DNA of 64,000 bases from Cinnamomum chago (Eukaryota > Streptophyta > Magnoliopsida > Laurales > Lauraceae): contig CP142451.1 in assembly GCA_038049695.1 (NCBI GenBank), positions 65,973,501 through 66,037,500 of the forward strand. The letters run 5' to 3'. The notes under the pieces were generated by a model. That model saw nothing but the letters and a program-made list of their open reading frames with translations, was not told where the DNA came from and ran no database searches. How positions within the stretch are numbered: the stretch's first letter is position 1; each line of letters opens with the position of its first letter. Shown in pieces: positions 1-64,000 of this stretch. The translations under genes and the position numbers were made by a program.

Positions 1-1
1 A

Positions 2-139
2 GATTTGGTTGAAGAGAAGATCATTAGCTTGGAGCATATCCCTATAGAAAATCAACTAGTTGATATTCTTACAAAACCCTTGGACCCAACTCGGTTTGAT
101 TCCCTTCGTAAGTCTCTTGGTATTTTCTCACACCCTTAG
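2..139 (+). CDS. copia pol, C-terminal end of RNase H (partial)
   Basis: Frame 2 is open from the window edge to a TAG at 137-139 (45 codons). The peptide contains IPIENQLVDILTKPLD followed by RFDSLRKSLGI, the signature that closes the RNase H domain of Ty1/copia polyproteins. Only this tail is present; catalytic residues lie outside the window. It belongs to the Sirevirus-like element whose env-like ORF and 3' LTR follow. Confidence 0.85.
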   Translation, partial: DLVEEKIISLEHIPIENQLVDILTKPLDPTRFDSLRKSLGIFSHP

Positions 140-330
140 TTTCTTTCACTATCATTCATTGGTCTTTAGTGTCTTCCCTATCTTGTGATTCATTGAATTT
201 TTTTTTGCCAAGTCTGAGAGTTTTTTTTTTGCACTGTCACATCCTCACAGTTTGATGGTTATGGTTTGATTACATATATTCAGTACTCTTCTCTCTTGAC
301 TCAAAAAATAAGAAAGGGGGGGGGGGGAGG

Positions 331-616
331 GATACCGGAGGATCAGGACTACCTACGAGTATGTGTGATAGCTGCTATATGGTTGAAAAGTTTCATTAGA
401 GAAGGCTACCATACTCATTAGTGTGAAAGTCACCTATGATGGATCATATTTGGGCAATTTAAAAAAAAAAGGGGATACCGGAGGATCAGGACTACCTACG
501 AGTATGTGTGATAGCTGTTATATGATTGAAAAGTTTCATTAGAGAAGGCTACCATACTCATTAGTGTGAAAGTCACTTATGATGGATCTTATTTGGGCAA
601 TTAAAAAAAAAAAATT
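331..616 (+). repeat. tandem direct repeat, 143-bp unit, two copies
   Basis: GATACCGGAGGATCAGGACT begins at 331 and again at 474. The copies run through TTTGGGCAATT to an A-rich tail and differ at only a few positions (for example GCTGCTATATGG versus GCTGTTATATGA). Each is preceded by a G-rich stretch and ends in poly-A, so the unit may have spread by slippage or unequal exchange within the spacer of the copia element. Confidence 0.9.
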
Positions 617-795
617 GGAGCAGAGTCTGTTATGTGTGATTTTATCATTTATCCTAGAACAGACTAAATTTTCAAAATTCTCCACTCACACCTACACTCC
701 TATGCTTGGTAAAAAGTTTAGTGTATGATCATAAGGGAATCACTTTTGATCACGTTTAGTGTATCTCTCTGGCTCGTTTCACGTTTTTGGCCCAG

Positions 796-833
796 GTCCG
801 ATCGATCAGCCTGACTAGACCGATCGATCGGAC
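796..833. repeat. palindrome pair, CCGATCGATCGG type
   Basis: GTCCGATCGATC at 796-807 and GACCGATCGATCGGAC at 818-833 are separated by about 10 bases and can pair with each other. The same core is clustered in the LTR of this element (2823-2903) and in an unrelated gypsy LTR (16486-16634). The 17-base word CCCAGGTCCGATCGATC at 791-807 is repeated exactly at 16486-16502. Confidence 0.85.
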
Positions 834-1252
834 ATCGTCTCAGTCGTTTTTAAACAGTTCAAACTGTTTTTTTTTTTTCATCTTCTTTTTCATTCCAGCC
901 CTAGAACCGATTTTCACCCTCACAATCAGAGGTTTTCCGCTGGGTTGATTGCTCTCTCTGAGGTATCTCTTCTTCTCCGTCTCTCTTTCTTTCATTATAT
1001 TTCCTTCCATTTGCTTGTCTTTGGTTTTGGTAAAAGTATTGGGTGATTGGATTTCATTGGCTTAGTTGTAGATGATTGAGAATGATATGTGTGTTGCCAC
1101 TGTTTTTCTAGTCTCTGTGTGAATGCACTCAGTGGGGACTGAACTTTTCATATTGTACATCCTTTATGGATGACCCATTTCTAAGTTGAAGGTTGGATTT
1201 GTTTATTTGTGTCATGCACACCAGGTGTTGGTTTTTTTTCCTCAAAAAAGAA

Positions 1253-2303
1253 ATGGCTCCAAAAGTTTCACAACCGCGCAAGAAAACATGCCATCGTGGT
1301 AGCTCCTCCTCTGCCCCTACTGTTGACGGTAATAGATTTCAAAGTTTGGTCAAAGAGAATTCTTTTCTGAGTGTATTTTCGAAGAAACAAGTCCTTGTCG
1401 AACGTCCCGTCCGTTTGGCAAAGATAGAAATTGATTTTAGTATGTGGCTACGTGAAAGGGAATGGGATTCCCTCTATGTCTGACCCCACAGCATATGGGT
1501 CGCTGGTTCAAGAATTCTACAATAATATACATGACATTGGAAAAGAATCCTTCAAATCATTTGTACGTGGGATAGTTATTGAAGTCAATGCAAATTTCAT
1601 AGGGCAATTCCTTCAAATTGATAGGAGTCTAGATGCTGTCTATCCGACTCCTGAGCCCGATTCTGATGACATGGAAGACCCCTTTGACAATACTGATTGG
1701 GATGAGGTGATCACCACTCTCACTAGTGGTCGTAAGCATGCATGGCCAGGGGGCATCTTGAAACAGAAATTCCTTACTCCTTCTTACCGGATGTTGAATC
1801 TTTTCGTTTGCTATAACCTTGAGCCTAAGGGGAGAACATCAGAAGTTATAATGGAGACTGGCTATCTTTTGTATCTGATTGGGACAGGGCAGCCTATTGA
1901 CATCCCTCTTACCATTTATAGGCACATGGTGGCAGCCCCTCTCGGTGCGTCGACTACTTCTCTACCATACGGAGCACTTGTCACTCGTATACTTTTCTCT
2001 AGAGGAGTAGCTGTTGGGCCACATGATTCCCTTGTGAAAGGGCGAGGCCCCATTACATACCACACCGTCAGTCTGTCGTCTGCTCATGTTGATGATAGTG
2101 GTGATGAAGCCCCAGTTCCAGATGAAGAAGTTTCTCCGGTTGATACGCAGTTTGAGTCTGCTGTGCCTTCATATCTTCAAGAATTTGAAAACCGCCTCCT
2201 GGATCAGTCTACACAGATTGAGCTACTTGAACATCGCATGGACTCACAATTTCAGGATGTTTTTTCAGATGAGGCAACTACAGATTGGCAGCAACCGGAT
2301 TGA
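1253..2303 (+). pseudogene. env-like ORF of Sirevirus element, frameshifted
   Basis: An ATG at 1253 opens a frame encoding a basic start (MAPKVSQPRKK) that runs to about 1482. The homologous protein then continues in another frame from about 1480 to a stop at 2301-2303. The second part has YGSLVQEFYNNI, SFVRGIVIEV, a long hydrophobic LFVCYNL to GYLLYLIGTGQPIDIPLTIY block, LPYGALVTRI, and an acidic, coiled-coil-like C-terminus. This pattern matches the plant proteins called putative plant transposon protein, which Sireviruses carry in the env-like position after pol. A single frameshift near 1475-1490 separates the halves. No clear signal peptide or transmembrane anchor is seen, so an envelope function is not supported by this copy. 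Confidence 0.7.
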
Positions 2304-2462
2304 GGAGAAGCTGGACTCTCTCCTTCATCGATTCCCTCCTCCTCAATAGACCTAAGCAATTATCCTTTTGTCCCCATCTCAAACTTTTATGCTATGTGTT
2401 TTTGCTGTTTTGGTCTCTTCATTCTACTCTTACTGTTTTTTTTACCTTGTCAATTTATGGCC

Positions 2463-2678
2463 AAAAAGGGGGAGACTTAGCTCAGTTACTTAGTTCATAT
2501 ATGTCTTTTTATCTTTTTATATATGTGTGCTTGATTTTCATATGATCATGATCTTTTGTCAAAGATTGTCGGTGACAGGAACTGCAGGTAGCAGCAATGG
2601 ATGATGGTTTTGTTTGGGTAGTTTCTGGGTAGAACCAATGTATTAGATGTTTTGTCCATGAATTGCCAAAGGGGGAGA
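2463..2678 (+). promoter_or_regulatory. duplicated polypurine tract before 3' LTR
   Basis: AAAAAGGGGGAGA at 2463-2475 and AAAGGGGGAGA at 2668-2678. The second lies directly before TTGTAAG, where the LTR begins, so it is the likely plus-strand primer. Repeated tracts in this position are a reported feature of Sireviruses. Confidence 0.75.
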
Positions 2679-2679
2679 T

Positions 2680-3720
2680 TGTAAGTATTTTTTGAGTGTT
2701 GGCTAATTCATGTGGGTGGACAAAACATAGGATTTCATGTATTTTACGAGTTTTTAGTTGGACCACTTCGTGTTGAAGAAGAACTTCAAATCAGTAGGAA
2801 ACAAGGATCTTTCAGAAAACAGACTGACCGATCGATCGGTCCAGAAAAGGCCTCAGTTAAAAGACAGACCTGTCGATCGGACCCTCAGTCCGATCGATCG
2901 GACAGCGGCGAGCCTCAGTTATTTTTTAGCAGTTTCTTTCTTTTGCCCTGTTTCCTAACCCTATTCAAACCCATTCTCTCCCATGCGATTTCATAAGCTT
3001 ATTTAAGGGTTTAATCCCTTCAGAAACTACCACCTCTCTCAGATCTAAACCCTAGATTACCCTTAGAGAGATTAACTTCCTCTAGAGAGTTCTTTTGATA
3101 GATTCATGTGCTGAAGCCTTGTTCTCTGGAGATTCCTCTTCCATGTTCCAATCAATTCGTCTTGCTTAAGGCATGGAGATTGAAGTACTAGAGAAGGTGA
3201 ACGGCGTGGTCGTCGGCAGGAATCACTTTGGTCCTTAGGTTGTGATCAACTGTAAAGGGGAGTGAGTTTCTCTTATAACCTTCGAGTTTTTAGTGCTTGA
3301 TCTTTCTGGACCGGTGCAAGGTCCCGTGGTTTTTTCCCTACCCAGGATTTTCCACGTAAAAAATCTTGTGTCCATTTTTTTGATTGGTTGCTTGATTAAC
3401 TTAGGTTTTTGTTTCCATATTCGTATCTGTGTTGGGATTTATTTTACTTTCTGTTAGGTTTGTGTTTTTCAACCCTCCAGGAATTCTCAATATGTGATGA
3501 TGTCAGACCCCATGTGTTGATGTCAAACCCAGTGAACAGCTGTTTTGTGTTAAAAATTGAAGTGGTGTGCTGCTGTTGTGAATTTCTAAATGTTGAGTAT
3601 ACTTTGGTTTTCATGGCTTTTGGCAAGTTCAATTTGATTATTCAGCCCTTATCAAGTTTTGTGGTTGAGTTTTCGTCATGATTACTTATCTGTGTATATT
3701 TGCTTGATGGACTCAAAACA
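2680..3720 (+). mobile_element. 3' LTR of Sirevirus-like element
   Basis: Begins TGTAAGTATTTTTTGAG right after the polypurine tract. It holds a palindrome cluster (2823-2903), a TATA-like box (TATTTAAGG near 3000), and a U5-like block CAAGGTCCCGTGGTTTTTTC followed by TTTTCCACGTAAAAAATCTTG near 3317-3367, a motif common in copia LTRs. The 3' end is not fixed because the 5' LTR is outside the window. Confidence 0.65.
2823..2903. repeat. palindrome cluster, CCGATCGATCGG type, in LTR
   Basis: Three units: GACCGATCGATCGGTCC near 2825-2841, GTCGATCGGACC near 2872-2883 (a half-decayed unit), and GTCCGATCGATCGGAC near 2888-2903. They lie about 100 bp upstream of the TATA-like box of this LTR. Confidence 0.85.
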
Positions 3721-3825
3721 ACAGTAGATACAAATAACACGTTGCTGCATTCACTACTCAATACTCATCCAAATTTAGGAATTCAAAATCTTGGATATAG
3801 ATAAATTAAAGTAGGAAAAACTCAC

Positions 3826-4143
3826 AAATTGCATAGTTCGACTGGTCCCATGAACAACCAGATTTGCCATGTTTCCAATCAGATATGATGTCAATCCGAG
3901 GTCAAAGAGCATGCATAAGATGTTGAACATCATCTCTGCCGTATTCTGAGCATGTAAATCACCATAACCAGTGGTCGAGAGAGTGGTAATTGACCAATAC
4001 ATTGAAGTTATATAACGGTCGTAGAGGCTCTGCTCCAGAAAATCATTGTAGGAAGCTCCAATCCATGTAGTTAATGGATCAGGGTGTCTTGAGGCAAGGA
4101 GATAAAAGAAGCACCCAGCACAGTGAACTGCAAACAGAGTCAC
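3826..4143 (-). CDS. Shaker-type potassium channel, S5-pore-S6 exon
   Basis: Minus-strand exon of 318 nt between acceptor TTTATAG and donor GTGAGT (from 3825), 106 codons in phase. It encodes S5 ([17 protein letters not shown]), the pore helix and filter ([20 protein letters not shown], with the TxGYGD signature), and S6 ([20 protein letters not shown]), ending at [11 protein letters not shown] where the C-linker starts. GYGD is intact, so K+ selectivity is expected. The next exons (cyclic-nucleotide-binding-like domain, and ankyrin repeats if AKT1-type) should lie at lower coordinates but are not in 3721-3825. The Sirevirus-like element occupies that side, so they are either beyond the left edge across a TE-filled intron or lost. 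Confidence 0.9.
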
Positions 4144-4237
4144 CTATAAACACATTATGAAATAAGAGACCAGTTTCTAAAGAGTAGCTTTGCTAAAAGG
4201 AACAAAGAACATGAAAAATGCACTTTGAGACACTTAC

Positions 4238-4295
4238 ACACATAAGTTTTGCACAGCGAACCCAAAAGTAACTATAATTCTTATCCTTCTCCAAA
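4238..4295 (-). CDS. Shaker-type potassium channel, S4-S5 linker exon
   Basis: Short 58-nt exon with acceptor TTTACAG (bases 4296-4302) and donor GTAAGT from 4237. After the first base, which completes the Arg codon of the upstream exon, it reads LEKDKNYSYFWVRCAKLMC, the conserved S4-S5 linker and start of S5 in plant Shaker channels. Flanking introns are 495 bp and 94 bp. Joining it to both neighbours keeps one open frame. Confidence 0.9.
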
Positions 4296-4790
4296 CTGTA
4301 AAATGGAAAGAACAAATGGAAAATTTTATAGATGGAAGATCTTAATTTTGCACTCAAAGATAGAGAGCCTTATTTAGGATACAATTACAAAAGATACTAC
4401 ATTTGATCTAGCAGTTCATTTTTGTTTTACCCTATCATAGCTCATTTAATCACAAGAAAGAACAAATTTGTTTTGCTATGATCTTGAGGTGGTGGCACTT
4501 GAACAGGAAACTGCATTAGCTCAATTATTATTTGTCTTTTCCACAGCAGATAGTTATCAAAGCTAATCACCATAATTCTGAGGTGAAAAAGTAATAGTAA
4601 CCAGCAAGATGTGATTTCCACTTTCCATGCCAGCCCAAATGCACAGTGAGATAGATATTATCCATTCTAGATTCAGATCAATTATTATTATTATTTGTGT
4701 ATCTAAGTTCACCTTAATAAAAGAATCACCTTTCCTTTCTTTATTATTTTGTTTTCTTACTGATGAATAAAATTTGAAAGTGAATCATAC

Positions 4791-5156
4791 CGAGCAAAGA
4801 GTGAACTGACTCTTCGGAGACGCCACAAGCGAAGCATGTTGAAGAATCCATATGATTGGAGATTTGTTGGCAACAACTGCCGGGTGGCTTCACTAGGGAT
4901 TGTGGAGATGATATCAAGAGCCAACCAAGTACTTGCATACCTCCATGCAATCTCCTTTGGTTCATCAATAAGAAGATAACTCGTTTTGTCGAGGTAGGCA
5001 ACAAAGAAGGCTAAGACAATATCTATGGCGAAGAAACCATTAACAATGTTATCACATATGGATAGTAGTCCTGTTTTGGCCCCAAGGAATCCGAATTCAA
5101 ATGGAGACACCCAAGCAGTGTAAATGACAAGAAGTATCAGGAAAGTCTCCCAGGTT
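4791..5156 (-). CDS. Shaker-type potassium channel, exon with S1-S4 (AKT/KAT family)
   Basis: Minus-strand exon of 366 nt, from the acceptor TTTGTCAG to the donor CG|GTATGA. It encodes about 122 residues with S1 (WETFLILLVIYTAWVSPFEF), S2 (CDNIVNGFFAIDIVLAFFV), S3 (TWLALDIISTIPSEA) and the charged S4 voltage sensor (MLRLWRLRRVSSLFAR). WVSPFEFGFL and TIPSEA resemble the AKT1 branch of plant inward-rectifying K+ channels, which mediate K+ uptake at the plasma membrane. The exon begins at the third base of a codon just before S1, so the exon with the cytosolic N-terminus lies at higher coordinates and was not found. It ends in CG, joined to T of the next exon to make Arg. No stop or frameshift is present, so the gene may be live with TE-filled introns; a TE-split fragment is the alternative. 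Confidence 0.9.
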
Positions 5157-5331
5157 CTGACAAACATCAATCCATGTAATCAGTTATTCTCAGAATGCAT
5201 GTTTTCACCAGTAAATTCTAATTATATATGGTTAATGTACGAAACTACTGAATTACAAGTCTACAACTGAATTCATGCATCGGTAGATGTTTTCCTAAGC
5301 CCATTTCAATTGATGATTATCTAAAATCTAT

Positions 5332-6150
5332 TGTGAGTGCCTAAAAGTTCAGGACCTAGATTAGGTTAGTGTGAGACTGGTGATTCGCTGTTTAAGCTTC
5401 TTCGGGGAAAATAAATCGCCTTAGGACCTGAAAGGAGAGAAGAAAAAGAGATCAGAGACCCTAACTGCCGTCAGCCAAAGACTCTCCGATGCCTGAGTTA
5501 GTGCTATCACTGAAAAAAGGATGGAAATGAGAGGCAAGTACACTTTTATGCAAGGTGTTCTATGAACATGGCATTAGTCCATTATTGCGTCATGGCGCTT
5601 ATATTTGCATGATGTTGTGAAAAACATAACATACCTCCGAAGGGATTATTTCCCTTGTTTATGTAGAGGTTTCACTTGACGCACCCTTAGTGGGGGTAGG
5701 TGAGAATATTGTCGGGTCGAATCAAGAGATGACCCCTGGTATTAATGCGGATGTGATCGATCAAGGCGACATATGACCATCATCTGGCGCCTGTTTTGTC
5801 TGTCAGCACGTTCTGCAACGTAGCCGTAACTTCATGGAAGTACAATGATGGCCTAGTACATATCCCTGTGGACGGACCGAGCTGAGGATGGTACTGAGGC
5901 CGGGTCCGGATGCATCCTGGCACTATTGCCGAAGCGCCTTATACCGAAACCGAGATGAGCCCAGTTGGTACTCTTTACCGAGACTGGCTCAAGCTTGGTG
6001 CAAACTGGCACTGTTTACCGAGCTGAGAAGGGGTGTCTAGCTGGTACCGTTACCGAACTAGACGGATCTTGGCGCTGTGGCCGAATTTGGATACCGAGAT
6101 CGGGATGCACCGAGCTGGTACCGCTACCGAGACCAATGTAATCCTACTCT
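5332..6150 (-). mobile_element. probable LTR of a Tat/Athila-like gypsy element
   Basis: Read on the minus strand, the stretch 5400-5530 contains CACTAACTCAGGCATCGGAG, a motif typical of the R/U5 region of Tat/Athila-lineage gypsy LTRs. A TATA-like stretch and an array of GGTACC-centred repeats (5880-6135) lie upstream of it. The minus-strand end could be CACTCACA at 5332, which would leave TG...CA ends; the other end is not fixed. No internal region or primer binding site is visible, so it is probably a solo or truncated LTR. It lies upstream of the first channel exon seen, hence perhaps in the first intron of that gene. Confidence 0.5.
5880..6135. repeat. degenerate tandem motif around GGTACC
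   Basis: At least six imperfect copies of the type CTGGTACCGTTACCGAG occur at roughly 25-45 bp spacing (near 5918, 5965, 6005, 6038, 6072 and 6114). Several are partly self-complementary through GGTACC and GGTAnnGnTACC. They occupy the upstream (U3-like) part of the minus-strand LTR. Confidence 0.65.
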
Positions 6151-6744
6151 TAGGAAAACACTCCACACATCTGTAATGTCTTATTGTTCCAAATACCAAT
6201 TCTCTTAACCCTGAATTAAATGGCTCAAAAACACCCAATTTTTTTCCCTGGTTAGTGTCATTTACAAAAATGAGGCTTATACATTTTATTTTCATTGGAT
6301 TAGGCAATTAAATTCAGATCTGCGGCTAAAGAACACTGCAAACTGAATTTACAAAAAAAAAAAAAAAAAAAAAAGTTTGAATAGTTTCATCCATCCAAAT
6401 TTTATACAAAAACAAGTATTCTTCATTATCCGAATTCTGAGCTCTTTTTTCGTCCAGTTCTCTATCTGCTGCCATGATCACTCTGAGATTCTACAATGGG
6501 CACTACTCCACCGAGATGACATCCTTTATAGCTGATAAAGTGATTGGTCTGATTTGGGTAGTATGTTCGGCAATCTACAGCTATAGGACTATTTGGCTGG
6601 TCTGGTATACAGTTCATTCGACTTACTCAACGGTCTTTATCTTCGGGACAAAGATCCGAACTACCATATGTCCTACTTCTGGATCGTCTACAATCGTACT
6701 TTAGTGAAGCAGAACCTCGTCCTCAACCAGAGGGGCTCACTTCT
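6151..6744. other. unassigned spacer
   Basis: A poly-A run at about 6352-6374 (a T run on the minus strand) is the only clear structure. Short open frames occur at 6474-6784 but none shows a domain I recognise, and they shift frame repeatedly. It may be decayed transposon sequence. Confidence 0.3.
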
Positions 6745-7234
6745 TGTAAGTCCCCCACCCAAACTCTTGCAATTAAGTGGGTGATTAGTCTCTTTAAGTG
6801 GGATTAGAGGTTGTTTGATTAGAGTGTGGTTTGGTTTAGTCATACTCATAGTTTTGGAGAAATTTTGAGAGCGTTTGAATTCAGTCTGACACGTTCGGGG
6901 GTGCCCTGGGTTACACGTGTAAGCATAAGGGATGATTCTTGATTTTGATAAATTATGATTTTATTCCTTTTGATAGATTTTGTTTTTATCCACAACTTTT
7001 CGTATTTATTCCATCCGTGTTTGAAGCCCAGAAACCCGATTTTTAGCCAAAAAGGATAAAGCAGTCTTTTCACACTAAAATCTGTACACGATTTTCAAAA
7101 GCTCCAAACCATGCAAAATTTATACTTTTTGAAAACTAGATTTTTCAAGGAGCCTTTCTTCCTTCTTCGTCAATCTCATCTTGGGCCCGCAGGAAGGGTT
7201 TCCAGCCACTTGAAGTTCTAGACCTATTGGGGCT
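6745..7234 (+). mobile_element. left part of an old gypsy LTR, split by insertions
   Basis: Starts TGTAAGTCCCCCACCC, like the starts of two other LTRs here (TGTGAGAACCCGACCCC at 15111, TGTCAGACCCTGACCC at 38169). The order of sub-motifs also agrees: a phrase like AAAACCCGATTT, then AAAACAGTCTTTTCACA, then ACTTTTTGGAAACTAGAT, then TTTCTTCCTTCTTCGTC. It is interrupted at GGGCC|CACGA by a TRIM and a full gypsy element, and resumes at 24874. Confidence 0.7.
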
Positions 7235-7627
7235 TGTAGGATCTTACACCCCATTGAGCTACCGTTTATCTCAAAACCAATTGGTGATAGGAAATGGAAC
7301 AACAATAGTTTTATGGTGAGGGCGAGGGCTCGACCACAATTATGACCGCTCAAGAGCGAGGGTGGACGTTGACCTCAACAATTCCTCCCTAAACGGCACA
7401 CCAGCCGCGACTCCTGCTGCGAACTCGCAAAACGCGTGTCCCGTGACTCGAGCACTCCACTTACCAGGCTCTGATACCACTTGTATGATCTTACACCCAA
7501 TTGAGTTACCACTTATCCCAAAACCAATTGGTGATAGGAAACGATACAACAATAGTTTTATGGCGAGGGTGAGGGCTCGACCACAATTATGACCGCTCAA
7601 GAGCGAGGGTGGACTTTGACCTCAACA
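7235..7627 (-). mobile_element. TRIM, 393-bp miniature LTR retrotransposon
   Basis: Two 146-bp direct repeats (7235-7380 and 7482-7627, constant offset 247) flank a 101-bp interior. On the minus strand each LTR starts TGTTGAGGTCAA and ends near GATCATACA. The 5' LTR (7482-7627) is followed after two bases by TGGTATCAGAGCC (7467-7479), a primer binding site for initiator tRNA-Met. A short purine tract (GTTTAGGGAGG) lies just before the 3' LTR at 7380. There is no coding sequence, as expected for a terminal-repeat retrotransposon in miniature. Flanking 5-mers GGGCT (7230-7234) and GGGCC (7628-7632) are a target duplication with one change. Confidence 0.85.
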
Positions 7628-7985
7628 GGGCCCACGATGTGAGGCCCCATCCCTTGTGGGGCCTCAATTTGAATTTGAATACTATTTAATAGAGTATATT
7701 AGCTAATTATACAAATTAATGGGTTAGTAAAGGTAGTTATGTGATTTCCTAAGTTTTAGTTAGATTAGTCTAGTTGTGTTAGTAATAGAGTTAATAGGGG
7801 TCTTTTGCAATTTCTAGGGTTTGTTAGTGAGATAGAGGCCCTAGCTAGATATTAGTATTTACCATAGGGGGGTATCCACTAAAGAATCTTCTAGAACCTT
7901 GCCCAAAGACCAAAATGCCCTCTACCCTAACCCTAATCCTATGCAACTAAAAATGGTATTTTAGTCCCTAGCCCTAAACCCAACT

Positions 7986-7993
7986 TATAAATA
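7986..7993 (+). promoter_or_regulatory. TATA box of 5' LTR
   Basis: TATAAATA, repeated at the matching place in the 3' LTR (19947-19954). A pyrimidine-rich stretch (CATCTTCCTCATTTCC) follows within about 45 bases, as is common at plant start sites. Confidence 0.55.
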
Positions 7994-8699
7994 CTACACA
8001 TTTCCCAAGTCATTCCTTAGCTACTGTTCATCTTCCTCATTTCCCCTCTCCTTTCTCTCTTTTTAGAAATCTAAGAAGAAGAAGAAGAAGACCCACTATC
8101 TCAGCCACCAACTTGTATCCCTTTCTCTATCTTGATCATCTCCTAATTCTCTTATAGCCAAGGTAAGAACTCTCTTGTAAATTCAATTTCATTAGAATCC
8201 CTGCTTTCTCTCTCTAGATTCTTCTTCCTTATTGAAGTTCTCTGTGGATGTGGGAATAGGAGTAGAGATTTCTTCTAGATCTGAGACTCTAGGCTGGTTT
8301 TGTGATTGAGAAGACCATAGGAGCTGGGATTTCATCTTATTGGCTTGGTTCTCTCTTTTCTCTCTCTACAATCCTTCATTTCAATCAAGGCAAGTGCAAT
8401 ATACTTATTTAGCATAGAATGTATGTTTCTATTTACATTGATTCTGCAATTTTCGATTCAGTTAATGTATATGTGTTAGATCTACCCTTGAGCTAAGTTT
8501 TGATGGATTTTGGGCATTGATGGATGAGATCTCTCATTTGGAAGATCAATGGCCCGTTTAGTGTTGGATGGTAGTACATTGAAGTGCTTTTATGTTTTAT
8601 ATTCATTTGGTGATGTTTGGGTGAGATTGGAGGAGTTTTAATAGGAAAATGGGTTGAAGGAGATGAAACCCTGAAACCTGGGTTTTCTGTAGGTTGCGT

Positions 8700-9212
8700 G
8701 TACTCGGTCGACGGAGCACACTGAAACTGAGAAAAAACAGGTCTCAGTTATTTTCCTGCAGGATTGACAGTCCAGTGTGCGCGGTCGACCGAGCTCTGCC
8801 TCGGGTCGACCGAGCACACTGAACTGAGAAAAATCCAACTCTCAGTTATTTTTCCTGCAGAACTGACAGTCTAGTGTGCGCGGTCGACCAAGCCATGTGC
8901 CAGGTCGACCGAGCACACTAATTTCTGCAGGAAATAATTGAGAATGGGATTTTTACCTCAGACCCAGATTTGTGTTTGTGCAGTCGACCTGGCCCTGTTC
9001 CAGGTCGACCGGACACAAAGGAATTTGGAATTTGGACTGAGAGCTGGGACATCCATTTCACACAGGGTTTCAGTATGCGCGGTCGACCGCTCAGGCCAGG
9101 AGGTGGTCGGTCGACCGAGCACACTGCACACAGGGTTGACCTGGGGGTCAACATCCTGACAATCCAGTGTACTTGGTCGACCGAGCCCTATGCCAGGTCG
9201 ACCGAGGACACT
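8700..9212. repeat. palindrome cassettes, CGGTCGACCG type, in 5' LTR
   Basis: About six cassettes at roughly 85-100 bp spacing (near 8700, 8776, 8875, 8978, 9077 and 9167). A full cassette has GGTCGACC twice, about 14 bp apart, enclosed by outer arms GTGTGCGC and GAGCACAC, so the whole 45-bp unit can fold on itself. Between cassettes the text is ordinary AT-richer LTR sequence with repeated phrases such as CTCAGTTATTTTTCCTGCAG. Confidence 0.9.
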
Positions 9213-10455
9213 GAATACAATGATTTTCCAGTTTTCACATTCTGAGGTTGTGTTTGTTTGTGAGGCCCATTGACCATCCAAATGAACTTCTATTGATGTG
9301 CCAAGCCCGAGTTAATGGTGTGGCTCAACCCTGACTCGTGGGGACCACCAAGTAGGGTTTTGGTGGTATAATCTACGATGATTCGATCTTTAAACGTTGT
9401 TGATGATGCCCGTAACATTAGGAGCACCTAACACAATATCCTTTGGCATCTGAGATTCCATTTAGAGATCAAATTACCTGAGATGGACCTGGACTTGAAT
9501 GTGGTCCATTACCTAGGTTGGATTATTGATTTTTCCCTATTGATTCTCATACCTGAAGTTCATACTTTACTTATCTTATTTCTGTCACTCTTATGTCTTT
9601 ACTATAGCTGATAACTGTTAATTAAATGGAAATGGATGACTTGAACCTAGGATATCTTAGAAGTGACCCGATGGTGTGATTGAGAGAACACGGACCCGTG
9701 TCTGTGGCTAGGCGGGCCTTATTGTAGCCTAAGTTTGGATATGTGTACCCTTAGATTGGAGAGGTGGTTTATATTGGGATTATAACTCATGGTAGATGAG
9801 AATGAACTGTTTATCAGTGGAAATGGACTTGTTACCTCATTTGGACTGTTTTAGAAAAGGTCATGTGTTTGATGGGCCTTGGTATGGATCCAACGAGTGG
9901 GCTTGGACTTGGATTGTGATCCATGGATTGATTTGATATTGGAACCTTTTAAAGACATTGTTAGGGCCTTGTTCGCGCTAGGCAAAGCCTAGACAGACAC
10001 AGACCTTTAGAGTTTTCTCGAGTTGGCATAGACATTCACTTAGTTGATTTAAGCTCAGCCTTTGGACTGATCATCACTGGTAGGAGCTATTTATGAGTGT
10101 TGAGTGAGCTATCATGATGAGCTATGTTTTAGACGGACAGTGTGATACCGAATCTAGTCTCCCTAAGTGATGAGTGTGGTGAGACTGTTGAGTGATTTGC
10201 GGGGTTAGTTATCCCTAGCACTGGTGAGATTCCCCACCGCGACTGTGTTCAGTATGGGAGGGCCGCGACATAATATCCCGCGGTATCCAGCTCGTGTGAA
10301 TGTGTCATATTGTATTATACTAGATGCTATATTTGTCCTGATTCTATATGTTTATCTTGCTCAACTGCCTAGATCATGTATCTTGATACTCTTTAACTAT
10401 GTACCTGTCTTTACTCTTTTGATATATATGTCGTATGTTACTTGTATACTGTGAC

Positions 10456-10494
10456 TTGCCAGATCTTTAGATCTAACCCATTTTGGTGCTTAGG
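10456..10494 (+). repeat. conserved LTR hairpin block
   Basis: TTGCCAGATCTTTAGATCTA followed by ACCCATTTTGGTGCTTAGGT. The arms AGATC and GATCT pair around TTTA. The same block with a different stem (CAGAC and GTCTG) occurs in other gypsy LTRs at 18412, 26904 and 40545. Confidence 0.7.
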
Positions 10495-10953
10495 TCTTGA
10501 CCTCGAGTACGCGGACAATGCGCTTGCGCTCGTAGAGGCGCCCATAGCTGGAGATTACGGTTGGGGACCGGCTGACCTAGATGTCGAGCCGGAGGTTGGA
10601 GAGCCAACACATGGGCTTTGAGTGGTTATCTTTGTTTGGGTTTTTGAGAGGTTTTTGTAGTGAGCTGGGTAGTTGTCAAATATGTAACTAACTTTTGTTC
10701 TTATCAATTGATACATTTAAACTGGACTATGGTTCCGCTCATATTTGATATATCATGATACCTATTGCTTCCGTTTCACTTCATATGCTTCTGTAATTTA
10801 ACCGTTGATATTATGATGTTCAAAAGTTTTCAAATTGGACCTCACTGCGGACCTACGATCTTGGAAGTTCTCGAATTTTTCGGGAAGTAGCGCGCCAACT
10901 TCGGATATTCTGACGACTTTCTCGGTATCCGGAATTGGGGTGTTACAATTTTA

Positions 10954-10965
10954 TGGTATTAGAGC
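10954..10965 (+). promoter_or_regulatory. primer binding site of the chromovirus-like element
   Basis: TGGTATTAGAGC lies six bases after the LTR end and differs by one base (C to T) from TGGTATCAGAGC, the site complementary to initiator tRNA-Met used by most plant LTR elements. Confidence 0.8.
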
Positions 10966-11117
10966 TGAGCTAGTCTCTAGGAAATAAAACACACTAGAAA
11001 CTTTAGGACGTTATGAGGATTTCAGTGACGGGATACATGTAAGGACGATGGATTGGGTAGAATCAGGGTAGTCCTAAGTATTGGACTCGAACTGACACAA
11101 TTTCTTTTTCATGATAG

Positions 11118-12592
11118 ATGTCTGGAGGTGAGGCACCACCTGAGGCACTAGCGGTCGACGATCAGTCTGGTCACGAGCATCGCTTTGAGAGGTTTCTACG
11201 AGCCTTCCTTGTCGCGCAAGAGGCCCAAGCGACTGCACATCAGCAACAGACAGACGATTTTGCGCAGTTTCAGGCGCAGGTCTTAGAGGTGATCGAGAGG
11301 GTGGCCCCACCAGCCCCAGTGGATGTACCTGTTCGAGAGGCAGACCCGAACGTTATATTTGAGAGGTTTCTCAAGAGGGGACCGCCAGAGTTTACCGACA
11401 CAGATGACCCAATGGTTGCGGACGACTGGATTGTCCGTATGGAGAAGATCTTCAGGGTCTTCGAATGTTCTGGACGCCAGAGGGTGCAGCTGGCAGCTTA
11501 TATGTTTCGTGGTGTGGCTGAGGACTGGTGGAGGATCATGTAGCAACCTTACGAGGCGATAGGAGACGAGGTGGCATGGACTGCTTTCAAGACAGACTTC
11601 CTTAGGAAGTTTATTCCCGCTCATGTCAGAGAGCGTAAGCTCAGGGAGTTCCAGACTCTTGTCCAGGGCAGTATGACAGTCTATAAGTACGAGCTCTGTT
11701 TCACTCAGCTGTCCCGTTTCGCAGAGGCATTGCTTACGTCAGAGGCCGAGAGGGTCCGGCGGTTTGTTGATGGATTGAGGGAGGAGATCCAGCCGGCTAT
11801 GACTTGTATTGAGCTACCTACCTACGAGGAGGCCTTGCAGAGAGCTTATTGGGCAGAGGAGTAACTTCAACGGCTGGAGGTCACTCGTCAGCAGAAACGG
11901 CTCCGGATTGCCCCAATCAGGCAGCAACCCGTGATTCCGCAGCAACAGCCATTCCAGAGGCAGAGGCCACCAGGCCAGGTGAAGCGGTATCATCATCATC
12001 AGCAGCAGTACCGCGGGCCTAGAGTATGCTTCGACTGTGGTGAGCAGGGGCACATATCTAGGCACTGCCCACTCCGCGAGCAGCAGCCCCCGATGCTTCA
12101 ACTACCAGCACCTCCGGGAGCCCCAGCTCCAGCGGCTCAGCCAGCGCGTCAGGTTGCACTAGCACCTCAGCCGTAGTACCGTGCAGAACAGCAGGCACAC
12201 GCACCTCAGCAGCCCCGAGGACAGCAGTACCATCGAGGACGTCATCAGAGGCACCATGGCCAACAACACCAGCAGCAGAGGCCCCAGGCTGTGGGTCGAG
12301 CTTTCGCACTCACTCACGAGGACGCAGAGGCTGCAGGCAACGTGGTGGAAGGTACTCTCTTTATCAGTGATCATCTTGCTAGGGTATTGCTTGATCCAGG
12401 AGCGACACATTCGTATGTGTCATCAGCATTTGCTTTAGTCCTTGGTGGGGTAGGAAAGGCAATGCCTTGTACATTAGTTGTGTCCACACCAATAGGTAGG
12501 AGTGTGGTGTGTCAGACTTACCACCCAAGGTGCCGAGTGCAGATTGGGGAGTACTTTTTGCTTGCAGATCCGATCGTGCCTTCGACGTCATT
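11118..12592 (+). pseudogene. gag and protease region of chromovirus-like element
   Basis: ATG at 11118 opens a Ty3/gypsy gag: capsid signature DPNVIFERFLKRGPPEF, then WIVRMEKIFRVFECSGRQRV, GVAEDWWRIM, FKTDFLRKFIPAHVRERKLR and FVDGLREEIQPAM. A zinc knuckle CFDCGEQGHISRHC (C-x2-C-x4-H-x4-C) sits at about 12028-12069, followed by a Gln/Pro-rich stretch. The protease has LLDPGATHSYVSSAFA with the catalytic Asp. In-frame stops at 11541, 11862 and 12174 each look like a glutamine codon changed by C-to-T. The frame is lost near 12575-12592, where the RT frame takes over. Alone this copy could not make a full polyprotein. Confidence 0.88.
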
Positions 12593-15110
12593 TTGGGGAT
12601 GGATTGGTTGGCTAGATACCGAGCAGTGATGGATTGCTTCGAGAAGACAGTCCGACTCTCCATCGACGGATCCGATGACACGATCAAGTTTATAAGCGAG
12701 AGGAGATCGCCTAGCACTCGGATGATTTCGGCACTGAAGGCTGAAAGATTGATGAGATCTGGTTGCGAAGGCTACATCACGTTCATATCAGAGGATAAGC
12801 CGACCAGCGCAGTAGAGGAGATCCCAGTTGTTTGCGAGTTCCCCGATGTGTTTCCCGACGAGATTCCAAGATTACCACCTGTTAGAGAGATCGACTTCAC
12901 CATTGACCTTGCACCAGGCACAACACCGATTTCCAGAGCTCCTTATCGCATGGCTCCGGCAGAGCTACGAGAGTTGAAGACCCAGTTGGAGGAATTGTTA
13001 GACAAAGGCTTCATCAGGCCGAGCATGTCACTGTGGGGTGCACTAGTGCTCTTTGCGAAGAAGAAGGATGGATCGATGATGATGTGCATTAACTATCGAC
13101 AACTAAACCAGGTAACAGTGAAGAATAAGTATCCTCTTCCTCGGATCGACGAGCTCTTCGACCAGCTACAGGGTGCACAGTACTTTTCGAAGATAGATTT
13201 GAAATCGGGATACCATCAGTTGCGAGTCAGAGAGCAGGATGTGCAGAAGACAGCGTTCTGTACACGCTATGGCCACTACGAGTTCCTTGTGATGCCGTTC
13301 GGATTGATGAATGCACCAGCAGTGTTCATGTCCCTGATGAATAAGATCTTCGCCCCGTACCTCGATAGCTTCACAGTTGTGTTCATCGACGATGTGTTGG
13401 TATACTCCAAGTCCAAAGAGAAGCACGAGCAGCATTTGAGGACGTCTCTACAGTTGTTACGCGACAACCAGTTGTACGCGAAGCTTAGCAAGTGCGAGTT
13501 TTGGCTGGAACAAGTAGTTTTCCTCGGGCTTATCATCTCCAAGAACGAACTAGCTGTGGACCCAACGAAGATAGAAGCAGTGATGAATTGGGAGAGACCG
13601 AAGAATGCCACGGAGATTCTGAGTTTTCTCGGCTTAGTAGGCTACTATCGTAGATTCGTTAAGAGCTTCTCCATGATTTCAGCCCCGTTGACCAAGCTGA
13701 CGCGGAAAGATGTACCGTTTGTTTGGACTGATGCTTGCGAGAACAACTTCCAGGAACTGAAGGAGAGACTGACGACAACACCAATCTTGTCTTTACCTAT
13801 TGGTAATGGTGGATTCGTAGTCTTCACCGACGCTTCAGGGACCGGTCTCGGTTGTGTTTTGATGCAGGAAGGGAAAGTCATTGCCTATGGATCACGCCAG
13901 CTAAAAGAGCATGAGAATAAGTACGCTACACACGACTTGAAGCTAGCAGCGGTCGTTTTTGCATTGAAGTTATGGAGACACTATCTCTATGGGGAGAAAC
14001 TCGAAGTGCATTTAGATCATCGCAGCTTGCAGTACTTGTTCACTCAAAACGACCTCAACAACCGGCAGAGGAGATGGATGGAGTACATCAAGGATTACGA
14101 CTTTGCTATCAAATACCATCCGGGTAAGGTGAATGTCGTAGCAGATGCTTTGAGCAGGAAGACCACCCTCATCAGTTTTCTAGCAGCAGAGGGTGTGTGG
14201 ACCGATGCCTTTAGTAGCTTAGACGTCCAGTTTCAACCGCTCAGTGGAAGAGTCATGCTTGCTACCATGTCCGCATGGGAACCAGAGTTACTAGGAAAGG
14301 TCAAGGACAGTCAACGCAACGATCCAAAGCTTGTTAGAGTGATCGAGCAGATTGACCAGAGGCCAAAGTTCAGATTGATTGGTGGAGTGCTCTACTATCA
14401 GGACAAATTGTGCATGCCGGATGTTCAGGAGCTGAAGGATGAGATCCTAGCAGATGCACATCATAGCAGATATTCGATTCACCCCGGCAGCATCAAGATG
14501 TACTAGAACCTGAGGAGCTACTAATGGTGGAACAACATGAAGAAAGAGATCGCACGTTATGTCTCCAGGTGCTTGACGTGTCAGCAGATCAAGACCGAAA
14601 ATCAGAAGCCGCCAGGACTACTTCACCAGCTCGACATACCCCAGTGGAAGTGGGAACATATTACCATGGACTTCATCGCAAGACTCCCAGCCACCAGGAG
14701 ACGCCAAGACGGCATTTGGGTGATCGTGGATCGACCGACTAAGTCATCTCACTTCTTACCAGTTTCGATGAAGGCAGGACTCGACGTCCTTGCTAAGCTG
14801 TATATGGACATGATTATTTCATTGCACGGGGTTCCAGCTTCGATTGTTTCGGATAGAGACCCGCATTTTACTTCCCATTTCTGGGAGAGTCTATAACAGG
14901 CTTTGGGTATCAAGTTGAGTTTCAGCACTACTTATCATCCTCAGACAGATGGGCAGACCGAGCGCACCAACCAGACACTAGAGGACATGTTGAGAGCTTT
15001 TGTCTTGGACTACAAAGAGAACTGGGAAGATTCCTTGCCGCTTTGCGAGTATGCCTACAACAATAGTTACCATTCGAGCATCAAGATGGCACTGTTCGAG
15101 GCTCTGTACG
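12593..15110 (+). pseudogene. pol of chromovirus-like element: RT, RNase H, integrase (first part)
   Basis: Continues in a second frame: [16 protein letters not shown], then RT with [31 protein letters not shown] and the catalytic [10 protein letters not shown], and connection [16 protein letters not shown]. RNase H has [13 protein letters not shown], but the usual second acidic residue (motif THDLELAA) is Lys at 13940-13942. Integrase has HH-CC zinc-finger remnants (CLTCQQIK), [20 protein letters not shown] and [15 protein letters not shown], so D, D and E are present. Stops interrupt at 14503, about 14521 and 14894. The frame runs to 15110, where a solo LTR sits within ALYGRR. Confidence 0.9.
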
Positions 15111-15621
15111 TGTGAGAACCCGACCCCTAATCTCTTGGATTAGTGTTGTTTTATTTGTCGATTAGTTCTTTTAGTGGGATTAGTAGTTGTTGGGTTGATT
15201 TTGTGAGCTAGAATGGGTTTTCTTCTAGTTTTGGGCTTTTGAGTGCTTTGGTAGCCTGTGGGGCCCTTTGGGGGTTCCCTTTTTCGGCTTTGCTTTTTCT
15301 TGTGAGATTTTCCCGATTTGTTTCATATCGTGTTTTTGGCCCGTTGCATTCATCTTGAGGAATCCTACAACTTTCATGTTGATCTCGTATCCATTTGAGA
15401 AACCAAAACCCGATTTCTTGGCCTTGAGGGCAAAACAGTCTTTTCACACCAAATCTGTACCCAAAACTCGATATTCTCGAAATCCGTGAAACATACACTT
15501 TTTGGAAACTAGATATTTCGACGATCATTTCTTCCTTCTTCGTCGAATCCATCCGAGGTCCCGAATTAGATGATTTCAGCCACCCAAGTCCCTTAAGTTG
15601 TGGGACCCATTCTCACTTGCT

Positions 15622-15629
15622 TATAAAAG
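15622..15629 (+). promoter_or_regulatory. TATA box of nested gypsy solo LTR
   Basis: TATAAAAG in CTTATAAAAGGAGACCC, about 510 bp into the LTR and followed by a pyrimidine-rich stretch. The palindrome cluster of this LTR lies about 860 bp downstream. Confidence 0.5.
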
Positions 15630-16485
15630 GAGACCCTTCTCCTTCATTCACTCAATTCACCATTGTCCCAGCTGAGCCTAGGGTTTCCCATTGTGCAACT
15701 TCTTTTTCTTCTTGCTTCTTCATCTCCAAGCCACACAAATCTTGCACCAAACTAGAAATGGAGATCACCATTCTCTTCCCCACCTTGCAAGCTTTTCATG
15801 GATGCCATTAGAAGAGAAATCCACCAACATTGAGACCTTCCTTGAGCTTGTTCTTCTCATTTGAAAGTCATCCAAGTAAGTTCCCTCCTCAAATCTTCTA
15901 GATATGTGTTCTTCTTGCCATTGAGAAGCTCCATTTTCATTATTTGGAGTTCTTTCTTCTTCTTCATTGTTTAACCCATTTTTGGGTTGTTTTGGGGGTT
16001 TTTGTAGAGATTGTGGATCTTGAGCTTGAGAGGTGATTATGAGCTTGATTTTCTTGATTAGAGTCAAAGGCAAGTGGTTGATTGGATCGTTTTGATTATT
16101 AACATGTTTTGGTGAAAATCTTGATTTCATTGATGGTTTTGGTAATTTTAATAGTTGTTTTTTATATGATAAATATTGATTATGAGATGTGCTTATTGAT
16201 GAGTTATTCTTTCTTGTTAAGCTCTTGAAAGTGCATGCATCCTATTGTCAAGAATTTCAAATGGTTTCACATGAATGAGTTTTCTCCACCTTGAGTTTTA
16301 TTGTGGATGGAATAGATGGAAAGGATGGAAATGGAGGAACTTGAAATGAGGAGCTCTTTAGCTCATTTTAATGTCTTGGAAACATGTGTTTAAGCCCCCT
16401 TGTTTATAGTTTTATGTGATTGATTATATGTTGGAAGGAAAGGAAAGAAAAAGAGAAAAATCAGAGTTCCCGGACCTGCACTGCG

Positions 16486-16634
16486 CCCAGGTCCGATCGA
16501 TCGGACGTTCTGGCCGATCGATCGGACTGACTTTTAACAGTAAGCATTTTTCAGCCGATCGATCGACCGATCGATCGGACCCTGTGCAGAAATTTTGGCC
16601 GATCGATCGGACCTTTGGTCCGATCGATCGGAGG
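16486..16634. repeat. palindrome cluster, CCGATCGATCGG type, in gypsy solo LTR
   Basis: Six units: GTCCGATCGATCGGAC (16491), GGCCGATCGATCGGAC (about 16512), two fused units CCGATCGATCGACCGATCGA (from 16556), GGCCGATCGATCGGAC (about 16598) and GTCCGATCGATCGGAG (about 16618). Spacing is irregular (about 14-45 bp). The core is identical to that of the copia element at 796-833 and 2823-2903. Confidence 0.9.
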
Positions 16635-17541
16635 ACTCAGTTTGAGTCCGGTGAATTTTGAGATTTTTAATTTTCCTTGGTTTTAGGTGGGACCCTTACC
16701 CTTTTTGGACTGTTTGGCCTATGAGTGAGGATGTCTTGAGCCGACACTCCTCACGGTGGGTTCGGTGACATCGAGGTTAATCCATTTCAATCTTGAACGG
16801 GATGGAACGACGCGATATCTTCTTTATATCTAAACACAAGTCTATTTCCTTGGTTATCGCTAATTCTATTCCTTTCGAGGACTGAGTAGGTTGCTCGATG
16901 TTTCCGGATTAATGTCATGCCTAGGATGGACCGTTTATAATCTTGATTCTTGCTATTGTAACATCTAGTACTACCCATAAGCTCATGTTAAGATTTTAAA
17001 ATAGTAAAAGTGCATAAGGAGCCCGGAATGTCTTCTAACTCAAGGAGTACCAAGTAATTGTCATAATCGACATACGGGACCCCTATTCACTTAAATAGAT
17101 CTTGAAACCGATATGTTTACCCAAAATTGTTATAGTTCATTGTTTCACCTCTTTTCCCGAGACTTGCATTACATGACTTGTTTTCCCGAAAGCATTGAAG
17201 TTACTCTAGTAACAGTTACTTGTCCCGAAGTGCATTGCACCACATGATATATTAGTGTGCCCTTGAGCACCCCCGTCTTGCCCGACTGATTATATATTTA
17301 TACTTGATTTACTTGCTTTGTCTCGATTGTATTTGACCTATGAGTCGGCACCACTAAGCTTGGATAACCCTGTTGGTCTGATCAACCGACTTGGAGATCC
17401 CCCTCTTGTCCCGCCAGCTGCAGCTTGGATCCCGCTACCCGGTTATTACCGTGGTCTTGTCCCGATACCGCAGATTGCTACTGTGGTCCCCGATGCCCGG
17501 CTCGCTACCGTGGTCATGTATAGTATATGTATATGCATTCA

Positions 17542-17659
17542 TGAGATCCCCTGTTTCTCCTCACCTCGAGTGACTGAGATCAGGGCCTAGTATATTTATA
17601 TGTATTGATATGAGATCCCCTGTTTCTCCTCACCTCGAGTGACTGAGATCAGGGCCTAG
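17542..17659 (+). repeat. tandem duplication, 69-bp period
   Basis: TGAGATCCCCTGTTTCTCCT starts at 17542 and 17611 and both copies extend through GACTGAGATCAGGGCCTAG. The intervening stretch is AT-rich. It lies inside the nested gypsy solo LTR. Confidence 0.85.
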
Positions 17660-17875
17660 TTCTTGCTCTATCGCTTTAGTGATAGAGGACTTAGCTTCTT
17701 GTGGTTGCCATCTTGCCAGTTTCCGATTCCTTGGATACCCGACATGTTTTATATTGCTTTTATGTTTTCTGATAAATGATTCGTTTCCTTTATGAAAGTT
17801 GTTATTTAAACAAGTGTTAATATTCTCCAATGTAAATTCAGTTATTATTATATTGCCTTCTGTTCTTTGTACCCG

Positions 17876-18300
17876 CACGTGTTTTAAATAAACGCCGGTT
17901 GGGCGAATAACCATGCTCTTACCTATGTTTCACACGATCAATGATTTTACTTGATTTGTACGATTGCCCATGTTTTAAAGGAATACCGGAATTGTTAAAT
18001 ATCCGTGCTTTGTTTTAAATGACACTTGTTTTGCTAGATTCCTATGGTTATACCTGTTTCAAATGATTACCCGAGTTATTTAATATCCATGCTTAGAAAC
18101 ATGTTTTAAATGAACCTTAGCTTCGCCAGATTTCTTGGTTACACATTGTTTTAAATGAACGTTTGTTTGTCAAACTTCTATATTTATACATGTTTTAGAC
18201 GAATACCCGATTGTCAAATATCTATGATTATAGATGATGTAAATGAATACATGTTTTATTAGATATTCATGTTTTACCCGTACTTGAAATGAATACAAGT
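17876..18300 (+). repeat. degenerate repeats of about 55-65 bp
   Basis: Recurring phrase ATGTTTTAAATGAATACCCG followed by a run like TTGTTAAATATCCATG, seen about seven times with strong divergence (near 17878, 17971, 18022, 18110, 18150, 18190 and 18250). It lies inside the nested gypsy solo LTR upstream of the conserved hairpin. Confidence 0.6.
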
Positions 18301-18411
18301 TTTCCCCGAGATTCCCGACTTTGCACCCGTTTAATTATATGCAGTACTTGATCGATTAGCATGATTTATTATATGTTTTATTCTTTAGTATAATTGTGAT
18401 CTTTTCATCCA

Positions 18412-18436
18412 CCTGCCAGACCGTCGTGTCTGACCC
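18412..18436 (+). repeat. conserved LTR hairpin block
   Basis: CCTGCCAGACCGTCGTGTCT then GACCC. Arms CAGAC and GTCTG pair around CGTCGT. A TTTTGGTACTCAGGT phrase follows, as in the other copies. Confidence 0.7.
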
Positions 18437-18942
18437 ACTACTTTTGGTACTCAGGTTCAGATTTATTCGCCCCGAGTTGAGTGTTTTGTTGGCTTTGGAG
18501 CCATGCCTTGCAGGTTGTTTTGTCCGCTATGTCATGTAGACATTGAGTCTGACATCGGAGTTACGTCACATTTGGGTAGTAGTTAATAGCTTCTTGTTGT
18601 ATGGCTTTTGTTAGCCTTTTTCTTGGGATTCTTAATTAATGTACATTGATAATTGTAACTTGAATATATTTGGGAATGTAATATCCTGTTACTGTCAGCT
18701 CTGTAATTTATTGTGATGGTTTACTCCAGTCTGATATGATTCTTGATATGATAGCTATATGCTAATGGTTTAGTGCGATGCGGAATCCGATGGCCACGGA
18801 CTCCGGGTCGCAATGCCACAAAAGCTTCCGCAAAATATTCAGAATGTGTTGTCTTCACACACGCGGATCTTGGGAGAAGTAAAAATACATTTATGCTTAA
18901 TCCCATCTCCCGCCCCCGAGGTTTCGGTTCGGGGGCGTGACA

Positions 18943-19587
18943 GTACGGGAGGAGATGCAAGACCCCGGTCTGTTGGGAAGAAGTTGGTGTCAGGAGTTTC
19001 CATGGGCCATCCATAGTCAGCGACACCAGCGAGAAATCTCGACAAATAGTTGAGAACCTGAAGATCAGTCGCAGCCGACAGAAGAGCTATGCAGATAACC
19101 GGCGCGACCTCTCGTGTTTCAGAAGGGAGACAAAGTATTCTTGAAGGTTTCCCTAGCCAGAGGTACCCTTAGGTTTGGCGAGAAGGGTAAGCTAGCGCGA
19201 AGATATGTCGAGCCGTTTGAGATCAGGTCAAGGATCGGAGACGTTGCTTACAAGCTTCAGCTACCGCCATAGCTTTCGGGAGTGCACGATGTATTTCATG
19301 TCTCTATGATGAAGAAGTATGTGGAGGACCCTACACATATTCTTTATCATCAGCCACTCGATATCCAACCAGACGCTTCGTATGTCGCCAGACCAGTTGC
19401 TATCATCGACACCAAGGAGCAGGTGCTCCGGACCCGAACCATTCATTGGGTGAAGGTTCAGAGGGAGCATCACACTCCGGAAGAGGCTACATGGGAGCTA
19501 CGAGACCAGGTGAAGAAGGACTATCCACATCTTCTACCTCAGGTATGTTCTAACTTTGTTTTTACATTTAGGGACCAAATGTCTTAA
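18943..19587 (+). pseudogene. integrase C-terminal part and chromodomain-like tail
   Basis: Resumes the integrase frame after the solo LTR (GRRCKTPVCWEEVG, then SRSRQKSYADNRRDL). A frameshift near 19110 leads to DKVFLKVSLARGTLRFGEKG, ARRYVEPFEI and GDVAYKLQLPP. A stop at 19270-19272 precedes HDVFHVSMMKKYVEDPTHIL and the tail VLRTRTIHWVKVQREHHTPE, EEATWELRDQVKKDYPHLLP. The VKVQ to EEATWE stretch resembles the chromodomain-like C-terminus of chromoviruses. The final stop is at 19585-19587, overlapping the polypurine tract. Confidence 0.85.
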
Positions 19588-19599
19588 AGGTGGGAGTGA
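19586..19599 (+). promoter_or_regulatory. polypurine tract of chromovirus-like element
   Basis: AAAGGTGGGAGTGA lies directly before the 3' LTR start TGTGAGG at 19600. Confidence 0.8.
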
Positions 19600-21005
19600 T
19601 GTGAGGCCCCATCCCTTGTGGGCCCTCAATTTGAATTTGAATACTATTTAATAGAGTATAATAGCTAATTATACAAATTAATGTGTTAGTAAGGGTAGTT
19701 ATGTACTTTCCTAAGTTTTAGTTAGATTAGTCTAGTTGTGTTAGTAATAGAGTTAATAGGGGTCTTTTGCAATTTCTAGGGTTAGTTAGTGAGATAGAGG
19801 CCCTAGCTAGTTATTAACATTTACTATAGGGGGTATCCACTAAAGAATCTTCTAGAACCTTGCCCAAAGACCCAAATGCCCTCTACCCTAACCCTAATCC
19901 TATGCAACTAAAAAGGGTATTTTAGTCCCTAGCCCTAAACCCAACTTATAAATACTACATATTTCCCAAGTCATTCCTTAGCTACTGTTCATCTTCCTCA
20001 TTTCCCCTCTTATTTCTCTCTTTCTCTCTCTCTAGAAATCGAAGAAGAAGAAGAAGACCCACTATCTCAACCACCAACTTGTATCCCTCTCTCTATCTTG
20101 ATCATCTCCTAATTCTCTTCTAGCCAAGGTAAGAATTCTCTTGTAAATTCAATTTCATTAGAATCCTTCTTTTCTCTCTCTAGATTCTTCTTCCTTATTG
20201 AAGTTCTCTGTGGATGTGGGAATAGGAGTAGAGATCTCTTATAGATCTGAGATTCTGGGCTGGTTTTGTGATTGAGAAGACCATAGGAGCTGGGATTTCA
20301 TCCTATTGGCTTGGTTCTCTCTTTTTTATCTCTACAATCCTTCATTTCAATAAAGTCTAGTGCAATATACTTATTTAGCATAAAATGTATGTTTCTATTT
20401 ACATTGATTCTGCAATTTTCGATTCAGTTAATGTATATGTGTTAGATCTACCCTTGAGCTAAGTTTTGATGGATTTTGGGCATTGATGGATGGGATCTCT
20501 CATTTGGAATATCAATGGCCCGTTTAGTGTTGGATGGTAGTACATTAAAGTGCTTTTATGTTTTATATTGATTTGGTGATGTTTGGGCGAGATTGGAGGA
20601 GTTTTAATGGGAAAATGGGTTGAAGGAGATGAATGTTAGGAATTTTGTAGATTGCAATTTGATGGATGCATAATCATTCTAGCATCATTTGATTTACACA
20701 CATATGCATTGATTTATAAAAACTTGAAATCTTGTTTTAAACATGCATTGTTTTTAAGAGTTGTAAAAGTTTTGATTTATGCATGTTTTGTTTTTAATCT
20801 TGGATGCATTTGATTTGAAAAGAGTTTTAGAAAATCAAGCTAGCCTATGAGTTTTAAATCTTTCAAAATGTTTTAGGCTTTTTATGGTTCATGTTTTAAA
20901 ACCCTTAGAATGATTTAAAACATGTTTTTAAGCTTGATTGTATGGCCCAAAAAGTTCCAAAAAGAAAATCTTTGAAATATGCAAAGTTGGAATTTTTGGT
21001 CCCAG

Positions 21006-21150
21006 CAGTGTGGCCGGTCGACCGGCCCAGGGGTCCCGGTCGACCGGGAACACTGCAGGCAGAAAATGCCCTGGGGCACCAACGGTCATATTTCTGACCG
21101 TTGTGTGTTCCCGGTCGACCGAGACCTGTTTCCAGGTCGACCGGGGACTA
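21006..21150. repeat. palindrome cassettes, CCGGTCGACCGG type, in copia solo LTR
   Basis: Cassette 1 (21006-21055) has outer arms CAGTGT and ACACTG enclosing CCGGTCGACCGG twice. Cassette 2 (about 21105-21150) has CCGGTCGACCGAGACCTG and TTCCAGGTCGACCGG. The last 15 bases also occur in the gypsy 5' LTR near 8997-9011. Confidence 0.9.
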
Positions 21151-21169
21151 GCCGTTGGGCACTTTTTGC

Positions 21170-21177
21170 TATAAATA
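21170..21177 (+). promoter_or_regulatory. TATA box of copia solo LTR
   Basis: TATAAATA in TTTTTGCTATAAATATGAG, about 20-165 bp downstream of two palindrome cassettes, which therefore sit where promoter-proximal elements would be. Confidence 0.6.
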
Positions 21178-22460
21178 TGAGTTCTTTCCTTTGCCAAAAG
21201 TTGGGAATTTTAAGGCCCTCCTTGAGGGGTTTTGAGGCAAATAGAAGGGAAATGAACTAAGGGATGAAGGGGGTCATTAGGAAAGCTAAAGCTTGGATTA
21301 ATGAAGTTAAATCTACAAGTAGGCTCTACTTTCCTTAATCATATGTTTTCATGCTTTGTTTTATTTTTGGTAAATCATTTGTAGCATGATAAACTATGTT
21401 GTGTTGTATCCTTAACATGTTTTATGTTTTGAATTGATTTATTGTTTTGGATACATCACCATTGATTCAATCCAAGTAGTACTTTATCTTTGGTAAATCT
21501 AAGTAGATCATGTTAATAAAAGAACCTTTGAAATTATATGTAACATGATTCCTATACTTGGTTGAATCTATGGTTGTTGTTTTTCAACATAAGAAAATCA
21601 CTTTCAAAACTATCTTATGTTTTGGATTCAACTTCTTTACAAATCATATGTTTTCATGTTTTGTTTTATCTTTGATAAATCTTTAGTAGCATGTTAACCT
21701 ATGATGTGTTGTATCCTTAGCATGTTTTATATTTTGAATTGATCTATTGTTTTGGATGCATCACCATTGATTCAACCCAAGTAGTACTTTATCCTTGGTA
21801 AATCTAAGTAGATCATGTTAATGGAAACATCTTTGAAATTAGATGTAACATGATCCATATACTTGGTTGAATCTTTGGTTGTTGTTTTTCATCATAAGAA
21901 AATCTCTTTCAAAATATATCTTATGTTGTGGATTCAACATCTTTACAAATCATATGTGAATTTGTTTTAAAGTTTTACAACTTGCTTTGCATTGATTGGT
22001 ATATCATATTCAAGTTGTATTTATAATCACATATGATTTGTCCCCTTATTTCAATCAAATCTATTTTTATGTTTTATGAGCTACATTGTTGATTTGATTG
22101 ACATCCCTATGCATCACATGTTTAGAGCTAATTAATTTCATACAACTTGTAAATCTTTGATCTCATTAACAAGTTGTTACTTTTAACATGTGATTAGCAT
22201 TTCCTCAATCATAAATGTTTTATGAGCTAAAACTTCAAAAGCCTTAGGCATACATTTATGAGCTTTCATTTTCAAAATGAATGAGGACATCACACACACA
22301 CATCATGAGCATACATCTTTGCATTCATTAAGTGTTTGTGTGAGTTAGTTTTTCACTTCCATATCCGCCTATTTAAGAGGCATTGTAATGAGCTTAATTG
22401 AATCTTCATCAAGTGTATTATAGACACTAACTTAGTGAGATAACCAACCTATGGTTGAAG

Positions 22461-22594
22461 AGGTTATTGCTTAGCCTATAAAAGCATAGTGTATAGGTTG
22501 ATGTTGAGCCTTGAAAAACATCATTGTAAAGGTTATTGCTAAGCCTTGAAAAGCATATTGTAAAGGTTATTGCTTAGCCTATTGAAAAGCATAA
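22461..22594 (+). repeat. GGTTATTGCTTAGCC repeats in copia solo LTR
   Basis: Three to four imperfect copies of GGTTATTGCTTAGCC with AAAAGCAT and TTGTAAA spacers. Related units form a 34-bp tandem array in the LTRs of the gag-only element on the other strand (54037-54190). Confidence 0.75.
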
Positions 22595-22883
22595 ATAGTG
22601 GAAATCCGGTGGGGTGTTGGTTCACAAGCCGGTAGTGGATGTAGGCATTGAGGCCGAACCACTATAAATCCTTGTGTGATGGTGATTGCTTTGTGGTGAT
22701 TCTTTTGTTAGCTTCCGCATCTTGTATGATAAATCATCACATGTGACTAGTTTGTTTTAAAGAAGTTAAAATTGGTTTTAATTGGTCATAAATGAAGCTC
22801 ACCCTATTCACCCCCCCCTCTAGGGTTCGGATCCCCAGGACTTACAATGAAACCCTGAAACCTGGGTTTTCTGTAGGTTGCAT

Positions 22884-23490
22884 GTACTCGGTCGACCGAG
22901 CACACTGAAACTGAGAGAAAACAGGTCTCAGTTATTTTCCTGCATGACTGATAGTCCAGTGTGCGCGGTCGACCGAGATCTGCCTCGGGTCCACCGAGCA
23001 AACTGAACTAAGAAAAATCTAACTCTCAGTTATTTTTCCTGCAGAACTGACAGTCTAGTGTGCGCGGTCGACCGAGCCCTGTGCCAGGTCAACCGAGCAC
23101 ACTAATTTCTACTGGAAATAACTGAGAATGGGATTTTTACCTCAGACCCAGATTTGTGTTTGTGCGGTCGACCTGGCCCTATTCCAAGTCGACCGGAGAC
23201 AAAGGAATTTGGAATTTAGACTGAGAGCTGGGACATCCATTTCACACAGGGTTTCAGTATGCGTGGTCGACCGCCCAGGCCAGGAGGTCGACTAAGCACA
23301 CATGAAGTCCCTGAGATCAGGACTTGCTTGCCAGGTGCCTGACCCAATTTTCTCAGTGCACTCAGTCGACCGACCAGGCCAGGAGGTGGTCGGTCGACCG
23401 AGCACACTGCACACAGGGTCGACCTGGGGGTCAACATCCTGACAATCCAGTGTACTCGGTCGACCGAGCCCTGTGCCGAGTCGACCAAGG
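22884..23490. repeat. palindrome cassettes, CGGTCGACCG type, in 3' LTR
   Basis: The same series as in the 5' LTR (8700-9212), with one more unit around 23275-23395. Several cores carry single changes on one side only (for example GGTCCACCGAG at about 22988 and GGTCAACCGAG at about 23088), showing decay since insertion. Confidence 0.88.
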
Positions 23491-25814
23491 ACACTGAATT
23501 CAGTGATTTTTCAGTTTTCACATTCTGAGGTTGTGTTGTTTGTGGGGCCCATTGACCATCCAAATGGACTTCTATTGATGTGCCAAGCCCGAGTCAATGA
23601 TGTGACTTAACCCTGACTCATGGGGACCACCAAGTAGGGTTTTGGTGGTATAATCTACGATGATTCGATCTTTAAACGTTGTTGATGATGCCCGTAACAT
23701 CAGGAGCACCTAACACAATATCCTTTGGCATCTGAGATTCCATTTAGAGATCAAATTACCTGAGATGGACCTGGACCTGAATGTGGTCCATTACCTAGGT
23801 TGGATTATTGATTTTTCCCTATTGATTCTCATACCTGAAGTTCATACTTCACTTATCTTATTTCTGTCACTCTTATGTCTTTACTATAGCTGATAACTGT
23901 TAATTAAATGGAAATGGATGACCTGAACCTAGGATATCTTAGAGGTGACCCGATGGTGTGATTGGGAGAACACTGACCCGTGTCTGTGGCTATGCGGGCC
24001 TTATTGTGGCCTATGTTTGGATATGCGTACCCTTAGATTGGAGAGGTGATTTATATTGGGATTATAACTCATGGTAGATGAGAATGAACTGTTTATCAGT
24101 GGAAATGGGCTTGTTACCTCGTTTGGACTGTTTTAGACAAGGCCATGTGTTTGATGGGCCTTGGTATGGATCCAACGAGTGGGCTTGGACTTGGATTGTG
24201 ATCCATGGATTGATTTGATATTGGAACCTCTTAGACTAGATGCTATATTTGTCCTGATTCTATATGTTTACCTTGCTCAACTGCCTAGATCATGTATCTT
24301 GATACTCTTTAACTATGTACCTGTCTTTAATCTTTTGATACATATGTCTTATGTTACTTGTATACTGTGACTTAACAGATCTTTAGATCTGACCCATTTT
24401 GGTGCTTAGGTCTTTACCCCGAGTACGCGGACGATGCGCTTGCGCTTGTAGAGGCGCCCGTAGCTGGAGATTACGGTTGGGGACCGACCGACCCAGATGT
24501 CGAGCCGGAGGTTGGAGAGCCAACACATGGGCTTTGAGTGGTTATCTTTGTTTGGTTTTTGAGAGGTTTTTGAGTGGTTTTTGTAGTGAGCTGGGTAGTT
24601 GTCAATTATGTAACTAACTTTTGTTCTTATTAATTGACACATTTAAACTGGACTACAGTTTCGCTCATATTTGATATATCATGATACCTATTGCTTCTGT
24701 TTCACTTCTTATGCTTCCGCAATTTAACCATTGATATTATGATGTTCAAAAGTTTTCAAATTGGACCTCACTGCGGACCTACGATCTTGGAAGTTCTCGA
24801 ATTTTTCGGGAAGTAGCGCGCCAACTTCGGATATTCTGATGACTTTCTCGGTATCTGGAATTGGGGCGTTACACACAACCAACTCAAATTTAAAACACTT
24901 CTCTCCCTTACTCTCATTCAAAACTTCTTCTAGCTGCAGAAAAACTCAAAACCCAGAGGAGAGAAAAGACTCCCTCATTCTCGTTCAAAACTTCTTCCAG
25001 CTACAGAAAACTAAACAACTAGAAGAGAGCTCTTTTCTCTCCATCTTCTTCACCTTGCATGCCCTACCATTTGAGCTTGGAATGAAGATCTAAGCACATC
25101 ATCTTCTTCATCTCCTTCCTAGCTCTCCATTGCACCCGTTTCTCCTGTAATTCCAACTGAACAACCACCTCCTTTTCTCCATTGCTTTTTGTTAGGACAG
25201 GCTCAGGTAAGAGGAACTTCCCAGCTTTCATCTATGGTCTTGTTAGGTCTTCTAGACTCCTATTTTCAAACATGCAAAGCCTCTTATGAGATGGGTTTTT
25301 CTTTCGTTTTTGAGGTTTTCTTATGGGACTTTTGTAGATCTTTGGTCCACTTATTGAGCGGGAATTTTGAGAAGGAATTAGAATGCTTTTGGGCTAAGGC
25401 AAGTAATCTTTCTAGATATGTGCATGCGTTAATTTAGACATTTTGTTTGCGAAGTGCTTGATTTCATCTACTAGATTTACAATTGTTCTTGTTATTAGCA
25501 GGCTTGTGTAGTTTGAGATCCATTTGTATACTTGCATGCATGTTTTACTTGTGTTGCTTTGGAAATTTGTTTATAAGCTAAATTGAAATTTGTTTGATAA
25601 TTGTTCTTGTTTTAGAATGGAATATTTGATAAGCATGAATGTTTTATGGTTAAATGATGGTTTTGGAGAATGGAGTTTGATGTTGAAATGGTTGGAAGTT
25701 AGGTTTTTGGAGAGCATGGAGGCTCTGGAAGTGGAGGGACTTATCAAGCAAAGAAGGGATGTGAAATGGGAAGGAGAATGGCTAAAACAGAACTTGAAAT
25801 GCAGTTTTCCGTAG

Positions 25815-26015
25815 GTTAGCGGTCAGTTGGCGGCTAGCCAACAGTTGACCAACCCTCGCCGATTACAATTTCAAAAACCAACTTTTTGTCAGGAGGGTCG
25901 GCGGTCAGCTGTCGGCTAACTGCTAGGTGACCGATAGGTCACCGACCTCAGCGTTTACAATTCCAAAAAGTGACTTTTTCTGGCGGCTAGTCGCCAGGTG
26001 ACCAAGTGCTGACCG
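25815..26015. repeat. degenerate palindrome cluster in split gypsy LTR
   Basis: GC-rich stretch with partly self-complementary words such as GGCGGCTAGCC, GGTCGGCGGTCAGC, GGTGACCGATAGGTCACCGACC in pieces, and GGCGGCTAGTCGCC. It sits at the same relative place in the LTR as the clean clusters of the other gypsy LTRs. It looks like an old, eroded or faster-changing version. Confidence 0.6.
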
Positions 26016-26903
26016 AGAACTTCAGAACGAGATTGTTTGGTGAATATTTATGGAGATGAAAACCCAAAATATTTCAAGAGCTTTTAACTTGATATTGTGC
26101 ACTTGGAATCTGGAATGTCGTTTAGCTTCGGGGGCACCAACTCATTTCTAAATTTTGACATTTGAGTTTCAAATACAAAAGGGTCAAGTTATGGGGTCTT
26201 AGAATATGCTTGAGAAGTTTGTTTTGGAGACTAGAGGTTGAATTGGAGGTTATCGGTTTGTATCTATTTTGGCTTATAAATACAAGCTTTGTTTTGAAAT
26301 ATTTCAAGAGCCAAAAAGGGATCTTGTTTTCAAGAAAACTCTTGATTTGAGGATTTTTTAGGGGACCACTTCGTGTGTTTTTACATGCTAATAGCTTATG
26401 CTATCCTGCCTTGCCTTGTTTTGCCTTGTCCTGACTAGCGGCTCCCCCTTTTTACGATTTGTCTTGTAAATGTAATTTCGTTTTGTGCATTCATGAAATT
26501 GAGTAGATACCACTGAGCTTGGACTGCCATATCATCCTGATTGGCTAGTCTGAGGGTCCTTAAACACTTGGACTGTCTGCAGACTGGTCATACACTTTGT
26601 CCGTGCTTCATGTTTTGTGGTCGGACCCCGTGTACCTTTTGAGGTGTGGGACCTTGCTTTGTCTTACTTGCTCTTGTCATCTTGTATGCTAGAGAAGGAT
26701 GGGCTCAATGTGGGTTTTTCATTTATGATAAAATTTATGTATTCATGCTAGATTTTTGTCTTGTATATTACTCCTAGATTTTTCACTAACTCCTTCATCT
26801 TTTGGCTATGTGCTTGTTTCAAATTCAATATGTATTTTAAACTTTGGGTCTTTCAAACTCAATTTATGTGTATGATTCGTATGCTCAGTACCTAAATTGA
26901 TCA

Positions 26904-26928
26904 CCTGCCAGACTGTCGTGTCTAACCC
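26904..26928 (+). repeat. conserved LTR hairpin block
   Basis: CCTGCCAGACTGTCGTGTCT then AACCC. Arms AGAC and GTCT pair around TGTCGT; GGGGCTCAGGT follows. Confidence 0.7.
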
Positions 26929-27563
26929 TTGTTATCTTGGGGCTCAGGTGTGGGCGCTGATGCCTATGAGGAGGAGCGTTCAGAGGAGGCGGTTGAGTCG
27001 CCGCATGATCAAGAGTGGCAACCCGACGATGTTATCTAGATGTCGGGTAGGATCATGAGACGTGGATCACATTTTGAGAGGACTCTTATCTTTTGTTCAT
27101 TTTGGAAATGTATTGGCCTCTATTAGCCTCTTATGGGTTGTAAACTTAACTTACTTTTGTTAACTTTGAAACTCTATTATGGGCATGCTTTATATTACAT
27201 TTCTCCCTCTGAAATTATGTCTCATGATTTTATATATGTTTTGTGTGATTTGCGACATGCTTCCGCAACCATGACAGTGTGTTTGTCTTGGAATCCTCAC
27301 CATGGAAACCTGTGTGAAAATGCGCACGTGGACGGTGAGTTGCTCCTCGTTCTGCGTGTGCACCGCTCTCGATCCCGGATTTGTCCTAAAACCCAATCCA
27401 AGGTTGCGGCACTTTCGATTAATCAAATTTTCAGTGTCAAGAGATCTAATTTAAAACAGATTATTCAAAGTGTCTGTAAGCTGTTTTCATTTCTGTCGTC
27501 TGTCATTTCCAGATTTATAGCTTAATTTCCTCAATTTTATAATGTCAGTAAAACCCACTCATT

Positions 27564-27965
27564 GTAAAATTGGATGGCACCAATTATTCATATTGGCCCC
27601 ATCTCATGGAAAATCAACTAAGGTGGTTAAAACCTACAAATACATTTCGGGGAAAGTTGAAGCTCCAAAGGAATCAGATTCCAAATATGAAGAATCTGAG
27701 GCAGATATTGGTAAAAATAACTCATGCATCACCAACATCATTGATCCGACAATTGTGTGACAATTGACCAATTCCCATTAGAACACGCAACGGACGTATG
27801 GGACTACCTCTCCTTTCTATATACTCAGACCAGTTGAGCCCCCGCCAATATCAAGAATGTGTGACACAAAAACTACTGAACAAGGAAATGAGTCCATACA
27901 TGAATTCTACATCCACATAAATGGATTGTGGGCTCAATTAGCATGAACCCGAAAGCCCCAATTCA
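27564..27965 (+). pseudogene. copia gag fragment (decayed)
   Basis: KLDGTNYSYWPHLMENQLRW opens a Ty1/copia gag N-terminal domain (the family with the KLDGxNYxxW start). It continues through frameshifts with NNSCITNIIDPTIV (near 27717), a phrase like EQGNESIHEFYIHINGLWAQ (about 27877-27936), then loses similarity. Several frame changes and stops are present. No LTR, PBS or pol attaches to it here, so it is an orphan fragment. Confidence 0.75.
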
Positions 27966-27999
27966 TTTGTATAGGTAACGAGGGGGAGGGGAACAAAAG

Positions 28000-28330
28000 T
28001 GAACGGAGCTAGGGTTTTCTCTTCCGGGGGACGGAATGGGAGAGGGGGAGGGGGAGGGGGAAGGGGAACGCAAAAGTTTCTCTTAACGAGAAATTTGAGA
28101 AAGAATTACAAAAAAGTTATTACATTATACTATAAAAATTACTATTACATTATAATGGGTACAAAAAGTTAAAGACTAGTTATTACAAGACTAGTTATTA
28201 CATTATACCCCAAATGTGTTAAAAAGTTGAATTTAGATTGCATTTTATATCCTACAACGTTTTAAAAAGGGGTACAAAAGACTAGAGCAGAATTGTAATT
28301 TGCGTAGTTTTTAGCCTTTTTCTTTGAGAT
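28000..28330. other. spacer with G-tracts
   Basis: Contains G5-A-G5-A-G5-AA-G4 at 28044-28066, able in principle to form a G-quadruplex, followed by AT-rich sequence with repeats of TTATTACATTATA near 28120-28210. No gene is seen. Confidence 0.6.
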
Positions 28331-28431
28331 AATTAGCAAAAGGTCCCTAGAATTGAATCTTTTCAGCCTCCAGTCCAGGCAAATTCTTTTTAAGGGCTCT
28401 AGTCCAAACAGCTAGACTGTTTGCAGCCAGA

Positions 28432-30612
28432 GGTCCCTGAATACAATTTACATGACTAATTTGCCTTCTTTCAACTATTTAGGCAACTAGATTTGAATTT
28501 TAAAATTTCAAATCTTGGATTCCCCCTCCTCATTCCTAGGTAGACGAGATTCAATCCTCAGGATTTTTTAACCCCTTTCAGCGATGGATGGGCAACTACC
28601 GAAGGTTCCTTCCTTCTTCTCCGGTGAGTGTAGCTAGACCCTACACGTAACCACGTTGCAGAGGAAACAAAGTTCTCCGTTGGTTCAAAAGAGGAGAAAA
28701 TAAAACAAGCCAGGGACTTGGTTTGCAAATCCAAAAAGTTGCAGAGAATGTGTTCGGTTTGGATTCAAGTTTGCAGATGACTGAGAACGATGTAAGGACA
28801 AAGGAGTGTCATGAAGATATTAATTCAAACAACAGACGTGTGATCCGATGTCGTAGAAATCGGATACTTCATCAAAACTGAAGTCAACTCAAAACCCATG
28901 GTTCTCAAATGTCCTTGTTCGTTTTGTAATCTGATTGAATGAAGAAGACAATCAGCCAACACAAATCAGTTCATAACAAGCTATGTCTCGGGCACATCCA
29001 TCTCCAAACCACCATGAAGGAAGTTCGGCTTGCCAGCGTCCGTTGTTGTTGCACCTCACGTCGCCTAAGAAGAAAACCGCTTCTGGTTACAGAAACCAGA
29101 ACGAAGAAGAAGGGATCTGGGCAGGTTGTGTCCAAGTTAGAGTTGGATTCGGGTTGTGACCAATCTTGTTCTTTTGCTTCCACGTTCAGCACAGGGATCA
29201 GACCCCTCTTCTCGACTTGCATGTGGCCAACCAATCTTGTGATCAGCAGTAGATCTATGATGCAGCCAAGAACCCTTTTCAAGATCTGATTTGATCTCCT
29301 CCGTCCTCCATTGATTTTTCAAATTTATCTGAATTTTAAGTTTTTGTCAAATTTATTTGAATTTTGCACAAATTTATCTGAGTTTCGGAACAATTTTTTC
29401 TAAGTTATGGACAAACCTAGCTGAGTTCTTGACAAATTTATGTGAATTCTGGAACAAATTTATCTGAGTTTTTGTCAAGTTTATCTAAGTTTTAACAAAT
29501 TTATATGAGTTTCTGTCAAGTTTATATGAGTTTTTCATTTTTTGTCAAATTTATTTAAGTTTTGCGCAAATTTATCTGAGTTCTGAAAAAAATTCTCTGA
29601 GTTCTGGACAAATCTATCTGAGTTTTTGACTAATTTATCTAAGTTCTGAAAAAATTTATCTGAGTTCTAGACAAATCTATCTGAGTTTTTGACTAATTTA
29701 TCTGAGTTCTGGACAAATCTATCTGAATTCTTGACAAATTTATTTGAGTTCTGAAACAAATTTATCCGAGTTCTGGACAAATCTATCTGAGTTTTTGGAA
29801 AATATATTTTAGTTTTCGAAAAATATATTTGACTTTCTGACAAATTTATCTCCATTTGGAAAATTTTAACGAGTTTTTGAACTAAACTCAGGCTGTTCTT
29901 TTGAAATTTATTTGCATTTTTTAAAATAAATTTAACTGAGTTTTAAAAAAAATACTTTAGTTTTTTGCAAATTTTTCTAAGATTCGAAAAATTGAGTTAT
30001 CTTAGTTTTGGCAAATGTATTTGCATTTTTTAATTTTATTTGCGTCCTTTGACATTTATTTACACTTTTTGAAATTTATTTCAATTTTTTGAAATTGATT
30101 TTCATCTTTTGAAATTTATTTATATTTTTTAAAATTTATTTGGATCTTTTGAAATTTATTTGCGTCTTTTTAAATTGATTTTCATTTTTTGAAATTTACT
30201 TATATTTTTTGAAACTTATTTGGATCTTTTAAGATTTATTTGTGTCTTTTTAAATTTCTCTGCCTTCTTTTGAAATTTATTGTGTTTTTTGAAATTATTG
30301 CATTTTTTTAATTTTATTTGCGTTCTTTCGAATTTATTTGTATTTTTTTGGATTTATTTGTGTTTTTTTATTTTATTTTCGTCTTTTGAAATATATTTAC
30401 ACTTTTTGAGATTTATTTGGATCTTTTGAAATTTACTTGGCTAATTAAATGGTAGTTGACCATTATTAATGGCATATCCCACTTTTCATGGGATATGATT
30501 TGGAAGAAAAGGTAAATTAGACATCTTATGTCTTCAAATTTGGAAAAATGACCTATCACACTATGAAAAAAGATTGTGGACCTAAGGCAATAAAGTGACA
30601 TGTTCAGGGACC
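28432..30612. mobile_element. possible non-autonomous DNA transposon (weak)
   Basis: AGGTCCCTGAA...ACATGACT...TTTGCC near 28433-28470 reappears inverted near 30575-30612 (on the minus strand AGGTCCCTGAACATGTCACT then TTATTGCC). This would make terminal inverted repeats of an element of about 2.2 kb. It encloses unassigned sequence (28470-29320) and the 21-bp minisatellite. No target duplication was identified. Confidence 0.35.
29320..30440. repeat. 21-bp minisatellite with two variant blocks
   Basis: About 50 imperfect units. The first block (29320-29870) repeats units like GAGTTCTGGACAAATCTATCT. The second (about 29990-30440) repeats units like TTTTGAAATTTATTTGGATCT. Both have a 21-bp period, so one probably derives from the other. 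A period divisible by three keeps short frames open by chance; on the minus strand 29667-29855 reads as heptapeptides like NSDRFVQ, which I do not take as a gene. Confidence 0.85.
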
Positions 30613-30737
30613 TGTCGCCGAATGCCCCCTTTTCTTTTAGGATTTACCAAAAAAATCACCTTAGTTGCGGACTATATCAAAAAGGCCCTCTTAGTTTCCC
30701 TCGCATGGAAGTGGTCCCCTAGTACCAATTCCCCCCC

Positions 30738-30738
<1 letters not shown>

Positions 30739-30777
<39 letters not shown>

Positions 30778-30820
30778 CGCCCCCCTTCGCTTCTTTTTTT
30801 TTTTTTTTGTGTGTGTGTGT
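30739..30820. repeat. poly-C, poly-T and GT microsatellite block
   Basis: A run of 38 C (30739-30776), preceded by C7-A, then GCGCCCCCC, a T run (about 30793-30808) and a GT repeat. Homopolymers of this length are prone to assembly error. Confidence 0.85.
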
Positions 30821-31406
30821 GAGTGTGAAAACAAGTGAGGATCAATAGGGGTCAATATCGGCCCTTCACTGGATCGACCTTTAAAACGCGAAAAAACCTA
30901 GTTTTCCCATTATTTCCTCCTCCTCTCTTCCGCAAACCTTTAGATAAATGAAAAGCATTAGTTGAGAAATAAGAACGAACGTACTTCGGAATGAGAAAAC
31001 AAAGAAGGAATGGAATGAAAGAAAACATAATAAAGGTAAAGATAACTACAACCGAAAAGAGCACATACATGTGATTTGGTAAAAGGAATGGAATTAATGA
31101 AGGGTTATATTATGAAATATTTGAAAGAACAATGTAGCGTGTCATCGGCCATGAAGAAATGAGTAATTATTAGGTTAATAGGCTTAAAATAACATTACAT
31201 GAGAGGAAAGAAATTATGGGACTCAAGCATGATGGGAGAAGTCTCCAATTTGAAAGAGATATTTGACCGATCCTTTCGTAAACAAATAAACAAATTAAAA
31301 CAAATAAAACTCTTATCTTGATTGACTAATACTCATGAAAATAAGCTCAATATTAGAATCCTGTTATAATACCAATGAAAATAGAAGACAATGGCCCTAA
31401 TCTAAG

Positions 31407-31580
31407 ACTCCTAACATACTTGTATCCTTTAGAAGCTTTAAAGATTCCTAAATAGAACCCACAAGCAACTAGGGCTGTCCTTGACTTATTATAACTCCTA
31501 ACATACTTGTATCCTTTAGAAGCTTTAAAGATTCCTAAATAGAACCCACAAGCAACTAGGACTCTCCTTGACTTATTTAT
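31407..31580. repeat. tandem duplication, 87-bp unit
   Basis: ACTCCTAACATACTTGTATC starts at 31407 and 31494, and a third partial start (ACTCCTAACAAACTTGG) lies at about 31582. The copies are nearly identical, through ACAAGCAACTAGG. Confidence 0.9.
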
Positions 31581-32674
31581 AACTCCTAACAAACTTGGCC
31601 TTCCTATAAAGCATCAAACGAGTGTTTGACTAAAATAACTTATCGCAAGTCCATGTGAGCATTAGGCACAAAAGACCCTTCTATTCTTGATTGTCCATGC
31701 ATGTTTGACCCTTTTTTGAGTCATGGTTCCCCTTTTGGAACTCTCAATCAACTGTACATACGGAGGATTGGTGGTAGGCAAAAGCCTCGTGCTTGAACCG
31801 TCGAACCAACTTATTTCAGTTATCGAAAATATTCGTGATTGGGCCACAATCTTTGTGTGATTAAAGCATAAAACTTACTGGGCCATGTATCGTCATTGTT
31901 CTTGTAACAACCCTTACCCCCATAAATTGCACTGCACGTAATCTCACGAAGATGGCTCTACCACAAAAAAACTTTCAAGCCTGGGCTATTTCCTTTTAAT
32001 CTCAAATCTCTACATGCCCCCATTAGGTTTGGGGAAGAGACCATGCAGAAGAAAAGTGAAAATCTAGAGTTTTTTGCGTTTTAAAGGAGGGACAATTTCA
32101 CAAAATAAAAAAAATAAAAATCGGTGCAAGGGAAACTAAGAGGGCTTTTTGGTGCAATCCGTATCTAAGGTGATTTCTTGGTAAAATACTCTCTCTCTCT
32201 CTCTCTCTCTATGTTGGACAACTTGTCAATAGTGATATTTTCAGTGTGAAGACCCAGGAAACGATCCCTGGGCACATGTGTGAAACCAATGCCAACACCA
32301 CTCGGCCATGAGTGATTTGGCTATAATTTTAGCACTTTTACTCATGAGTACATGATTATAATTAGAAAGTCAAATTAAATAATTTTTAGATCATAATAAC
32401 GAGCTGATATATATATAAAGCTTGATCTTTGATACATTGTTTAGAGCTCAAATCCTACTAAAAATTTAAGAAAATCACTAACCTTGATGGAATCTTTGTC
32501 GTGTAATTAGGATTAAATTTTTGTAAGCACCTCTATTTATAGTAAGCCACATGAAATTTTTTACTATTTTAATCCTGATTTTGCATTAAAATGTTATAAA
32601 TTCAAATTTTGATAATAAATGAAACGAGCTGTGCTAAATATGAATTTCAAACTTTGAGAGAATTAGGGTTTTCT

Positions 32675-33928
32675 AGGCATTGTTTAAAAAATCGGTCGAT
32701 ATCGGTTCATATCGGCCGATTACCGCCCTGCTATTTTTCTGATATATCGGTATCGGTATCGATTGGCAAAAAATCCCTAAAATCTCAGTCCATCTCGTCC
32801 AAGTTGTACAAAATACCAGTATTATCGATATCTCAGCCGATATTTTTTTGAAAATATCGGCCAAGATGGTGTATATGACAAAAATCCTATTTTTTTTTTC
32901 CTTTTTTCCCCATCTTCTTCGACTCTCCTCTCATCTCCTTAGAGCAGCAGCAACCATCCATACTCCATAGCTCATCTCCAACACTATTTCTTGAAGAAAA
33001 CATTTTATTTGGTAAGAGAAAATCAACTTAACTCTCTTATTTTTACTATTATGTATTTTTTTTATTTTTTGTTTTTAGATAAATTAAGCATAGAAATGAA
33101 TGTAAAGATCATTGAGTTTGTCACATGTGTTGTGTTCTTCACTTATAAGTTAGATCTACACGCTTTCATGCTAGATCTACTCATATATATATATATATAT
33201 GGTTTTGTGTGTAAAAAAATGTTTTTTTTAGATCTTATACTTTAAAAAAAATAATTGTTGGAATATTTATGATACTAAATAGTAAATACTAAATACTAAT
33301 GGCTTATTAATAGTGTATAAATGATAGATCCACTCATACACATGATTTTGAAATTTTCTCAATTCTTTTATTTTTTAATTTTTTAATATTTGAATTATAA
33401 TATATCATTTTTTGGGGATTTCATCATAAATATGTTTTTTTAGTGATTCTTGATCATTGTATGGTGTGTAAATGATTAATCTACATACTTTTATGCTAGA
33501 TCTATATATTTAAGATTTTGAAAATGATTTTATTAAATCCTTATTTTTTCTAGAAATAATTGTTGTTACTTGTTAGAGTATATATGATACCAAAGGTTTA
33601 TTAATAGTGTGTAGATGATAGATCTACCAAAAATAATGGCTACGTTAGATGAAATACTGGAAAAGACAGCGAACTGCAATACAGACAGGATTCATAACTT
33701 AAGGTGACCGATATTTTGATTTATTATTGTTACTAATGGAAAAAATATATTGTTTTCTAGCACTTTCTAATATTTTGGATTTTTTGGATATTTTTACCAA
33801 TTTTTTTGGATTAAAAAAAAATTCACACCATGACGACCGCGACGGGCCGAGAACCGCGATTGATACAAATATCATATCGGTTTTTCGGCCCAGCCGATAC
33901 CGCGACCGAAACCGAGATTTTAAACCAT
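32675..33928. mobile_element. probable MITE-like element with ATCGG-rich inverted termini
   Basis: The left end TTTAAAAAATCGGTCGATAT and following ATCGGTTCATATCGGCCGAT are mirrored at the right by GGCCCAGCCGATACCGCGAC and CGAAACCGAGATTTTAAA. Both termini are dense in CGGTATCGG-type words while the interior (32880-33690) is very AT-rich with (AT)n at 33183-33200. There is no coding capacity. A target duplication is not evident. Confidence 0.5.
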
Positions 33929-33935
33929 GGTTCAA

Positions 33936-34502
33936 GGCTCAACAATGGGCATGAAAAAGAAAAAATATAAGAAGAAAAATCATAGCATAATACATATCTT
34001 ATTGGTGATTTGATGGGTTGTCTTTTAATGAAAGTAAAAGACCAAAATCCCCTTCTGTGTTTGAAAAGTTCTATTCTTTACAAAGAGGGGAAAAAGATTG
34101 TTGAGGGGCAAACAAGAGAAAAAGGAAAATTGAGGGGGGGGCAAAAGGATAGGAACAAAACCTATCCTTGGATATCTTTTTTTATTTTCTGGGGAAGGAG
34201 TAAGTTGAGAGGGGGTACCCTATGTGGCACTGCCCTGCTTTGTACTACTGACTCTACAACATCCAATACTTACAAAAATGAAACAAGGCTAGTGTAATTC
34301 CTCATGGCCTTATGTTCGGACTTTGATCATATTCGAGGTTTGCTACTTCATCAAACCTTGTTGGTTGCTAGCCACTGTCAATGTTGTCGTGTCTATTCTG
34401 GCTGAAGAATGTCCTTTTTCTTTAACTCTGAAAAATTTAGGGAAACCAAAAAAGTATGCTTTTAAGCATCACAGATTCTGTCAATCCTGCCCACACCACC
34501 AT
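33936..34502. other. unassigned spacer
   Basis: AT-rich with a G run near 34134-34140. Short frames occur on both strands without recognisable domains. I see no gene here. Confidence 0.3.
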
Positions 34503-35337
34503 TGTAAGAACTTGACCACTTAACCCTAGGATTATCACTAATTAATTCTACAAATCTTTTAGTCTGAGCTCATTGGGTCGAGATTATCATTCCAGGCAAC
34601 TTTTGTATTCAACTCGAATGAATCTGAGACAATGAAACCCTTAAATTGACCAATTTCGTCATCAATTGATAGACTTTGACCGAGCAGTTGACTTTTTCCT
34701 TAACCTGAAATGCGTGGCTCTTGATCTCAAAAATTAGATCTCGACCCGTCCAACAACTTTCATGTTCAAGCCAAATTCATCTGAGGTCCAGAAAGTCTAC
34801 TTTGACTCCCGGCACATTTTTTGAGGTGTTTACCCGCGGTTTGGAAAATCGTAACTTCTACCTGCGATCTCCAAAAATCCTAAGCTTGGGCTTGTTGAAA
34901 TCTCTCCTTGTGATTTACAATTCTTCTTCTTTAACCAAGTCCGTTCGGGGTCTTGAAGGCCTCCATTTTCACATTCCAAGTTTAGCTAAATTGTAGCAAA
35001 CTCACAAACTAACATTTCCACAAAATATCTCACCCACCTCTCCTTTTCATTAATGCTCCCACCTACCACCCACCTACCACCATCTCTCATTATTCACTCA
35101 TTTCCTTCTTCCAACAAGAGAAGTCTCTCCTCTCCTTCTTCATTTCCATCGTCGGGTAGCAGAAAGCTTTCTCTCTTCCTCTCTTTCTCATTTTTTCTCC
35201 TTTACCATGGTGGAGATCATCTACTAGTGGATCCCGTGTGCAAGATCTAACCCCACCAAGTGATTCTACGTCATCTCCTTCACAACATACGTCATTTTCG
35301 CGAGGATCCATGACCGGCAGTCACTTATGTTAGATTA
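34503..35337 (+). mobile_element. left part of another gypsy LTR, split by a copia solo LTR
   Basis: Starts TGTAAGAACTTGACCACTTAACC, akin to the other gypsy LTR starts here. It has a phrase order like theirs (CAACTTTCATGTTCAAGCC, then TTTCCTTCTTCCAACAAG). It stops at ACTTA (35333-35337), the left copy of the target site, and resumes at 37009. Confidence 0.6.
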
Positions 35338-37008
35338 TATGGTCTCAATTCTTTAGATGATGTAATAAATTGATTTATTTCTTTATTTATCAATATAATC
35401 ATGCTTTCCTTTCATGAGATGAATGGTGTTTTGTTACTTACTTGCACATTATCAATACGAATGACATGATGGTTCATGAGATGAACCGGAGTCCACAAGT
35501 ATATTAGATGTAATATATGTGTATGGATGAGATCCACATACGGGAGACATGTATCGCAAATCTTATACTTAGACAGCTTCACAACCAGTGATGAGATTGG
35601 GCATCTCATCTGACAAGGTCGCAGCATTATGATCACTATGAGATAGTGTGATTTGTCTCAATCATCAGAGTGTAAGACTCTAGATCATCGTGCGGGTACA
35701 TTGGATGTATTGAAGGACCATGAGAAGCACCTTATGAAACACTGTCTTTACTTTAAGGTCTGCTATCATAATTCCCTAGCAATAGGCTCATAATCCTGAG
35801 ACATTAATGCACTCAAGATTCTATCTATTCATTTGCTTTGAGTCACCAATGAGTGAGGCTAATTGTAGGTCAACACCTTGGTGCCTTGGGTACGTGGTAG
35901 TAGGACCGTGGGAACATTCAATGGTCAAGATGGAATCTATCCTCATTATCCCCTTGTGCCAATTAGTGGATTTATTATTGATAAGTGCGTACCCATCTCA
36001 ATTAAAAGTTAATTGGATAGATACCGATGATCATTATAATTAGTTGGGTGTCAAGGATAATAAGCTATGGATCCAATTTGGTGGACATGACCAATTGATC
36101 CATGGATATGGATGGAGGGGCCTACTTGTGGTCATAGGGAAGTTTAGAGTCTTTATGTAATTTATTCCAGAGACTGGAGTTCAATTGCATTTATATAGTG
36201 GAGTTATTTGCAATCAACTGTGGGTCCAGATTGTACATGAGATGTGGGGTCGCGGTGTCCCAGTTGGAGCAAGCTTTCTATGGAATCCCTAGTGGTCCCC
36301 ACGCTAGCACAAGCTTAGATCATTACTAATTCTAGTTGAACTGTAAAGGAAAGGAAATAGAAAGTTACCTATTCTATTGGAAGTGAGACTTCTAATTGTG
36401 GTAAAGGAAAGAAGAAAGTCACTAATTCTTATGGAAGTGAGACTTCTAATAATTATTAGTAAGTAGAGGTTGCAAAAGCTATAAGTATGATAGAGGAGAA
36501 TAAGGCTTGGAAGTCCCATGCACAATTCCACCTTGAAATTCACGCCCAGCTTCTTTAGGTGCAAGAGTTGCAAGCCCTCTCTTCTCCTCCTTCTTCTAGT
36601 TCCTCTTTTGGTTTGCCTTTGATGTTTTAGTTGATTCTTCTTGAAGATCCCACCATTCTCCTTGAGAAAAGAGATCTGAAGCGGGTCATAGTGTGGAAGG
36701 CTAAGAGGTCTTGGAGATCCTAATTTTCTACCAAAGAAGAGTTCTTGATAAAGCAAATTGTCTACTTCTCCATTAGAGCTCTACCAAGCTCCAAAGGTAT
36801 AATCTACTTCCTTGTATGTTGTAGATTTCATGGTTGCTTGTTAGGTGCTATTTCTATCTTCTAGATAGAGTTTATTACTATTCATGGTTGATGAGTTTGA
36901 GGATTTGGATCCTGGATTGGGTTTTGTTGCCTTATGGATAGTTAATCCTTGCATCAAGTGGGTCAAAAGTTTTTGAAACCTATCCACGAGGCCCACCTTC
37001 TTCCAACA
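35338..37008 (+). mobile_element. Angela-like copia solo LTR (1671 bp)
   Basis: TGTTAGATTATATGG to CCTTCTTCCAACA. Flanking 5-mers are ACTTA (35333-35337) and CCTTA (37009-37013), a duplication with one change. It is the same family as 45023-46704: both have ATGAGATGAATGGTGTTTT, GGTCAACACC(T/C)(T/C)GGTG and CACGCCCAG phrases in the same order. The minus-strand LTR at 47700-49665 shares the GGTCAACA ... TTTTGGGTGC block. Confidence 0.85.
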
Positions 37009-38168
37009 CCTTATTCCCTCTTATTCTCTTTCTTTGAGCTTCTTAGAGGTAAGAGCTCCCTTCCTTTTCATTGATTTCTTGAGTTAGAGCCATTTTATGT
37101 ATTTCATTTGGCATGCTTGAGATGGGTTTGATTTTAGATTGGGTTCTAATTTTTAGGGGCTTTTGGAGGTCATTTTTGTGAGTGGTTTGAGGAGGCGTTC
37201 AAGCTAAGATTTAGGCCACTTGTTGAAGTGCTTGGATTGTTTTGGAGCGATCTCAGGCCAAGGTAAGTTTGCAAACTAATTTGCATAGCATGTTACGGGC
37301 ATCATCTTGATTAATATAAATATGTTTAATGGTTTAGATGTTTAGATTGCATGATTTTAATCAAATTTAAATGATTAAATCCCTGTCAAAATTATGATTA
37401 ACTAAGTTAACAGAACTCAGTGAGGCTCACTATGGGGTTCCTATCCCCCTTGAATCGATCAGCTAGTGACCAGTTGGCCGGGCCTGCGCACACCCAACAG
37501 CCATCGCCCACGCGCTAGCCCATTGCGGTACCCCCATGCGCCAGCGGCTACTGTACGCGACGCGCAGCCATCGACTAGCCACGCGCGTTCACAACCATTT
37601 CACCCAGCCTACTTCAGCGGCTAGGCCAGCGCGCCCAGCGGCCATAGCTTGGGCATGCGCCCAATGGCCAGGCAGCAAGTACCCGCCCAGCTGCTATCAG
37701 ATCATCCCCACTAGTGCCTGCTAAGCAGTACGTGGCCAACCGGCACCACTGTTGCACAATGACCAGTGGGCCCATCTGTGGACTTTGCAAAATTGGATTT
37801 TAACCAGCTTTATGACCCGTTTGGGACTATTTTAGTTCGATTCACCCCAGTAAAATCCTTTTTTTGGACTCAAATTTAAACATAGAAATAGGAAAATTAG
37901 GTGGTACTCGAATTATATAACCCTCACAGTAATGCAGATTTTGTTATGAAAACCTGAATACCTTCTGACATTAACCCGAACCACTAGTGGACTAAGGTTT
38001 AGGTCCCTAGGACCCCGGTAACCCCCTTTTGCAAGAATAGATATGGATTTTCTTTCATAGAAAGGAAACCCGAAACTTAGATAATTGGTGGACCCCATGC
38101 CTTAACCCCAGCCAAACATAGTTTATACTAGCTCAAATAAATTGAAAGGGCACGTGGAGCACAGTGAT
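37009..38168 (+). mobile_element. right part of the split gypsy LTR, truncated
   Basis: Continues LTR-like text: TTTCTTTGAGCTTCTTAGAG, GGAGCGATCTCAGGCCAAGGTAAG in pieces, then a GC-rich block at 37440-37760. It is cut at 38168 by the next gypsy LTR. Its remaining 3' part was not located. Confidence 0.5.
37440..37760. repeat. GC-rich block with eroded palindromes
   Basis: A 300-bp GC-rich island in AT-rich surroundings, with recurring CAGCGGCTA, GCGCCCAGCGGCCA, ACGCGC and AGTTGGCCGGGC words. It occupies the place in its LTR where the other gypsy LTRs have palindrome clusters, but clean palindromes are few. Confidence 0.45.
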
Positions 38169-39537
38169 TGTCAGACCCTGACCCAGGTTCGCTTTGTTTA
38201 GCGTCGTTTAAGTCGAGATTAGATCTTAACTGCGATGAGATGACGTTTAGTTTAGATTGTAAGCTCGATAGATTTTTCATAGCTTTGGAAACTTTTGAGA
38301 GCCATTGAATTTAGCTTGGCACGGGCCGAGGGCTGCCTTTAGGACCTGCGCGCGTGTGGGGAGGATTATAATTTTGATTTTTGAAAAATTAAGATTTTTA
38401 ATCCCTTTGATTTGTCAAAATAGCATCTACAAGTTTTATGTTCTCTCCATCCATTTTTGAAACTCTGAAATCGCATTTTTCAGCAAAAAAGGGCAAAACA
38501 GACTTTTCACCTCAAAATCCGTGCATGAATTTCAATGTTTGCAAAATCATGTGAAAATTATATTTGTGAAAACTAGATATTTTGACGATCATTTTACTCT
38601 TTTTTGTCGATCTCATCCGGAGCCCGCATGATGGGCTTCCAAGCCGTTGAAGGATAGTGGCCTGGTGGGGCCCACACCCCACCTAACTTAAGAAAACCCA
38701 CGTGTGTCTTCTTCTTCATTACATGTTTTTCAAATCACCTAGGTTCCAGCAAGAGGACCAGCTCTTCTTCTTGCTTTCTCTCCTTTGCATGTTGGATTTC
38801 TCTTGACTAAAATGGAGATTTGAGTTCACCAAACTCTTTTTCATCTCTCAAGCTTTCTCTTGGTACCATTTTCAAAGGATTTCAACTAGGATTGCTTTCT
38901 TCTTGAGGTTCTTCTCCATTGTTAGAACTTCTATAGGTAAACGATGGTTTTCATCTTCCAACCATGGCTTTATGGAGTCCATTAGAGCTCCAATATCATG
39001 CATGCAAGGCTTCCTAAGGAGGAACCCTTTGTCTTTCAAAAATTTCCTTAATTTTGAGCTCTTTTCATGAGGCTTCTTGTAGATTGGAGTTCAGCTGTAG
39101 AGAGGAGTGTTGGGGGACTTTCTTTGAGTGCATTTTGGACCAAGGCAAGTGAATGAATGAGATATGAATGTGCATACAATGATTTATGGATTTTTGTCTT
39201 GATTTCTTGTTTTTGAACTTACTATGGTTAATCTTGTTTTGGCTTGAAGTTTAGTTTACTAAACATGTGCTTGAATGCTTATATTTTTTGATGCATTTCA
39301 TTAAACTCGGTTTTGTCATTGGTTTAATCTAAATTGGTATTTTTATGCTTGGATTGTTGGAAATTGTGAAGTGATTGAAGGAGGTTTGGTTGATGATATT
39401 TGAAGTGATGAAATGGAAGTGCTGAATGATAAAATGGAGGAGCTTTTGAGCTCAGTTTGTTGCAGGAAAATGTAGGGTTGAATAGAGAAATGTTTTGGAA
39501 AAAGAAAGGGGTTGAAACAGTTCAAAAACTGAGTTGC

Positions 39538-39675
39538 CCGCTGACTAGGCGGTCACCATATCAGTAACCCAAAAATTTCAGGTTCTGATGGGGTGGTCAC
39601 CAATCGGCTACCAGTCGGCTGGCCGACCTGGTCCTAGACGGTTAGCCACTTGCCAGCCGACAGGTGACCGAGCTC
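39538..39675. repeat. degenerate palindrome cluster in gypsy LTR
   Basis: Words such as AGGCGGTCACC, GGGGTGGTCACCAATCGGCT, GTCGGCTGGCCGACC and CAGCCGACAGGTGACCGAGC. Partly self-complementary and related in style to 25815-26015. Confidence 0.6.
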
Positions 39676-40544
39676 CCCCAGAATTGTTGGAAATTGAAGA
39701 GGAATGGAGGGGTTTTCTATCCCGATCACTTGTGGACCCTTCTTAGTCAATGTGTACACCTTGATATCTTTAATGTCGTTAAAATTGGGCACCAACTAAA
39801 TGAATGATCGACATGGGATCTCAAAGTGTATACTAATTCGATGGTTATGGTCTCAAGGTATCGATGAGTATTGTGATGCGGAATTGTGATTTCTAAACCA
39901 AATTCTCATTTTGTGATTCGTATCTTCTTGAAAAGAATGTTTCCAAGGTTTTGATTTAAAAACCCGTTTGGGAATCATTGCGTGGCTAGTGTTTTTATAC
40001 ACATTGTGTCGGGACTACCATTTCGTGAACTTTCGTGAACAAGCGTGCATGCACTTAATAAAGTGTGAGTAGTTCCCGAATTTGAAAGTGTTAAACATTG
40101 TTTTGAAAGTGTGTCCACTTTTGTGTCGGCTCCACTCAGCTTGGATGACCATTGTTGGTTTGATCCGCTGCCTTGGGTCCTTAAATCTTGTTCAACATTA
40201 GTTTGGAAATGCGTACGTGCTTGCTTGCTTGCTTAGCTTGTTCCACGACGGGACCCATGTGTGGTTCTCAATTATATTGGGCTACTACAATTATGATAGT
40301 GTCTCCCTTCACCATGCATGATGGAGAATTTTGAGTGCTCTCGTCACTTCGTGTGACGGAGAATGTAGCTCCATGTGGTTGCCAAGGTATTGTTTTAGAA
40401 TGGTCATCTTGATTTAACATCTGATCTTATAAATGAAATTGTCATTTAAATACTTTGTTTTATTCGGATTCTCTTTATCATTCATGTTGTTTTTATTAAA
40501 TTCAAAACTATTGATTTATAGCGTGATTGTACTTTATTCGTTTG

Positions 40545-40569
40545 CCTGCCAGACCGTCGTGTCTGACCC
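40545..40569 (+). repeat. conserved LTR hairpin block
   Basis: CCTGCCAGACCGTCGTGTCT then GACCC, identical over 25 bases to 18412-18436. TTTTGGTGCTCAG follows, as at 10481. Confidence 0.75.
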
Positions 40570-41060
40570 TTTTCGTTTTGGTGCTCAGATCCAGGTTTCG
40601 TTGCCCTTGAGGAGGAGCACGAGGAGGTGGTTGTAGAGTAGCCTGTTGTGCGAGAATGGCAGCCCAACAATGTCATTTAGACGTCGGGTTGGGTCTTGAG
40701 ATGCATAACGCTTTAGGAAAATTATCTTTTATCTTTTGGGAACTTGTTATTAGCCTTTGTTGGTTATCTTTTGGGATATGTAAAACTTAACTTATGTTTT
40801 GTGTGTGGCACAACCTTAAACTAGAACTAATGGGTATGCTAGTTATGTTTCTCTCTCTGACATGAGTTATTTTATGCTCTACTCATGTGTGATGTTACTT
40901 GTGTGTTCGCTACATGCTTCCGCAAATAAATCTTTTTGTGTGATCGTGAGATGATTCGACAAAAGTGTGGAATCCTCACTGTGGGAACCTGTGGGAAACG
41001 TCACGGCGCCGGATTAGGGCTTTGGCTTGGCTCAGTCCCGGTCCGGGGTCTTGACATGAC

Positions 41061-41072
41061 TGGTATCAGAGC
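41061..41072 (+). promoter_or_regulatory. primer binding site, gypsy element
   Basis: TGGTATCAGAGC, a perfect match to the complement of the initiator tRNA-Met 3' end, four bases after the LTR. Confidence 0.9.
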
Positions 41073-41320
41073 GGGACACGTTCAGGCAATTACAAGAAAC
41101 TTGAAACGTAGAGAAGTGGTGAGGATTCGTTAGAATTTTCATTAGTTAGTATCGAGTGGGATTATGGATACACTTCCTTTAGTATATTTTATTATACTAA
41201 CAAGTGGTTTTGCAGCACAATGCGTCCACGTAGAAAACCAGCAATGCAATTCCTTCTGGCAGTAACAGTGATGGTGCAGGTTCGTCAGGGGACACCCAGC
41301 TTTAACAGCTTATGCGAATG

Positions 41321-42300
41321 ATGGTAGAACAACAATAGAAAGCCAATGAAAATCAGGCTAGGTTCCAAGAACAACAATAGAGAGCCAATGAGAATCAGGC
41401 CAGATTGCAAGAACAACTGGCTAAGAAAGATGAGGAGCTAGCTCAAGTACAGAGGCGGTTGGTAGAGATGTTGGGAAGAAGACTAGAATCGGTACAGGCT
41501 CAGAATTTGGGGTCACAGATTGTCATTCAAAATAGGGATCATGACCCTAATGTGCTTTTTGAGAAGTTCAGGAAGAGAGGCCCAAAGGAATTTACTGGGA
41601 AAGAAGTTCCTCTTACAATAGATGATTGGTTATCTCATATGGAAAACATTTTTTATCTTTTCAGATGCACAGGCAGACAACAAGTTCAATTGTCAGCTTC
41701 ATTGTTTACTGGACTCGTTGACATTTGGTGGAAGACAATCAAGGATGGTATCTAACCATTGCAAATGACACTGCATGGGCCACATTCAAAGAACAGTTCA
41801 CTGAGAAGTATGTGCCCTCTCACATCAAGAGGCAAAAGGTTGTAGAGTTCCAACTGCTCAAACAAGGGGACATGACGGTCCTCAAATGTCACAAAGTTTG
41901 AGAGAGATTGTCTCGATATGCACGTGAACTGATCGACACCGAGCAAAAGAAGGTTATCAAGTTCTTGGAAGGTCTCAATCCTATCATTGAAAGAGATGCT
42001 ACAGTTGTTGTCCTACCAGCCACCTTCTAAGAAGCGGTCAAAAGGGCCTACAAGTTTGAAAATATCAATAACAAAATAATTTAAGAAGCTCAGATAAAAC
42101 GTAATCAAGCGTCTCAAAAGAACCAGCAGAATCAAAGGTAGTACCAGAACAAGAGGCCAAGACATGATCAAAACGCTCAAGCACAAGGGATGGCTCCTGC
42201 CGAATTGGGCGAATTGAAGGTACAGTTTTAAGAACTATTAGAGAAGGGTAGTCTTGAATATCATCGTACTTGCATGTCCAAGGCCAATAATGATAAAAAA
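41321..42300 (+). pseudogene. gag fused by deletion to an RT fragment
   Basis: Gag: glutamine-rich start with a repeated ANENQARFQEQQ unit, then DPNVLFEKFRKRGPKEF, DDWLSHMENIFYLFRCTGRQ, LVDIWWKTIKDG, FKEQFTEKYVPSHIKRQKVV. Frameshift near 41755, several stops (many as TAG or TAA in place of Gln). After KRPRHDQNAQAQG (about 42188) the text jumps to MAPAELGELKVQF-stop-ELLEKG, the start of gypsy RT. The zinc knuckle, protease and connecting region are therefore deleted, and after about 42300 nothing of RT or integrase follows. A defective, internally deleted copy. Confidence 0.85.
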
Positions 42301-42420
42301 AAATACATTTGCAATGGACCCTTGATTGTTCAGTAGATGGTTTAGGTTATTTTAATCAGTTTATTTCTGTATTCATATGCAGGACGCATATTTCTCTTAT
42401 TATTATATCTTTATACATCC

Positions 42421-43901
42421 TGTCATACCCAGACTTACTCGACCCTAGTATTGTGACCTATGGGACTCATTAGGAACTAGTGTGCGGTATTCGCCCTGCT
42501 TTGACCCTAGATGTACCAAAATCCTTAGGTGGTTTCTTCGGTTGGTGTGCTAGCATTCAGTTGTCCAGCCCCTCCGACGTACCCAGATCACCTTGTCATT
42601 TTCCTACCCATTCGAGGTCTCCATTTCTAGCCGAAATGATGCCTGTTTGTCTGTAGGGTTTTCCAGACGTAGATGGATTACTTTTCTAGCCCAAAACTGT
42701 ACTATTTTCAATTCTGAATTGTTTACACCCGACAGAATTATCGATTTTCTCCTGTATTTGTATTTATACAATGAGAGTATCGAAATTACTCATGTACCCC
42801 GACTGAACACTGAACTAGTTGTTTTCCCGTATTTGCAATTGTACACGCTGTGAGAACTGACATTTCTCCAATATTCCTGATCTTAACCTGATTTGGACAC
42901 TGGACTATCCTACACTTGAAATCCCTAGTTTACATTGATTCCCGAGTCGGCACCACCCATCTTTTTAGTATTATTACTGAATATATATAGATATATTGCT
43001 CGCTGCAGTTTCTAGTCTTGTGTGTGGCCGGTATCACCAATGTACCTACCATGTCCGGCGTAGATCGGAAACTCCCGTGATAGGGACTCCCGGGTAAGTC
43101 TAAGGTATTATCAGCCAGATCATTTAGGGCAAGCAAATGCTTCCCTTCCGAGGATTAAGCGACGTGGTTGCCAATTAGAATGTAGTGTACTTTCTATTAT
43201 TATTGATTCTGCTATTTTATTATTCATGATACACTGACTTTGCCTAGTTACACTGTTACCTGAGCTCTGATTAATTAACCTATCATATATATTCTGCTTT
43301 GTACCTGCAAACTATGCTATATATTTTGGATACTTGATAGGCAATTTGTCTGATTTACACTTGGTGCCATATGTATGATTTCCTGACATGTACCCTAGTA
43401 CGGTTTCTGAGGAGGTGGTTGCTGAGCCGCAGGTGACATGTGATTGAGGTGCAAAGATTGTCATGTAGACTTCGTTCCTTGCACATGAGACGCGAAATAC
43501 CTAAGAGTATTATTTTGGGTTTTATATTGTTTTACCGGCCACTATTAGCCTTTATTTTGGGAATGTAATTAATACATCTTTTGTAATTATAACCTGAATT
43601 GTGGGGATGAAATCTCCTATTTACTTATCTAGCTCTGCTTATATTCTGTTTATCTTATACCAATCTAATGATGTATTGTACAATATGATTCAGATAGTAA
43701 GACATTAGTGATGTAACACGGAATTCAATGAGCTCCAGACTTCGGGTTGCACCGCAATGCAAGCTTCTGCTGAATGTTCCATAACGGTGATGGATCTAAA
43801 AATCCTCACCCATGCGAATCATGGGGTAAAAGTAAGATTATGCTACAATAATCCCTGTAATCACAGCCCCTTAATCCTGCCTCCATTTTGGGGTGGTGAC
43901 G
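42421..43901 (+). mobile_element. gypsy LTR (about 1.48 kb), old
   Basis: Starts TGTCATACCCAGACTTAC and ends near GGTGGTGACG, where ACA would be expected. It is followed by a decayed PBS. It contains GAGTCGGCACCACCCATC near 42944, a block shared with 17340 and 40125 in other LTRs. The downstream leader (43917-44030) resembles the leader of the element at 10966-11080 (AAACACTCTAGAAACTTAG versus AAACACACTAGAAACTTTAG). Confidence 0.7.
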
Positions 43902-43904
43902 GAC

Positions 43905-43916
43905 TAATATCAAAGC
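43905..43916 (+). promoter_or_regulatory. decayed primer binding site
   Basis: TAATATCAAAGC compared with TGGTATCAGAGC: three differences, all G-to-A. GGGATGAGC follows as in a normal leader. Confidence 0.65.
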
Positions 43917-44249
43917 GGGATGAGCTTCTAGGAATATAAAACACTCTAGAAACTTAGATGCGTGGTGAGAAGTCGTGAGTTTTTTATAGACATCGCTCTC
44001 ATGGGTTTGGGTAGTTAGTATCAATTGTACTCCTTTCCTCTAGTGGGGGAGACATTTCCTATCCACTCTCCTCTTCTTTGTGTTAGAGAATTTGGAGGTC
44101 CAAATTCCCTGAGTGGCACAGAATTTAATTTCTTCGTACCTACTTTGTAGTGTTTTGTGCTCATTTTGTTGTCAAAGACCGAGGTTTTCCTGGATTGACG
44201 CGCAATTCTCTAAGGACTTCGGCGGAGTTTTGACTTCCCAACGCATTTG

Positions 44250-44560
44250 TTGGTGCTATTGGCAGAAGATACACAGTTTTGTTGCTCCATGAAGAGGTTG
44301 AACAACATTTAAAGTCCCATTTGCAATTGTTTGAGGATCATCATGTGGTATGCTAAGGCAAGCAAGTGCGTTGTTTTGGTCGATTCCAGCCGTTTTCCTA
44401 AGTCGGAACAATTTCGAAGTCAGATTTTGGTTGATTTTGCAAAGACTGAGGCAAGGATTGATTCGAAAATTTTTGCAAAAGTGCTAGAAGCCTTAAGTTT
44501 CTTGAGATTTGCGAGCTACTATTGGAATTTTCTAGAGGATCTTCAATTATTGTAGTTCTG
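44250..44560 (+). pseudogene. gypsy RT remnant
   Basis: Decayed peptide with RRYTVLLLHEEVEQHLKSHL, then YAKASKC (44342-44362) and SFLRFASYYWNFLEDLQLL ending at 44555. These correspond to the [18 protein letters not shown] and [12 protein letters not shown] motifs that follow the RT active site. The YxDD box itself is not recognisable. Heavily mutated sequence continues to about 45010. Confidence 0.65.
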
Positions 44561-45022
44561 TTAGCAAGGTAAATCCAGAAGGAAGTGTTATTTGTGTGGA
44601 TTAGATGAATGCGAAGTCAATTTTAGTAACCGGAGTAGTAGTTAACTACAGATTTAATCCATGCCTTTCCATTTGATAGTGAAGACTTTGTGATTGACAA
44701 AACTCCTTTCAAAGAAAAGATTGTCTTTAGCGCCGGATAATTGATGGGTTTTGTGAAGACATAAGATCTAATAATCTAGAAAAGTCGTGAAGGGTGCTTG
44801 GAGTTAGAAATTCTATGATGTGAAGTCCAAAGTTTTACAGAATTTTAGGGTTATTCTCAAGATATTGTTACGATGTTTCCGCATATTGCTGCTTATTTGA
44901 CGAAGTTGATGTGGATTTTATGCTATCTGAGTGGTTTGGAGGAGCAAGAATTGAGCCAAAGGTGTAGGATTTCATCTACAACCAAGCCTTTCTATGACAA
45001 GTATGAACTCATTGTTAGATTG

Positions 45023-46704
45023 TGTTAGTTTGTACGGTCTCAATCCATCAGATGATGTAATAAATTGATTAATTTCTTTATTCATCAATAAAATCATACT
45101 TTCCTTTCATGAGATGAATGGTGTTTTTATTACTTAATGCACATGACCAATACAAATGACATGATGGCTCATGAGATGAATCGGGAACCATTAGTATATT
45201 AGATGTGATATATGTATATGGATGAGATTCACATACAGGAGACATGTGTCACAAATCTTATACTTAAAAATATCTTCATAACCAGTGATGAGACTGGGCA
45301 TCTCATCTGATAAGGTTGCAGCACTTTGATCACTATGAGATAGTGTGATTTGTCTCGATCATCAGATGGAAGATTCTGGATCATAGTCTGGTACATTGTA
45401 TGTATTGAAGGACTATGAGAAACACCTTATAAAATATTGTCTTGATTTTAAGGACTGTTCTCATAATTCCCTAGCAATAGGCTCTCAATCCTGAGACATT
45501 GATGAACTCAAGTTTATGTCTATTCATTTACTTTGAGTCACCAATGAGTGAGGCCAATTGTAGGTCAACACCTCGGTGTCTTGGGTACGTGGTAGTAGAA
45601 TTGTGGGAACATGCAATGGTCAAGATGGAATCTATCTACATTATCCCCTTGTGGCAATTAATGGATTTATCATTAGTAAGTGCGCACCCATCTCGATTAA
45701 GAGTCAATTGGATGGTACTGATGATCACTGTGATTATTTGGGGCACAAGGATAATAAGATGTGGATTTAGGATTGGATGGGACAGATTTATTCCAATTGA
45801 TCCATGGATAATGATAGAGGGGCCTACTTGTGGTAATTGAGAAGTTTAGGGCCTTCATTGTAATTTATTCCTAAGACTGGAGTGCAATTGCATTTATATG
45901 GTAGTGTCATTTGCAATTAACTGTGGGCCCGGATTGCACATGAGATGTGGAGCCGCGGAGTCCCAGTTGGAGCCAACTTTCTAAGGAATCTCTAGTGGTC
46001 CCCACGCTAGCCTAAGATATTAGAAAGTTACTAATCTTACTTGAACTCTAAAATGAAGGAATTAGAAAGTTACTATTTCTATTTGAAGTGGGGCTTCTAA
46101 TAGTGGTAATAGTAAGCTACTAATTTGTGTGGAAGTGTGACTTCTAATGCAATTAGTAAGAGAGTCTTAAGAGGAGATTTGAGGGCTATAAATAAGAGAA
46201 GAAACCCCTTGGACGTCCACTAACTTTATTGCACGCCCAGCCCTCCTTTGTACAAGTTGTTGCACAATTCTTCTTCTCATCTTTCTCTTCTAGTTCTCTT
46301 CTAGTTCTTTGGAGTTTCTAGTAGGGTTTTCTCTTGGAGACCCCACCTATCTTCTTGAGAAAAGAGATCTTATAAACGGATCATAGCGTGGAAGATCAAA
46401 AGGTCTTGGAGATTCTTGTTTGATACGTGAAAGAGTTTCATCATTAAAGAAAGACACAACTTCTCCATTAGAGCACAACCGGGCTCCTAAGGTAAAATCT
46501 ACTTCCGTGCATGTTGTAGATTTTTATGGATGCTTATTGGCTACTGTTCTATCTTGTAGATATGTTTATTTACTGATCATGATGGCTGAGATTGAGGACA
46601 TGGATCCTAGATTGGGTTTTATAGCCTTTTAGATAGTTGATCCTTGAGTCAAGTGGGTCAAAAAGTTTTGAAAACCTATCCACAAGGCCCACCTACTTCC
46701 AACA
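45023..46704 (+). mobile_element. Angela-like copia solo LTR (1682 bp)
   Basis: TGTTAGTTTGTACGG to CTACTTCCAACA, flanked by a perfect target duplication GATTG (45018-45022 and 46705-46709). A TATA box CTATAAATA is at 46186-46194. Related to 35338-37008 along its length. It split older decayed sequence and is not the LTR of the copia pol fragment that follows, because the duplication closes directly after it. Confidence 0.92.
46186..46194 (+). promoter_or_regulatory. TATA box of Angela-like solo LTR
   Basis: CTATAAATA about 1.16 kb into the LTR. The related solo LTR has GCTATAAGTATG at the matching place (about 36478). It fixes the transcriptional direction as plus. Confidence 0.5.
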
Positions 46705-46887
46705 GATTGTCCATTATAAAACAAAAGGAGCCATCTTTTTCACACTTTTACAAACTTAAATGGGGGTTCATGCATAACTAGTACGTATCGTTATGTTTGT
46801 CTACACCATTTACTCACACGGTAAGTTAAGGTGTCAGATGTGGAGACTCTCACACTCAGCCGCAAATCTATGCGTATTTTGACAATT

Positions 46888-47690
46888 AGGAAGCTCAAAA
46901 GGAGTTAATATGGTTTGAAGCAGGCCTCAAGACAATGGTATATCAAATCTGACAAGTTTATGTATAACGCAGGTTACAAAAGGTGTCATGCAGACCATTG
47001 TTGTTAATTCAGGAGTTTTGATAATTGTTTCATTATTTTACTCTTGTATGTAGCTGAAATGGTTGTTGTAGGTTTGAATATGCATGAAATAAATAATTTG
47101 AAAAAAAAACGGTTACATAAATTTGAAATGAAAGAATTGGGTGCTTTGAATCAGATTCTCGACATGAGAATTAGTAAAGACAGAATCAATCGCACATTAA
47201 AGTTGTCTTAGAAAGAATATGTTGAAAATGTTCTAAATATGTTCAACATGCTGGGTGCTAAGCCAATTAGCACTCCACTGGCCAACCACTTCAAACTCTC
47301 AAAAGAGTTATCTCCTAAGATAGAATAGGAGAATGAGAATATATCCTAGGTCTCATATGCTTCAGTTGTTGGCAGCTTGATGTATGCAATGGTTTGCACT
47401 AGACTAGACATTGCTTATGCAGTGGGAGTTGTAAGCAAATTTATGAGCAATCTCGGAAAAACGCATTGGGAAGCAATTAAGTGGATTCTCAGATACATGA
47501 GAGGTGGCACTAATTTAGCGTTATGTTTGGAGGATCAAAAATTAGATTGCAGGGATACGTTGATTCAGACTTGGCAGGAGATCTTGATAGAAGTAGAAAT
47601 ACTACGGGATATGTCTTCACATTAGGTAGTGCAACAATCAGTTCGAAGTTACGATTACAGGACGTCATTGCTGAAAGTTTATGCATATCA
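46888..47690 (+). pseudogene. copia RT/RNase H fragment (decayed)
   Basis: RKLKRS-stop-YGLKQASRQWYIK (from 46888), MKELGALNQILDMRISKDR, KEYVENVLNMFNMLGAKPIS, then YASVVGSLMYAMVCTRLDIA and YAVGVVSKFMSNLGKTHWEA, WILRYMRGGTN. A frameshift near 47520 leads to GYVDSDLAGDLDRSRNTTGY, the RNase H start. Several stops (about 46906, 47209, 47326, 47347) and a gap where the YVDD box should be. It ends abruptly near 47690. Confidence 0.85.
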
Positions 47691-47699
47691 GATCTGAAA

Positions 47700-49665
47700 G
47701 GAGACTAATCATGGCTGATATGAGTTTTCAGAGTTTTTAAAACTAGAAATCAGATCTGATTCCAGCCATGTAACCATGCATAAAAGTCCATGAAATCATG
47801 ATCAACATGTGTCTAAATCAAGGAGATGATAGAAGACTATTACCTTGATGATTTGTATGCTTCAAATCTCTGAAAAAGGAAGCTTCAAAGTTCTGAAATC
47901 AACCTGCAATCAGCAGCACAGGTGCAGGAATTTTGTGCAGAATTTTTCTTCTTTGATCTTCTCTCCTATTCCACTTCCAAATCTGATTGGTAGTGATGGT
48001 GGGATCAAAGTATGGAATCCTAAGAAGGGTTTTCTGAATCACCTTTTGTGGAATAGATAGTTGCTCGTCTTCTCTCTCCAAGGAAGAAGATGAGGGCAGC
48101 AACCTAAAGGGGCTGGGCGTGAATACTATCTCAACTTGCAATGGGCGGCCAATGGGAACTTATGGTGATTCACGCCCCCTTGGGTATTCCTTCTCTCTTA
48201 GTAATTCTATGTTGCACGCCCAAGGCTGGGATTGGATTTATAAAGATCACATTCCATTATTAAGAGATCTCTTTCTTGAAGGAAAGACTATCTCTAAATA
48301 ATAGCAACCAGCCCCTAAAGATATGCAACACTTACTAATTAAGGATACTAAAATAGTAACCATTAATTATAGGAATCTTTACCCAAAGAGGACCCTTTCC
48401 TTCCAAGAAAAGAAACCTAATCAAACTTGGAAACCTCACACAAGTGTCCCCACTTATGGCTGGCCCACAAAGATAGCTAAACACACCATGGCCCACTAGT
48501 CAATAATTTAGCTAGAGTTAAATTCATGTATGCCCACAAGAGCCTATTAGAATTTAAACTCAAAATTATTCTTCCACAAAATTAATTCAACCACATATCA
48601 TCTAATTAGGAAACCATGCCAATATAGGAAAGTGGCTAGAAGAGGGACCAAAAGACATATTTGCCCTTGGCTCCCAAAATGACCAAAATGTCCATGCTAA
48701 CCCCATAGCAACATTAAGATCATTTTAACCCTAACTCATTCCACTAGAGAGTTATGGTTGCACTCCAGGGACAAATATTAAATTGCAAATAAAGCTCATC
48801 ATAAATTGACGATTGTCTTTGACCTACCAAGTACAATGACCACAATGCCCCTCTATGTAACATCCATAATCAAGTAGGTTAACCGATGTACTATCTACCT
48901 TCTTGATTACATCTCAACCTTAGAACTTCATACCCTTGACCTAATCATCATCCGGATATCATTCTCTTGATCCAGGGAGCGACCCACAAGTTCAATATCC
49001 ATATGGAACATCCATATACTAAGATCTTAGATTCTGATGATTAGTCGGATAATTCTAAGGGGACGATCATTCCATCACATGATGGCATAGATTCCATATT
49101 GCATTTGCACGTCCCAACTAATCAAGCCCGAGCACCCAAAACACAGAGTTGTTGACCCATGAACAGGATCTCACCCATAGTGAATTAAAGCACAAGTACT
49201 TGACTTCGTCAGTTCATCCACAAATGCTCAAGATTAAGAGCACTGGTCACTCAGTAGCTAGAGGTGATTTGATCTCTCTCTGTGATAGTACTATTTTAGA
49301 GATCACACCTACAAGTGGTCCTGTTCAATGCATGACACATGCACTAATGAGATAAATCCGGAAAAGCCTCCCGTGACTTAGGTAAGTCACCCTAAATACA
49401 GGAGAGTATCTCATTATAACTTATACCAAGATGAAGTGCCCAACTCCATCTCTCAGTTATGAACAAGTTTATTGTTTCAAGTGTCCATGACTCAGACCTA
49501 ACTGTGTGTAGCCACTACACACCTAAGTCATTACTAGAAAACAATGGGCCTTATACAACCATACATATACACAAGTAATAAGAGAAAGATGTCATTCCAA
49601 TAAATATCCAGTTACAGAGATGAGAGTGCAGTCAGTGGGCTTTAGGGCATACACCAATCCCAACA
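47700..49665 (-). mobile_element. 3' LTR of minus-strand Angela-like copia element
   Basis: On the minus strand it begins TGTTGGGATTGGTGTATGCC at 49665, directly after the polypurine tract. It runs through a TATA-like TTTATAAATCC (about 48236-48246) to an uncertain end near 47700. The GGTCAACAACTCTGTGTTTT block (about 49135-49155) parallels the two Angela-like solo LTRs. Confidence 0.75.
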
Positions 49666-49676
49666 ATCTCCCACTT
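49666..49676 (-). promoter_or_regulatory. polypurine tract of minus-strand copia element
   Basis: Minus strand AAGTGGGAGAT directly before TGTTGGG. Confidence 0.75.
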
Positions 49677-49679
49677 GCA

Positions 49680-52628
49680 CTAAAGATCACTACGTCCTAA
49701 CCTAACTCCCATAGACTCAACATGTGAAGAAAAAACTTTCTCAGTAAGAGTCTTAGTGAATGGGTCAGCTAAGTTATTTGCTGAGGCAATCTGCTCTACC
49801 ACTATTTCTCCATCCTGGACGAATTCCCGGGTCAAGTGGTACTTTCTCTGAATGTGCTTGCCTTTCTTGTGATTTCTGGGCTCTTTGCAGTTAGCTACTG
49901 CACCAGTATTGTCGCAGTACATGACAATCAGTTTTTGCAACAGCAGGAACTACTCCCAATTCCAAAAGGAATTTTCTGAGCCATACTGCTTCCTTTGCAG
50001 CTTCCGATGCCGCCACATACTCTGCTTAGAGTCAGCAGTACAATCTTGCTTGACACTTCTCCATGATATAGCCCCTCCTGATAGAGTAAATACGTATCCT
50101 GAGGTAGACTTTCTGCCATCTACATCCGACTGGAAATCAGAATCTGTATATGCCAGTGGCATTAGATCATCTGCTCGGTAGGTCAGCATATAATCTTTCG
50201 TTCTCCGAAGATACTTGAATATATGCTTAACAGCTGTCCAGTGCATCGGTCCAGGGTTTGACTGATATCTACTAACCATGCCAACGGCAAAACAGATATC
50301 TGGTCTAGTACACAACATTGCATACATGAGGCTTCCAACAGCTGATGCATATGGTACTCTCCTCATGCTTTCTATCTCCTCTGGTGTCTTCGGACATTGA
50401 TTCCGAGATAGTGGTACTCCATGTCTAGAAGGTAGCAAGCCCTTCTTGGAGTCATGCATGTTATACTTGACCAATATCTTCTCAATATACGAAGATTGGG
50501 ATAAGGCTAACATCTTGTTCTTGCGATCTCGCATAAGCTTGATCCCTAAGACATAGCTTGCCTCACCCAAATCCTTCATTTGAAATTGAGATGATAACCA
50601 AACCTTTGTAGAAGACATCATGCCAACATCATTTCCAATGAGTAATATGTCATCCACATACAGGACAAAAAATGCAACTGCGTTTCCACTCCCTTTCTTA
50701 TACACACATGGTTCATCAATGTTTTGATCAAAGCCAAAGGATTTGACTGCCTGATTAAACTTGATGTTCCATGCCCTAGATGCTTGCTTAAGTCCATAAA
50801 TGGACTTCTTAAGCTTACAGACCATGTTCTCTTGGCCACCAGCAATGAATCCCTCTGGTTGCATCATATAGATGCATTCGTCAAGACTTCCATTAAGAAA
50901 AGCTGTCTTGACATCCATCTGCCATATCTCGTAGTCATAATGACATGCGATGGCTAAGAGAATCCTAATGGATTTAAGCATAGCTACTGGTGAAAAGGTT
51001 TCCTCATAATCGATACCCTCTTTCTGAGTATATCCTTTCGCCACCAGTCTTGCTTTGAAGGTTTCAACCTTCCCATCCACTCCTCTCTTTCTCTTGTAGA
51101 TCCACTTACACCCTATGGGTTTGATCCCTTCAGGTGCATCCACAAGTTCCCAGACTTGATTGGAATACAGAGAATTCAATTCAGATTTCATCGCTTGCTG
51201 CCACATGTCAGCATCTATATCCGTTACTGCTTCATCGTAACTAGTAGGATCCTCAACCAGATCCTCTGAGTCTGTCATAAAAGACACTCCTAGGTATCTA
51301 TCTGGTGGTCTAGAAATTCTCCCACTACGACGAGGCTCCGGAGTGTTAAAAGGAATGTCTTGATTTTCTACAGTCTCAGGTTCTGGCACAGATGTTGCAG
51401 GAGTTTCTGAAAGAATCTCCTCAATGGTTTCCTTACAACCAAGCTCTTGGCGCATCATGCAATCATCCTCCAAGTATCTAGCATGAGTGCTGATAAGCAC
51501 CTTTTGCTCCTTTGGATGATAAAAGATGCCTCCTCTCGTTCCCTTAGGATACCCAATGAAGTAGCACATTTCCGATCTGGGTTCTAGCTTGGTAGCTTTA
51601 TCATTCAGTACATAGGCTGGACAACCCCAAATGTGAATATGTCTTAAACTGGGTTTTCGACCTGTCCACATTTCTTGAGGTGTCCTAGGTACTGATTTAG
51701 AAGGTACCAGATTCAAAATGTATGCTGCTGCTTCTAGGGCATATCCCCAAAATGATATGGGTAGGGTTGCATGACTCATCATGGACCTTACCATATCTAG
51801 AAGGGTACGGTTTCTTCTCTCTGCTACACCATTTTGCTGGGGTGTACCCGGTGCAGACAACTGAGACACAATCCCATGTTGTGTGAGGTACTCCTTGAAC
51901 TCACCCAGGAGGTACTCGCCACCTCGATCAGATCAAAGAGCTTTGATATGTTTTCCTAGTTGTAGCTCCGCCTCAGCCTTGAATTGTTTGAATTTATCAA
52001 ATGCTTCAGACTTGCGTCGCATTAGGTACACATATCCATACCTAGAGTAATCATCGGTGAAGGTGATGAAATACTCATAACCTCCTCTAGCTAGTTTATT
52101 CATAGGACCACACACATCAGTGTGAACCAATTCTAACAACTCCTTTGACCTCAGTCCCTTTGCAGAGAATGACCTTTTGGTCATCTTTCCCATGAGACAA
52201 GATTCACACTGAGGTAAAGGTTCGAGATCTAATGAGCTCAAAGGCCCATCCTCTACCAACCTCTGAATCCGTTTTAGGTTAATGTGACCCAAACGTAAGT
52301 GCCAAAGATAAGTATCATTGGTCGAAGATACCTTCCTCTTATGGGAAGCTGAGCTTTCTAGTTGTACATTGTGCAGTGAGGGAGCAATAGGATATATATA
52401 AAATAAGTTATCATGCATTCTACCGGAACATATAATATTTCCATCTCTACCGATATCAACACCAGAATGGAAAGAAACTGAATAATTAAATTCAATGAGT
52501 CTGGAAACTGAAATTAAATTCTTCCTTATGTCCGGAACATAGATAACATTGTTTAAAACTAATATCCTATTTTGCGGAAAAAGTAAGGTTACTCGATCCC
52601 AAATAAATGGTATCCGAGCTAGAGCCAA
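49680..52628 (-). pseudogene. Angela-like copia pol: integrase, RT, RNase H
   Basis: N-terminal part (52628-51933): NRILVLNNVIYVPDIRKNLI, GAG-pre-integrase WHLRLGHINLKRI, zinc-finger CESC, then LLELVHTDVCGPM and FITFTDDYSRYGYVYLM of integrase. A single TGA (51933-51935) breaks it. Next (to 49950): SAPGTPQQNGVAERRNRTLL with the catalytic Glu, RT with FSPVAMLKSIRILLAIACHY, WQMDVKTAFLNG and the catalytic YVDDILLIGND, then VPYASAVGSLMYAM, and RNase H DSDFQSDVDGRKSTSGYVF. Two frameshifts near 50025 and 49935 lead to MYCDNTGAVANCKEPRNHKK and LADPFTKTL at the end. The gag side is missing past 52628. Mutations are few, so inactivation is fairly recent. Confidence 0.92.
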
Positions 52629-52639
52629 GGGTTACCCTA

Positions 52640-53477
52640 GGACCTAGTGGTGCACACGATCGAAGGCGGCGAATCACTGATCGCAAAGAGGATTCTCTAA
52701 AGTTGTGGAACTCTAATAAAAGGATTAGATAGAGATCGAACAAATCTTGTAGGAACCCGACTAAAGGTTTAGGGCACGAGATCTCTAGATTGGTCCACTC
52801 AATAAATCAGTCCAATAGTGTGCAAAAAATAATAATCTACGCAGCGGAAATAAAATCACAAGCACACACCACAAGGGAACCAGATTTAGCATGAAAAACC
52901 CTAACCAGGTAAAAAACCACGGATCCGAACTGGATCAACAATCAAATACTATGAGTCTCGCAATTACAAGAAATTTCGATTTCCTCCCAGATATCTCCTA
53001 CCTTAGAACTGAAATTACCTTGCGTCACTCTGTGTTTCAATGACTTCACACCGTTGATTGGGACAGACTCTATCCAGCTCTTGACTCCCCAAATCTTCTA
53101 CGCAAGAAGATGATCTTCTACAAGGGATGCAGAAGAACCTGACTCTCTAGAATACTTAGCAACACAACTCTTTAATAAATTTCTAGAGAAAGTTTCTCTC
53201 AATTAGATCTCTTATTCAGAATTGAGAGATGATCTGTGTCTTTTTGGGTTATGAGAAACACCCAATATATAACCCCAAATCCGTGCAAAAGACTCCTAAT
53301 AATAATACACTCAGAATAGCAGTTCATCTCAAACTTTTAGTCAGAGTCCGGATCAAACTGGGCTTCTCCCTGCGCCATTCTCGCTATAGCGAGGCATGTC
53401 TCGAGTTATATGACCTAACAAAGGTTTTTGTGCTGTTTTTACCGTTTTCGTTGACCTAACAACCTTTTGACCTTACA
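52640..53477 (-). mobile_element. 3' LTR of a second minus-strand copia element
   Basis: On the minus strand it begins TGTAAGGTCAAAAGG at 53477 after a purine tract, has a TATA-like TTATATATTGGG (about 53264-53275), and a U5-like phrase GGTTTTTTACCTGGTTAGGG (about 52897-52916). The end toward 52640 is not fixed. It abuts the truncated pol of the Angela-like element. Confidence 0.6.
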
Positions 53478-53765
53478 ATCTCCCTCTTTTGGCTATTTTT
53501 GGACAAAACTCAAAATAATACAATAGGATCTACCCAAAAGAAAAACCCAAAATACATTGAATTTTAAAAGAAAAAAAATTAGCACTATAGATCTTGAATT
53601 GCCTTTGCATGTAGAGCTCCCACTAGCTTCATTCTTCTTCTCCTGTATTTGTCCATAATTGACAAACAAAAATCATGCAGCTTTTTTCAATCTGGATCCA
53701 GCAGCAGCTCCCCCTCAATTTTGACTCCCCCTCACTATGATCTTCGTATCAGCACTGGGGGTGGG
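53478..53765 (-). mobile_element. 3' noncoding end of Sirevirus-like element with repeated polypurine tracts
   Basis: Minus strand: GAGGGGGAGC and GAGGGGGAGT (about 53706-53737), then CCAAAAATAGCCAAAAGAGG and GAGATTG at the LTR border (53478-53500). Upstream sequence is cut at 53766 by the gag-only element. Confidence 0.65.
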
Positions 53766-54036
53766 TGAAAGTCCACGAGGATCCTAACCCTAGAGGGGGG
53801 GGGGGTGAATAAGGTGAGCTACAACTAATGACTAATTATGACCAATTTTAATTTCTTAAACTAAACTAGTCACAAGTGGTGATTATAAGAAAAAATGCGG
53901 AAGCTCAAATAAACAATCACCACAAAAGCATGCACCACAACACAATATTTATAGTGGTTCGGCCAACGTGCCTACATCCACTACCGGCTTGTGTCTCCAA
54001 CACCCCACCGGATTCCACTAAGTATGCTTTTTACTA

Positions 54037-54190
54037 GGCTAAGCAATAACCCTTACAATGTGCTTTTCTAGGCTAAGCAATAACCTTACAAGATGCTTTT
54101 CAAAGGCTAAGCAATAACCTTACAAGATGTTTTTCAAAGGCTAAGCAATAACCTTACAAGTTGCTTTTCTTAGGCTTAGCAATAACCTTT
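54037..54190 (-). repeat. 34-bp tandem array in LTR
   Basis: GGCTAAGCAATAAC (plus strand) starts at 54037, 54071, 54105, 54139 and, with one change, 54173: an exact 34-bp period, five units. The array is repeated 5949 bp further on (59986-60139). Diverged relatives lie in the copia solo LTR at 22461-22594. Confidence 0.92.
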
Positions 54191-55025
54191 ACAAATATAG
54201 TTTTCTCAAAGAAAGTGTCTTAACAAAAGAACACTCTAAGAGATTACAATTTAAGCTCAATGGAATTGCCTCTTGAATAGGCTAATATGAAAGTGAAAAC
54301 TAAACTCACACAAACACTCTATGAATGCAAAGATGTATGCTTATGAGGTGTGTGTGTGATGGCTTCAATCAAGTTAAAAAAGAAAGCTTAATCAAATATA
54401 TTGCTTAAAGCAATTCAAAGTTTAAAGCTCATAAAAGATTGATTGAAGTCTTATGCAAATCACATGTATGAAATTCAACTTGTTTATGACATGAAAATCA
54501 AGGACTAACAAGTTGTATGAAAATGGCTAATTTAGAACATGTGATGCATGTGCATGTTGTTTTCAAAACCAAATTAATTTTACTAATGTTTAAATGAATG
54601 AAAACAACAAGCAATGTTTCAACCAAGTGATATAATCATGCAATACAAGAAATCCAAGATTTATGACTAAACATGATTAAGAAAGTTTAAAACAAAACTT
54701 GGTTTGAAAACAAAGTGATGAATCCAATTCTTGAATATCAAAGATGAAGGGAAGAATGGATTCAACACATCATTGTTATCATGCTTGAAATCAATTTCCA
54801 AAGTTTCAAACAAAGCACATAACAAATGATTAAATCAAAGTAAAACTTACTTGGAGATTTAACTTAGTTGATCCAAGCTTAAGCTTTACTTAATGACCCT
54901 TTAGCCTCTCTTAGTTCCTCCCCTTTGTCTTGTCTCAAAGCTCCTCAAAGAAGGCTTAAAAATCTCCAACCAAAGACAAAGGAAAGAGCTCATTTAAATA
55001 CCAAAAACTGCCCAACGGCTAGTTT

Positions 55026-55210
55026 GGCCGGTTGACCGGCCATGACAGGCCGGTAGACCGGCCAAGCACAACGGTCATAAAAATAGCCGTTGTGTTTTGG
55101 GTCATCCTGCACTATGGCCGGTTAACCGGGCTAACATGGCCGGTTAACCGGCTACACTGCGGGTTGACCACCCCGGTTAACCCCATGGTTAACCCCGCAG
55201 CACCAAAATT
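55026..55210. repeat. palindrome cassettes, CCGGTTAACCGG type, in LTR of gag-only element
   Basis: GGCCGGTTGACCGGCC and GGCCGGTAGACCGGCC (55026-55063) six bases apart, then GGCCGGTTAACCGGGC and GGCCGGTTAACCGGCT (about 55117-55153), then weaker CCCCGGTTAACCCC and ATGGTTAACCCC. An inverted pair ACAACGG ... CCGTTGTG lies between (about 55069-55097). On the minus strand they are just upstream of the TATA-like box. Repeated at 60975-61159. Confidence 0.9.
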
Positions 55211-55692
55211 CCCAAAAAATGCATTTTTCACAGTTTTGCTTGGGGGAACTTTTTGGCCACTAAATCAAGCTTGGAAAACATGTTTTAAAGATTCTAAAGG
55301 TTTTTAAAACATGACATAAAAAGCCTAAAAAGTTTCAAAACTTTTAAAACAAAGGCTTGCTTGATTTCTTGAAAACTCTTTTCAAATGAAATTGCATACA
55401 CAAAAGATTCTTTTTGTGATGAATGTATGCAAAACTCAAACCTAAATTCACAAGATGATTTTCCAAATATAATGCACAATGAATTAGGTTTTCAAAAGAG
55501 TTTGGGTTTCAAAACTAATGCATCCAAGTTTAAAACCAAAACATGCATAAAACAAAAGCTTTTCCAAATCTTAAAAGCTATGCATGAATGAAACTAAATT
55601 TCAAGGTTTTCTAAAACAATGCAAGTGTGAGAATTCAAATGATGCTAAAGTGCAAATGCATCCATCAAATTGCAAATACAAAATCCCTAACA

Positions 55693-58066
55693 ATCTCCCC
55701 CTTTGCAATTTGATGGCAACTTACTCATCATTGACATTTCACACTTAGTCTTCAGCTCCCCCTAAGCTGGACAAGTCTTGAAATCTTCTTGGATGCTTCT
55801 TCTCTTAGCTTGGGCTCTTGGGCTCTTTTCTTCAATCTTCTTGATGCTTGGAGCTTGATCATTCTTCAAGCTTTCTTTCCATCTTCCTATCTTTAGCCAA
55901 GCATCTTCTTTAGCTCCAAGCTTTCTTTCTTCTATTTGCTCTCCCCCTTTGACCATGCTTCTTTCTCCTCTTGAGAACTTGAAAGCTTTCTCCCCCTTTG
56001 ATGGATAGGAGATCTTCGAGTACTTGAACTCTCGAACTCTCTCCCCCTTTGAAGAGTAGGAGATCTTTGAGTCACACTTGAACTCTCTCTCCCCCTTTGC
56101 CATTAAATTGCAAAGGTAACACACATGAAATAAGGAAAATACCTTTAGTAGCACCTGTTAACAAATGAAATCGAAAATGAAATACATAACAGGCTATCAT
56201 GTGAGGTAGTAGTCTCTAAGGGCTCAAAGGCAATCCAAGGGTGAATTTGATCAAAACTAATACTTCTTATGAAGGTTTACACTCCCCCTCAATCCATTCT
56301 CTCCTTTTGTCAAACTCTTGACAAAGATTTAACTATTAGGTACAAGAAGAAGATGGTTTAACCAAGTGAGGGTCAACTTCAAAGAAAGGATTAGATTCAT
56401 TTAACTATAAAGCACAATATGATCAAATTACCAAAAGAGAGCAAGGTCTAATGAGAGAAACGATCATGGATACCAATTGAAATAAACATATCAATTGAGA
56501 TTAAAGGATGTGACTATTAACACAATCACTCTAAGATGGATTTAAGAATATTACTATTAGGAAAAATCCAAATAAGAGCTATCCATGATGCAATGGGGTT
56601 TATTCAAACATAGCATCAATCGTTATAACTATGAAAATCATATGCTATGAAAGTTTTTGAAATCATTTCACTCAAACTATAAATATGACTATTAATGTGC
56701 ATGAATGAGTGAAATGAAATTCAAGCATGAAGCCAACCTCAACTAATAGCCAACCACTATTATGAACACATAAACATGGTGGTCATGAGATATACCTATA
56801 TGAGCAAAAGAGGTGGCAATCATGAGCATTATGATGCTAATGGTGTGTGACATGGAACAAATATATAACTTATCAAGTTCAATCCAATGCACACAAGGTT
56901 TATCACATTCTCAAGAAATCAAATCAATCAAAAATTATACCAATAGAAACCAATTGAATTTGATAACATGATAAAGAGCAAGAATGCGGCAAACTCCATC
57001 AAGCATCATAAATGTATATTCATCACTTTAAAAATATAACTATTGAGCATAGTGATGAACATGGTAAATTGCAATGCAAAAGAATATTACTTGGCAATGC
57101 ATGCAATTTTCAAAGTGTCAAAATCATATGAATTCAACTACTAAGATATCCATCAACCATCATAAATGCAAGGAATTGATTTCAAAGAGTTTCATATGAT
57201 TAAGATCACTACTTATGAAGTTGAAACATGTATAAGGATAACACCAAGAGTATCTACATGAATCAACATCATAACCATCCAAAAAGAAATGACTATTAGG
57301 CATAGAGGATGGATTTGGGTTCTAGTATGGTTTCTACAAATGTAACTAAGGTCACAACCATACATGGAACCAATTGTCATTAGCATATTAAAAGAATAAC
57401 TAAATAAGCAAAGATGCAAACAACATTCATTTCCATTTCTAAGATAATGAAACCAAAAGAAAAAGGAAATGAGAATCATGGAACATGCTTGAATGAATAT
57501 AACTAGTGATGTTATAGAGCATTTCCAATCAAACAATCTTCAAATCATTTTGGTAAACAAAATCCAACAATGAGCATAAAAAGAATGATTTTGAAGATCA
57601 ATTATCAACATTGTATTTGAAAAGATATAACTTAATTGAAACACATACAAGTTGATTATTCAAAACAATGATTTTCCATATTAAAGTATAACTTAGAAGT
57701 CCATGGAAAAACTTGAATTGAGTCAAATCATTTGTTCAAATAGTCTTACAAATGATTCAACAACAATTGATCATGAATAAATCTAGCTATGAAAGCTTTT
57801 AACATCACAATCAATTAATCATGTAAAGAAATGCAATGCAAGGCATATGAGTGCAAAAAGCAAATCAAACATGATGAAATTATAATCAAAAGATTTTGAA
57901 AACCATGAAGTGTAACTTAGAATGGTGTATGAAAACAAAATCAATTGATCATAAAGAAGCAATGCATTTTATGAAATGTAACTAAGAAAGAACATAATGC
58001 AAAGCAACATGACCAACAAAATGATTTAACTATTAAAGGATAGGTTGGTCAAGGAGGTTCAAGGCC
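55693..58066 (-). other. noncoding 3' region of gag-only element with polypurine array
   Basis: After the gag stop there are about 2.3 kb without coding sequence I recognise. Near the LTR, CAAAGGGGGAGA-type tracts on the minus strand recur at about 55693-55706, 55940-55951, 55989-56000, 56041-56051 and 56087-56098; others are shorter (55758, 56282). The rest is AT-rich, with a recurring CTAATAGT word on the minus strand (near 56331, 56512, 56553, 56691 and 57290). Confidence 0.75.
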
Positions 58067-59599
58067 CTAAGGTTTGTCTAGGTAAATGACTTTGGGAATC
58101 CACCTAAGGTCTTGAGAGGGTTGAACTTTGAGGTCTAATTTGGAATTCTCACCAACTATAGGAGATTTAACTTGATAAATTTTCAATTTGAACTTATCAC
58201 CATGATATTTAGATTTTACTAAATTTGGTTTAGAATGGTGATTAGTCTTTTGATGTTGGTGAGTTTTCTTCTTAGGGGATTGATTCATTTTTCTTTTCTT
58301 CTTATTTTCTCCCTTTCTTTGACTTTTGAAATTTAGATTTAACTTTGTAATTTTCTTCAAAAGTTCTTTCATGTCTTGACTTAAGGGAGGAAGGTTGAGA
58401 AGCTTTTTGTTAATAGATTCTTTTAAACTTGGTTTGACTTGTTTAACCTTTTTAGAATCTATTTTTGGAGACTCCTTGTTAATTGGTTTAACTTGTTTAA
58501 GCTTTATGGAGTCTTCCTTTGTTTTTAGTGTCTTACCCTTCAAGTTTGATTTTACTTTCTTGAGTTCAAGGATGGGTTTAGACACATAGCTTCTTTTCCT
58601 TAGTTTGCACTCAAACCTAAAGTGTCCTTCATTGCCACAATAATCACATTTTGTTTTGGGCAAGGGAGAAAGAGTGCTAGAGAAAGAGGACTCACCTTTC
58701 ACAAATGTGTTGGTGAATTTAGGGTCATAAGACATATTCCTATTAAATCCAATACCCGTCCTATCTCCATGAGATTTACCCAATTTAAATAATTTTTCAA
58801 GTTTATCTTCACTTTGGGTAAACTTGCACTCATACTTTTGTTTATTGTTTTCAAGTTGAGTGACTTTGGTTATAAGGATTGAATTTTCATTTTTAACTTT
58901 AGAAAGTTCATTTTCAATTTCCTTATATTTGATTAGCTCTTCATTGGCAAGTTTTACTTCATTAACAACTTTAGATCCAAGTTCTTTTGTTTTTAACTTA
59001 CTTTTGATCAACTTGGCTTCTAAAATGTCAAAGTCTTCATCTTGTCTTTTAATTGTATCTCTTAGGTTTAAATTTTCATTTTTAATCTCATCACAATTTA
59101 TCTTAATCTCATTTAATTCATCTTGAGCATTAGATAAATTTTCCTTAGAGATAGTCAATTTAGATTCAAGATTGTTAAAGTCTTTATCTTGCCTTTGTAA
59201 TTGATCTCTTAGTTTTAGATTTTCTTTATTAAGATGATCATAACCTATCTTTAATTCTTTTAGTTCATCTTGAGTGTTAGATAGATTATTTAAAGAGATC
59301 ATGAACTTAGAGTCTAGACATTTTATTACTTCTTCTTTCTCTCTAAGTTCATCTTTTGAAGATGCTAGCTCTTTGTTTAGGTTTTTAGATTCTTCCCTTA
59401 AACTTTTGTTTTTCTTTTCAAGCTTTAAGGATATTTCATATAATTCTTCAAAAGCTTGTTGAAGGTCTTCTTCATTATATTCATTTTCTTCTTCTTTTGG
59501 ATCAAATTGATTTTCATTAGTTTGAGAGTTTGAAACTCCAAAAGAAGGAAGAGTGAGGGGTCTAGAAGAATCTACAAAGTCTAGCCTAGTGAAGTCCAT
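58067..59599 (-). CDS. gag-type protein of gag-only Sirevirus derivative
   Basis: 510 codons, uninterrupted. ATG at 59599 follows the PBS by about 100 bp. Residues 1-40 are a short acidic leader; 45-265 are Lys/Glu-rich and look coiled-coil, with an internal repeat of 49 residues (starts near 95, 144 and 193: LDSKFMIS, LESKLTIS, LEAKLIKS). A zinc knuckle CDYCGNEGHFRFEC is at 318-331. The tail is Lys-rich and ends DLRWIPKVIYLDKP, like the WVPK phrase that closes Sirevirus gag before protease. The usual N-terminal copia gag domain is missing, so this is the C-terminal half of gag as a separate protein. It may bind the element RNA or co-assemble with particles of a full helper element; that is inference. 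Confidence 0.85.
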   Translation of the reverse strand: MDFTRLDFVDSSRPLTLPSFGVSNSQTNENQFDPKEEENEYNEEDLQQAFEELYEISLKLEKKNKSLREESKNLNKELASSKDELREKEEVIKCLDSKFMISLNNLSNTQDELKELKIGYDHLNKENLKLRDQLQRQDKDFNNLESKLTISKENLSNAQDELNEIKINCDEIKNENLNLRDTIKRQDEDFDILEAKLIKSKLKTKELGSKVVNEVKLANEELIKYKEIENELSKVKNENSILITKVTQLENNKQKYECKFTQSEDKLEKLFKLGKSHGDRTGIGFNRNMSYDPKFTNTFVKGESSFSSTLSPLPKTKCDYCGNEGHFRFECKLRKRSYVSKPILELKKVKSNLKGKTLKTKEDSIKLKQVKPINKESPKIDSKKVKQVKPSLKESINKKLLNLPPLSQDMKELLKKITKLNLNFKSQRKGENKKKRKMNQSPKKKTHQHQKTNHHSKPNLVKSKYHGDKFKLKIYQVKSPIVGENSKLDLKVQPSQDLRWIPKVIYLDKP

Positions 59600-59699
59600 T
59601 TAAATGATTTTCAAGTAATCACAACTCTAGGGTTTTAACTCTAGGTTTTTACACCTAATCAAGAGTTCCAAACACTTGATCCTAAGGGATAGAGCACTT

Positions 59700-59712
59700 G
59701 GCTCTGATACCA
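59700..59712 (-). promoter_or_regulatory. primer binding site of gag-only element
   Basis: Minus strand TGGTATCAGAGCC, two bases after the LTR end (TTTCA|AT), matching the complement of initiator tRNA-Met. Confidence 0.92.
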
Positions 59713-59714
59713 AT

Positions 59715-61641
59715 TGAAAGTCCACGAGGATCCTAACCCTAGAGGGGGGGGGGGTGAATAGGGTGAGCTACAACTAATGACTAATTATGACCAATTTTAA
59801 TTTCTTAAACTAAACTAGTCACAAGTGGTGATTATAAGAAAAAATGCGGAAGCTCAAATAAACAATCACCACAAAAGCATGCACCACAACACAATATTTA
59901 TAGTGGTTCGGCCAACGTGCCTACATCCACTACCGGCTTGTGTCTCCAACACCCCACCGGATTCCACTAAGTATGCTTTTTACTAGGCTAAGCAATAACC
60001 CTTACAATGTGCTTTTCTAGGCTAAGCAATAACCTTACAAGATGCTTTTCAAAGGCTAAGCAATAACCTTACAAGATGTTTTTCAAAGGCTAAGCAATAA
60101 CCTTACAAGTTGCTTTTCTTAGGCTTAGCAATAACCTTTACAAATATAGTTTTCTCAAAGAAAGTGTCTTAACAAAAGAACACTCTAAGAGATTACAATT
60201 TAAGCTCAATGGAATTGCCTCTTGAATAGGCTAATATGAAAGTGAAAACTAAACTCACACAAACACTCTATGAATGCAAAGATGTATGCTTATGAGGTGT
60301 GTGTGTGATGGCTTCAATCAAGTTAAAAAAGAAAGCTTAATCAAATATATTGCTTAAAGCAATTCAAAGTTTAAAGCTCATAAAAGATTGATTGAAGTCT
60401 TATGCAAATCACATGTATGAAATTCAACTTGTTTATGACATGAAAATCAAGGACTAACAAGTTGTATGAAAATGGCTAATTTAGAACATGTGATGCATGT
60501 GCATGTTGTTTTCAAAACCAAATTAATTTTACTAATGTTTAAATGAATGAAAACAACAAGCAATGTTTCAACCAAGTGATATAATCATGCAATACAAGAA
60601 ATCCAAGATTTATGACTAAACATGATTAAGAAAGTTTAAAACAAAACTTGGTTTGAAAACAAAGTGATGAATCCAATTCTTGAATATCAAAGATGAAGGG
60701 AAGAATGGATTCAACACATCATTGTTATCATGCTTGAAATCAATTTCCAAAGTTTCAAACAAAGCACATAACAAATGATTAAATCAAAGTAAAACTTACT
60801 TGGAGATTTAACTTAGTTGATCCAAGCTTAAGCTTTACTTAATGACCCTTTAGCCTCTCTTAGTTCCTCCCCTTTGTCTTGTCTCAAAGCTCCTCAAAGA
60901 AGGCTTAAAAATCTCCAACCAAAGACAAAGGAAAGAGCTCATTTAAATACCAAAAACTGCCCAACGGCTAGTTTGGCCGGTTGACCGGCCATGACAGGCC
61001 GGTAGACCGGCCAAGCACAACGGTCATAAAAATAGCCGTTGTGTTTTGGGTCATCCTGCACTATGGCCGGTTAACCGGGCTAACATGGCCGGTTAACCGG
61101 CTACACTGCGGGTTGACCACCCCGGTTAACCCCATGGTTAACCCCGCAGCACCAAAATTCCCAAAAAATGCATTTTTCACAGTTTTGCTTGGGGGAACTT
61201 TTTGGCCACTAAATCAAGCTTGGAAAACATGTTTTAAAGATTCTAAAGGTTTTTAAAACATGACATAAAAAGCCTAAAAAGTTTCAAAACTTTTAAAACA
61301 AAGGCTTGCTTGATTTCTTGAAAACTCTTTTCAAATGAAATTGCATACACAAAAGATTCTTTTTGTGATGAATGTATGCAAAACTCAAACCTAAATTCAC
61401 AAGATGATTTTCCAAATATAATGCACAATGAATTAGGTTTTCAAAAGAGTTTGGGTTTCAAAACTAATGCATCCAAGTTTAAAACCAAAACATGCATAAA
61501 ACAAAAGCTTTTCCAAATCTTAAAAGCTATGCATGAATGAAACTAAATTTCAAGGTTTTCTAAAACAATGCAAGTGTGAGAATTCAAATGATGCTAAAGT
61601 GCAAATGCATCCATCAAATTGCAAATACAAAATCCCTAACA
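59715..61641 (-). mobile_element. shared LTR of the tandem gag-only array
   Basis: Repeats 53766-55692 at a constant offset of 5949 with no indel. It serves as 5' LTR of the complete copy and as 3' LTR of the next unit, since a polypurine tract (about 61642-61655) borders it on the other side. Confidence 0.88.
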
Positions 61642-64000
61642 ATCTCCCCCTTTGCAATTTGATGGCAACTTACTCATCATTGACATTTCACACTTAGTCT
61701 TCAGCTCCCCCTAAGCTGGACAAGTCTTGAAATCTTCTTGGATGCTTCTTCTCTTAGCTTGGGCTCTTGGGCTCTTTTCTTCAATCTTCTTGATGCTTGG
61801 AGCTTGATCATTCTTCAAGCTTTCTTTCCATCTTCCTATCTTTAGCCAAGCATCTTCTTTAGCTCCAAGCTTTCTTTCTTCTATTTGCTCTCCCCCTTTG
61901 ACCATGCTTCTTTCTCCTCTTGAGAACTTGAAAGCTTTCTCCCCCTTTGATGGATAGGAGATCTTCGAGTACTTGAACTCTCGAACTCTCTCCCCCTTTG
62001 AAGAGTAGGAGATCTTTGAGTCACACTTGAACTCTCTCTCCCCCTTTGCCATTAAATTGCAAAGGTAACACACATGAAATAAGGAAAATACCTTTAGTAG
62101 CACCTGTTAACAAATGAAATCGAAAATGAAATACATAACAGGCTATCATGTGAGGTAGTAGTCTCTAAGGGCTCAAAGGCAATCCAAGGGTGAATTTGAT
62201 CAAAACTAATACTTCTTATGAAGGTTTACACTCCCCCTCAATCCATTCTCTCCTTTTGTCAAACTCTTGACAAAGATTTAACTATTAGGTACAAGAAGAA
62301 GATGGTTTAACCAAGTGAGGGTCAACTTCAAAGAAAGGATTAGATTCATTTAACTATAAAGCACAATATGATCAAATTACCAAAAGAGAGCAAGGTCTAA
62401 TGAGAGAAACGATCATGGATACCAATTGAAATAAACATATCAATTGAGATTAAAGGATGTGACTATTAACACAATCACTCTAAGATGGATTTAAGAATAT
62501 TACTATTAGGAAAAATCCAAATAAGAGCTATCCATGATGCAATGGGGTTTATTCAAACATAGCATCAATCGTTATAACTATGAAAATCATATGCTATGAA
62601 AGTTTTTGAAATCATTTCACTCAAACTATAAATATGACTATTAATGTGCATGAATGAGTGAAATGAAATTCAAGCATGAAGCCAACCTCAACTAATAGCC
62701 AACCACTATTATGAACACATAAACATGGTGGTCATGAGATATACCTATATGAGCAAAAGAGGTGGCAATCATGAGCATTATGATGCTAATGGTGTGTGAC
62801 ATGGAACAAATATATAACTTATCAAGTTCAATCCAATGCACACAAGGTTTATCACATTCTCAAGAAATCAAATCAATCAAAAATTATACCAATAGAAACC
62901 AATTGAATTTGATAACATGATAAAGAGCAAGAATGCGGCAAACTCCATCAAGCATCATAAATGTATATTCATCACTTTAAAAATATAACTATTGAGCATA
63001 GTGATGAACATGGTAAATTGCAATGCAAAAGAATATTACTTGGCAATGCATGCAATTTTCAAAGTGTCAAAATCATATGAATTCAACTACTAAGATATCC
63101 ATCAACCATCATAAATGCAAGGAATTGATTTCAAAGAGTTTCATATGATTAAGATCACTACTTATGAAGTTGAAACATGTATAAGGATAACACCAAGAGT
63201 ATCTACATGAATCAACATCATAACCATCCAAAAAGAAATGACTATTAGGCATAGAGGATGGATTTGGGTTCTAGTATGGTTTCTACAAATGTAACTAAGG
63301 TCACAACCATACATGGAACCAATTGTCATTAGCATATTAAAAGAATAACTAAATAAGCAAAGATGCAAACAACATTCATTTCCATTTCTAAGATAATGAA
63401 ACCAAAAGAAAAAGGAAATGAGAATCATGGAACATGCTTGAATGAATATAACTAGTGATGTTATAGAGCATTTCCAATCAAACAATCTTCAAATCATTTT
63501 GGTAAACAAAATCCAACAATGAGCATAAAAAGAATGATTTTGAAGATCAATTATCAACATTGTATTTGAAAAGATATAACTTAATTGAAACACATACAAG
63601 TTGATTATTCAAAACAATGATTTTCCATATTAAAGTATAACTTAGAAGTCCATGGAAAAACTTGAATTGAGTCAAATCATTTGTTCAAATAGTCTTACAA
63701 ATGATTCAACAACAATTGATCATGAATAAATCTAGCTATGAAAGCTTTTAACATCACAATCAATTAATCATGTAAAGAAATGCAATGCAAGGCATATGAG
63801 TGCAAAAAGCAAATCAAACATGATGAAATTATAATCAAAAGATTTTGAAAACCATGAAGTGTAACTTAGAATGGTGTATGAAAACAAAATCAATTGATCA
63901 TAAAGAAGCAATGCATTTTATGAAATGTAACTAAGAAAGAACATAATGCAAAGCAACATGACCAACAAAATGATTTAACTATTAAAGGATAGGTTGGTCA
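61642..64000 (-). mobile_element. partial second unit of the gag-only array
   Basis: Repeats 55693-58051 at offset 5949, including the polypurine array (61642-62050) and all short frames. The window ends 16 bases before the gag stop of this unit would appear. No difference was noticed by eye. Confidence 0.88.

Follow-up and report, generated by a model that had tools for sequence, protein, structure and literature searches.

It is usually assumed that the regulatory sequences of an LTR retrotransposon evolve within its family. The closest described system is the repeated motif (RM) of the Sireviruses, in which, according to the excerpt of Bousios et al. 2010 used here, clustered palindromes lie upstream of the LTR TATA box and of the env-like gene, and which is described there as Sirevirus-specific within Ty1/copia, with CGGTCGACCG as its version in Vitis (PMC2829016). 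A search of the literature for palindrome sharing between copia and gypsy elements found no report of it and recovered only two partial precedents: in the available text of PMC10760457 the palindrome of maize Sireviruses is also the top motif of Helitrons, and in that of Cruz et al. 2014 (PMC4029996) the LTRs of Del elements (Ty3/gypsy) possess a plastic 5' CpG island. Here we analyse a window, i.e. a whole stretch of 64,000 nt from Cinnamomum chago (CP142451.1, 65,973,501-66,037,500; genome 1.06 Gb), in which both superfamilies carry such palindromes, arranged in pairs.

Palindrome arrays in the copia and gypsy elements of the window

The window contains 39 sites with at most two mismatches from a core (second LTR copies counted), as against about one in Markov-resampled sequence. 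The palindrome clusters of the window LTRs were found where the original prediction had located them, with one correction: the sites at 796-833, assigned by it to an LTR, actually lie between pol and the env-like ORF of copia A (Sirevirus A). The features of this element are:

798..831, + strand: ATCGAT-core pair between pol and the env-like ORF; centres 803.5 and 825.5, 22 bp apart
1428..2300, + strand: env-like ORF (stop-to-stop); Pfam PF20167 Transposase_32, E 4e-25
2670..2681, + strand: Sirevirus PPT AGGGGGAG + AT, then the TG of the LTR (junction rule from the excerpt of PMC2829016)
2680..3489, + strand: 3' LTR; ~96% identical to the 5' LTR, which is found upstream, at 4228-4997 of L040
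2828..2901, + strand: ATCGAT-core array of the LTR; centres 2833.5, 2874.5 and 2895.5, gaps 41 and 21

Copia A combines this junction at its 3' LTR with the env-like gene and a copia RT (RVT_2, located in L040, immediately 5' of the window). The Sirevirus PBS TATCAGAGC is not present in it, and a one-base variant, TATTAGAGC, follows the 5' LTR in L040. The region around the pair at 798..831 has a copy in L010, 88% identical over 1,485 bp, and the spacer of the LTR array contains the 16-mer CTCAGTTAAAAGACAG (2852-2867). Two further copia elements carry arrays:

20634..22846, + strand: copia B solo LTR (TGTTA..TTACA); TSD ATGAA, TATA at 21170
21014..21144, + strand: copia B array, two GTCGAC-core pairs, each 22 bp apart; CAGTGT/ACACTG arms on the first pair
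53766..55692, - strand: copia C LTR (gag-only); + strand junction CAATCTCCCCCT
55028..55184, - strand: copia C array of one degenerate site and two pairs with 22-bp spacing, GTTGAC/GTAGAC and GTTAAC/GTTAAC
58070..59599, - strand: copia C gag-like ORF; sub-threshold Pfam match to zf-CCHC_3 (E 5e-4, gathering cutoff not reached)
60977..61133, - strand: copia C array, second copy

The copia B LTR is 71-82% identical to that of copia C over aligned stretches. Since copia A and copia C end in the AGGGGGAG-AT|TG junction and copia B is related to copia C, all three are classed, on these sequence features, as Sirevirus-type. Counted with up to three mismatches and without overlaps, copia A has five sites in the window (three in the LTR and two before env), copia B four per LTR and copia C five per LTR. 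The core had been proposed to be uniform within an LTR; this does not hold strictly, as the gag-only LTR carries GTTGAC and GTAGAC beside GTTAAC. The GTTAAC core was also considered as mere CpG decay of GTCGAC; against this, it belongs to a recently duplicated family, because 4,286 bp of the two copia C copies align at 99.98% identity, and the spacers also differ from those of the related Sirevirus LTR L031.

The gypsy elements and their arrays are:

7638..10947, + strand: gypsy A 5' LTR (TGTGAGG..GTTACA); TATA at 7986, flanks CACGA / CACAA, 4/5 alike
8704..9205, + strand: gypsy A array of 11 GTCGAC-core sites; four pairs at 21 bp, one at 28 bp
12500..14503, + strand: gypsy A protease-RT-RNase H reading frame; RVT_1, RT_RNaseH and RVP_2, relatives are gypsy pol
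15111..18942, + strand: gypsy B solo LTR, within the gypsy A integrase region; TSD GTACG (15106-15110, 18943-18947), TATA at 15622
16493..16631, + strand: gypsy B array of six ATCGAT-core sites; gaps 21, 41, 12, 32 and 21
19600..24873, + strand: gypsy A 3' LTR, interrupted by the copia B solo LTR
22888..23467, + strand: gypsy A array in the 3' LTR; 12 sites with at most two mismatches from the inner 10 bp

The proposed presence of two superfamilies is borne out by the domains of gypsy A (gypsy-type RT and RNase H; PF00078, PF17917, PF17919) and by RVT_2 in copia A. No coding sequence accompanies the gypsy B solo LTR, and its probable membership of the gypsy superfamily rests on its LTR ends and on a 168-bp, 77% identical relative adjoining gypsy pol in L023. 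Gypsy A and B may be Tekay/Del chromoviruses, as their LTR and PBS features suggest; a Pfam chromodomain search of 19273-19584 gave no match. The pair units of the gypsy A array are 94-100 bp apart and lie 0.7-1.2 kb downstream of the TATA box. Array position relative to this box thus differs between the superfamilies: in copia B the array is upstream, stopping 26 bp before the TATA TATAAATA at 21170, whereas the arrays of gypsy A and B begin 0.7-0.9 kb downstream of the box.

Paired geometry and abundance in the genome

The sites are paired at 21-22 bp, a feature absent from the original prediction. In the window 12/25 adjacent intervals measure 21 or 22 bp, a value that 20,000 random placements never attained. 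Perfect pairs in the genome number 15,513 for GTCGAC and 4,628 for ATCGAT (centre spacings of 16-30 allowed), with fewer than 0.004 chance pairs expected genome-wide; the control palindrome pair CGGACGTCCG, equal in composition to CGGTCGACCG, occurs zero times in the genome. Among 50 genome places listed per core, all on C1, GTCGAC pairs are spaced at 22 bp in 35, at 20 in nine, at 23 in three, at 21 in two and at 30 in one, and ATCGAT pairs at 21 bp in 29, at 22 in 14 and at 20 in seven, so that 49/50 and 50/50 respectively fall at 20-23 bp. In 20 stretches of 10 kb picked by position, 9/15 gaps of up to 60 bp measure 20-22 bp (both L031 LTRs counted), and in the gap histogram of the unit set 101/153 such gaps measure 20-23 bp, the latter being biased towards pairs by 14 loci pre-chosen for GTCGAC pairs. 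The window intervals and the position-picked stretches are therefore the less biased figures.

These 14 GTCGAC loci, chosen by spacing class, comprise six gypsy-A-like, three Sirevirus and two gypsy-B-like hosts and three without a host class, L048 and L052 being assigned to gypsy B on 209-213 bp only. Among the viral contigs scanned, nine have a GTCGAC pair and none an ATCGAT pair, and no relative of gypsy RT was found there.

Similarity beyond the core and its explanations

The cores do not follow superfamily, and two words singled out by the original prediction as common to copia and gypsy LTRs prove to be far above chance: the 17-mer CCCAGGTCCGATCGATC occurs 2,094 times in the genome, as against ~0.03 expected from base composition and zero occurrences of its reversed control, and TTCCAGGTCGACCGG is present in both LTRs named. 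The CAGTGT/ACACTG outer arms that it described were likewise seen, on the first copia B pair, with an arm CAGTGT-N-C-Y common to gypsy A and Sirevirus units, and spacer as well as arm sequence is common to the two superfamilies beyond the core.

Comparison of the copia A LTR array with the gypsy X class, in which the end of a gypsy pol lies just 5' of the LTR in L011, gave an alignment of 85 columns to L012 (z 8.2) and one of 63 columns to L017 (z 7.5), the null for these scores being spacer shuffles, with selection outside that null and 141 cross-class pairs tested. The non-palindromic spacer 16-mer CTCAGTTAAAAGACAG, with 60 occurrences in the genome, is found exactly both in copia A and in the gypsy LTR L017. 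The module also sits in the leader of L018, a non-Sirevirus (classic) copia by its Retrotran_gag_2 domain, and is there identical to gypsy A at 37/39 positions. A unit in the gypsy LTR L049 matches the Sirevirus L036 at 91% over 55 bp, then L051 (without host class) at 89% over 53 bp, and four gypsy LTRs at 83-85% over 47-54 bp. Shuffling the flanks one by one was rejected as a significance test, since tandem units are not independent and it overstated the result; the joint column permutation used instead gave z 5.2 for copia A-gypsy B and z 3.7 for gypsy A-copia B, with P of at least 0.03 in the other eight pairs (copia B-copia C 0.03, copia A-gypsy A 0.05). Within the Sireviruses, identity between copia C and L031 rises from 58% in the array to 77% over the adjoining 400 bp and 95.5% farther out; this contrast is graded, with no clean swap, and may be due in part to rapid local divergence.

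The nearest relative lies in the same superfamily for 57/69 GTCGAC units and 9/11 ATCGAT units. Left out of these counts are both second-LTR copies in the window (including the gypsy A array at 22893), the second L031 LTR, a chance pair of gypsy A, the duplicate entries L038 5001 and L039 4956, and all arrays with no host assigned; L042, unassigned in the host classification of the GTCGAC loci, is retained via a distant gypsy X match, and L045 and L051 are retained but stand outside the superfamily test. Because most units best resemble their own superfamily, exchange between superfamilies looks occasional at most on these sequence comparisons. The originally proposed exchange of cassettes is thus favoured by the shared spacers and more weakly by the divergence of arrays relative to their LTRs, but it is not rampant.

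On balance we lean towards a single paired module, of two 10-12-bp palindromes with centres 20-23 bp apart, which is predicted to be a dock for a host protein and has likely been traded among Sireviruses, classic copia and gypsy elements. The spacing corresponds to two turns of DNA, on which two dimers of a host DNA-binding protein could dock, presumably cooperatively and on one face of the helix. The most likely effect would be activation of LTR and env transcription, and an enhancer tolerant of orientation and position would fit better than a promoter box; the location of the gypsy arrays downstream of the TATA box is unusual for an enhancer and counts against that reading. The core variants GTCGAC, ATCGAT, CTCGAG and GTTAAC/GCTAGC might be read by related proteins of differing specificity. 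As a guess, LBD/LOB proteins might be the binder; the accessible part of PMC10118128 reports that LBD dimers discriminate palindromic DNA and bind GCGGCG. Exchange might, again as a guess, proceed by gene conversion at the palindromes or by template switching when RNAs are packaged together. A more far-reaching version, which we advance tentatively, sees one interchangeable control module with a constant two-turn scaffold and swappable cores (G, A or C before TCGA, or TTAA or CTAG centres), each read by a different dimeric host regulator, such that module trade between superfamilies would let LTR families change regulator, and either compete for the same host factors or evade them.

A substantial minority chance goes to convergence alone, in which long composite sites for one and the same host factor arose separately in each superfamily, with no exchange of DNA. 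It would accord with the predominant grouping of units by superfamily, the differing array position and the arm CAGTGTNCY at equal offset in gypsy A and Sirevirus units; because this arm is common to both, selection on a long binding site may account for part of the similarity, and convergence on a host factor probably adds to it. It is harder to reconcile with the common non-palindromic inter-site 16-mer of the copia A and gypsy X arrays, which align over 63-85 columns, and with the L049 unit, which is nearer to a Sirevirus unit than to the four gypsy ones. Ordinary nesting, with the shared words as remnants of inserted elements, or coincidence among GC-rich palindromes might be suggested by the heavy nesting in the window, but is very improbable and is refuted for the bulk of the arrays by the excess of pairs over the chance expectation and the empty control; moreover, blastn detects no similarity between the copia A LTR backbone and gypsy LTRs, and the Sirevirus-like stretch within the L049 gypsy LTR is ~65 bp long.

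The arrays might also work as RNA, the pairs folding into transcript hairpins that yield small RNAs or guide packaging, which we consider unlikely. Precedent comes from the palindrome regions of maize Sireviruses, which gather small RNAs and are predicted to fold (text of PMC10760457 consulted, citing Bousios 2016), the arrays of the gypsies and the classic copia do sit in the expected transcribed leader, and outer arms match slightly better within a unit (5.91/12) than between units of the same host (5.42). A hairpin does not need the 20-23 bp centre spacing, however, and among 128 changes 16 are compensated across the sites of a pair, with 16.0 expected (P 0.59). Since changes across a pair are not compensated as a hairpin would need, docking of a dimeric protein appears the better reading. 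The same change is present in both sites of a pair in 38 cases as against 16.4 expected, and therefore pairs are partly copies of each other; by raw count, 10/128 changes are restored to dyad symmetry within a site.

The module in relation to known systems

The same control module is thus borne by two superfamilies, which appear to trade it; for the two cores counted, perfect pairs number ~20,000. If true, such trading would go some way to account for the faster change of plant LTR regulatory regions relative to the sequence around them. As to which factors switch on Sireviruses and large gypsy elements in plants, the paired 10-12-bp palindromes, with their fixed two-turn spacing and several specificities, offer a directly testable object, and as a genome-wide set of potential binding sites they could affect nearby genes.

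The modular evolution of the Tnt1 U3 is similar in that a regulatory module of the LTR follows an evolution separate from that of the coding region, but the excerpt of PMC1838419 places this within one copia group and describes no exchange with gypsy. In Del elements the GC-rich part of a gypsy LTR is, like the arrays here, more variable in length and sequence than the rest; the word 'palindrom' does not occur in the CpG-island text, and in the part of PMC4029996 at hand the Sirevirus paper is cited on CpG-rich regions with no comparison of motifs, and the eudicot Del elements are without the island. Maize Sirevirus palindromes (2016, as relayed in the text consulted of PMC10760457) are likewise clustered in the cis-regulatory part of the LTR, but have a different core (CACCGGAC-N3-GTCCGGTG) and a small-RNA reading, with gypsy LTRs not mentioned in that text.

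The likeness to the RM is closest. Its Vitis version CGGTCGACCG is the commonest core in this genome, and its CGG-CCG core signature fits CGGTCGACCG and CGGTTAACCG but not CGATCGATCG; in the excerpt of PMC2829016, CGATCGATCG and CGCTCGAGCG are absent from the 13 RMs, Tnd-1 (ACAATCGATTGT), with an ATCGAT centre, is a published exception to the signature, and neither pair spacing nor exchange was seen. The RM cluster lies shortly upstream of the TATA box, as in copia B but not in gypsy A and B, and has extra copies upstream of ENV, as does copia A, where the pair at 798-831 precedes the env-like ORF (1428-2300). The RM is defined by a minimum of eight copies in each element; the gypsy A LTR holds 11 and copia A five within the window. 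Its hosts are Sireviruses, which copia A and C are by the PPT junction, while gypsy A, gypsy X and L018 are not. Judged by sequence, the palindromes in the copia elements here are the known Sirevirus RM, and what is new relative to it is the module in Ty3/gypsy LTRs and in a non-Sirevirus copia leader, together with the geometry of the pairs.

Palindrome pairs and their spacing

The window occupies C1:65973501-66037500 in a plant-like genome of 1.06 Gb. All the palindromes named in the original prediction were found in the window, where a scan for three cores (the centres of 10-12-bp palindromes) recovered 14, 9, 16 and 25 sites at 0, 1, 2 and 3 mismatches, as against 0, 0, 0.95 and 16.8 in a Markov-resampled control. 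The sites occur as pairs, with 12 of the 25 adjacent intervals measuring 21 or 22 bp, a number for which random placement gives an expectation of 1.2 and which was reached in none of 20,000 trials; the remaining short intervals are 12, 28, 32, 33 and 41 bp. Genome-wide counts of perfect pairs, at gaps of 6-20 bp, are 15,513 for CGGTCGACCG and 4,628 for CGATCGATCG, with fewer than 0.004 of each expected by chance from composition. At the 50 places listed per palindrome, all within the first 30 Mb of C1, the centres lie 20-23 bp apart in 49 cases for CGGTCGACCG and in all 50 for CGATCGATCG (16-30 bp allowed). The control word CGGACGTCCG, which has the composition of CGGTCGACCG and is given in the consulted portion of PMC2829016 as the core of another Sirevirus motif (Usier), formed no pairs in the genome. 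Among perfect CG-N6-CG palindromes from 20 stretches of 10 kb, 30 of 36 possess an N-TCGA-N' middle. This pair geometry is absent from those parts of the Sirevirus literature that were examined (PMC2829016). As a separate observation, CGGTCGACCG pairs 19-22 bp apart (19-24 allowed) are present in nine viral contigs from IMG/VR, perhaps from unrelated phages.

Host elements and core types

The elements bearing these arrays, i.e. clusters of sites, include the following (L-numbers denote other stretches of the same genome):

Retroelement features of the window
7638-10947 and 19600-24873: gypsy A LTRs, flanking a gypsy-type protease-RT-RNase H frame
20634-22846: copia B solo LTR, 2.2 kb, duplication ATGAA, inserted within the gypsy A 3' LTR
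15111-18942: gypsy B solo LTR, 3.8 kb, duplication GTACG, inserted within the gypsy A integrase region
3' end at 3489: copia A, with its 5' LTR and pol upstream, in L040 (RVT_2)
2670-2681: Sirevirus junction of copia A, AGGGGGAG-AT/TG boundary

Copia A (Sirevirus A) carries an env-like ORF, while copia C is a gag-only element whose LTRs are 71-82% alike to those of copia B in aligned stretches. Gypsy B is without a coding part, and its label derives from the LTR ends and a 168-bp, 77% relative adjoining a gypsy pol (L023). A further family, gypsy X (L011-L015, L017), is classed as gypsy on account of a gypsy pol whose C-terminal end sits directly 5' of the LTR in L011. The gypsies of the window may be Tekay/Del elements; no Pfam chromodomain was found for them.

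Copia C is ordered LTR-interior-LTR-interior (53766-64000; 53766-58051 and 59715-64000 are 99.98% identical), and its relative in L031 (185-10000) has an identical order; hence, tandem units with a common LTR may be the form in which this non-autonomous family spreads or persists. Minus-strand reading frames at 3775-5179, adjoining Sirevirus A, resemble by eye plant potassium channel exons, and 29320-30440 contains long minisatellite arrays of AT-rich 20-21-bp repeats.

The anticipated sharing of cores across superfamilies is borne out, in that the cores do not track superfamily. GTCGAC is found in gypsy A, Sirevirus B/C-type LTRs and one classic copia, and ATCGAT in gypsy B, gypsy X and Sirevirus A. 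The 14 GTCGAC-pair loci, picked by spacing class, comprise six gypsy-A-like, three Sirevirus, two gypsy-B-like and three without assignment. Eight of the loci containing an exact 17-mer of ATCGAT type, common to copia A and gypsy B, were examined (six gypsy X, one Sirevirus A on the env side, one without assignment). This 17-mer also recurs in 13 copies on one strand at C1:36919069-36998338, with 11 of 12 steps measuring 6,027 or 6,039 bp, a regularity suggestive of a complete retrotransposon-derived unit repeated in tandem. LTRs related to gypsy B represent all core types found in this analysis:

Core types in gypsy B and its relatives
ATCGAT: window, L032
CTCGAG: L018, L019, L024
GYTARC types: L018, L019, L033
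GTCGAC: L029, L048, L052 (assignment of L048 and L052 short or weak)

Identity between the LTRs of copia C and L031 falls from 95.5% at more than 400 bp from the array to 76.9% at up to 400 bp and to 57.9% across the array proper, where L031 has four GTCGAC sites in place of GTTAAC-type sites; blastn gives 86% and 91% for the array-adjoining parts. The pattern is similar between gypsy B and its CTCGAG/GYTARC relatives (arrays 50-55%, within 400 bp 55-59%, rest 70-81%). Gypsy B and L032, which have a common core, are similar throughout (86%, 88% and 89%, respectively).

Proposed exchange and inheritance of the modules

Similarity extends beyond the core. Alignments between the array of the Sirevirus A LTR and those of gypsy X include the spacers and run to 85 columns for L012 (z 8.2) and 63 for L017 (z 7.5), with the two arrays facing opposite ways with respect to their LTRs. 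For the pre-env array of Sirevirus A, L012 aligns in matching orientation (z 6.2). Null distributions came from shuffled spacers, and z 2.8 was exceeded by a quarter of the 141 cross-class pairs tested. Exact copies of the spacer word CTCAGTTAAAAGACAG are present in Sirevirus A and gypsy L017 but not in L012, and its genome-wide count is 60 against 0.8 expected (reversed control 0). In the classic copia L018 (Retrotran_gag_2) a three-site array lies in the stretch separating primer site and gag, and 37 of 39 columns of one unit agree with gypsy A. The L049 LTR is 75-81% identical to the gypsy LTRs of L054 and L043 in longer matches; however, for one 55-bp unit the identity is 91% to a unit of a Sirevirus LTR (L036), 85% to copia B over 66 bp, 89% to the unassigned L051 over 53 bp, and 83-85% to gypsy units of L041, L044, L046 and L054 over 47-54 bp. 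CAGTGT-N-C-Y precedes the core in both gypsy A and Sirevirus units, though part of such common arm sequence may be due to selection on a long binding site.

The sharing of spacers favors the proposed exchange of cassettes; however, most GTCGAC units are nearest to their own superfamily. The nearest relative lies in the other superfamily for 12 of 69 GTCGAC pair units (40 gypsy, 29 copia) versus 35.8 with host labels shuffled, and for 2 of 11 ATCGAT units versus 5.9 (P 0.07). Mean non-core similarity of GTCGAC units is 14.1 of 34 across superfamilies, 15.5 within them and 10.8 in shuffles. Thus, the modules appear to be mainly inherited with the host lineage, with occasional transfer.

Other words accompany the arrays. 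CAGTTA/TAACTG, presumably MYB-like, recurs between units in both superfamilies (e.g. 8740-8760, 2852-2867, 2911-2925). Sirevirus B/C LTRs also contain an inverted pair, AACGGTCA..TGACCGTT, flanked by the two palindrome pairs (21081-21102; 55070-55091; L040 ~726-747); it resembles a mitosis-specific MYB site, and its second half is GCCGTT in copia C. Gypsy X LTRs (L011-L015, L017) have an extra palindrome CGGAGCTCCG on one side, ~0.44-0.52 kb from the array; L048 and L052 have it too, ~0.6 kb from their arrays. In Sirevirus A the array of the 5' LTR (L040 4365-4405) is ~42 bp shorter than that of the 3' LTR (2828-2901), equal to two lattice steps, as if these had been lost by recombination between palindromes.

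Predicted protein docking, possible RNA pairing and known systems

The paired sites might act as an enhancer-like element to which dimers of a host protein are predicted to bind cooperatively, or pair as an RNA stem. In 194 sites, 80 of the 128 mismatches to the core are at the outermost base, a figure that is indicative only given selection at <=2 mismatches, and the inner 8 bp are nearly fixed. Pairing changes matched in the partner site number 16, versus 16.0 after shuffling partners, while identical changes in both sites number 38 versus 16.4, implying some copying between the two members of a pair; inside a site, dyad symmetry was restored 10 times (a count without control). Outer arms match at 5.91 of 12 positions within a unit, 5.42 with other units of the same host and 4.61 with another host. 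These figures argue against strong selection for pairing of the two sites as a stem. Cooperative dimer binding fits the two-turn spacing, dyad symmetry, occurrence in both orientations and varied place of the arrays (upstream of the TATA box, upstream of env, 0.7-0.9 kb downstream of the TATA box, and in the leader). LBD proteins, whose dimers discriminate palindromic DNA according to the consulted part of one report (PMC10118128), are candidate binders, though only a lead.

The copia side of these observations is already known: copia A, B and C match the palindromic repeated motif of Sirevirus LTRs, which the consulted text of Bousios et al. 2010 places directly upstream of the TATA box, with additional copies upstream of env and CGGTCGACCG in a Vitis element (PMC2829016). 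As a whole word, CGGTCGACCG was recovered from that paper only among 5.39 million papers, and no report of copia-gypsy sharing of a palindrome module was found in the literature searched. Going by the portions of the two sources consulted, partial precedents are provided by the maize Sirevirus palindrome, which is the top motif in Helitrons too (PMC10760457), and by the Tnt1 U3 regions, which evolve as modules (PMC1838419).
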